32,238 bases of DNA, taken from positions 1 to 32,238 of the forward strand of contig JAUXAL010000048.1 of assembly GCA_030619925.1 (NCBI GenBank), written 5' to 3'. Origin of the DNA: Phycisphaerae bacterium (GTDB lineage Bacteria > Planctomycetota > Phycisphaerae > Sedimentisphaerales > Anaerobacaceae). Below are positions 1 to 32,238 of the stretch, piece by piece. A program made the position numbers and the translations under genes. Every line of letters starts with the position of its first letter. Within the stretch, counting starts at the first letter, position 1. The notes under the pieces were generated by a model. That model saw only the letters and a list, made by a program, of their open reading frames with translations. It ran no database searches and was not told the DNA's origin.

Positions 1-170
1 CATGATAAAATCTCCTTTGTTTTGGCCGTAAGTCCTTTTTTGTTTGTTACTTACATAATAGCCGAAACGGAGGAGATTGCAAGAAAATAATGATTGTAAG
101 TCATTATTCAACATAAAGTTGCGTGTTTTACAGAAGGCTTATATTAACAATTTTTACAAAGGAGAAAGAG

Positions 171-1847
171 ATGAAAACTACAATTTCACTCGTATTGGTT
201 TTGGCATTGGTGGTAGGTCTGCCTGCGGGCGTCGCGAACGCAGATTTCACCTTCGGCACTCCCACTAATCTCGGGCCAACGGTCAACAGTTCGACTTGGG
301 ACCTTGGGGCGTGCATCCCGGCCGATGGGCTGAAGCTCTACTTCACCTCCCGTCGTCCCGGCGGGTACGGTGGTGCCGACCTATGGGTAACGACCCGGGA
401 CATGATAGACGACGAATGGGGCACGCCTGTAAATCTTGGGTCAACTGTCAACAGTTCGGCTTGGGACGTTGGGCCGAGCATCTCGGCTGACGGACTGTCG
501 CTCTTCTTTGCCTCCGGGCCGGGGCGGGGCGGATACGGTGGTCGGGACATATGGGTAACAACACGGGCAACGACAGAGGATGACTGGGGCACGCCGGTGA
601 ATCTTGGCCCAACGGTCAACAGTTCGACTTTCGACAACAGTCCGAGCATCTCGGCCGACGGCCTGTCGCTCTTCTTCGACTCCATGCGGCCGGGCGGGTC
701 AGGTTCTGGTGACCTGTGGGTAACGACGCGGCCAACGACAGACGACCCCTGGGGCACCCCGGTGAATCTTGGGCCGACGGTCAACGGTCCGGCTTCCGAC
801 GCTTTGCCGGGCATCTCGGCCGACGGCCTGGCGCTCTTCTTTAGCAGTTACGATGACGAGCCACTTCGGCCCGGCGGGTTAGGTGGATCCGACATCTGGG
901 TGACGACGCGGGCAACCGTCTCCGACCCCTGGGGCACGCCGGTGAATCTTGGGCCACCAGTCAACACTTCGGCTAGCGACTTCGGCCAGAGCTTCTCGGC
1001 CGATGGGCTGACGCTCTACTTCACCTCCAACCGGCCCGGTGGGTCCGGTAGTTACGACCTATGGCAGGCGCCCATCATCCCGATCGTTGACTTTAACGGC
1101 GACGGAATTGTTGACGGTGCAGATATGTGCATAGTGGTTGACCACTGGGGCGAATACTATCCCTTGTGTGACATCGGCCCTACACCTTTAGGCGATGGCG
1201 TCGTAGATGTCCAGGACCTGATCGTCCTTGCTGAGCATTTGTTTGAGGACGTAAACGACCCTACGCTTGTGGCGCACTGGGCACTGGACGAGACGGAAGG
1301 CAGCATCGTCTACGACAGTGTTGCTGCAAATGACGCTGTTGTGATTGGTGAGCCGGTCTGGCAGCCTGCTGGCGGCGCGGTGGATGGTGCGCTGGCGTTC
1401 GACGGGATTGATGATTATGTTAGCACGCCTTTTATCCTGGACCCGTCAGATGGGGCGTTCAGCGTCTTTGCCTGGTTAAAAGGAGGGGCTGCAGGCCAGG
1501 TTATCATCTCTCAAACAGGCGGTGCGAATTGGCTTTTGGCCGATCCATCCGAAGGGAGACTTAGGACCAGCTTATCACGTCCTGCTGGTGGTCGGTCTGC
1601 CCCGCAGCCACTAATATCAGAATTCGTAATCACCGATGGCAACTGGCATCACGTAGGCTTTGTGTGGGATGGGTCCAACAGAATGCTGTACGTTGATGAC
1701 GTGGAAGTGGCCAGAGACACGCAAGTTGGTTTAGAAAGTTCAGAAGGCGGCCTGTACATTGGTGCCGGCAAGAATCTCGAACCGGGCAGCTTCTTCTCCG
1801 GCCTGATTGATGACGTTCGCATATACGACCGGGCGATAACTCCATAG
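171..1847 (+). CDS. Secreted PD40-propeller / dockerin-like / LamG protein
   Basis: Predicted 558-residue exported protein. The ATG at 171 is chosen because AAAGGAG lies just upstream and a signal peptide follows directly (MKTTISL, then a hydrophobic stretch ending near AFA-like VANAD). Residues about 24-310 hold five copies of a roughly 57-residue repeat with the signatures WGTPVNLGPTVNSS, SADGLSLFF and RPGG..GSDIWVTTR, which is the PD40/WD40-like beta-propeller pattern. A dockerin-like calcium segment follows (FNGDGIVDGAD, then GDGVVDVQDL), and then a LamG/concanavalin-type domain of about 190 residues (LVAHWALDE, GIDDYV, DGNWHHVGFVWDG, IDDVRIYDRAI). The protein stops soon after LamG with no visible anchor. 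Function is unknown; carbohydrate or surface binding is an inference from the domains. This domain combination is the main hint that the host is a planctomycete. The 170 nt upstream show no other gene. Confidence 0.88.
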   Translation: MKTTISLVLVLALVVGLPAGVANADFTFGTPTNLGPTVNSSTWDLGACIPADGLKLYFTSRRPGGYGGADLWVTTRDMIDDEWGTPVNLGSTVNSSAWDVGPSISADGLSLFFASGPGRGGYGGRDIWVTTRATTEDDWGTPVNLGPTVNSSTFDNSPSISADGLSLFFDSMRPGGSGSGDLWVTTRPTTDDPWGTPVNLGPTVNGPASDALPGISADGLALFFSSYDDEPLRPGGLGGSDIWVTTRATVSDPWGTPVNLGPPVNTSASDFGQSFSADGLTLYFTSNRPGGSGSYDLWQAPIIPIVDFNGDGIVDGADMCIVVDHWGEYYPLCDIGPTPLGDGVVDVQDLIVLAEHLFEDVNDPTLVAHWALDETEGSIVYDSVAANDAVVIGEPVWQPAGGAVDGALAFDGIDDYVSTPFILDPSDGAFSVFAWLKGGAAGQVIISQTGGANWLLADPSEGRLRTSLSRPAGGRSAPQPLISEFVITDGNWHHVGFVWDGSNRMLYVDDVEVARDTQVGLESSEGGLYIGAGKNLEPGSFFSGLIDDVRIYDRAITP

Positions 1848-1946
1848 ACAATCCGGTCACTGGCGGATTAGGGCTGTGAGCACGGAGGCTTGCGGTACTT
1901 TTTTCACCACTTGAGATGGTTTATGGTAAATAATGCTTATTAGATG

Positions 1947-1997
1947 AAGCCCCTGCTACCCTCACTTCTCCTCCGCATGTCAGCAGGGGCTTTCTTA
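1947..1997 (+). terminator. Hairpin terminator after the secreted-protein gene
   Basis: A perfect 11-bp inverted repeat (AAGCCCCTGCT at 1947-1957, AGCAGGGGCTT at 1982-1992) is followed by TTCTT. The loop is long (24 nt). It lies 100 nt after the stop codon of the secreted protein and probably ends that transcript. Confidence 0.6.
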
Positions 1998-2131
1998 TTG
2001 CCGCTAAAAACCGTTGTTGGGCAGGAAACATGTACGCCTATATTAGCTTTGAGGATATGCAGGAGGGAGTTGCGGGGTTGTATGAGGAGGGACAGCCTAA
2101 GGATTGACACAGGTTTTTCAGCTTTTTTCCT

Positions 2132-2233
2132 TTAATCCGTGCTAATCCGCGGTTACTTACTATTGAATTATCAGTGTCAATCCGTGTCAATCCTGTCTAA
2201 AAAAACTTCGTGTTAATCCGTGTCAATTCGTGG
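2132..2233. repeat. Degenerate AATCCGTG/GTGTCAATCC repeat tract
   Basis: The motif AATCCGTG and variants (TTAATCCGTG, GTCAATCCGTGT, GTTAATCCGTGT, GTCAATTCGTGG) recur about six times in 100 nt. No reading frame here looks coding. Between the terminator at 1947 and the promoter at 2292 I see only this tract and a partial TCCC/GGGA inverted repeat near 2250-2270. I recall similar tracts between genes in many environmental genomes, but copy number cannot be tested here. Confidence 0.55.
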
Positions 2234-2291
2234 CTATATTTTAATAGATCCCTCGACTATCCTCGGGACGGCGTCTGTGGTTAAATTTTAC

Positions 2292-2320
2292 TTGACGGCC
2301 AAGCTCTCACTGGGTATAAT
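2292..2320 (+). promoter_or_regulatory. Sigma70-type promoter
   Basis: TTGACG (2292-2297), a 17-nt spacer and a consensus TATAAT (2315-2320) would start a transcript near 2327. This transcript would run through the Lys-Pro-Asn repeat region and could include the isomerase gene at 2951. Confidence 0.65.
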
Positions 2321-2351
2321 ACACCTCAACTAATGGATTAGGATCACAATA

Positions 2352-2376
2352 AATCGTCAATCGTCAATCGTCAATC
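2352..2376. repeat. AATCGTC tandem heptamer
   Basis: Three exact copies of AATCGTC are followed by a partial fourth, directly downstream of the 2292 promoter. The role is unknown; it may be part of the same repeat DNA as the following region. Confidence 0.7.
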
Positions 2377-2393
2377 AGAAAGGGGGGTTCCCA

Positions 2394-2909
2394 ATGGCCA
2401 GCGAAACCCAAACTTGTGCCATAGGTATCCTCGCTAACCGGCCCAACGCGCAAGAATCTGACAGCCCCCGGACTGCGCCGATGGAGAAAACTACGAAAAG
2501 TTTGACCTTTTTTATGCAAAACAAACCCAATTTTCAAAAAGCCAAAATGAATGTAAACTCATTTATAACAAAGGATTACAGAAAAAATGACGCTTTCTCA
2601 GTCCAAAAAAACAAACCCAATTCAAACCCAAACAAAGCCAATTTCAAACGCGACGACGGCTCTTCTGCTTATTACACAAGGGATTGCCACGGTACTCACA
2701 AGATCAACAGGGCCGTTGAGGGCAAGGGCAGCGAAAAAGGTCCGGCAGAAAAGGTAAACGCAAGAGCCCAAAAGTCTTTTCGAGAGGAAAATGGTATTGA
2801 CGGCCCGGCAGTATTTGGGTATCCTGTTGTGTTGGATTGTGATATAAAGGGGCGCGAAACTCAAAGCGGTGTTGTGGAGCGGCACAGAGGCTCGAAAAGG
2901 CTGAATTAA
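2394..2909 (+). CDS. Doubtful 171-residue reading frame in Lys-Pro-Asn-rich repeat DNA
   Basis: The frame opens with ATG 13 nt after a G-rich stretch and could be translated from the 2292 promoter. Its middle part, however, is low-complexity and rich in Asn, Lys and Pro, with repeated KPNF and KPNSNPNKANF signatures. I recall this text as the translation of a dispersed repeat in Phycisphaerae-type genomes, not of a protein family. The second half (from about residue 95) has no recognisable domain and no predicted membrane segment. An equally long frame exists on the opposite strand, which argues against real coding pressure. I list it so that the 560-nt stretch is described, but I favour non-coding repeat DNA that carries a leader for the isomerase gene. 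Confidence 0.25.
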   Translation: MASETQTCAIGILANRPNAQESDSPRTAPMEKTTKSLTFFMQNKPNFQKAKMNVNSFITKDYRKNDAFSVQKNKPNSNPNKANFKRDDGSSAYYTRDCHGTHKINRAVEGKGSEKGPAEKVNARAQKSFREENGIDGPAVFGYPVVLDCDIKGRETQSGVVERHRGSKRLN

Positions 2910-2950
2910 AAAGGGCCGGCTACAAGCAGCTATAGGCAGGAAGTAAAACC

Positions 2951-3799
2951 ATGATAAAGTTGGGCATGCACGTAGATAATTGGCGGCACCTGGATGTTTC
3001 TTACGATGTGCCTTGTCAGTTCGCCAGGGACAACGAGATGGAATACGTCGAGTTCGGTACGATCGACGGGGACTACTTTGTTCAGGCGTTGGGATATAAT
3101 CCGCACATCCCGCTTCATTCTGACCCGATGAAGCTAAAGGGCTACCTGGACTCGATGGGGCTGAAGGCCTCACAAATTGACGCGGCGTATCCGATGTCGT
3201 GTCCGGAGGGCCAGTATCGCGGTATCGGCTACACCACCCGGGCCATCCAGTTCGCCAAGGCGCTTGAATGCCCGTGCGTGGACACCACTGACGGCGGCCG
3301 TAAACCGGAAGGGTACACTGATGACGAAGTGATGGCCCTGATGAAGCAATACTACCGCGTGGTGCTGGAGTGGGCCCAAAGATACGAGATCATCATCAAT
3401 GTCGAGCCGCACGGCCCATACACGACGAACCCGGAGACCATGGAGCAAATCCTGAACTTTTACGACTCGCCCTATTTGAGGATGAACTTCGACACGGGTA
3501 ACACCTTCATCGCCGGGCAAGACCCGGTCGCGTTCCTCCAGCGGTTCCGGGACAAGGTTTCACACTGCCACATTAAAGACGTCAGCGAAGAGCTTGCCCA
3601 GGCTGTGCGCGGCGGGCTGACAGGCATCGCCTCATCCGTGGTAGGTATCGGTGAAGGGGTCAACGCCGAAAATATTGCAGGCTGTATCGAACTGCTCAAG
3701 GAAATCAACTGGGACGGCGTACTATCGATAGAATGCGAAGCGGCACCCGGCAAGATTGAACAAAGCCTCGATTGGCTGCGTAAGGAAATCGCCCGATAG
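2951..3799 (+). CDS. Sugar phosphate isomerase/epimerase (xylose isomerase-like TIM barrel)
   Basis: The 282-residue protein matches the AP endonuclease 2 / xylose isomerase-like TIM-barrel family in length and layout. The start MIKLGMHVDNW is preceded by GGCAGGAAG. Barrel-strand signatures include EYVEFGTIDGD near residue 35, INVEPHG near 150 (metal-site Glu), MNFDTGN near 177, CHIKDVS near 204 (His and Asp ligands) and LSIECE near 262. These positions supply the usual Glu-Asp-His-Glu metal site. The likely reaction is isomerisation or epimerisation of a sugar or sugar acid; the substrate cannot be read from the sequence. The gene stands alone, with about 200 nt before the next gene. A weak hairpin follows it. 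Confidence 0.85.
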   Translation: MIKLGMHVDNWRHLDVSYDVPCQFARDNEMEYVEFGTIDGDYFVQALGYNPHIPLHSDPMKLKGYLDSMGLKASQIDAAYPMSCPEGQYRGIGYTTRAIQFAKALECPCVDTTDGGRKPEGYTDDEVMALMKQYYRVVLEWAQRYEIIINVEPHGPYTTNPETMEQILNFYDSPYLRMNFDTGNTFIAGQDPVAFLQRFRDKVSHCHIKDVSEELAQAVRGGLTGIASSVVGIGEGVNAENIAGCIELLKEINWDGVLSIECEAAPGKIEQSLDWLRKEIAR

Positions 3800-3819
3800 A
3801 ACACTATTTCCCGCGTGTC

Positions 3820-3843
3820 CGCTGTGCGGCTACTCACACAGCG
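3820..3843 (+). other. Hairpin after the isomerase gene
   Basis: CGCTGTG (3820-3826) and CACAGCG (3837-3843) form a perfect 7-bp stem with a 10-nt loop, 21 nt after the isomerase stop codon. There is no U-run, so it is at best a weak or factor-dependent terminator. Confidence 0.35.
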
Positions 3844-3998
3844 AATAGAATCTAAGAGATGCTGGCCAAACGCAAATGGTAGTCTATAATCTATGAAGAT
3901 TTGGACTTTAGATAGAAGATGAATAAAATCCGGTTGGAACTTGATGCAACCGTAATAGTCGAAACATTAAATTTGGGGAAAACGAGGTATTAACCGGC

Positions 3999-4382
3999 AT
4001 GGACAAAAAAGTTGGCGTTGAAATAACAAGTGAGGGAAGCGCATCGGTAGTGGCTTTCAAGTCTGCTTCAATAAGTGGTGTGGAAGAGATAGCCGTCGCT
4101 TCCGAACAGATAAAGAAATTTATTGATGAGAACCATCCGAACAAGCTAATATTCGACTTTGAGGGAGTAAAGTTTTTCTCATCCCAGGTTCTGGGGCTAC
4201 TTTTGGACATCCGAGTGAAGCTGAAAACATGTAACGGCGAAGTTGTGATTAGTGCGATAAATCCCCAATTGCACAGGGTTTTCAAGATAACGAATCTTGA
4301 TAAGATGTTCAGATTTTTCCGGGATAAGGAAAGTGCCATCAAAACAACGGGCACAAATGCCGACCCGCTTTCGCGCGGGTGA
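3999..4382 (+). CDS. STAS-domain protein (anti-anti-sigma factor-like)
   Basis: The 127-residue protein has one STAS domain like SpoIIAA/RsbV. After beta strands near residues 5-25 and a helix near 32-45, the signature strand NKLIFDFEGVKFFSSQVLG contains the Ser-Ser pair where this family is phosphorylated by an anti-sigma kinase. A helix and the strand VVISAINPQLHRVFKITNLDKMF follow, which is typical of the family. By analogy it would release a sigma factor by partner switching; no kinase or sigma gene is visible nearby. The ATG at 3999 has GAGG about 13 nt upstream, which is a loose spacing. The last residues (ADPLSRG and the stop codon) are encoded by a palindromic repeat, so the natural C-terminus may have been replaced. 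Confidence 0.82.
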   Translation: MDKKVGVEITSEGSASVVAFKSASISGVEEIAVASEQIKKFIDENHPNKLIFDFEGVKFFSSQVLGLLLDIRVKLKTCNGEVVISAINPQLHRVFKITNLDKMFRFFRDKESAIKTTGTNADPLSRG

Positions 4383-4429
4383 CATATCATTGCCCGTATC
4401 AAGTAGGGGCCACGCCCTGCGAAAGCAGG
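4363..4429. repeat. Paired palindromic repeats between the STAS and ACT genes
   Basis: Two hairpins lie about 35 nt apart: ACCCGC/GCGGGT (4363-4380), which includes the STAS stop codon, and CCTGC-GAAA-GCAGG (4416-4429) with a GNRA-type loop. The opposite strand translates to CHPRESG and SPAFAG, text I recognise as typical of dispersed intergenic palindromes in many bacteria. Confidence 0.6.
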
Positions 4430-4457
4430 ACTGTGTTTGGTCAGAGAGGCTGACGTT

Positions 4458-4931
4458 ATGTATATTGTGACACAATTTTCGATGTTCATGGTCAACAAGC
4501 CGGGCGTGCTGGCGCAGGTACTCGGCGAATTTGCACGAGCTAAGATTAATATCATAGCGATAACAATGATGGATTCCGTGGAACACGGGGTTATGCGGGT
4601 AGTTTTTGCTGCGCCGCAGAGAGCAAAAGAGGTGCTGCTAAAACTAAATATGCCCTATAACGAGACAGAGGTTTTGTGTGTGACGCTGACCAATAAATCC
4701 GGTGCGCTGGCGGCGGTGGCAGAGAAACTGGCGAAGAACCATATTAATATTTCGTACGCATATTGCACCGCAGGCGCAAAGGGCGGGCGAACAACCGGCG
4801 TTTTAAAAGTCGCCGACGTGAAGAAAGCAATGAGAGTTCTCCGTAAGGAGTCCCCAGGATTACAGCAAGATCATAAGAGGGACAGCAAGTCGCACCCGGT
4901 GGTCAGACGCTCACGATCTTCGAGAAAATAA
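4458..4931 (+). CDS. Tandem ACT-domain protein
   Basis: The 157-residue protein consists of two ACT domains. The first covers about residues 1-70 (FSMFMVNKPGVLAQVLGEFA, INIIAITMMD). The second covers about 72-135 (CVTLTNKSGALAAVAEKLA, INISYAYC). ACT domains bind small ligands, often amino acids, so this is probably an amino-acid-responsive regulatory protein; stand-alone tandem ACT proteins are common and mostly uncharacterised. The ATG at 4458 is preferred over a TTG at 4437 because AGAGAGG sits 8 nt before it. The last 25 residues are basic, Ser-rich and probably disordered. The gene follows the STAS gene after two hairpins, so co-transcription is uncertain. Confidence 0.85.
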   Translation: MYIVTQFSMFMVNKPGVLAQVLGEFARAKINIIAITMMDSVEHGVMRVVFAAPQRAKEVLLKLNMPYNETEVLCVTLTNKSGALAAVAEKLAKNHINISYAYCTAGAKGGRTTGVLKVADVKKAMRVLRKESPGLQQDHKRDSKSHPVVRRSRSSRK

Positions 4932-5010
4932 GAGCACAAGTGCACAAGTCATAAGTACCCTTGTCAAATCTTGATTGGATGAGCCGATGAGCTGTTTTTT
5001 GTAAAGGCAG

Positions 5011-5040
5011 TTGACATGAAAGTCGGCGGGATGGTATATT
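5011..5040 (+). promoter_or_regulatory. Promoter of the tRNA-Asp gene
   Basis: A consensus -35 TTGACA (5011-5016) and a near-consensus -10 TATATT (5035-5040) are separated by 18 nt. The predicted start near 5047 lies about 15 nt before the mature tRNA 5' end. Confidence 0.8.
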
Positions 5041-5061
5041 ACAGTTTCTGATTGAGATTAC

Positions 5062-5135
5062 GGGGCCGTAGCTCAATTGGTTAGAGCATCGGACTGTCGA
5101 TCCGAAGGTTGCGCGTTCGAGTCGCGTCGGCCTCG
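5062..5135 (+). tRNA. tRNA-Asp (GTC)
   Basis: A full cloverleaf can be folded by eye. The 7-bp acceptor stem pairs GGGGCCG with CGGCCTC (one G-U pair). The D arm is GCTC...GAGC. The anticodon stem is TCGGA/TCCGA around loop CTGTCGA, giving anticodon GTC. The T arm has loop TTCGAGT. The discriminator base is G, as expected for tRNA-Asp. CCA is not encoded. The gene lies about 1.3 kb upstream of the magnetosome cluster. Confidence 0.95.
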
Positions 5136-5989
5136 TTTTGTAACTGAAGGGCTATCAAACAGTTATTTTTGCCGGCCCTTCGGCGTCCCGGCCTCCAATC
5201 ACCCACCCCCAATATTTGGTCCGCCTACAATGAGAATTTCTCTGCTCACGACAACCGTTTTGAGCCTGCCGTTAACAATTCTTTCAATGTGCATATCGGG
5301 AAAATCTAACAGTGCTATTGTTAGATTGAACATAATTCTTACTCAAACTTAGGCCTTTTTTTGAAGGTTCTGCGGGCAGGGTAAGTCATTGCTGTAACGC
5401 TCTTGCTTCAAAGTGTTCACATTTGCCCAACTCGCTGCCTTGCTACTTGTGCTTATGTAAAGCGCTGGACAAACCAGCGTACTTGCGAGACTATAGGGTT
5501 GGGGCCAATTAGTGAAATGTCAGACAATCGCCGGTTTTCGAGCGATTAGGCGATCTTGCTTTTGCAGCAAAACTCTTCAAACGAATGTGAAATTCTTCAC
5601 TTGAGCCAACATGGAGAGTCAAGACCAATGTCTTGAAGCCTTACAAATACTTATAACATATAGCTTTACAACTAACATCCATTGCAAATCGCTGGAAGCT
5701 TGATAAAACCCCTGAGTTTTAGGGGGATTCAATAATTGACGCCGGTCGCCCCTTTTCTATTAACTACTCTGCAGAGGGCCCAAACAAATGCGAAAGACTT
5801 CTGTAGAGTGAGAGTGAATTTGTGTAAAATGTTGAAAAACGAAGCAAGGTTCTACTGCAGATGGTCTAATGATAGAAAGGTCAGGACTAAAATCATCCTT
5901 TGAAAAATTTTTGAAAAAATTTGCATATAAAATGTTTTTTTTGTTGAAAACTTACAAACCTTCGGTTAATTAGAACAATAATAAAAAAT

Positions 5990-6169
5990 TAGCTCAGTGG
6001 ACGATGCTACACTATCCATAGATGTATGATAAGCCCCATATACCAGGGGTGGGTAGAGTACCAGCAATGGATTGCAGGAGTTTTTTAGAATTTGTCTAGA
6101 TTTAACGAATCAAGGCATGATAATTTAACCCAGTTGGTTATTCCGATGGATAGTCGGCCGGGTTTTTTT
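5990..6169 (+). ncRNA. Candidate structured small RNA or leader RNA
   Basis: Several nested helices can be drawn: TGCT 6005-6008 with AGCA 6063-6066, CTATCC 6012-6017 with GGGTAG 6051-6056, and CCCC 6034-6037 with GGGG 6046-6049. The segment ends in a strong terminator at 6127-6169 although no gene precedes it. A weak promoter-like pair (TTGAAA at 5944, TAATTA at 5967) could start it. It matches no riboswitch or RNA class that I recognise, and both its ends and its existence are inference. Confidence 0.35.
6127..6169 (+). terminator. Strong intrinsic terminator
   Basis: AACCC pairs with GGGTT, and the pairing continues inwards with one mismatch and several G-U pairs for about 16 further positions. 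It is followed by a run of seven T. It separates whatever is transcribed upstream from the magnetosome cluster. Confidence 0.75.
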
Positions 6170-6221
6170 ATTTACCTTATTATTGTCGAATGCCGGGCAA
6201 AAACTTTAATAAAATCAGGTC

Positions 6222-6263
6222 TTTTGCAGAAAACTTAAAACACAATAGAACATTTCTGCAAAA
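6222..6263. promoter_or_regulatory. 11-bp inverted repeat upstream of the HTH gene
   Basis: TTTTGCAGAAA (6222-6232) and TTTCTGCAAAA (6253-6263) are perfect inverse copies 20 nt apart, with about 170 nt to the start of the HTH gene. They may form an operator, possibly autoregulatory; no binding evidence exists. Confidence 0.4.
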
Positions 6264-6432
6264 TAGATTTGTGTAAAATGTGTAAGATAGTAGCGAAGTT
6301 CAGAGTAATCTCGACATCCAGGTTTGGCCAGTGAAAAGAACTTTCAGGTCGGTTAAGAACCTAATAAATGAATGAGTCCTAAATAACTGCATCAAAACAA
6401 ATGATTTTGGCTGATAAAAGGAGTATAATTCA

Positions 6433-6921
6433 ATGACTGTCATTTCTGTTGCAAGAAAAGAGGCGGTCAGGGGTCATAAGAGTAAACCGCGAAGCGGTTA
6501 CATGACAACGACTGAGCTGGCAAGACTCTGTGGGGTGTCGCGTTTCACTATTATTAATTGGGCCAAACAAGGCAGGATTAAAACGATAAGGACTGTTGGG
6601 AGGCATTACCGGATACCGGCATCGGAAGCGTTAGCTCTGCTTAGAACTTTCAATCAGGAAAAAAAAGCCTCATCATCCGGCTCAGGAGGGCACTGCCGGC
6701 AACAGACGCCGACAACAAACAGCGATGAGAAACGTGGAAATTGTTTAACAAGTAATGAAAAGAATAAGCAGCCAAAGGCTAAAAAGAAGAATATTCTGTA
6801 TACTTTCGTTTACGGTACCGGTCTTGGCGCACACATGCTGAAAGAGAGAGCCGTAAATCTAAGAGGGAGGCTTGCAGGTAAGCCCAAAACTAAGAAACAG
6901 ACGGAAAAATGTACTGCTTAG
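6433..6921 (+). CDS. Excisionase/MerR-type helix-turn-helix protein at the head of the magnetosome cluster
   Basis: The 162-residue protein carries a winged-helix DNA-binding domain of the excisionase/BldC/MerR type at about residues 24-72 (TTTELARLCGVSRFTI, INWAKQGRIKTIRTVGRHYR, IPASEALALL). The last ~90 residues are basic, Ser/Lys-rich and probably disordered, with no effector domain. The start at 6433 is supported by AAAAGGAG about 10 nt upstream; an internal ATG at 6502 directly before the HTH is an alternative. Position suggests a local transcription regulator of the magnetosome genes, or an excisionase relic of an island; both are inference. Known magnetosome clusters do not, to my memory, have a standard regulator of this type. 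Confidence 0.75.
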   Translation: MTVISVARKEAVRGHKSKPRSGYMTTTELARLCGVSRFTIINWAKQGRIKTIRTVGRHYRIPASEALALLRTFNQEKKASSSGSGGHCRQQTPTTNSDEKRGNCLTSNEKNKQPKAKKKNILYTFVYGTGLGAHMLKERAVNLRGRLAGKPKTKKQTEKCTA

Positions 6922-6955
6922 CGTCAAACAGATTCGACCAAGAAGGTGCAGAAGA

Positions 6956-7112
6956 ATGAGATTGGGAATTATTGGTTGGTGGGATTGCTCCGGAGATTGG
7001 GATTTGGGACCTGGAGTATCGCTGGTGTTTTGTTGAAATTGTTGAAGCGGTGGTTGCCCTCGGGCTAATCATAGTGCGAACGCTGGCCACAGCGATTGCA
7101 ATGTTAAGATGA
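6956..7112 (+). pseudogene. Degenerate frameshifted mamI-like copy
   Basis: From ATG 6956 the frame reads MRLGIIG, matching the start of the two mamI-like genes downstream (MKLGIIG). A one-base shift near 6977 moves the homology into the next frame: GGIAPEIGIWDLEYRW, then CFVEIVEAVVALGLIIV, then LATAIAM and TGA at 7110. The span of 157 nt equals 52 codons plus one base, consistent with a single-base insertion. An AAGAAGGTG ribosome-site motif upstream also resembles those of the intact copies. A TTG start in the second frame could still give a short protein. This is therefore a decayed third copy or, less likely, a sequencing error; the additional substitutions favour decay. Confidence 0.7.
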
Positions 7113-7129
7113 GAAAGGAGTAAAGTCAA

Positions 7130-7783
7130 ATGGGAGAGAATTTCGCATTTATTGAGAAAGTAGCTATTCAAATGAGAGAAAAGTTCACATTGCATGGTTT
7201 GGGCCATATTTTGGGCCTGTACTTGGACAAGCTGGAGAGGGCTTTTCAACTCGATTCCAAAGACGTAATCAAGGTCAATCAGGAAAGAGCCAGAGACTGC
7301 ATTAAGCGCGGCAGATATGATGCGGCAATCTCATTATGTCAGAAAACACTCGAACTTGATCCTGAGAATGTCGAAGCCCAATACCAGTTAGGTGTTGCCT
7401 ATATGGGCAACCAGTTAATGGAAGAAGCGATGCGTTCATTCCGAAAAGTATTGAAACTCGCTCCGAACCGTGCAGGGGCCCACTACCGGCTGGGAGTTCT
7501 CTACGACAGAACAGGAGCACTTGACAGTGCGACTACGTCGTATAAGAAAGCAATTAAGCTCGAACCCGAGCAAGCTGATTTTTATTACACGCTGGGTGTG
7601 GCTCAGGATAAAAAAGGCGAACACAAGCAGTCTATTGAATCACTCAACAAGGCAATTCAACTGGCCCCCGATGTGGACAAGTACCATTACCGTCTCGGAC
7701 TGGTTTATGACGGACAGGGCCAGCACGACAAAGCTGTGGGGGCGTTCAAGAAGGCAGTGGAGGCCGAAGAAGCAGGAGCGTAG
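7130..7783 (+). CDS. mamA: MamA-like TPR protein
   Basis: The 217-residue protein has the length of Magnetospirillum MamA. After an N-terminal helical segment (about 1-50), tandem tetratricopeptide repeats fill residues about 53-212: ARDCIKRGRYDAAISLCQKT, then AQYQLGVAYMGNQLMEEAM, AHYRLGVLYDRTGALDSAT, FYYTLGVAQDKKGEHKQSI and YHYRLGLVYDGQGQHDKAV. MamA self-assembles through its TPRs and coats the cytosolic side of the magnetosome as a protein scaffold. GAAAGGAG precedes the ATG. TPR proteins are common, so the name depends on length and on the neighbouring mamQ, mamI and mamE genes. Confidence 0.85.
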   Translation: MGENFAFIEKVAIQMREKFTLHGLGHILGLYLDKLERAFQLDSKDVIKVNQERARDCIKRGRYDAAISLCQKTLELDPENVEAQYQLGVAYMGNQLMEEAMRSFRKVLKLAPNRAGAHYRLGVLYDRTGALDSATTSYKKAIKLEPEQADFYYTLGVAQDKKGEHKQSIESLNKAIQLAPDVDKYHYRLGLVYDGQGQHDKAVGAFKKAVEAEEAGA

Positions 7784-7842
7784 CAGAAGGACGTATTTCG
7801 AAAAAGGAATCCGAAATTATATCGCAAAAGGGAATATCATAG

Positions 7843-8634
7843 ATGAGCCGTATTGGTGCGATAGTAAGGAGACTATACGCAGAGGAATTAAAGCCTGCCA
7901 CCAATGCCAATAATGCAGGTAGAGCCACGGATGAAAGGCCGAGCAGGAAGAAAAGAAGGTTTACAGCTTTCAAAAAGGCTCTGGCTAACCAGCGAAAGGT
8001 AGTCTGGGGCATAAGAATTGCCGTAGTGCTGGTTGTTTTGTTCATTCTCGCTGAGGGCATTTTTCAATTCAATCGACTCACCTTGTGGCGTGTGGTTGTG
8101 ACGGCCCGCCGGGCGGACGTTGAACGCGAATTTCAGAGGAGACAGAATTTGATACCGAACCTGGTATTCGCTGTAAGTAAATACGTTGCCTACGAGCAAG
8201 GGATGTTCAAGTATGTTTCTGACGCCCGGGAAGCGTTGAAGACAATACGAAGTTCTGAAACGCCGAGAACTCAAGCAAGTAGTGTGCTGGAACAAACATT
8301 ATCCAGATTAGTAGCTTTGGCCGAGGAGTATCCGGACCTGAAGGCCACACAGTCGGTTCAAGATTTGATAAGAGAAGCAGCCAATACCGAAGACAGGATT
8401 GCCGACGCGAAAGAAAAGTATAACGAGGCCTCCGAAATTTATAATCAATATCGAACAGTATTTCCGGGAAATGTGTTCGCATTTATTTATCGGTTTAAGG
8501 AGCTTCCATTCATCGGTGTGGAAGAGGCGCTCAAAGTCCCTGTGATCGATCTGGGCATAACCGAGGTAGGGGCAGGTATAGAAGAGGACGTCAAGGTTTC
8601 TACGAAGAATCTAAACAAAACAGAAGGTGGGTAA
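7843..8634 (+). CDS. mamQ: MamQ, LemA-family magnetosome protein
   Basis: The 263-residue protein has a basic cytosolic N-terminus, a membrane segment at about 54-73 and a LemA helical domain from about 82. LemA signatures are present: RRADVEREFQRRQNLIPNLV near 89-108, YPDLKATQSVQDL, and DAKEKYNEASEIYNQYR followed by FPGNVFA. MamQ is needed for magnetosome formation in Magnetospirillum. AAAAGGGA lies about 10 nt before ATG 7843. The start overlaps no neighbour, and the 3' end is followed 4 nt later by mamI. The sequence CAGAAGGTGG at the end of mamQ also serves as the mamI ribosome site. A generic LemA protein is the alternative, made unlikely by context. Confidence 0.9.
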   Translation: MSRIGAIVRRLYAEELKPATNANNAGRATDERPSRKKRRFTAFKKALANQRKVVWGIRIAVVLVVLFILAEGIFQFNRLTLWRVVVTARRADVEREFQRRQNLIPNLVFAVSKYVAYEQGMFKYVSDAREALKTIRSSETPRTQASSVLEQTLSRLVALAEEYPDLKATQSVQDLIREAANTEDRIADAKEKYNEASEIYNQYRTVFPGNVFAFIYRFKELPFIGVEEALKVPVIDLGITEVGAGIEEDVKVSTKNLNKTEGG

Positions 8635-8638
8635 GAAA

Positions 8639-8830
8639 ATGAAATTAGGAATTATTGGTGCAGTTGCTCTGGTACTTGGGGTTTGGGTCCTGAGCTATAG
8701 CTGGTGGTTTGTGGTGGAAATTATTCAAGGTCTGGTGGCGCTCGGGCTGGTCGCAGGCGGAGCGCTGGCTATAGCCGTTGCAATAAGAAGAATATACAGA
8801 GTGAACCAAACGGCAGAGCAAGAAGAATGA
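8639..8830 (+). CDS. mamI: MamI-like small membrane protein, copy 1
   Basis: The 63-residue protein has two hydrophobic segments (about 3-20 and 28-50) flanking the conserved core SWWFVVEIIQGLVALGLV, similar to the WWW-S-VVE...G pattern of MamI. MamI is a small integral protein needed for magnetosome membrane formation in Magnetospirillum. ATG 8639 is preferred over an upstream in-frame GTG at 8627 because AAGGTGG sits 8 nt before it. The short charged tail (RVNQTAEQEE) would be exposed. The paralogue at 8966 shares the upstream CAAAACAGAAGGTGG, showing that the duplicated block included the end of mamQ. Confidence 0.75.
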   Translation: MKLGIIGAVALVLGVWVLSYSWWFVVEIIQGLVALGLVAGGALAIAVAIRRIYRVNQTAEQEE

Positions 8831-8965
8831 TTGCGCAACGTAGACAAACGTGAAATTGGAATGTGTTCTAAAATGAATTGAAAGTCGGGTGTTTTAATGT
8901 TGGGTGCGTTGCCCAATATGGTCAAAACTCCCGTGAACAGTTACCAAAACAGAAGGTGGAAAAGA

Positions 8966-9148
8966 ATGAAATTAGGAATTGGTGGTGCAGTTGCTCTTGC
9001 ACTCGGGATTTGGGCCATGGTGTATTGGTGGTGGTTTGTCGTGGAAATCATTGAAGGGCTGATAGCTCTCGGGCTGGTCGTAGGGGGAGCGCTGGCCATA
9101 GCTATTGCAATAAGAAGAACGCACAGAGCAAAAACCCCGGCGGAGTAA
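8966..9148 (+). CDS. mamI: MamI-like small membrane protein, copy 2
   Basis: The 60-residue paralogue of the 8639 gene has the core YWWWFVVEIIEGLIALGLVV followed by a Gly/Ala/Ile-rich second membrane segment and a basic tail RRTHRAKTPAE. ATG 8966 is preferred over an upstream ATG at 8897 because the ribosome-site motif AGAAGGTGG precedes it at the same distance as in copy 1 and because the homology starts there. The two copies differ mainly by conservative changes, so both are probably functional. The 135 nt between them show no other feature. Confidence 0.75.
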   Translation: MKLGIGGAVALALGIWAMVYWWWFVVEIIEGLIALGLVVGGALAIAIAIRRTHRAKTPAE

Positions 9149-9269
9149 TAAGAATGATTACTCGATGTAGTCGCAAAACTGTCTCCCATGATGGGGACCG
9201 TCAGTTGGTTGCTTTGTCTCGTGCCTGTGGCTCGGCAGGCGTGGCTCGGCAAGTTTGCAGTTTTTTCGG

Positions 9270-9302
9270 GTCCCCAAACGCGAAAAAGAGTGTTTGGGGG
9301 AC
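9270..9302. repeat. Palindromic repeat, copy A (intergenic)
   Basis: GTCCCCAAAC and GTTTGGGGGAC form a hairpin around an ACGCGAAAAAG-type loop. The same unit recurs inside the mamO-mamN gene at 15520 and 16722. The 216 nt between the second mamI and mamE hold only this element and a duplicated GTGGCTCGGCA just upstream. Confidence 0.7.
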
Positions 9303-9364
9303 TCTCAATTTGCTCGAAGGCCGGTAATTGACCCGTTAATTGGATATAAAAAGGGGGTATAGAG

Positions 9365-11746
9365 ATGGAGGAAAAAGTAGAAAACAATAGGAACCTGCTT
9401 GCAGCGTTAATCGCGTTAATTGTTCTGGTTGTTGTTGTAGTTTTCTATTGGGACCGACAGAAACAGCTTGGACTTCGGCGAACCCAGGCCGAGATTCAAG
9501 GTGAGCTTCTGGAAGAGTGGGGACCCCAGGCGCAGCCACAAGTTCAGGCGGCATTTGGAGCCCAGACTGTCGCTTTTTCCAAACAGATTTCATACAAGAA
9601 TATTATTGCCAGGATCGCTCCTTCAGTGGTGAGTGTCAACGTGGAGTCCAGTTTCATTAGTCAAGAAGGTGGACTGGCTCAAAACGTTTGGGGAGGAAGA
9701 ATGGGCGGTTGGGGAATGGGACCCGGAGGTTATCAGAACTGTCCTATTCTGCCTCAGGCGCAACAACTGGCGGCTCAAAACCAACCGGCAGATCAATCGC
9801 AGGAAGCAACAGGGATGGGACAATATGTCTGGTGGGGCAGAATGGGTGGCTTGGGGGGCAGCAGTCGTTGGTTTTGCCCTAATTGTTACACAAATGTACC
9901 TTGTCGAAGAGGTATAGCTGCATCAGGGTCAAACTGTCCAAGCTGCGGAATACGAATGATGCATGGATGCACACCATGGGCATGCCCTCTCGGGGCTCAG
10001 AGTCAACCACCGGCGGCTCAAAACCAACCGGCAGACCAATCGCAGGAAGCATCAGGATTTGGACAATATGTCTGGGGGGGGCGAATGGGCGGCTGGGCGC
10101 TGGGTCCCGGAGGTAATCTGGTCTGCCCGAGCTGCGGTACGAAAGTTCCTCACCAAATAGGTGTACCCGCTTACACGGTCAGCTGCCCGGGTTGCGGAAC
10201 ACAAATGATGCGTGAAGGGGCACCCAGATACTATCCTGTCCCGGGTCAAGTGCAGCAACTGGCGGCTCAGCAACAAGACCAGCAATTCCAGGCACTGGGC
10301 CGGGGTGGTTCGGGAGTAATCGTCAACAGTCGCGGCTATGTCCTGACCAATCACCACGTAGTCCACGGAGCGAGAAATATCACCGTTACACTGTCTTCGG
10401 GTCAAATCACCAAGACTTATCCTGCACAACTGATTGATGAGGCACCTGATGTGGATTTTGCCATAGTGAAAATACTTGCGAACGGAAACGAGCAATTTAC
10501 TCCCGCCCTGATCGGCAACTCCAGTGAAGTGTCCGTCGGAGACGAAGTATTGGCTATCGGCAGTCCTTTCGGACTACAACAAACCGTAACGTCCGGCATC
10601 GTGAGCAATACGCAGCGCACCCTGACTGTAGGCAACCAGAAGTTCACCAATTTTATCCAAACTGACGCACCAACCAATCCCGGCTCCAGCGGGGGCCCGC
10701 TGGTCAATGTAAATGGTGAGGTTATCGGTATCAATACGGCTATCTATTCCCCCACTCAAGGTTTTAGTGGAATCGGTTTCGCCAGTCCGATTAACCCGGC
10801 AAAGGCAGCGTTTCCTGAGTTCATAGAGACTGCGCCGAGTGTAGTTCGCGGCTTGAGGGAAAACTTGCCGAATTGGGCTCGCGGTCAATTAAGACCGGCA
10901 GGGACCCTGCGGAGCGGGAACCCGGCACAAGTCCAGCGAGGGTTAGGGCTTTATCCATGGTGTCCACCGGGTGGACAGCTACGACAAGCAGCAAATACAC
11001 AAAGCCAACCCTGGTTGGGAATACGTGTACGTGGTGTGGATCAGGAAATCAAACGCTTTGTTGGTTTGCCTATGTCTCGTGGCGTCCTTGTCATGGAAGT
11101 ATTTGATAATTCCCCCTGCCGGACAGCCGGCTTGCAAAAAGGAGATGTCATCGTTCGGGTCGACGGCCGAAGCGTCAAAGATGATACAATGCTTGAGGCT
11201 CTGTTGGTCAAGAAACGGGTCGGGGATACAATGAAGCTGACGATATACCGTGACGGTAAAAAGATGAGTCTTAGGCCCAGGTTAGCCGTAAGACCCGTCG
11301 GCCTCCAAGGCCCGCAGGCAGCTTTTTGGGGAGAATGGCCGAAGCCCCAGGGAGCGGTGCTTAAAGGCCAGGCTGTGGCATTGGCGCAGCAGCCCTTTAA
11401 TCCCCAGAACGTCAGGCCGCCGGGATTGACCGGCGTGCTGCAAGGAGGTGAGGTTGAAACCGGTGCAATAGAAGCGTTGGGAATGGAACTTGGGGAGCTG
11501 TCGCCTGAATTAGCCCTGGCTTACGGTGTTCCCAAAGGAGTAACGGGTTTGCTTGTCGCTGAAAGCGCTGCTCCAGCCACGGCCGCAGGACTTTTGGCGA
11601 ATGATGTGATTGAAGCAGTCAATGGCCAACGAGTCGAAACCATTGCTGATTTCATAAAGGTGATGAACAAAGCTGACTTAAAGAGAGGAATATCTCTGGA
11701 TGTTTATCGCCAGGGACAACGGTTTAATCTGACGATGAGAGGTTAA
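9365..11746 (+). CDS. mamE: MamE-like HtrA protease with inserted CPxC modules
   Basis: The 793-residue protein has an N-terminal membrane anchor (about 11-28), a trypsin-like HtrA domain and two PDZ domains (about 549-640 and 688-793). The catalytic triad is intact: His331 (TNHHVV), Asp364 (VDFAIV) and Ser442 (NPGSSGG). Between the first strand (IAPSVVSVNV, 84-93) and the strand GSGVIV (315-320) sits an insert of about 215 residues containing three copies of QYVWGGRMGGW and four CPxC motifs (171, 191, 254, 274), but no CXXCH. Magnetospirillum MamE is a protease that processes biomineralisation proteins and carries two CXXCH haem motifs between protease and PDZ domains; here those are absent. 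GAGATGGAGG-type sequence around ATG 9365 leaves the start moderately supported. Confidence 0.9.
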   Translation: MEEKVENNRNLLAALIALIVLVVVVVFYWDRQKQLGLRRTQAEIQGELLEEWGPQAQPQVQAAFGAQTVAFSKQISYKNIIARIAPSVVSVNVESSFISQEGGLAQNVWGGRMGGWGMGPGGYQNCPILPQAQQLAAQNQPADQSQEATGMGQYVWWGRMGGLGGSSRWFCPNCYTNVPCRRGIAASGSNCPSCGIRMMHGCTPWACPLGAQSQPPAAQNQPADQSQEASGFGQYVWGGRMGGWALGPGGNLVCPSCGTKVPHQIGVPAYTVSCPGCGTQMMREGAPRYYPVPGQVQQLAAQQQDQQFQALGRGGSGVIVNSRGYVLTNHHVVHGARNITVTLSSGQITKTYPAQLIDEAPDVDFAIVKILANGNEQFTPALIGNSSEVSVGDEVLAIGSPFGLQQTVTSGIVSNTQRTLTVGNQKFTNFIQTDAPTNPGSSGGPLVNVNGEVIGINTAIYSPTQGFSGIGFASPINPAKAAFPEFIETAPSVVRGLRENLPNWARGQLRPAGTLRSGNPAQVQRGLGLYPWCPPGGQLRQAANTQSQPWLGIRVRGVDQEIKRFVGLPMSRGVLVMEVFDNSPCRTAGLQKGDVIVRVDGRSVKDDTMLEALLVKKRVGDTMKLTIYRDGKKMSLRPRLAVRPVGLQGPQAAFWGEWPKPQGAVLKGQAVALAQQPFNPQNVRPPGLTGVLQGGEVETGAIEALGMELGELSPELALAYGVPKGVTGLLVAESAAPATAAGLLANDVIEAVNGQRVETIADFIKVMNKADLKRGISLDVYRQGQRFNLTMRG
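9683..10250 (+). repeat. Internal repeats of mamE encoding CPxC modules
   Basis: A 243-bp (81-codon) unit is recognisable from the near-identical starts at 9769 and 10012 (GGCGGCTCAAAACCAACCGG). It encodes QNQPADQSQEA, VWGGRMGGW and paired CPxC motifs. An earlier partial unit lacks the cysteines. The near-identity at DNA level suggests a fairly recent duplication. Confidence 0.75.
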
Positions 11747-11763
11747 GACAATAGGTTAGGAAC

Positions 11764-13824
11764 GTGACGAACAAGACAGACGAAACATGTGCTCGCAAAA
11801 TGCTGTCGCCGTGGGTCGCCGGAATAGTAATTCTGGTTTGTGTCACAATCGCCCTGACTTGTTATTACGCCGACGACATACGACAAGCCCAAAGGACCAG
11901 GGGACCAATGCAGATCAGAGTTTTGCCAAGTTTTGGGCAACCGGTTCGAGCGGCAACACAAGCTGCAAACCCCGCGGCCAGACCGGCTGTTTTTGTTCCT
12001 CCGTGGCATGGGAAACAGAACCCCGACTCGATAACCGGTGCTACCCCGAGAGCGATGTCCTTCAATCAGGCTATTGGAATTGTTTCTCCGTCAGTGGTAG
12101 GTATCAATACCTCCGGGGCCCAGGAACAGGGCGCTTCGGGCATCATTGTGCATCGTCAGGGATATATCCTTACTAACTATCACGTCGTCAAAGGAGCAAA
12201 GAATATCGTCGTTACGCTTACCTATGACCAATTGATTAAGTCCTACGCGGCGGAAATAATCGACATCAGACCGGAACTGGATTTGGCCATTATAAAGGTA
12301 AACTCAACCGGCAAAGAGGTTTTAGCGCCTGCACCACTGGGGGATTCGGACAGGATATATATTGGACAGCAGGTTGTGGCAATAGGCAATCCTTTTGGCC
12401 TGGCGCAGAGCGCCTCGTCAGGAATCATCAGCAATCCGCAGCGGACCCTTACGGCGGGCAATAAAGTCTTTGAGGGGCTGATTCAAACCGATGCTTCAAT
12501 TAATCCCGGTTCCAGCGGCGGTGCATTGGTTAATGCAAAGGCCGAGGTGATCGGTATCAATACCGCGATCTATTCGCCAACTACGGCTTTCAGCGGGATC
12601 GGATTTGCCGTTCCGATCAATCACGCAAAGCAAGTTTTCCGGGATTTCATAGAAATAGTCCAATCGCCTTTATCCAAGGCACATGCACAAGCCGCTGGAG
12701 GGAATGTGAATCAAATCAAGCTTCCCACCATAGGAGCTAATCTGCAAATGATGGCTGCCCTGCGTGGCGTTCGAAAGTGCTGGCTGGGGATTGCCGCCTA
12801 TCCGGTAGACAACCTCGTATCGAGAGAATTCGATCTGCCTGTCCACCACGGCGTGTTGGTGAATCGTGTTTTTGATAATTCTCCTGCGGCAAAAGTGGGA
12901 CTGCTCAGAGGCGATATGATTTACCGGGTCAACGACAGAAGGATAAGAGATGCAAAAATGTTCTGGTCGTACCTGGCGGGCGCCAAAGCAGGAGATGAGG
13001 TAAAGATTACTTTGTTCAGGAGGGGCAAAAAGAGGACTTTTATTCTTAAACTGGAGCCCGAGCCGACCAACGTTCGTTCCCTTCTTTCCAAGGCGCCTCA
13101 AGGGACGCTGGCCTTTCAGACCGTTGCGGTCGCGACGGCACCGACCGGAACATTGCCCTCGCCCCGCGAGCAGAACGCCGCAGGAAAGAAGTTTATCGAA
13201 GGGCACTGGCTGGGGCTGGAGGTAATCCCGCTGATTGCGGAACTGGCCACCGAATATCAGGTTCCGAAAGGGCAAGCCGGAGTGCTGGTTGACGAGGTTA
13301 CGCTCGAATCCGCCGAGTCCGGCATCCTGGCCGGGGATATGGTCCAGTCCATCAACGGTTTTCCTACGCCTGATCTGGAGGCATTTTTTCGGGCTACGCA
13401 GCGCGTGCAGGAAAAAGAACGGGCCCAGGTGGGAATCAGCCGTCGGGGTAGCAAGATGACATTTGTTATGACGGCCCGGAACACGAGCACGCTGGGCTTC
13501 GCTCAAATGGAGGCGGCGCAGCCGATCCAGCCGGGGGCCCTACCCCCGCATCGCTCTCGAGGACGTGCATGCACCTACTGCCACATTTTCATGCAGACCG
13601 GAGGCCAACTGCCCACAGACGCGGGCGACATACTTCCTAATCCGCCGCCCATAACAAAAAACGCAAAGGCCTCTCATCGTTACCGTGGCCGGTGCGCTAC
13701 CTGTCATACTATACTGCCCACAGATGCGGGCGGCATACTTCCTACTCCGCCGGTCATAACAAAAATTGCAAAGGCCCCTCATAGTTACCGTGGTCAGTGC
13801 GCTAACTGTCATACTATCAGGTAA
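11764..13824 (+). CDS. Second MamE-like protease with three C-terminal magnetochrome motifs
   Basis: The 686-residue protein has a membrane anchor (about 17-34), a trypsin-like domain with intact His140, Asp173 and Ser251, PDZ domains at about 338-430 and 480-572, and then three magnetochrome motifs: PHRSRG-RACTYCH (603-607), HRYRGRCATCH (644-648) and PHSYRGQCANCH (679-683). Magnetochromes are c-type haem motifs unique to magnetosome proteins (MamE, MamP, MamT, MamX) and are thought to act in iron redox control. Here they lie after the PDZ domains, whereas Magnetospirillum MamE has them before. The start is GTG 11764 behind AGGTTAGGAAC, 18 nt after mamE. The protein ends three residues after the last haem motif, and a PDZ-like segment follows out of frame. 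Confidence 0.87.
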   Translation: MTNKTDETCARKMLSPWVAGIVILVCVTIALTCYYADDIRQAQRTRGPMQIRVLPSFGQPVRAATQAANPAARPAVFVPPWHGKQNPDSITGATPRAMSFNQAIGIVSPSVVGINTSGAQEQGASGIIVHRQGYILTNYHVVKGAKNIVVTLTYDQLIKSYAAEIIDIRPELDLAIIKVNSTGKEVLAPAPLGDSDRIYIGQQVVAIGNPFGLAQSASSGIISNPQRTLTAGNKVFEGLIQTDASINPGSSGGALVNAKAEVIGINTAIYSPTTAFSGIGFAVPINHAKQVFRDFIEIVQSPLSKAHAQAAGGNVNQIKLPTIGANLQMMAALRGVRKCWLGIAAYPVDNLVSREFDLPVHHGVLVNRVFDNSPAAKVGLLRGDMIYRVNDRRIRDAKMFWSYLAGAKAGDEVKITLFRRGKKRTFILKLEPEPTNVRSLLSKAPQGTLAFQTVAVATAPTGTLPSPREQNAAGKKFIEGHWLGLEVIPLIAELATEYQVPKGQAGVLVDEVTLESAESGILAGDMVQSINGFPTPDLEAFFRATQRVQEKERAQVGISRRGSKMTFVMTARNTSTLGFAQMEAAQPIQPGALPPHRSRGRACTYCHIFMQTGGQLPTDAGDILPNPPPITKNAKASHRYRGRCATCHTILPTDAGGILPTPPVITKIAKAPHSYRGQCANCHTIR
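13609..13818 (+). repeat. 105-bp tandem repeat encoding magnetochrome motifs
   Basis: Two adjacent 105-bp units start at 13609 and 13714 (CTGCCCACAGA) and each encode 35 residues from LPTDAG to CHTI. They duplicate one haem-binding module within the gene at 11764. A more diverged first motif precedes them. Confidence 0.85.
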
Positions 13825-13840
13825 GGAATGGAAGGGCATA

Positions 13841-14041
13841 GTGGCAATTGAGGCGGGACTGATGGCAGGTGACGTGATTAAGGAGGTCAATAATAAAGAA
13901 GTGAAAGACATTAAAGCGTTCAAGGAAATAATCAAGACTGTTGATATATCCAAAGGAGTGCTGCTGGACATAGTCCGGCAGAAGCGGCCGTTCTATTTTA
14001 CTATCCGACCAACCGAACAGGACCTCGGTGCATGGCAATAA
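13841..14041 (+). CDS. Partial PDZ protein between mamE-like gene and mamB
   Basis: The 66-residue frame reads as the C-terminal two thirds of a PDZ domain: AGLMAGDVIKEVNNKEVKD, then IKAFKEIIKTVDISKGVLLDIV. The carboxylate-binding loop strand is missing. GTG 13841 is chosen because GGAAGGGC lies 5 nt upstream; a longer frame from TTG 13766 only overlaps the upstream gene. The stop overlaps the mamB ATG (14032) by 10 nt, which suggests translational coupling. Alternatively a +1 frameshift at the end of the upstream gene would append this segment to the third magnetochrome motif. Either way a PDZ module has been cut off, perhaps a remnant of a MamP-like protein. Confidence 0.55.
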   Translation: MAIEAGLMAGDVIKEVNNKEVKDIKAFKEIIKTVDISKGVLLDIVRQKRPFYFTIRPTEQDLGAWQ

Positions 14042-14940
14042 AAGTAAACGAAAAATGCAAAAGATGTGCTAACCGGGCAATGTGGGCTTGCTTCTGGGGC
14101 AACGTTTTCCTGTGTGTACTCAAGGGTATCATAGGGGTCATCAGCGGCAGTCTGGCGGTAATCGCCGATGCTGCCCATTCCGGTGCTGATGTTCTGGATT
14201 CAGTAGTGGCAATGATTGCAACACATCTTGGTAAGAAACCTCCCGATAGAACTCATCCCTATGGCCATGGCAAGATCGAGTTTGTTGCCGGAGCATTCAT
14301 CGGAACAGTGCTCCTTTGCGGTAGTGCCTGTGTTGTTGTTTCCTCGATTGGCCATTTGTTGCAAAAAGGGCCTCCCAGCCGACCACACTTCATCGCTCTG
14401 GCTGCGGCAGCCATCTCTATTGCGGTCAATGAGATGCTGTTCCGTTACGCTATCTGTGCGGGCCGGCGTGTGAACAGTGCCGCGATTGAAGCCGAGGCGT
14501 GGGATAACCGTGCCGACTGCCTGTCATCACTACCGGTCTTTTTTGGAGTATTGGGCGCCCAATTCGGATTTAGTTCACTGGACCCCTTAGCTGCACTGCT
14601 GGTCGGGATTCTTGTCGGTAAAGTCGGATTTGAATTGCTGAGCAAGAACCTTCATGGGTTGATGGACGTGCCTTTACATTCTGAAGAAATCAGCCGTATC
14701 AGAGAGCTGGTAGTCGCCGTGCCGGGCGTGAAGGGCATCGATTATCTGAGAACCCGCGGCATGGGGCGGCACTACCTTGCGGACCTGCAAATCCTGGTAA
14801 ATGCCAGGACCACTGTTGAGAAAAGTAACGCCATTGCCCGCGAGGTAAGAAGCGCCCTGCGACGAGAGATAAAACATTTAGAAGACATAACGATTGCTTG
14901 CAGGGGCCATTCCGAGAGACAAAAAGAAGAAACAAAATAG
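14032..14940 (+). CDS. mamB: MamB, cation diffusion facilitator
   Basis: The 302-residue CDF transporter has six membrane segments and a cytosolic C-terminal ferredoxin-like domain (about 215-290). It matches MamB strongly: an N-terminal CKRC, ADAAHSGADV in TM2, HPYGHGKIEF, RYAICAGRRVNSAAI, EAWDNRAD in TM5 and LHGLMDV. The metal site His49, Asp53, Asp158 and Asp162 is complete and of the MamB type. MamB is needed for magnetosome membrane formation and iron loading and forms a complex with MamM. The ATG overlaps the preceding frame by 10 nt; the next gene starts 3 nt after the stop. The C-terminal tail is short and charged (GHSERQKEETK). Confidence 0.92.
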   Translation: MAIKVNEKCKRCANRAMWACFWGNVFLCVLKGIIGVISGSLAVIADAAHSGADVLDSVVAMIATHLGKKPPDRTHPYGHGKIEFVAGAFIGTVLLCGSACVVVSSIGHLLQKGPPSRPHFIALAAAAISIAVNEMLFRYAICAGRRVNSAAIEAEAWDNRADCLSSLPVFFGVLGAQFGFSSLDPLAALLVGILVGKVGFELLSKNLHGLMDVPLHSEEISRIRELVVAVPGVKGIDYLRTRGMGRHYLADLQILVNARTTVEKSNAIAREVRSALRREIKHLEDITIACRGHSERQKEETK

Positions 14941-14942
14941 AT

Positions 14943-17621
14943 ATGCGAACGAAACATATCAAATCCTGGATAACAGTTTTGTCGGTCTTCCTGCTTGCGG
15001 TTTTTTTGTGTATCGGCTGGGAGAGGTTTACTTCTCCGACAGTCGAGCCCCTGGAAGCCCAGCTGGTCTACAATCCGGAACCGGCACTTGCCAAAGTTGA
15101 GCCCAGTGTGGTCAGCCTGTGGGCCATCAAGGAGAAAAACGGAGACACGCAAATCGGCCTGATTGGTTGCGGTCTGATTATTGATTCCCGCGGGTTTGTC
15201 CTTACCTCGGCAACCTTGACGGAAGACATCGAATCTCTCCATGTAATCGACCGGGAAGATAAGAAGTACGAGGCGGACATAATCATAACCGATGAGATAA
15301 CACGGCTGACATTGCTCAAAGTAGACCCAAACAACACAACAGAAAGTGAAGGATTTGAAGCTGCGCACCTGGGGGATTCCGAGCAAATCAGAAAAGGTGA
15401 CGGCGTTATTGCTATAGGCGGCAGAAGGACCCCCTCGGGTTGGGAGTTAACAACAAAAACCGGCAGGATTACCAAACGGCGTCAATCTCTGGTAGTTAAG
15501 GGGACTGCCGGGGTTCCCCGGGACCCCCCAAAAACGCGAAAAGGTGCGTTTGGGGGCCCCAAGAAATTGAGATATCGGGATTTGCTCCAAACCGACGTAT
15601 CGCTGACTTCGGAAAATGCAGGTGGCCCATTGGTCAACCTGCAAGGAGAAGTTGTCGGACTCGGCCTGCCCTTTGTTCAGCCAGCTAATATTTCTTCTTT
15701 CAGCTATGCTGTTGGAATCAATCAGTGCAAGAATTTCCTGGCAAGATTGCCGATTCCTCAGTGGACCGATGGACCGGCAGGCGAGGTTGCCAGTTGGTTG
15801 GGAGCCGAGATGCTGCCGCTGAATCCGGTGTTTGGTGCTCAGCTTTCCGTGCCGGAAAGGCGTGGTGAAATAGTCAATCACATACGGAACAATTCTCCGG
15901 CGGAGCACGCCGGTTTAAGGCGCGGGGATGTTATTACGGGCATCAACGGCAACAGAATAAGAGACCGGTCCTCCCTTGATGAAATGGCGGCGCGGCTGTG
16001 CCAAACCGACAAGATCAGGTTGAGTGTCCTGAGGGACGGACGGGAAAAGAATCTTACCGTCTACTGGAACAAATCCATGTACGTTCCACCCGGCGGCGGT
16101 TCTCTGGGAGAGGTTGTGGTCGTTGTGCTGATTTTTGTACTGATGTACTATTTTGTGTACAAAAATGTTTTCGACCGCGTCGTTCTGTTTGTTTTAGGTG
16201 CGATAGTAATCGCTATAACCGGCCACCACCTGGGTTTTTATGATCAAGACCGAGTGGCCTCTGCACTGCTGAGCAAGATCGACGTCCTTTGTTTTATAGT
16301 GGGAATGCAGTTGATTACCGGCGTCCTGGAAGACGCCGGCGCTCTGGAATACTTGGCTAAAAAGATAACCCTCATCACTGGTGGTGATACGTGGCGGGTA
16401 ATGTGGCTTTTCTGCCTGGTTACATACGCTTTCTCTCTGGTGGTCAACAATCTTACTACCATTATGCTGATGGCGCCGATGGTGTTGAAGTTGTCCAAGT
16501 ATCTGGGTTGTGACCCCAAACCCTTTCTGGTCAGCATGATAATCGCTTCTAATCTTGGCGGGGCCTCCACTATGGTCGGCGATTTTCCCAACATGCTTAT
16601 CGGCGCTGAGATAGGTTTGCCTTTCTATCAGTTTATCTCCTATATGCTCCCCATTTGTCTGCTGGAACTGTTTGTTCTGTTGGCATACTTGCGGATTGCC
16701 CGGCCTTCTTTGTTCAAGTGCGGGGGGACTTTCCAAACGCGAAAAAATAGGGTTGGGGGCCTCAGGGTAAATAACAGGAATTCTTCGGCAACACCGGATG
16801 AGTATCAGGATGACGAGCTGTGGGATACGGATTTGGATTTGCCTGGAGCGGGGTCCCTCCCGGAATTGGCTGGACACGAGAACAGCTTAAAGAACGATAG
16901 CCCGTTCTTTCATACCATAAGGCAGAGCTTACCCAGGACGATAAAGAACCGGGACGCTTTGAGGAGAGGGCTCGTTATTCTGGTGGGGGTTACCGTTGGT
17001 TTTCTCCTTTCTGATTCTCTGAATTGCTCGCCGGCGATTATCGCGCTGGGTGGTGGAATCATTGCCCTGGCCTTTGGGGCATGTGAACCGTTTAGCCTTT
17101 TGCAGAAGGTCAGTATCAGGGACATCCTGTTCTTCTCCGGTCTTTTTGTCCTTGTAGGAGCGGCTGAAGCCTCCGGAGCCCTCAACTATATGTCAGAGTT
17201 CATTGTGCACCTTTCTTTTGGAAATCTCCTGTTTTTGTGCCTGCTGCTGATGTGGACCGGAGCATTTGTTACTTGTTTCCTGAACGCCGGACCGACCACG
17301 GCCCTGTTTCTGCCGGTAGTGCTCTCGTTTAAGAGCGCAGCACCGAATAATCTTTATTGGTGGGCGCTTTCGTTGGGAGTCTGTGCCGGGTCAAGTGGAA
17401 CCCTTGCGGGCGCTACTGCCGGTAGTGTTACTGCAAGTATGATTGATAGATTCATAAAAAAACGAGAAGGCGAACCAATGATCTCGCCAAAGTCCACCAA
17501 TAAAGACAGCGGCAAGTATACGAAGCTGACCTTTAAGGAATATGGTGCATTGGGCTTTCCAATGATGCTCATATTCTTGCTCATATCGAGCATATACATA
17601 ACCGTGATCTATCGCTGGTAG
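14943..17621 (+). CDS. Fusion of MamO-like pseudoprotease, PDZ domain and MamN-like transporter
   Basis: The 892-residue protein joins parts that are separate genes in Magnetospirillum. Residues 9-25 are a membrane anchor. Residues about 45-265 are an HtrA/trypsin-like fold in which all three catalytic positions are changed: Thr91 for His (LTSATLTED), Arg121 for Asp and Ala226 for Ser (SENAGGPLVN). This parallels MamO, a catalytically dead protease. A PDZ domain covers about 285-376. From 388 on, some ten or more membrane segments form an ArsB/NhaD-type ion transporter like MamN, with VVNNLTTIMLMAP, NLGGASTMVGDFPN and NAGPTTALFLPV. Two palindromic repeats are translated in frame (residues 193-207 and 594-607). 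ATG 14943 starts 3 nt after mamB; an upstream TTG at 14898 lies inside mamB. Confidence 0.88.
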   Translation: MRTKHIKSWITVLSVFLLAVFLCIGWERFTSPTVEPLEAQLVYNPEPALAKVEPSVVSLWAIKEKNGDTQIGLIGCGLIIDSRGFVLTSATLTEDIESLHVIDREDKKYEADIIITDEITRLTLLKVDPNNTTESEGFEAAHLGDSEQIRKGDGVIAIGGRRTPSGWELTTKTGRITKRRQSLVVKGTAGVPRDPPKTRKGAFGGPKKLRYRDLLQTDVSLTSENAGGPLVNLQGEVVGLGLPFVQPANISSFSYAVGINQCKNFLARLPIPQWTDGPAGEVASWLGAEMLPLNPVFGAQLSVPERRGEIVNHIRNNSPAEHAGLRRGDVITGINGNRIRDRSSLDEMAARLCQTDKIRLSVLRDGREKNLTVYWNKSMYVPPGGGSLGEVVVVVLIFVLMYYFVYKNVFDRVVLFVLGAIVIAITGHHLGFYDQDRVASALLSKIDVLCFIVGMQLITGVLEDAGALEYLAKKITLITGGDTWRVMWLFCLVTYAFSLVVNNLTTIMLMAPMVLKLSKYLGCDPKPFLVSMIIASNLGGASTMVGDFPNMLIGAEIGLPFYQFISYMLPICLLELFVLLAYLRIARPSLFKCGGTFQTRKNRVGGLRVNNRNSSATPDEYQDDELWDTDLDLPGAGSLPELAGHENSLKNDSPFFHTIRQSLPRTIKNRDALRRGLVILVGVTVGFLLSDSLNCSPAIIALGGGIIALAFGACEPFSLLQKVSIRDILFFSGLFVLVGAAEASGALNYMSEFIVHLSFGNLLFLCLLLMWTGAFVTCFLNAGPTTALFLPVVLSFKSAAPNNLYWWALSLGVCAGSSGTLAGATAGSVTASMIDRFIKKREGEPMISPKSTNKDSGKYTKLTFKEYGALGFPMMLIFLLISSIYITVIYRW
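15520..15560 (+). repeat. Palindromic repeat, copy B, inside the mamO-mamN gene
   Basis: Inverted arms (GGGACCCCCC...AAACGC and GCGTTTGGGGGCCCC) surround a GAAAAGGT loop. It is translated in frame as RDPPKTRKGAFGGPK, at a loop of the pseudoprotease just before the strand leading to SENAGG. A further small palindrome, CCGGGGTTCCCCGG, lies directly upstream. Confidence 0.75.
16722..16763 (+). repeat. Palindromic repeat, copy C, inside the mamO-mamN gene
   Basis: This more diverged copy keeps the core CCAAACGCGAAAAA and GGTTGGGGGCC. It is translated in the same frame as copy B (GGTFQTRKNRVGGL) in the hydrophilic loop between two membrane blocks of the transporter part. Confidence 0.65.
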
Positions 17622-17639
17622 GAAAAGGAGGAAAGATAT

Positions 17640-17924
17640 ATGCAACGTCAACTGGTTATCATCTTACTGGTCGCATTAGTGCTGATCTTGCTGACCGTTC
17701 AAAATCCCAATCCGGTACCTTTGCAATTCTTGAGCTGGGAGATGCAACAGGTTCCGCTGATTGTGATTATACTGCTTTCGCTGTTGGTGGGGATAGTCAT
17801 TTCTTCGATTTTAGGCTTGATCAAACAGTCGAAACTAAAGGAGAAAATTCGCCGCTTGGAAAGGGAAATAGAAGAATTGAAGCAGCCGCCGGTGGTTTCG
17901 CCTGATGAAACCCTGGAAGAATGA
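17640..17924 (+). CDS. mamL: MamL-like LapA-domain membrane protein
   Basis: The 94-residue protein has two membrane segments (about 4-20 and 36-60) joined by a short segment containing VQNPNPVPLQFLSWEM, the LapA/DUF1049 signature, and then a basic helix predicted to form a coiled coil (KLKEKIRRLEREIEEL). MamL is a small LapA-like protein with a basic tail needed for magnetosome membrane formation. A strong AAAAGGAGGAAAG ribosome site precedes ATG 17640, 18 nt after the mamO-mamN stop. A generic LapA protein is possible, but the location supports MamL. Confidence 0.75.
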   Translation: MQRQLVIILLVALVLILLTVQNPNPVPLQFLSWEMQQVPLIVIILLSLLVGIVISSILGLIKQSKLKEKIRRLEREIEELKQPPVVSPDETLEE

Positions 17925-17937
17925 AAGGAGATATGAT

Positions 17938-18165
17938 ATGCGCAAAGACCCGATTCTCGCCTGTTTGCTGAATTTGTTGCTGGTAGGAACCGGCCACATA
18001 TACCTGGGCCAGATATGGAAAGGGGTGATAATATTCGCAATCGGAATTGTGCTTTGGATGTTTAGTGGGATTGCGGCTGTCCCTCTGGTCATCTGGGCAA
18101 TGTTTGACGCGTACAGTACCGCCAAGAGAATGGAACAACCGGAGAAGAAAACTCCGGCTGAATAA
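17938..18165 (+). CDS. TM2-like small membrane protein
   Basis: The 75-residue protein has two membrane segments and the pattern LLLVGTGHIYLGQIWKGVII followed by PLVIWAMFDAYSTAKRME, which is typical of small TM2-like proteins (G-x-GHxYLGQxxKG, then DAY). The function of such proteins is unknown. GAAAGGAGATAT gives a good ribosome site for ATG 17938, 13 nt after mamL. Its place between mamL and a MamE-like anchor protein suggests a magnetosome membrane component, which is inference. It does not resemble MamF/MmsF closely enough to name. Confidence 0.75.
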   Translation: MRKDPILACLLNLLLVGTGHIYLGQIWKGVIIFAIGIVLWMFSGIAAVPLVIWAMFDAYSTAKRMEQPEKKTPAE

Positions 18166-18183
18166 GTGGGAAGGATGATAATT

Positions 18184-18420
18184 ATGAGTGAAGCAGATGC
18201 AAACGTACTTAACGACCGTAATAGGAACGTGATTATCATTGCTGTTACAATTGTGGTACTTGCTGTCATTCTCATGTACTTCCGCGACCGGCAGCAAAAG
18301 CGGGCCCTTGAGTTACAGCGCCTTGACACGCAAGGGGACGTCTGGGAGGAATGGGGCCTGCCACAGCAGAGTGGACAACTGAAAAATATGTCAGGCAAAG
18401 GCGGTGAGAAAATTCTCTAA
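18184..18420 (+). CDS. Stand-alone MamE N-terminal anchor paralogue
   Basis: The 78-residue protein has one membrane segment (about 16-33) followed by a short polar tail. It matches residues about 6-56 of the MamE at 9365: RN, then a VVLAVILMYFRDRQQ-type segment against VVVVVFYWDRQK, then QG...EEWG in both. The protease and PDZ domains are absent. ATG 18184 is chosen because GGAAGG lies 10 nt upstream. It is either a decayed duplicate or a functional membrane adaptor that competes for MamE partners. No further MamE homology is visible in the 100 nt downstream. Confidence 0.7.
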   Translation: MSEADANVLNDRNRNVIIIAVTIVVLAVILMYFRDRQQKRALELQRLDTQGDVWEEWGLPQQSGQLKNMSGKGGEKIL

Positions 18421-18520
18421 TCGCTTCAGCTCGAGGCGGAGCTTCGCGGGCGGCGGCGATTTGGATATTTGAGCGGTTGAAGACGGCCAAGTGTGAGACA
18501 ATGAGTGGACGGCAAGTTCT

Positions 18521-18865
18521 ATGAACCCAATAAAACGGAAAGTGAGTTCTTTCTTGACCGAAGTCGCCCGTAAGGAAATAGAGGCTCTGGATCCCGAGTC
18601 TCCGTGTGCAAAGGAATTAAGCAAAATCGAAGCTGATGATATTATAGTTGAAGACATCGAGAAGATGTGCAACGCCGCCACTTTGGCTGAGACAACAAGG
18701 GTGCTTTTGCTGGTGACACGGCTAAAAAAGGCATCCGGACAGAAAAAAGAGGCGATAAAGAGCGATCTCAACACGATAGCGGAACGGCTGGTGACAAGAG
18801 TAGAAGCCGAATCGGGCCGGTTGAGGTTACCTAAGGCTTGTCACCATTTACTTTTAGAGCTTTAA
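18521..18865 (+). CDS. Hypothetical helical protein
   Basis: The 114-residue protein is not recognised. It is charged and probably all-helical, with KRKVSSFLTEVARKEIEAL at the start and TTRVLLLVTRLKKASGQKKE in the middle, and has no membrane segment. The ribosome site is weak (GGACGGCAAG). It lies between the MamE-anchor gene and the helical gene at 18886 and so probably belongs to the same transcript. Codon pattern and the lack of a long opposing frame with similar quality support it moderately. Confidence 0.6.
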   Translation: MNPIKRKVSSFLTEVARKEIEALDPESPCAKELSKIEADDIIVEDIEKMCNAATLAETTRVLLLVTRLKKASGQKKEAIKSDLNTIAERLVTRVEAESGRLRLPKACHHLLLEL

Positions 18866-18885
18866 CTGTGCTATAGGAGTCAACC

Positions 18886-19323
18886 ATGAGTTTCACTGAT
18901 GTTTGTCGTAATTTCGCTTGTGGCATGGGAAAATTCATCGGGGGAAGTCTTAATGTTTTGGCCTGGCCCCGAAAAGCCCTGAGAAAATCGGCAGGGAAAC
19001 TGCGACCCCAATCTTCGCGGGAAAAGATTCGGGCTATTGTGACCGAGGAATTAATACGTTTGGTGGGCAAGGAAACCGAGCTTACGCGGACAAAACTTGA
19101 AGAACGCCTGCAAATTATGGCTGAAACCATACTGGCTCTTCAAGAGAGGATTAATGAGCTCAGCGCTCGTGGTCCTGTCAGTGAAGCAGATATGCGGGAA
19201 GCAGTGGATTCGCTTAAAGCTGCTGAGGCTCTTACTAATGATGAAAGAGCCGTACTGGTAAAAGTCTTCAGACAGAATGTCGCACTTCAAAAACCTGAGC
19301 TTGTTGGTGACGCCATTAACTAA
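18886..19323 (+). CDS. Coiled-coil protein sharing a C-terminal domain with the PAS protein
   Basis: The 145-residue protein is probably cytosolic. A basic segment (residues about 25-50) is followed by a long helix (about 50-95: IRAIVTEELIRLVGKE, LEERLQIMAETILALQERINEL). The C-terminal ~57 residues (INELSARGPVSE, then NDERAVLVKVFRQNVALQKPEL) match the C-terminus of the next gene (INELSTRG, NDRKAVLEKIFKENIRLQKPEL). AGGAG lies 6 nt before ATG 18886. The shared end may be an interaction module. I do not recognise the family. Confidence 0.7.
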   Translation: MSFTDVCRNFACGMGKFIGGSLNVLAWPRKALRKSAGKLRPQSSREKIRAIVTEELIRLVGKETELTRTKLEERLQIMAETILALQERINELSARGPVSEADMREAVDSLKAAEALTNDERAVLVKVFRQNVALQKPELVGDAIN

Positions 19324-19382
19324 AGTATATCGTAGACTTGCACCTGTTTTTGAAAATTATGGTTTTAAACAGAAGCAGGACG

Positions 19383-20480
19383 ATGAATGAAAATATGGAT
19401 TATATAACTGCTGGACGTAAACAGGCCGAGCAAACGCTGCGGTATCTGACAGTGATCGCCGAACGCGCAATGGAAGGAATTGTCGTGTTCGACCTCAGTG
19501 GAGCCCTTCGGTTTGTCAATGCGGCCTGGGCCACGATGCATGGATACGAGGCTGGGCATGAGCTGATTGGCAAACAGATTAGCATATTCCACACTAAAGA
19601 GCAGATGAAAACTGATGTGATTCCTTTCATGGAAGAAACCAAACGTAGAGGCCAGCTCGCCGGGCCGATGGAACACGTGCGAAGAGATGGAACACCATTG
19701 CCCACAGACATGCTAATGGTCGTCTTCAAAGACGAGGCGGGCAAGGCCATGGGACTTATCGGTTTTGCCACAGACCTCACCGAGCATGAACGCACAAAGG
19801 ACGAACTGAAACGATACCGGAACCGCCTGGAAGAGCTCGTCAAGCAGCAGACTGTCGAATTAACAGCGGCAAACGAACAGCTTCAAAATCAAATCGCCGA
19901 ACACGAGCGAGCGGAGCAGCACCTCAAGCAGCAGACTGCCGAATTAACAGCAGCAAATGAACAGCTTCAAAATCAAATCGCCGAACACGAGCGAGCGGAG
20001 CAGCGCCTCAAGCGACAGACCGCCGAATTAACAGCAACAAACGAACAGCTCCAAAATCAAATCACCGAACGTGAACGAGCAGAGGAACACCTCAAGCAGC
20101 AAACCGCCGAATTAACAGCAGCAAACGAACAACTCCAGTACGAAATCACCGAACGAAAACAAGCCGAAGAATGCCTCAAGCAGCAAACTGACCAGTTAAA
20201 AACCGCCAATGAACAACTCCGGCATGAGGTCTTGGAACACGAACGAGCCGAGCAGCTCCTCAAGCAGCAAACTGAGAAATTAAAAGCTGCAACTGAACGA
20301 CTCAAAGATCAAATTAACGAACTGAGCACTCGTGGTCGTATTGGCGAAGTAGGCGTGTGTAGCACAATGGGTTCGCTCGAAAATGATAGAAAGGCCGTAT
20401 TGGAAAAGATTTTCAAGGAGAATATCAGACTTCAAAAACCGGAACTCGACGATGCTATTGTCAACGAAAATACATTATAA
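19383..20480 (+). CDS. PAS-domain protein with a repetitive coiled coil
   Basis: The 365-residue protein starts with one PAS domain (about 20-140: AMEGIVVFDLSGALRFVNAA, HGYEAGHELIGK, HVRRDGTPLPTDM, GLIGFATDLTEH). A coiled coil of six 28-residue units follows (about 153-320; unit LKQQTAELTAANEQLQNQI plus AEHERAEQH). The end is the C-terminal domain shared with the 18886 protein. No kinase, cyclase or other output domain is present, and there is no membrane segment. ATG 19383 has AGCAGGA just upstream; an earlier TTG at 19338 lacks support. It may be a redox- or ligand-sensing scaffold next to the MamK filament, but this is inference. A truncated histidine kinase sensor is the alternative. Confidence 0.75.
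   Translation: MNENMDYITAGRKQAEQTLRYLTVIAERAMEGIVVFDLSGALRFVNAAWATMHGYEAGHELIGKQISIFHTKEQMKTDVIPFMEETKRRGQLAGPMEHVRRDGTPLPTDMLMVVFKDEAGKAMGLIGFATDLTEHERTKDELKRYRNRLEELVKQQTVELTAANEQLQNQIAEHERAEQHLKQQTAELTAANEQLQNQIAEHERAEQRLKRQTAELTATNEQLQNQITERERAEEHLKQQTAELTAANEQLQYEITERKQAEECLKQQTDQLKTANEQLRHEVLEHERAEQLLKQQTEKLKAATERLKDQINELSTRGRIGEVGVCSTMGSLENDRKAVLEKIFKENIRLQKPELDDAIVNENTL
19839..20342 (+). repeat. Six 84-bp tandem repeats in the PAS/coiled-coil gene
   Basis: Units start at 19839, 19923, 20007, 20091, 20175 and 20259, exactly 84 bp apart, each beginning near CTCAAGCAGCA. The first four are nearly identical and the last two more diverged. Each unit adds four heptads to the coiled coil. 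Confidence 0.9.
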
Positions 20481-20569
20481 AGCTTCGGTCTGAGCAAAGA
20501 CCGGACTTTGCAGAGTTTAAATATGGAATGGTTGACTAAATATTAACGTTCCAAAGAAGGGGCAAAAGT

Positions 20570-21742
20570 ATGGCTAAGAAACACGTTAAAAAACAAGTCA
20601 GGAAAGAGACCAAAATGAAAGTCAGTAAAAACCCTTTGATTTCCGAGGCTTCTCTTCCTCTTTCACCAAGAGGTGAAGCTCTCTTCGTGGGTATCGACTT
20701 AGGCACCTGCCGGGCATCCATAGCTGCCAGTAACGGCGTCCGTGAGGTGGTTCCAACCTACGTTGGATACCCAAGGGACAACATCTCTGAGGAGCTCTTC
20801 GGTGCCGAGCCGCTATTCGGAGAATTGGCGCTCAGACATCGGCTCTCGGTAGAGCTGGTCCGGCCGTTGGCTCATGGGGTAATACGAGATGGCAGTAAAG
20901 GCGGCAAGAACAAGAACCTCGTGGCTGCGCAACAATTGGTGCGTCACTTGTTGCAACGGGCCCGTCCCAAACCCAATGGGCCTGTCTATGGTGTAATTGG
21001 CGCACCGGCTCGCGCCAGTATCGCCAGCAGGCGCGTTCTTATTGATGCGGCCCGGGGTATACTTGACGCGGTTATGATTGTCTCGGAACCTTTTGCCGTG
21101 GCTTATGGGCTGGGTATTCTCGACCGGGCCCTGGTCATTGATATCGGTGCCGGAACAGTCGATTTATGCCGCCTACATGGAACGCTTCCTGAAGAGCAAG
21201 ACCAGATTACTTTAGACGAGGCCGGTGATTTTATAGACGAAAAGCTCTCCAGCCTGATTCAGAAGAAACATCCCAAGGCACAATTCAATGTCAATATGGT
21301 CAGGGCGTTGAAAGAACGGCATGGTTTCGTTTCGGAGAACGCGGACCGGGTGAGAGCCCGTTTTCCCGTGGAAGGCAGGCCAAAAGACTTTGATATCACC
21401 GACGAGCTGCGGACAGCCTGCAGAAGTATTGTGCCTGGTATCATTGACTCAATCGCAAGATTGATTGCCACATATGATCCGGAGTTTCAGGAAGCTATTC
21501 GCTCCAACGTACTACTGGCCGGCGGCGGAAGTCAAATGATTGGTTTGCCAACGCTTGTTGACCAGGGCATGGAGGAGCTGGGTGGAGGCAGGGTAACTCG
21601 TGTGGAAGAGCCTGTGTTTGCCGGGGCCAACGGAGCGTTGAAGATGGCCCAGCGGATGCCCAGGCATTTCTGGAAGGTACTAAGAGGAGATAACGAGGTT
21701 GTTGTAGGAAACAGAAGAACAAGGGTCGGGAAAGGAGTATAA
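20570..21742 (+). CDS. mamK: MamK, magnetosome actin-like filament protein
   Basis: The 390-residue actin/MreB-fold ATPase matches MamK well. Its phosphate-1 motif is FVGIDLGT (39-46), followed by VPTYVGYPRDNI, YGVIGAPARAS, IVSEPFAVAYGL, phosphate-2 VIDIGAGTVDL, EDQITLDEAGDFIDE, FNVNMVRALKE and the adenosine motif VLLAGGGSQMIGL. MamK polymerises into cytosolic filaments that align magnetosomes into a chain. Compared with Magnetospirillum MamK (about 347 residues), this protein has a lysine-rich extension of roughly 35 residues before the fold and a short basic tail. ATG 20570 follows GAAGGGG. It lies next to two coiled-coil proteins that may be its partners. Confidence 0.95.
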   Translation: MAKKHVKKQVRKETKMKVSKNPLISEASLPLSPRGEALFVGIDLGTCRASIAASNGVREVVPTYVGYPRDNISEELFGAEPLFGELALRHRLSVELVRPLAHGVIRDGSKGGKNKNLVAAQQLVRHLLQRARPKPNGPVYGVIGAPARASIASRRVLIDAARGILDAVMIVSEPFAVAYGLGILDRALVIDIGAGTVDLCRLHGTLPEEQDQITLDEAGDFIDEKLSSLIQKKHPKAQFNVNMVRALKERHGFVSENADRVRARFPVEGRPKDFDITDELRTACRSIVPGIIDSIARLIATYDPEFQEAIRSNVLLAGGGSQMIGLPTLVDQGMEELGGGRVTRVEEPVFAGANGALKMAQRMPRHFWKVLRGDNEVVVGNRRTRVGKGV

Positions 21743-21745
21743 CAA

Positions 21746-21961
21746 ATGACAAAAGGTCTGTTGATTGGCGCGGCTTTTGTTGGAGGTATCTTTGTAGGAT
21801 TTGTCACATATGAAGTCGCAAAAAAGAAGGGCCCGAAATTGCTGGCAACCGCCAAGAAGAAGGCTTCAAACATCGGAAAAAGAACATCCGAAATAGTCAC
21901 GGAAGCAAAGCGAGCGTTTTCCGAGGGATTCGCCAGCGCGCAAGACGCAGCGACAGCGTAA
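21746..21961 (+). CDS. YtxH-like small membrane protein after mamK
   Basis: The 71-residue protein has one glycine-rich membrane segment (about 3-20: GLLIGAAFVGGIFVGFVTYE) and a basic amphipathic helix, as in YtxH-like proteins. It starts 3 nt after the mamK stop with AAAGGAG upstream, so it is co-translated with mamK. It could tether filaments to the membrane, which is inference from position. The 260 nt after it hold G-rich sequence without a recognisable gene. Confidence 0.7.
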   Translation: MTKGLLIGAAFVGGIFVGFVTYEVAKKKGPKLLATAKKKASNIGKRTSEIVTEAKRAFSEGFASAQDAATA

Positions 21962-22221
21962 GGACCTCCGCCACTGGCAGCTACGCTCCGAAGAGGACCC
22001 AAGGGAGCGGGCAAGATGGTAACCCGGGGATAACCCGCCAGCGGCTCACAGGGGGCGGTAAGTCGCTCCAGGGAAACGGCAAGAGCAATTAGGTTCTTAC
22101 CGGACCCGACATCGATGATTTGTTGTCGATGTGAAAAAATGCAAATTCCATGATAATCTGAAGCGAAAGATAGATCTTTTGTGACGCCCAGTAATGTACC
22201 AGAGGGTAAGAGGCACAAATT

Positions 22222-22407
22222 ATGCAGGAGATAAAGAGAGAATTCAGGTGTTTAGAATGTGGGCATGAGTGGAAGATACCTTTCGGGGGCGGACGGCAGG
22301 TGGTTTGTCCTGAGTGTGGAGGTGATAAGGTCAAGAGGACCAATCCCGGTATAGGTGGCCCCCACAGGGGAAGAAAAAGGGGCATCCATGACAGCAAAAA
22401 TTGTTAG
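22222..22407 (+). CDS. Small zinc-ribbon protein
   Basis: The 61-residue protein has two cysteine pairs (FRCLECGHEW and VVCPECGGDK) spaced as in a zinc ribbon, and a basic Gly-rich tail. AGAGG lies before ATG 22222. Its 3' end overlaps the start of the following CDF gene by 20 nt, so the two are translationally coupled. Similar small ribbons of unknown role are found near metal and redox genes. Confidence 0.75.
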   Translation: MQEIKREFRCLECGHEWKIPFGGGRQVVCPECGGDKVKRTNPGIGGPHRGRKRGIHDSKNC

Positions 22408-23275
22408 TACAGAAACCAAAAAGAGCTTTGCTTATGTTGCCCTGCTGTCAGCCGGGTTTCACATCATCCTTGTGGTTTTGAAATACGGCCTTGGCACTCT
22501 TTCGGGAAGCATAGCTTTAAGGGCTGATGCATTTCATTCCCTTGTTGATGTTCTTTCCTCGCTGGGTATATTTGCTGGAATTAAAATATCCGAGCGAAAA
22601 TCCAAGGTTTTCCCTTATGGTCTATATAAAGTTGAAAATTTAGCAGCACTTGCGACATCAATTTTCATTTTTTTTGCTGCTTATGAAATTGTAAAAGAAG
22701 TTATCCATGCGGACCCTAATGCAGCCATTTCAAATGTTCCTGTCGCCATTTTAGGGCTATTAGTTACCGTTATTTTAATATTTCTTTTCGCCCGATATGA
22801 GAAGAAGATAGGCAAAAAAGCAGGCTCTCCAAGTCTTATAGCAGATGCTAAACATATCGGAACTGACCTTCTTTCGACGACAGGCATTCTTATAGGTCTT
22901 ATTGTAAGCTTTTGGAAGCCGAATCTGGACCGCTATATAGCCGTTGTTATCGCTATATTAATAATACGGTTAGGATGGACAATTCTTGTTGATTCCGTGA
23001 AAGTGCTTTTAGATGCTTCTATAAAAAATGAAATGTTGGATGACATCAGAAAAGTCCTTAGCAATTTTCCGGCAGTTAAGGATGTGACACGACTTTCCGG
23101 CCGATGTTCAGGAAGATTTAAATTTATAGAGGCTGAGGTAGTTCTGGATGTCGAAACCCTCAAGGACGCACACGATATATCTTCATCTATAGAAGAAGAA
23201 ACCTATGATTGCTTTCCGGAGATCGACAAAATTCTTATTCATTATGAACCGGCCAAAAAACAAAATAATGAATGA
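22388..23275 (+). CDS. Conventional cation diffusion facilitator
   Basis: The 295-residue CDF transporter has the full canonical site His50, Asp54 (DAFHSLVD), His156 and Asp160 (DAKHIGTD), six membrane segments and a C-terminal regulatory domain. It lacks the N-terminal CxxC shared by the three mam-type CDFs and is nearer to general Zn/Fe efflux proteins. ATG 22388 is preferred over an upstream GTG at 22355 because of AAAGGGG. Coupling to the zinc-ribbon gene suggests zinc or iron handling. Some deltaproteobacterial magnetosome clusters also carry extra CDFs. Confidence 0.87.
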   Translation: MTAKIVSTETKKSFAYVALLSAGFHIILVVLKYGLGTLSGSIALRADAFHSLVDVLSSLGIFAGIKISERKSKVFPYGLYKVENLAALATSIFIFFAAYEIVKEVIHADPNAAISNVPVAILGLLVTVILIFLFARYEKKIGKKAGSPSLIADAKHIGTDLLSTTGILIGLIVSFWKPNLDRYIAVVIAILIIRLGWTILVDSVKVLLDASIKNEMLDDIRKVLSNFPAVKDVTRLSGRCSGRFKFIEAEVVLDVETLKDAHDISSSIEEETYDCFPEIDKILIHYEPAKKQNNE

Positions 23276-23395
23276 GAACTAACGTTTTTTAAGAATTTAT
23301 CAAAGGGTGTGCAAACAGTGTTTTGGCTACGTATCCCATTTTTTGCGGCAAATTGGCTAAAACGCAAAATTGTGGGAAGCGTCACTAAGGAGAAA

Positions 23396-24250
23396 ATGAG
23401 GTACGCTAAAGGTAAAGGCAGAGGAAAAGAAAAGCCTGAGAAAGACCGCGATATTGTTGAGCGTCTAAAAGATGCGGCGTTCGTAGCAGGTAAAACTGCC
23501 GCAGATGCACTTGCAAAAAGGCCGGGGATACAAGCCTCATTGGATTCTTTGAAGGCCAGGTTAACAACAGGAAAAGCCGAGAAGCACGAGATCATAGACG
23601 AAGTAAACAAAAATGCTGATGAGATAATAGCTCTACTTAATTCCAAGAAGGTTCATATTGAGAGGCTCGCAGTTGATGGCGTTCCTGGAAGTGGAAAAAG
23701 CACTTTGGCAAGAGCCTTAGCGGAGAAGTTGAATTTTGAGCTTCAGACATTGGATTATATCGACCTAAACAAACCGCAGGATTTTAGCAAAGAACGGACC
23801 ATTTATGAACACCACAGACTCCTGCGAACACAGAATATCGATGATTTCGATGCTATTGTCTATATTGATGAACCACCGGAGCTCTCCCAGAAAAAATGCC
23901 TCCATAGGAAAAGGGGAGGCATCAACATAGACATTTTTGATTATGAGAAACTTAAAAAAATAGGAGCCGAAGCCTTTAATACTGCTGCCGGTAAAGTATA
24001 CAAAATAGAGAATAGCTATATTAAACTAAAGATAAAACCAAAAGCAGGATTCAGGGTTTATGAGAATATCAGAGATAAGGTAGAGAAAAAGGATTTCAAG
24101 ACGGCGGGCCTTTCTAAAGAAGAGCTTTTATTTGTGTCTGTTTATGACAGGCCTCAGAAAGGTCTTATGGCCTATGTAAAATTAGACGCATATAACGAGG
24201 AAATATTAAAAGGACTATCGGCAGGTGTATTAAGGTTTTTGATGGAATAA
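23396..24250 (+). CDS. P-loop NTPase, possible kinase
   Basis: The 284-residue protein (from ATG 23396) has a helical N-terminal part (about 15-95) and a Walker A motif GVPGSGKST near residue 105, followed by LARALAEKLNFELQTLDYID. This is the layout of small AAA-like or nucleoside/shikimate-type kinases. A Walker B-like strand DAIVYIDEPPE follows. The second half has no recognised domain. The start is uncertain: AAGGAG lies only 3 nt before ATG 23396, and a GTG at 23309 would add a hydrophobic stretch. The function is unknown; it lies in a low-GC part of the cluster with the PAP2 gene. Confidence 0.65.
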   Translation: MRYAKGKGRGKEKPEKDRDIVERLKDAAFVAGKTAADALAKRPGIQASLDSLKARLTTGKAEKHEIIDEVNKNADEIIALLNSKKVHIERLAVDGVPGSGKSTLARALAEKLNFELQTLDYIDLNKPQDFSKERTIYEHHRLLRTQNIDDFDAIVYIDEPPELSQKKCLHRKRGGINIDIFDYEKLKKIGAEAFNTAAGKVYKIENSYIKLKIKPKAGFRVYENIRDKVEKKDFKTAGLSKEELLFVSVYDRPQKGLMAYVKLDAYNEEILKGLSAGVLRFLME

Positions 24251-24271
24251 ACTTTCTATTTATGGGCGAAG

Positions 24272-24790
24272 ATGTTGAGAGGATTTATTCAAAAGATTAT
24301 AAGGTGGGATCTTTCACTGAACAACTGGGTGGTACGGCACCGAGGCGAAGGTTTAAGAAGACTTTTCCAGATTGTAACACATTTGGGTTCGGGGTATATC
24401 TGGATATGCACATATGCTGTTATATTTATTCTTGGCACAAGTAAGGTTAAGTCCATTCTTTTTTCTATTGTCTTAGCCGAGCTACTGGGGTTGTTAATTA
24501 TCATAGTGTTGAGGAATCTTATAAGAAGAGAGCGACCGACTGCACATATAGTGTTTCTATTGCCTATGCCATGGCAGAGGAATTCGTTCCCATCTCATCA
24601 CGCACTGAGGGTCTCTATGTTAGCCACCATATTTGGCACTGCTTATCCTTCATGGTTACCTTTTCTGATTTTCTGTTCCATCGTGGTTTCAGTCTCGAGA
24701 GTGTATTTAGAGATGCATTATCCTTTTGATGTATTGGCAGGTTCCTGTATAGGATTCTTATGTGCTCGGTTAGCTCTTTTGAATTTTTGA
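24272..24790 (+). CDS. PAP2-family phosphatase
   Basis: The 172-residue membrane protein has all three PAP2 signature motifs: LRNLIRRERP, PSHH and SRVYLEMHYPFD, with several membrane segments. PAP2 enzymes dephosphorylate lipid phosphates such as phosphatidic acid or undecaprenyl pyrophosphate. A role in shaping the magnetosome membrane lipid is conceivable but not shown. The start at 24272 lies 21 nt after the preceding gene. Confidence 0.85.
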   Translation: MLRGFIQKIIRWDLSLNNWVVRHRGEGLRRLFQIVTHLGSGYIWICTYAVIFILGTSKVKSILFSIVLAELLGLLIIIVLRNLIRRERPTAHIVFLLPMPWQRNSFPSHHALRVSMLATIFGTAYPSWLPFLIFCSIVVSVSRVYLEMHYPFDVLAGSCIGFLCARLALLNF

Positions 24791-24823
24791 AAGGGAAAAA
24801 TAACGAAAGTTCTTTTACAAGCT

Positions 24824-25690
24824 ATGCCTGAAAAACAAAAATGCGTCAGATGTGCATCGCAGCTTTCATGGATTGGCCTGTGGAGTAGTGTTTTCCTGGC
24901 ACTTTTCAAGGGCGTCGTTGGAATATCTACGGGAAGCCGGGCGTTAACAGCGAGCGCTCTTTATTCGCTTCATGACGTGATTTCAGGGGCCGCTGTGATC
25001 ATTGGTTTGAGAATAGCAACAAGACCGGCCGACGAAGAGCATCCTTATGGATACGGTAATGCAGAATACATTGTTTGTGTTTTCACAAGTATCCTTATTT
25101 TGGGAGTAACAGTTTTTCTTTTGGGTGATTGTATCAGGATTATCTTCAGAGGAGAACATGCACCCCCGCATTGGGCAGCTTTGGGAGCAGCTGTTATATC
25201 CGTTTTCGCTAACGAACTAATCTATCGATATAACATTTGTGCGTATAAACATTTGAACAGTCCTGCACTTTTGGCCCATGCGAAACATCATCGTGCTGAT
25301 GTTATTTCTTCGCTCGCTGTGGTTGTGGCTATCATGGGAAGTGCCATGGGATATCGTTTTCTCGATGCGCTCGTTGCGGTATTCGAAGCCGGGCATCTCA
25401 TTTTTCTCAGCGTGGAAATTTTTTATCAAGGCGGTTCGGGACTTATAGACTGCGCAATTCAAGACAGTGACGTCTCTTTGATAAGGCAGGTCTTATCCGA
25501 TACGTCCGACGTGAAGAAAGTAAGAGATATAAAAACAAGACAAATAGGCAGAAGGGTGTGGGTCGATCTATATGTCTGTCTGCCGCCGGAGAAGACAATC
25601 GCAGAAGCAAACGCGATATCCGGGCAGATTCGGCAGAGCATCGAGAATAGTATCGAATATTTAGGGAATGTTAACGTCTTTTGCGAGTGA
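24824..25690 (+). CDS. mamM: MamM, cation diffusion facilitator
   Basis: The 288-residue CDF has an N-terminal CVRC and the MamM-type metal site Tyr47, Asp51 (ALYSLHD), His155 and Asp159 (AKHHRAD). These equal the positions published for Magnetospirillum MamM (Y46, D50, H155, D159). HPYGYGNAEYI, NSPALLAHAKHH and a C-terminal cytosolic domain also match. MamM transports iron into the magnetosome and stabilises MamB. The ribosome site is weak. It is directly followed by a third mam-type CDF. Confidence 0.9.
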   Translation: MPEKQKCVRCASQLSWIGLWSSVFLALFKGVVGISTGSRALTASALYSLHDVISGAAVIIGLRIATRPADEEHPYGYGNAEYIVCVFTSILILGVTVFLLGDCIRIIFRGEHAPPHWAALGAAVISVFANELIYRYNICAYKHLNSPALLAHAKHHRADVISSLAVVVAIMGSAMGYRFLDALVAVFEAGHLIFLSVEIFYQGGSGLIDCAIQDSDVSLIRQVLSDTSDVKKVRDIKTRQIGRRVWVDLYVCLPPEKTIAEANAISGQIRQSIENSIEYLGNVNVFCE

Positions 25691-25693
25691 AAG

Positions 25694-26623
25694 ATGATTG
25701 CTCAGCGCTGCATTAATTGTGGCAAGAAGGTAGAGTGGATAGTCTTAGGTATAAACTTCGGCCTGTTCATACTGAAGGGTTCGTTCGCCCTTCTTAGTCA
25801 CAGCAAGTCACTTCTTACTGATTCATTTCAATCTCTGGCGAACTTCATCATAACCATTGTTGTCTTGACAAGCCTGAGAATGGCATCGAAGGGGGCCGAT
25901 GAAAAATTTCCTTATGGTTATGGCAAGGTGGAACTTCTTGCATCAGGGATCGTGAATATGCTGCTTATGATTGCGGCGATAGTTTTTATTTTTGTTTCTT
26001 TCACCGAGATAATAATGGTCGGGCCTGAGAAGCCGCCGAAGCTGGTAGCGATTCTTGCCGCCGGCATCTCAATTATTGCTAATTATATAGCTTTCGGCTA
26101 CGGGCGTTGTGCAGGTGAAAAACTGGGAAGTACGGCCATTTTAGCCAATGCGGAGGTAAGTCGCGCCGATGTGGCTACTTCGGTGGCAGTAATAGTCGCC
26201 GTTGTCGGGAGCAATCTGGGCTTTTCCAGGCTTGACCATATAGCAGCAATTGTAATCTGTGTTCTGATTATCAAAGTAACGCTGGGCGGCATAAAAAAAG
26301 CGATCAAAGGACTCATGGATGTTTCTCTACGTTCGGAAGAGCAGCATATACGAAACTTAGTAGAAGATATTGAAGGCGTCCAGTGCGTCGGAGACGTAAA
26401 GGCCAGGTTCGCCGGTCGCAGCCTTTGGGTCGATGTGAACATTTTTGTTCCGGCTGACTGGGTTTTAAGCAGGGGTCTGGAAACCGTCCGGAAAATCAAG
26501 AATGTTCTGCGCAGAAAAATGAAGGGTATTTCAGATGTATCTGTACAGTTACTTCCCTTTGTCGGTGCGGATGACCACGGGCACAGAACACGTTATAGCT
26601 CTGAGAATGCAAAGAGGGAGTAA
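25694..26623 (+). CDS. Third mam-type CDF with lost metal site
   Basis: The 309-residue protein has the mam-type CDF layout: N-terminal CINC, FPYGYGKVELLASG, LGSTAILANAEVSRAD, KGLMDVSLRSEEQ and a C-terminal domain. However, the ligand positions read Gln46, Asn50 (DSFQSLAN), Val155 and Asp159, so only one of the four canonical residues remains. It starts 3 nt after mamM and is probably translated with it. It may be a structural partner of MamB or MamM, or have a different substrate. The C-terminal tail is longer and His-rich (DDHGHRTR). Confidence 0.85.
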   Translation: MIAQRCINCGKKVEWIVLGINFGLFILKGSFALLSHSKSLLTDSFQSLANFIITIVVLTSLRMASKGADEKFPYGYGKVELLASGIVNMLLMIAAIVFIFVSFTEIIMVGPEKPPKLVAILAAGISIIANYIAFGYGRCAGEKLGSTAILANAEVSRADVATSVAVIVAVVGSNLGFSRLDHIAAIVICVLIIKVTLGGIKKAIKGLMDVSLRSEEQHIRNLVEDIEGVQCVGDVKARFAGRSLWVDVNIFVPADWVLSRGLETVRKIKNVLRRKMKGISDVSVQLLPFVGADDHGHRTRYSSENAKRE

Positions 26624-26631
26624 GGACACGT

Positions 26632-27282
26632 ATGTACCCTATGCATAAGAAAGCTGGAGCGAGGGCAGAAGAAACAGTATCAGAGAAGGATTGTTTTGCC
26701 AATAAGGTAAAGAACTGGCTTTGGATTATGGGCATTATCGCTGTTGGAGCTATTGTCTGTACTATTATAACATTTCCTGGTGAGAATGCTGCTTATTCTT
26801 CAACGGGCCAGTCATTTTCACAAGGCGGTCAATTCGAGAATGTCGCTCTTACCCGCTGTCCCTATTGCCCCGGGCTCCTTGACGCCCAGAGAAGATGTGA
26901 CGTTCGTGGATGCCCAATTTATAGTCCAAACTGGGGAAAACCGTCGAACCTGCAGAACATTCCTCTAAAACGGGTGCTAATCAAAGAACTGGCTCTGGAA
27001 GTGAGTGCATTAGAGGACAATGGAAGCGTGACCATTTGCTCGCTATATGGCAGTGGTGGGGGAAAAAAAGCCGGGTTGTGGGTGGCCGATAGGATTCGCC
27101 GGTTCAATGGCCGCAGGGTCAAGAACGTTAAGCAATTTCAGTCTATTGTTGCTAAGGCAAAACCGGCTTCGGACGTAAAAATACAAGTCATCAGAAACAA
27201 AAAGAAAATAGAATTGGTTGTGAGGATTGGCGAAGGGCAAAGGGAAGGGGCAACCCTGCCAAAGACGATGAATCCCGCGTAA
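26632..27282 (+). CDS. Membrane-anchored PDZ protein with a cysteine knuckle, MamP-like layout
   Basis: The 216-residue protein has a membrane segment at about 29-47, a cysteine cluster (CPYC 76-79 and CDVRGC 89-94), and a PDZ-like domain at about 115-200 (AGLWVADRIRRFNGRRVKNV, KQFQSIVAKA). In MamP a membrane anchor is followed by PDZ and CXXCH haem motifs; here no CXXCH occurs and the cysteines come before the PDZ domain. They could form a zinc or iron site. The gene begins 8 nt after the third CDF, with GTAAGGAC upstream. It is a candidate functional substitute for MamP. Confidence 0.75.
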   Translation: MYPMHKKAGARAEETVSEKDCFANKVKNWLWIMGIIAVGAIVCTIITFPGENAAYSSTGQSFSQGGQFENVALTRCPYCPGLLDAQRRCDVRGCPIYSPNWGKPSNLQNIPLKRVLIKELALEVSALEDNGSVTICSLYGSGGGKKAGLWVADRIRRFNGRRVKNVKQFQSIVAKAKPASDVKIQVIRNKKKIELVVRIGEGQREGATLPKTMNPA

Positions 27283-27334
27283 AAGCTACTGCAGGGTCGA
27301 ACGTTTTAGAACAGGCTCGGGAATATCAGTTAAT

Positions 27335-28123
27335 ATGGAACAAAAGACAAGAGAACAAGCCGAACAGCTGTATATGCGGGGATTACATGTTTTCGCCCGA
27401 TCTGCAGACACCGAAAGCCTGGAACTTGTAGCTGAGCTGTGGCAAGAGGCATGGGAATCGTATCGCAAGATCGGCGATAAGAGTAAAGCCAGAGAATTAG
27501 AAAAATCGCTGGCGGCCTTGTATAAAAAGAAATACCTGAAGGCGCAGGAAACAAGAGAACGACAAGGTGGTATTATCAGGAAATTTAAAGACTGGTTTAT
27601 GTTTTTCAAAATCGGGTGTTTTGGCTTTGGCGGTCCCATGGCAGTATTTTCCCTGTTACAGGATGAATTAGTACGCGAAAAACAGATTCTAACCGACAAA
27701 GATTTTCTTGAGGGTGCCGTGCTGGGCGATGTTTTACCAGGGCCGGTAACGATGGATATAGTAACTTATACAGGATATAAACTGAAGAAATGGTCCGGCG
27801 CACTAATCTCAACGCTCGTTTTTATCTTACCATCATTTGTTCTAATGATTATTCTTGCCATACTTTACGACAGATACAGCATAACACCTAAGGTTGAGGA
27901 GGTATTTAGATGTTTAGGTGCTGCAGTTACAGGATTGATACTGTCTGTAGGATTGAAACTTAGTAAAACAGAAATGAAAGATTATCGTGAACTGTGTATT
28001 TTGATGTGGGCGTTTGCCTCAGCATTAATCTTTAAGCTGGACATCGTGGTAATAGTAGGATTTGCCGGATTGGTAGGCATAGTTGTTTATCACGATGATA
28101 CGGAAGAACAACAGGTAAAATGA
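27335..28123 (+). CDS. Chromate transporter-family protein, N-terminal half, with helical extension
   Basis: The 262-residue protein combines an ~85-residue charged helical extension, perhaps one TPR-like hairpin, with a CHR-family domain (KIGCFGFGGP, LEGAVLGDVLPGPV, VFILPSF). Such domains normally act as pairs in chromate or anion transport. The next gene overlaps by 4 nt and supplies the second domain, so this is a split short-chain ChrA pair. The extension is unusual for CHR proteins. The ribosome site is weak. Confidence 0.82.
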   Translation: MEQKTREQAEQLYMRGLHVFARSADTESLELVAELWQEAWESYRKIGDKSKARELEKSLAALYKKKYLKAQETRERQGGIIRKFKDWFMFFKIGCFGFGGPMAVFSLLQDELVREKQILTDKDFLEGAVLGDVLPGPVTMDIVTYTGYKLKKWSGALISTLVFILPSFVLMIILAILYDRYSITPKVEEVFRCLGAAVTGLILSVGLKLSKTEMKDYRELCILMWAFASALIFKLDIVVIVGFAGLVGIVVYHDDTEEQQVK

Positions 28124-28638
28124 TAAATACATTAGTTAAGTTGTCCTGGGTATTTCTAAAGATTGGCACCTTCTCTTTTGGCGGCGGTATCGTCATAATT
28201 CCGCTGGTGGAAAATGAGGTGGTTGTCAAGTATGGCTGGCTTACAAAAACGGAATTTGTTGACGCAGTAACGTTAGGTCAGATTACACCAGGGCCGGTGA
28301 TAGTTTCTGCGACGTTTATAGGATATAAAGTCTGCGGTATTTTGGGTGCGATAGTTTCCACCTTAAGTGTGATTTTGCCGTCGTTTGTAATGATCTGTCT
28401 CGCTACAGCGGCAATAAAAAAGTTCCGTGAGAACAAAATATTAGCAAATTTTCTTCGTGGAGCCCGTGTTGCGGTTATCGGCATGGTTTTTGATGCGGGT
28501 GTAAGTATAGGAAGAAGTTCCTTAGTTGATATCAAGACTATTTTAATTGTGGGGATGAGCATTATTTGCCTGTTCAAGTACAAAGTAAATCCGATCTGGA
28601 TTATACTTGGTGCAGGAATCGTCGGATTAGTCACTTAG
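28120..28638 (+). CDS. Chromate transporter-family protein, second half
   Basis: The 172-residue protein is a single CHR domain with the repeated family motifs KIGTFSFGGG, VTLGQITPGPV and VILPSF. It overlaps the preceding CHR gene by ATGA (28120-28123), which means coupled translation and probably a heterodimer. The substrate is unknown. It is the last + strand gene of the cluster with good support. Confidence 0.87.
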   Translation: MINTLVKLSWVFLKIGTFSFGGGIVIIPLVENEVVVKYGWLTKTEFVDAVTLGQITPGPVIVSATFIGYKVCGILGAIVSTLSVILPSFVMICLATAAIKKFRENKILANFLRGARVAVIGMVFDAGVSIGRSSLVDIKTILIVGMSIICLFKYKVNPIWIILGAGIVGLVT

Positions 28639-28653
28639 GTCAGCTAAGCGCCG

Positions 28654-28711
28654 AAATCAGAAGTCAGAAATCAGATTCTCTGTCCTCTGTCTTCTGTTTT
28701 CTGTCCTCTGT
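28654..28711. repeat. CAGAAGTCAGAAATCAG / TCTGTCCTCTG repeat tract
   Basis: A purine-rich half (AAATCAGAAGTCAGAAATCAG) is followed by a pyrimidine-rich half with repeated CTGTCCTCTG and CTTCTG, so the tract is partly self-complementary. I recall similar tracts in intergenic DNA of many bacteria. It separates the chromate pair from the doubtful frame at 28728. Confidence 0.5.
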
Positions 28712-28727
28712 TACGATGAGGAGCTGA

Positions 28728-28964
28728 ATGGGATTTGGAGCGTTTATTTCGTTAGGGCTTGCAAAAGTCGCTGGGGTTGTAACGCCGGTAAAGGTCACTA
28801 AACAGAAGAGGCACATTCGGGACGAGGAGGGGGAAAAAAGGAAAAAGCCACCAAGCAAGACAAGAAATAGTAACATGGGGAACGGCCTACTTTTTCGAAT
28901 AGGGCGCTCGGCCCCTAATCTTGGGGGCGCCTTTTCTACGACTTGCCTGGTTTTCTGTGTCTGA
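28728..28964 (+). CDS. Doubtful small basic protein
   Basis: The 78-residue frame has GAGGAG before its ATG and a coherent beginning (MGFGAFISLGLAKVAG), then a strongly basic segment (KRHIRDEEGEKRKKPPSK). The end runs through a terminator-like hairpin and overlaps the dtxR gene on the other strand. It is either a small unknown protein with a degenerate end or spurious. Confidence 0.3.
   Translation: MGFGAFISLGLAKVAGVVTPVKVTKQKRHIRDEEGEKRKKPPSKTRNSNMGNGLLFRIGRSAPNLGGAFSTTCLVFCV
28903..28935 (+). terminator. Terminator between convergent transcripts
   Basis: GGCGC (28903-28907) pairs with GCGCC (28927-28931), and CCCC (28912-28915) with GGGG (28923-28926), with a 4-nt bulge, a 7-nt loop and a following TTTT. 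It lies between the + strand cluster and the - strand feo genes. Confidence 0.6.
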
Positions 28965-29682
28965 ATCTGCCCCACCGGTTATCACTTCTGCTTGGTCTGG
29001 CAGGCGTCTCTTTCGGAGCCGATTGAAAATGCTGAGGTTCTCTCCATACACATATATTAGAAGCTATCTGTTCATCCATCGCAATGTTGCTGCTTTCGCA
29101 CTCAATTACGTAGGAGGGGTATCTTTGATGTAAGGTAACAACTGCTCCCGGTCTTATACAAAGACTGTCTATTTTGTGAAGCTGCTGGTCGCTTTTGCAA
29201 TTAATATAGGCAACCCGCGCGGACTGACCCACCTCTAATTCGACTAACGGTATAACAGAGCTCTGCGCTGTCCTGGAAGAATGCCTGCAGCATTCACCCT
29301 CCGGTATGGGCATTCCGTGGGGACATGCCCTGGGATGGCCAAGTAAAATACAGATACTGTCCACCAGTTCGGCCGTTACCGTATGCTCAAACTCACAGGC
29401 GCCTGATTCATAATCTCCGCCAAGAACATCGTAAAGCAACCTTTCGGCAAGCCTGTGCGCACGGATTAATTGCCGCGCATAATCCTCACCCTTTTTTGTA
29501 AGGGTGATCTTATTCTCCTCTTCTGTTAATTCCACCAAACCTTCAGATACGAGTTCATCAATTATATCAGGATCATAACTTGCGTTCATGGTGCTCTTTA
29601 CCACATCTATTGAGTCCTTTCCCTCCTCTTTCATGTACCACAACTGCTCGAGATGTTCGTCTCTTTCTCTCTTTTTGTTCAT
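28936..29682 (-). CDS. DtxR-type metal regulator with C-terminal FeoA-like domain
   Basis: The 248-residue protein has a winged-helix domain (about 8-70), a dimerisation and metal-binding domain of the DtxR/MntR family with CEFEH (96-100) and ACPHGMPIP (119-127), and an SH3/FeoA-like domain at about 143-215 (VIPLVELEVGQSARVAYI). A basic tail follows. Such proteins repress iron or manganese uptake genes when loaded with metal. The start at 29682 (MNKKRE) is chosen because GGGAGATAGG lies upstream; a start at 29718 would overlap feoB by 31 nt. It lies 5 nt after feoB and so belongs to its transcript. It probably controls feoB and possibly the magnetosome genes (inference). Confidence 0.85.
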   Translation of the reverse strand: MNKKRERDEHLEQLWYMKEEGKDSIDVVKSTMNASYDPDIIDELVSEGLVELTEEENKITLTKKGEDYARQLIRAHRLAERLLYDVLGGDYESGACEFEHTVTAELVDSICILLGHPRACPHGMPIPEGECCRHSSRTAQSSVIPLVELEVGQSARVAYINCKSDQQLHKIDSLCIRPGAVVTLHQRYPSYVIECESSNIAMDEQIASNICVWREPQHFQSAPKETPARPSRSDNRWGRFRHRKPGKS

Positions 29683-29687
29683 AGGAC

Positions 29688-31655
29688 CTATCTCCCAATA
29701 GTGAATATCAATATCCAATTTAAGATGCCCGCCAGAATAAAAGAAGACATATTTATAGCCAAAGCCATCGCTATGCCGGTCTTTACTCCCATCTGCTTAC
29801 ACATTGCCACTACATTTGCAAAACAGGGAACAAACATCGTGGTTATAACCACAGTTACTATACACTGCACATAATTCAGCGCCCCCGCATCCACCATTCT
29901 TAGCGTCAAGCCTGCAGCTGCTTCATGTCTGGCAGCCGCAAGCAGGAGTACATCCACGATATCTCGCGGCAAACCGAGCCATGATACCACAATCGGGCTC
30001 ATTAACGTTTTTATCAAATCGAGGACTCCTGTCTTATCAAGTAAAAATAATGCTGCTGCTGCAATGATAAAAATAGGGATGGCTTCCTTCAAAAACCAAT
30101 ATAACCGGTGATAGGTTTTGACGGCTATGGCCTTTGGACTCGGAACACGAATGGCAGGCAGTTCCTGGAGAAAAACGCTTTTCTCTTGCTCCTTTATAAT
30201 CTTATTAAGGGCCAACCCGGCGGATAATTCAATAAGGGCCAGCGCTCCGTAGCCAATCATAAAGGCCTTAATCCCAATCCTTCCAAATATGGCCATGTCA
30301 ATGCCCATTTGGGCAGAGCAGGGCAAGGCAAAGGCGATAAGATAGACAGCTACAAACTTCTCTTTCTTGGACCGCAACCCCCTTGTGGCAAGTGTTGCCA
30401 TGGTCTTACATCCAAAGCCCAAGACCAGCGGCATAACGGCTTTTCCGGTCAAACCTATCTTCTCAAAAACCCTTTTAACTAAAACACAGAGGTTAGGTAT
30501 ATAACCTATGTCTTCGAGAAAACCGAACATGAGAAAGAATACAGAAAGTATGGGAAGAACGGTAACTATAGCGTTAAATAGACCAAGGGTCAAAATACCG
30601 TAATCTCCCACAAGAAATTCATTCCAGAAGCCCGATGGCAAAAGTTTCGTTATATACTCTACAGTAGGGTCAAGTAAGGCAGCACTGAGTATTTCATCCA
30701 AAAAGCCAGCAACATGTGTCACAAGTAAATACGTCGTTATCACGAAGAAAGCTAATATCGCAAGCCCGAATATGGGATGGCGACTCAACCGGCCAAAGGC
30801 CTTGGAGAACTCTCCCGGAGTTATCTTCTGCTTTCTGGTTGTATCTTCAACAATATCATCCACCCACCGACTGCGCTTGTTATTTAGAACACGGCCGAAG
30901 TTCCCTCTGAATTGCCGCCTAATCTTACTTACCTGGTTCTTTAACTGGGCAACTTTTTCCTGGCCGTATTCGGCGCTTAAGTAATCCGCCAAGAACGGGT
31001 CGGCGAGCAACAGCAGAACCGCTACCTTTCGTTTAAAACTTACATCCTCCGGCAGCTCAGACTCAATAGCCGATATCCCATCATCTACGATTTCGCCATA
31101 CCGCAGAGACTGCTTGCCTCTGCGTGCCTTGCTTATGGCGCCTTTGAGCTCTTTTGTGCCCAAGCCATCTACGGCTATCGACTCGACGACAGGGACACCT
31201 AAAATGCGTGACAATCCGCCCGAATCGATCCATACCCCCCTTCTTGCGGTCTCATCTATGGCATTAAGCGATATTACCATGGGTATCCCCAATTCGAGCA
31301 GATCCGCCGTGAGGGTTAGTGATTGCTTCAACTGGTTGGCATCGATGCACTGGATGATCATGTCCGGCTTTTCTTTGAATATCATATCGCGGACTATGAG
31401 CTCCTCTTCGGAGTGAATATAAAGACAATGAAGGCCGGGGGTATCAATGACCTCGTAAGGTTCGCCATCAATCTCACATCTCGTTCTTTTCATCTCTACA
31501 GTCGTGAATGGATAGTTGGCAACTAAGGTATACTCGCCCGTCAGATTGTTGAATACCTGGCTCTTGCCGGTATTCGGCAGCCCAACGATAGCGATTTTCT
31601 TAACCGGGCGGAAACTGCTCGAATTATCTTTTTTCGCCTTCTTTTTTTCGCTCAT
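29688..31655 (-). CDS. feoB: FeoB ferrous iron transporter
   Basis: The 655-residue protein has an N-terminal G domain with G1 GLPNTGKS (25-32), G3 DTPG (71-74) and a NAID G4 motif, a helical spacer, and a C-terminal membrane domain with about eight segments, including the two gate motifs (GFGCKTMATLATRGL and VPCFANVVAMCKQMG). The first gate motif differs from the usual GFGCNVPA, as Lys-Thr replaces Asn-Val. FeoB imports ferrous iron using the G domain. FeoB proteins are commonly part of magnetosome clusters (e.g. FeoB1 in Magnetospirillum). A promoter and an inverted repeat lie upstream. It is slightly shorter than E. coli FeoB (773 residues). Confidence 0.92.
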   Translation of the reverse strand: MSEKKKAKKDNSSSFRPVKKIAIVGLPNTGKSQVFNNLTGEYTLVANYPFTTVEMKRTRCEIDGEPYEVIDTPGLHCLYIHSEEELIVRDMIFKEKPDMIIQCIDANQLKQSLTLTADLLELGIPMVISLNAIDETARRGVWIDSGGLSRILGVPVVESIAVDGLGTKELKGAISKARRGKQSLRYGEIVDDGISAIESELPEDVSFKRKVAVLLLLADPFLADYLSAEYGQEKVAQLKNQVSKIRRQFRGNFGRVLNNKRSRWVDDIVEDTTRKQKITPGEFSKAFGRLSRHPIFGLAILAFFVITTYLLVTHVAGFLDEILSAALLDPTVEYITKLLPSGFWNEFLVGDYGILTLGLFNAIVTVLPILSVFFLMFGFLEDIGYIPNLCVLVKRVFEKIGLTGKAVMPLVLGFGCKTMATLATRGLRSKKEKFVAVYLIAFALPCSAQMGIDMAIFGRIGIKAFMIGYGALALIELSAGLALNKIIKEQEKSVFLQELPAIRVPSPKAIAVKTYHRLYWFLKEAIPIFIIAAAALFLLDKTGVLDLIKTLMSPIVVSWLGLPRDIVDVLLLAAARHEAAAGLTLRMVDAGALNYVQCIVTVVITTMFVPCFANVVAMCKQMGVKTGIAMALAINMSSFILAGILNWILIFTIGR

Positions 31656-31683
31656 GAGGCTTCCCGAGAACAGTCGGTCATGA

Positions 31684-31705
31684 TTCTCAATCTCATCCTT
31701 GAGAA
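31684..31705 (-). promoter_or_regulatory. Candidate operator upstream of feoB
   Basis: TTCTCAA and TTGAGAA form a perfect inverted repeat with an 8-nt spacer (22 bp), located 29-50 nt before the feoB start and just downstream of the predicted -10. Size and position fit a DtxR-family operator, although the sequence does not match the Corynebacterium DtxR consensus. Confidence 0.55.
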
Positions 31706-31734
31706 GCTCTACAATAGCCCAGAACCTTTGTCAA
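31706..31734 (-). promoter_or_regulatory. Candidate feoB promoter
   Basis: On the - strand a consensus -35 TTGACA (31734-31729) is followed after 17 nt by TAGAGC (31711-31706), a poor -10. The inverted repeat directly follows, so a bound repressor would block the start site. Confidence 0.5.
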
Positions 31735-31739
31735 CAGTT

Positions 31740-32238
31740 TTTCGGACATTGTTCACTGGAAATTTGCGCATGCAACTGCGCCGAGTCGAATTAATCGCAT
31801 GACGAAATGGCCTCGTAGCGTCGGGCGCCCAAAATTGAGCAAAATAATGCAATCAGAATAAGAAACGTAGTAAAGCAATGTCAGGTAATAACTCAAACTG
31901 ACCGATGCGGTCGCCTCGGCGCCCAGCCAGGGTGGAGCGAAGAATCTCACTGGGCCCTCCCCTGCCGCTATGATGCGATTATTCTTTGCTAAGGCCAGAT
32001 GCTTCGCGGAGTTTATCCTTGAGCGCAGCGAAGGGCTCAGCATGACAACTTAAAATCGGTCAGCTTGACTTATTAAGCATACTTGTTTTTGTCGGGTCGC
32101 CAGCCACGTCGGACTATAACCTACACTATTCTCTGTCAAAGTTCGCTTCAAATCAATCGCTGACGACCCAATTCCCCCTTGCGAAGATTTTCCAAAGTGC
32201 AAAAGACTATGCTATGTAACCCAATTATATATACTAAT
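31740..32238. other. Gene-free end of the window
   Basis: About 500 nt have no credible gene. A - strand frame of 96 residues (31753-32043) reads through sequence resembling dispersed repeats found between genes in many environmental genomes (GGAGCGAAGAATCTCACTGG and GAGCGCAGCGAAGGGCTCAG) and has no protein features. Confidence 0.55.

Follow-up and report, generated by a model that had tools for sequence, protein, structure and literature searches.

The 32,238-nucleotide contig JAUXAL010000048.1 of a Phycisphaerae bacterium (assembly GCA_030619925.1; the window) contains, at 6433-28638, what sequence comparison supports as a magnetosome gene cluster in a Planctomycetota genome. The two proteins encoded upstream of mamK in this cluster (18886-20480) share a C-terminal helical tail, [KR]xPhiPhixx[IV]FxxN[LIV]x[LI][RQ], that we did not find in the open-access literature at the level of titles and the beginnings of abstracts. 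Based on sequence comparisons, we propose that the tail docks adaptor proteins on MamK-family filaments and that it predates magnetosomes. We hold with moderate confidence the reading as a whole, that is, a magnetosome cluster probably making magnetite, a tail that docks adaptors on MamK, and an adaptor-filament pair that is older than or independent of magnetosomes. The features of the window are as follows (G numbers denote genomes).

123-1847: flanking protein with PD40 and LamG domain matches
6433-6921, +: HTH_17/MerR-type regulator, first gene of the cluster (Pfam HTH_17); homologues upstream of mam genes in G755, G782 and G733
7130-7783, +: MamA (TPR)
7843-8634, +: MamQ (LemA); MamQ was the sole NCBIfam match
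8897-9148, +: MamI (NCBIfam MamI, E 5.9e-10)
9365-11746, +: MamE-type HtrA protease; PDZ domains and repeats that contain Cys, no magnetochrome match
11764-13824, +: MamE-MamP fusion; trypsin, PDZ domains, then three magnetochromes
13522-13599, 13645-13719 and 13750-13818, +: magnetochromes of the MamE-MamP fusion
14032-14940, +: MamB (model match and CDF tree)
14898-17621, +: MamO/N fusion; degenerate trypsin-PDZ and MamN/CitMHS transporter
17640-17924, +: MamL-like LapA-domain protein, a weak assignment
17905-18165, +: small protein with two TM segments by eye; 72% identity in G755
18166-18420, +: small TM protein, similar by eye to the anchor at the N-terminus of the 9365 MamE; G755 (70%) and G782 (40%) have homologues
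18521-18865, +: 114-aa helical protein; 54-57% identity in G733 and G748, 40% in Omnitrophota G989, no homologue in the examined stretches of G755 and G782
18886-19323, +: candidate MamK adaptor 1 (o145; by alignment); N-terminal Gly-rich segment, helix, C-terminal tail
19246-19293, +: tail motif RAVLVKVFRQNVALQK in adaptor 1
19338-20480, +: candidate MamK adaptor 2; PAS, helical repeats, tail
20391-20438, +: tail motif KAVLEKIFKENIRLQK in adaptor 2
20570-21742, +: MamK (model match and tree)
21746-21961, +: 71-aa protein directly after mamK, with one TM and a Lys-rich helix by eye; by eye, like ORFs at the equivalent position in G755, G782 and G715
22355-23275, +: generic CDF transporter (domain matches, CDF tree)
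23309-24250, +: P-loop protein (weak AAA matches); 79% identity in G755
24272-24790, +: PAP2 phosphatase (domain match)
24824-25690, +: MamM (model match and metal residues)
25694-26623, +: third MamB/MamM-like CDF (CDF4; MamB 209 bits, MamM 193 bits; CDF tree)
26632-27282, +: PDZ protein (domain match) with Cys pairs (sequence)
27335-28123, +: chromate-transporter half with N-terminal extension
28120-28638, +: chromate-transporter half
28936-29718, -: DtxR-type iron regulator with FeoA domain
29688-31655, -: FeoB

The core set mamABIKMQ, as in Lin 2020, is complete on one strand by NCBIfam matches, and only MamK scored above its curated cut-off. The scores in bits (cut-offs in parentheses) were MamA 158 (200), MamQ 91 (250), MamI 39 (80), the two MamE 253 and 252 (800), the MamP part 218 (300), MamB 287 (350), the MamN part 325 (500), MamK 419 (400), and MamM 273 (350). 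The magnetosome model was the top match for A, Q, I, B, N, K, and M; for the two MamE proteins it ranked second, behind a general Do-protease model, and the MamP model ranked fourth for 11764-13824. Besides MamB, the CDF set comprises MamM, CDF4, and the generic transporter.

An initial annotation had placed mam genes together on one strand next to feoB and a DtxR/FeoA regulator, and this was borne out: MamA, MamQ, MamI, two MamE-type proteases, MamB, MamO/N, MamK, and MamM lie in the cluster, with FeoB (above the NCBIfam cut-off) and the DtxR-FeoA protein adjoining on the minus strand. The four MamM metal residues that it had named (Y47, D51, H155, and D159) were all present, as were its CXXCH magnetochromes (PF18509, three stretches in 11764-13824, two above the cut-off). 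Its MamL did not hold up, as 17640-17924 matched the LapA domain and no MamL model, and the flanking protein described as dockerin/LamG kept its LamG domain and had no dockerin match at E 0.01. The candidate lineage-specific genes that it saw among the co-directional ORFs are real; the tail, the two cluster types, and the domain fusions had escaped it.

The proteases of the cluster differ from canonical MamE and MamO in domain make-up. In contrast to canonical MamE (trypsin, magnetochrome, PDZ), the protein at 9365-11746 had no magnetochrome match and that at 11764-13824 has its magnetochromes at the C-terminus, behind the PDZ domains. MamO is a degenerate protease with a TauE domain; the fusion in the window lacks TauE and has a CitMHS/MamN domain instead. 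The catalytic triad of the fusion is lost. In the alignment with DegP, His is replaced by Thr and Asp by Arg, and the Ser position is Ala, as it also is in the aligned DegP entry; we take Ser to be the wild-type residue at that position of DegP. Residues 473-652 of the MamE-MamP fusion matched the solved MamP structure 4jj0. The magnetochrome domain is described as specific to magnetotactic bacteria (MTB; Arnoux 2014), and PF18509 had no match in 14 control genomes. Magnetochromes were present in the window's genome, G755, G782, and Omnitrophota G796, and there was no match in G733 or G748.

The genome belongs to the Planctomycetota, as initially supposed. It falls in one family with named Planctomycetota and Phycisphaerae MAGs and, judged by this shared family, its kinship is not with another phylum. 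Orthologues of most cluster genes were found in two members of the family, CSMAG_2751 ("Phycisphaerae bacterium") and MohnsGC08_bin89 ("Planctomycetota bacterium"). G755 and G782 have orthologues of most cluster genes in conserved order, and G715 has orthologues of a fragment. We considered and rejected the idea that G715 holds a decayed cluster: in the 60 kb examined, gaps of 100 N recur every 3.6-3.9 kb and the pieces are in order of falling length. The sequence looks like concatenated contigs, the cluster fragment being simply a small contig. That the window itself is a binning contaminant from Omnitrophota or other MTB is hardly credible to us. Its MamK shares 67-73% identity with that of Omnitrophota, but separate MAGs of the family, listed under different isolate names, have orthologues of higher identity, and the window's own MAG has satellite Mad23-like genes on two contigs besides this one.

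There are two magnetosome cluster types in the phylum. Planctomycetota clusters are already published, and the window adds a further variant. The initial statement that few had been described fits Uzun 2020 (PMC7449369), which adds three MAGs, assigned to Phycisphaerae, and one SAG, and Lin 2020 (PMC7602337), which describes the first Fe3O4-type Planctomycetota clusters and groups them with Omnitrophota. MAG_11118_pl_115 (G733), a published MTB/magnetosome genome from the family of the window's genome, and the likewise published MAG_18080_pl_157 (G748) have the other cluster type, close to the window only in the MamK module. The Uzun 2020 clusters (G733 and G748), from the same family or order, share with the window, in the same gene order, MamK (73-77%), the 114-aa protein (55%), o145 (56-67%), and the PAS protein (41-47%). 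The remaining common genes are mostly 23-51% identical; unlike the window, these clusters have two MamB-like CDFs, no MamM, and electron-transfer genes (Fix-like, by eye) close by. The window is of the second type, with protease-cytochrome and pseudoprotease-transporter fusions.

The mineral is probably magnetite. The window's MamM grouped with Omnitrophota MamM (SH-aLRT 93 in the CDF tree, a grouping that carries a long-branch warning), as the Fe3O4-type clusters of Lin 2020 cluster with Omnitrophota, a likeness by description. Uzun 2020 sets Planctomycetes in a putative greigite group, and a greigite product is an improbable alternative for the window: G733 and G748, two of the Uzun 2020 MAGs, are of the other type and without magnetochrome matches, whereas the window type resembles Omnitrophota clusters that have magnetochromes.

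MamK of the window branches with magnetosome homologues. MamK matched the actin-like ATPase of PDB 5ljw (E 1.2e-79). In a quick tree with no alphaproteobacterial or desulfobacterial rows, it fell in an 11-row clade with Omnitrophota (SH-aLRT 100) that excludes 31 other planctomycete MamK-family sequences; it did not group with non-magnetosome homologues, the outcome that the initial annotation had named as counting against it. Four of the five Omnitrophota genomes in the clade hold MamB-like pairs. Identity to the window's MamK was 67-83% within this clade versus 38-55% in 40 loci fetched later. A scan of IMG/VR gave eight pattern matches with no relative among them, and a plasmid search gave 11 records, all below 60% identity, the annotated ones being MreB/rod-shape proteins. 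MamK alone was rejected as a cluster marker: of 392 genomes of the phylum, 91, counting that of the window, had a MamK-family match above the cut-off. In the 30 best other genomes there was no further mam gene within at most 1.5 kb on each side of the MamK-family loci, with one weak P-loop match.

The tail is strongly concentrated in genes adjacent to mamK. A tail protein is encoded upstream of mamK in 11 of 11 genes of the magnetosome clade, from two phyla; in G910 and G989 the automatic choice of ORFs missed it, and it was found by reading all three frames. The tail also occurs upstream of 49 of 71 more distant Planctomycetota MamK-family actin genes (25/31 in the discovery batch, after which the pattern was fixed, and 24/40 in loci fetched later), counts that are not independent because some genomes contribute several loci. 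Position -7, free in the pattern, was L, M or F in all 49. The strict pattern was absent from the other 22 loci, of which a looser pattern fits eight (six near misses by eye), none counted in the 49. In the controls, the tail appeared in 0 of 334 reverse-strand segments and, with both strands scanned, in 2 of 532 downstream ones. Among chosen ORFs of at least 100 aa from 39 loci, some duplicating one another, 18 of 555 had the tail, and each of the 18 precedes a mamK by no more than about 1.8 kb. In 20 further loci of 14-20 kb the figure was 8 of 260, seven of them just upstream of the actin gene, although a frame scan finds an upstream tail gene in all 20, so that the chosen ORFs undercount.

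We rejected the reading that the tail is specific to magnetosomes, as it also stands ahead of planctomycete MamK-family actins around which no mam genes were seen. This neighbourhood check covered 31 of the 71 loci (30 of them only to 1.5 kb) and 20 of the other 40 (to about 10 kb on each side), and two of these 20 had one weak mam-type match each (TPR, 26% identity; CDF, 32%). Because the tail precedes such distant actins, adaptor and filament were likely paired before magnetosomes arose, or independently of them.

We also considered that the tail is a regulatory nascent peptide, acting by translational arrest or coupling to control mamK expression rather than by docking. Arrest peptides with conserved C-termini are encoded upstream of the genes that they regulate (PMC12992588, PMC10987492), and the tail lies close to the C-terminal end of the protein encoded immediately before mamK. 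However, the distance from the motif Asn to the protein end varies from 5 to 32 residues across the 49 loci, two consecutive genes in the window carry the tail and only the second adjoins mamK, the tail protein of locus L188 is about 5.4 kb from the actin gene, and the pattern resembles an amphipathic helix. We regard this explanation as very unlikely and favor docking.

By analogy with studied Mam proteins, MamI, the MamL-like protein, MamQ, and MamB would shape the vesicle. MamB, MamM, and CDF4 would fill it with Fe(II), for which FeoB would be the source and DtxR-FeoA the regulator, the two HtrA proteases and the degenerate HtrA-MamN fusion would control maturation and ion balance, and the MamE-MamP fusion would set Fe(II)/Fe(III) via its magnetochromes. 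Chain organization would be unlike that of Magnetospirillum, with two tail proteins, one short with a Gly-rich N-terminal segment and one with PAS and helical repeats, encoded ahead of mamK. Their shared amphipathic helix of about 16 residues would dock on MamK filaments and tie magnetosomes to them, and adaptor 2 may tie a PAS signal to the filament too.

A less novel explanation is that the cluster is an ordinary planctomycete one and that the tail is the conserved C-terminus of Mad25/Mad26 of the RS-1 type, known organizers, with only the sequence detail new. Russell 2025 (PMC12748827) reports that Mad20, Mad23, Mad25, and Mad26 have coiled coils and act in chain organization, that in two-hybrid assays Mad25 interacts with every protein tried, MamK among them, and that Mad23 has HEAT repeats, as do satellite proteins on contigs C109 and C7 of the window's genome (the window itself has no HEAT matches). 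The word "motif" is absent from the main text of that paper, no Mad model was among the NCBIfam matches, and the tail precedes actins outside recognized mam surroundings. We consider this explanation unlikely, yet a serious competitor to that of a docking tail.

Homologues of adaptor 1 co-occur with Mad23-like proteins. The o145 family occurs in 6 of 90 family genomes and HEAT/coiled-coil Mad23-like proteins in 7 of 90; the six are all among the seven (P 1e-8), and six of the seven show mam genes. G791 has both o145 and a Mad23-like protein and no MamA-to-MamM gene in the 35 kb examined. The tail was seen on the PAS protein only in the window, G733, and G748, and there was no tail match in two type B o145 paralogues, the PAS paralogue on contig C7, or the PAS-like proteins of G782 C173 and G755 C74. 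An AlphaFold2 model of a joined o145-MamK chain from MohnsGC08_bin89 (12 rows) had pLDDT 44 and pTM 0.27, unusable for an interface. For the 114-aa protein (three rows), pLDDT was 66 and Foldseek found no match in the PDB at E 0.001.

We tentatively suggest, leaning slightly to the doubtful side, that a MamK-family actin with an upstream docking-helix partner is a general planctomycete and omnitrophote cytoskeletal module for positioning non-magnetic cargo, and that magnetosome chain organization arose by adaptor duplication and the gain of new front ends (a membrane anchor, a PAS sensor). The origin of magnetosome chains is debated. The tail bears on the way in which magnetotactic bacteria of deep-branching lineages attach magnetosomes to MamK, and it points to a further role for MamK-family filaments in Planctomycetota. 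As a mark of genes next to these actins, both in magnetosome clusters and where mam genes are not in sight, this short peptide offers a direct binding test and a handle for adaptors in other genomes.

Chain organization in Magnetospirillum uses MamJ, and mamJ is directly upstream of mamK. The window is like this pair in gene position, with an adaptor gene directly upstream of mamK. Mad20, Mad23, Mad25, and Mad26 of Desulfovibrio magneticus RS-1 are alike by description, as coiled-coil and HEAT proteins working with MamK, and differ in that no such tail is described for them in the passages of Russell 2025 consulted. The Omnitrophota clusters (nS315bin20, that is G796, and G981, G910, and G989) share with the window a MamP-type magnetochrome protein (43-47% identity), MamM (34-35%, three genomes), the MamN fusion (29-30%, three genomes), FeoB (49-50%, two genomes), and a tail protein ahead of mamK. 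Unlike in the window, their MamP-type protein is separate from MamE, and in G981, G910, and G989 mamK and its adaptor are on a different contig from the mam genes.

The plus-strand genes of the window leave little doubt, as judged from sequence, that they constitute a magnetosome gene cluster. The window is an entire contig (C137) of a 4.02-Mb MAG that is 92.8% complete. As the initial annotation had it, the mam genes are co-directional, in a plus-strand gene run at 6433-28638, and feoB and a DtxR-FeoA gene adjoin the end of this run on the minus strand. NCBIfam models matched MamA, MamQ, MamI, MamE (twice), MamP, MamB, MamN, MamK, and MamM in the window. Despite MamK being the only one of these matches to exceed its curated cut-off, we are confident in the assignment because of the magnetochrome domains, found in none of 14 control genomes, and because all six genes (mamABIKMQ) given as the magnetosome core in the excerpt of Lin 2020 (PMC7602337) are present together. 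The MamM metal residues named in the initial annotation were also found; its MamL (Pfam, NCBIfam) and its dockerin in the flanking protein were confirmed by no model.

Two proteins of the cluster appear to be fusions. The protein encoded at 11764-13824 has a trypsin-PDZ part followed by three magnetochromes at its C-terminus, and because residues 473-652 match the solved MamP structure 4jj0, we regard it as a MamE-MamP fusion. In the excerpt of Arnoux 2014 (PMC3971196), magnetochrome triplicates are rare and the magnetochromes of MamE stand between trypsin and PDZ, in contrast to those of the window's protein, which are C-terminal, after PDZ. At 14898-17621, a protease domain and PDZ are joined to a MamN transporter. 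The catalytic positions are replaced (His by Thr, Asp by Arg, and Ala at the Ser position, where the aligned DegP entry also has Ala), and the protein would be a MamO-like pseudoprotease with another membrane half. A small protein (18166-18420) resembles by eye the N-terminal membrane anchor of MamE 9365, with DRQ and EEWG in both, and looks like a free-standing copy of that anchor.

Two proteins encoded directly upstream of mamK (20570-21742) end in a shared helical motif, [KR]xPhiPhixx[IV]FxxN[LIV]x[LI][RQ], here called the tail:

18886-19323, plus strand, tail protein 1 (o145, candidate MamK adaptor 1), C-terminal tail RAVLVKVFRQNVALQK
19338-20480, plus strand, tail protein 2 (PAS protein, candidate adaptor 2), C-terminal tail KAVLEKIFKENIRLQK

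By pattern search, the tail was also found in Omnitrophota, where one contig (L079) encodes it in a 164-aa protein directly 5' of mamK. Looser versions were then seen directly 5' of the actin gene when 30 planctomycete MamK-family loci and that of G772, a genome of the window's family, were inspected. The upstream regions of 40 further loci were fetched after these first 31, and one pattern was applied to all 71. It was present in 49 upstream regions (25 of 31 in the first batch and 24 of the 40 later loci; rows counted by hand, several loci sharing genomes). In all 49, the residue at position -7, outside the pattern, was L, M or F, which fits the need of an amphipathic helix. The tail was found in none of 334 reverse-strand control segments and in 2 of 532 downstream segments. 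Among chosen ORFs of at least 100 aa at 39 loci, some of them duplicates of each other, 18 of 555 had the tail, and each of the 18 lay upstream of a mamK at a distance of up to about 1.8 kb. Within the magnetosome clade (window type and Omnitrophota), each of the 11 MamK genes had a tail-protein gene upstream.

MamK-family actins exceeded the curated cut-off in 91 of 392 planctomycete genomes. In the 30 best of the other genomes (L002-L031), no other mam gene was found within up to 1.5 kb on each side of the locus, and there were no mam neighbours on the 17-kb contig of G772. MamK of the 40 later loci was 38-55% identical to the window's; the magnetosome clade was 67-83%. At 18 of the 20 later loci whose neighbours were read at 14-20 kb, MamK was the sole match to the window's proteins; the remaining two had one further match each (a TPR protein at 26%, and a CDF at 32% to MamB), taken as generic. 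The tail occurred in 8 of 260 chosen ORFs at these 20 loci, seven of them directly 5' of the actin gene. The eighth, a 339-aa ORF with the full tail (1049-2068 of L188, on contig C88 of G351), is about 5.4 kb away from the actin gene, hinting that tail proteins may also work remotely. Contig C39 of Omnitrophota genome G927 carries mamK and a tail protein, and no MamB-like CDF was found in that genome; this could mean that the pair exists in the absence of magnetosomes here as well, or that the MAG is incomplete.

In a quick MamK tree that left out alphaproteobacterial and desulfobacterial rows, the window type and Omnitrophota formed one clade and 31 other planctomycete rows the other, both with SH-aLRT 100. 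Since the tail is common to both clades, this suggests that the actin-adaptor pair predates their split, or moved with it by transfer.

Related clusters fell into two types. Among 90 genomes of the window's family, MamK matches at E 1e-80 were found in five: the window's own, G755 (Phycisphaerae bacterium CSMAG_2751), G782 (Planctomycetota bacterium MohnsGC08_bin89), G733 (MAG_11118_pl_115), and G772, the last at just 51% identity. We call type A the window's kind of cluster, also in G755, G782, and, as a fragment, G715. G755 has most of the cluster genes, arranged as in the window and for the most part 57-87% identical (35% for the HTH gene); the 114-aa protein was not found, the PAS-type protein sits on a separate contig, and feoB/DtxR occur as pieces only. 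Its contigs C32 and C74 hold a second mamK copy and cut feoB/DtxR pieces, suggesting that the chain module was duplicated or rearranged. In G782 the cluster is split over two contigs, mostly at 51-83% identity (o145, 47%; small TM protein, 40%), and the stretches read had no generic CDF, P-loop, PAP2 or 114-aa gene. The generic CDF, P-loop, and PAP2 genes (window 22355-24790) are in the window's genome and G755 but missing from the mamK-mamM interval of G782 and G715, and may represent a lineage-specific insertion or loss.

Other small genes were noted in type A. Directly 3' of mamK, a 71-aa protein (21746-21961) with, by eye, one TM segment and a Lys-rich helix had no family match; similar ORFs occur in G755, G782, and G715, and it is possibly a membrane tether. 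A 59-aa zinc-ribbon ORF (22222-22401) has a counterpart at the same place in G755. Two half-size chromate-type transporters at the cluster end (27335-28638) are kept in G755 and G782; G715 has one, cut.

Type B comprises G733, G748 (MAG_18080_pl_157), and partly G780. Outside the MamK module, genes shared with type A are mostly 23-51% identical; within it the types are close (MamK 73-77%, 114-aa protein 55%, o145 56-67%, PAS protein 41-47%). The PAS protein bears the tail in the window, G733, and G748 only; homologues elsewhere are without it. Magnetochromes were found in the window's genome, G755, and G782 and not in G733, G748, or the fragmentary G715 (G780 was outside the search). On contigs C30 of G733 (8570-12280) and C10 of G748, Fix-like electron-transfer flavoprotein genes (by eye) adjoin type B magnetosome or Mad23-like genes, possibly as redox supply.

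Type A is probably of the magnetite type, as its likeness to Omnitrophota clusters and a published report argue. A 48-row CDF tree placed the window's MamM with that of Omnitrophota (SH-aLRT 93, with a long-branch warning) and the paired type B CDFs in a single MamB-like group. The PDZ-magnetochrome protein (43-47%) and the MamN fusion (29-30%) are common to Omnitrophota clusters and type A, and the excerpt of Lin 2020 (PMC7602337) groups Fe3O4-type Planctomycetota with Omnitrophota. G733 and G748 are magnetosome genomes from Uzun 2020 (PMC7449369), the available part of which places three planctomycete MAGs in order SG8-4 of the Phycisphaerae and predicts greigite for planctomycete genomes, these two type B genomes included; G748 belongs to the same order as the window's genome.

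HEAT/coiled-coil proteins were found in seven of the 90 family genomes (threshold E 1e-30, with the 16 best-ranking candidates of each genome scored), and these seven include all 6 genomes with an o145-family member. Mam genes were seen in six of the seven, and the 35 kb read in G791 had no MamA-to-MamM gene. Both C109 and C7, two other contigs of the window's genome, carry a HEAT locus, and the magnetosome genes of this genome therefore probably occupy three or more contigs.

We propose that the tail would dock on the MamK filament and the N-terminal part of the adaptor contact the magnetosome. Structure prediction of the joined adaptor-MamK pair gave no usable fold. In Desulfovibrio magneticus RS-1, according to the excerpt of the published work (PMC12748827), chains are organised by coiled-coil Mad proteins, among them Mad25, which interacted in two-hybrid assays with every partner tested, including MamK.
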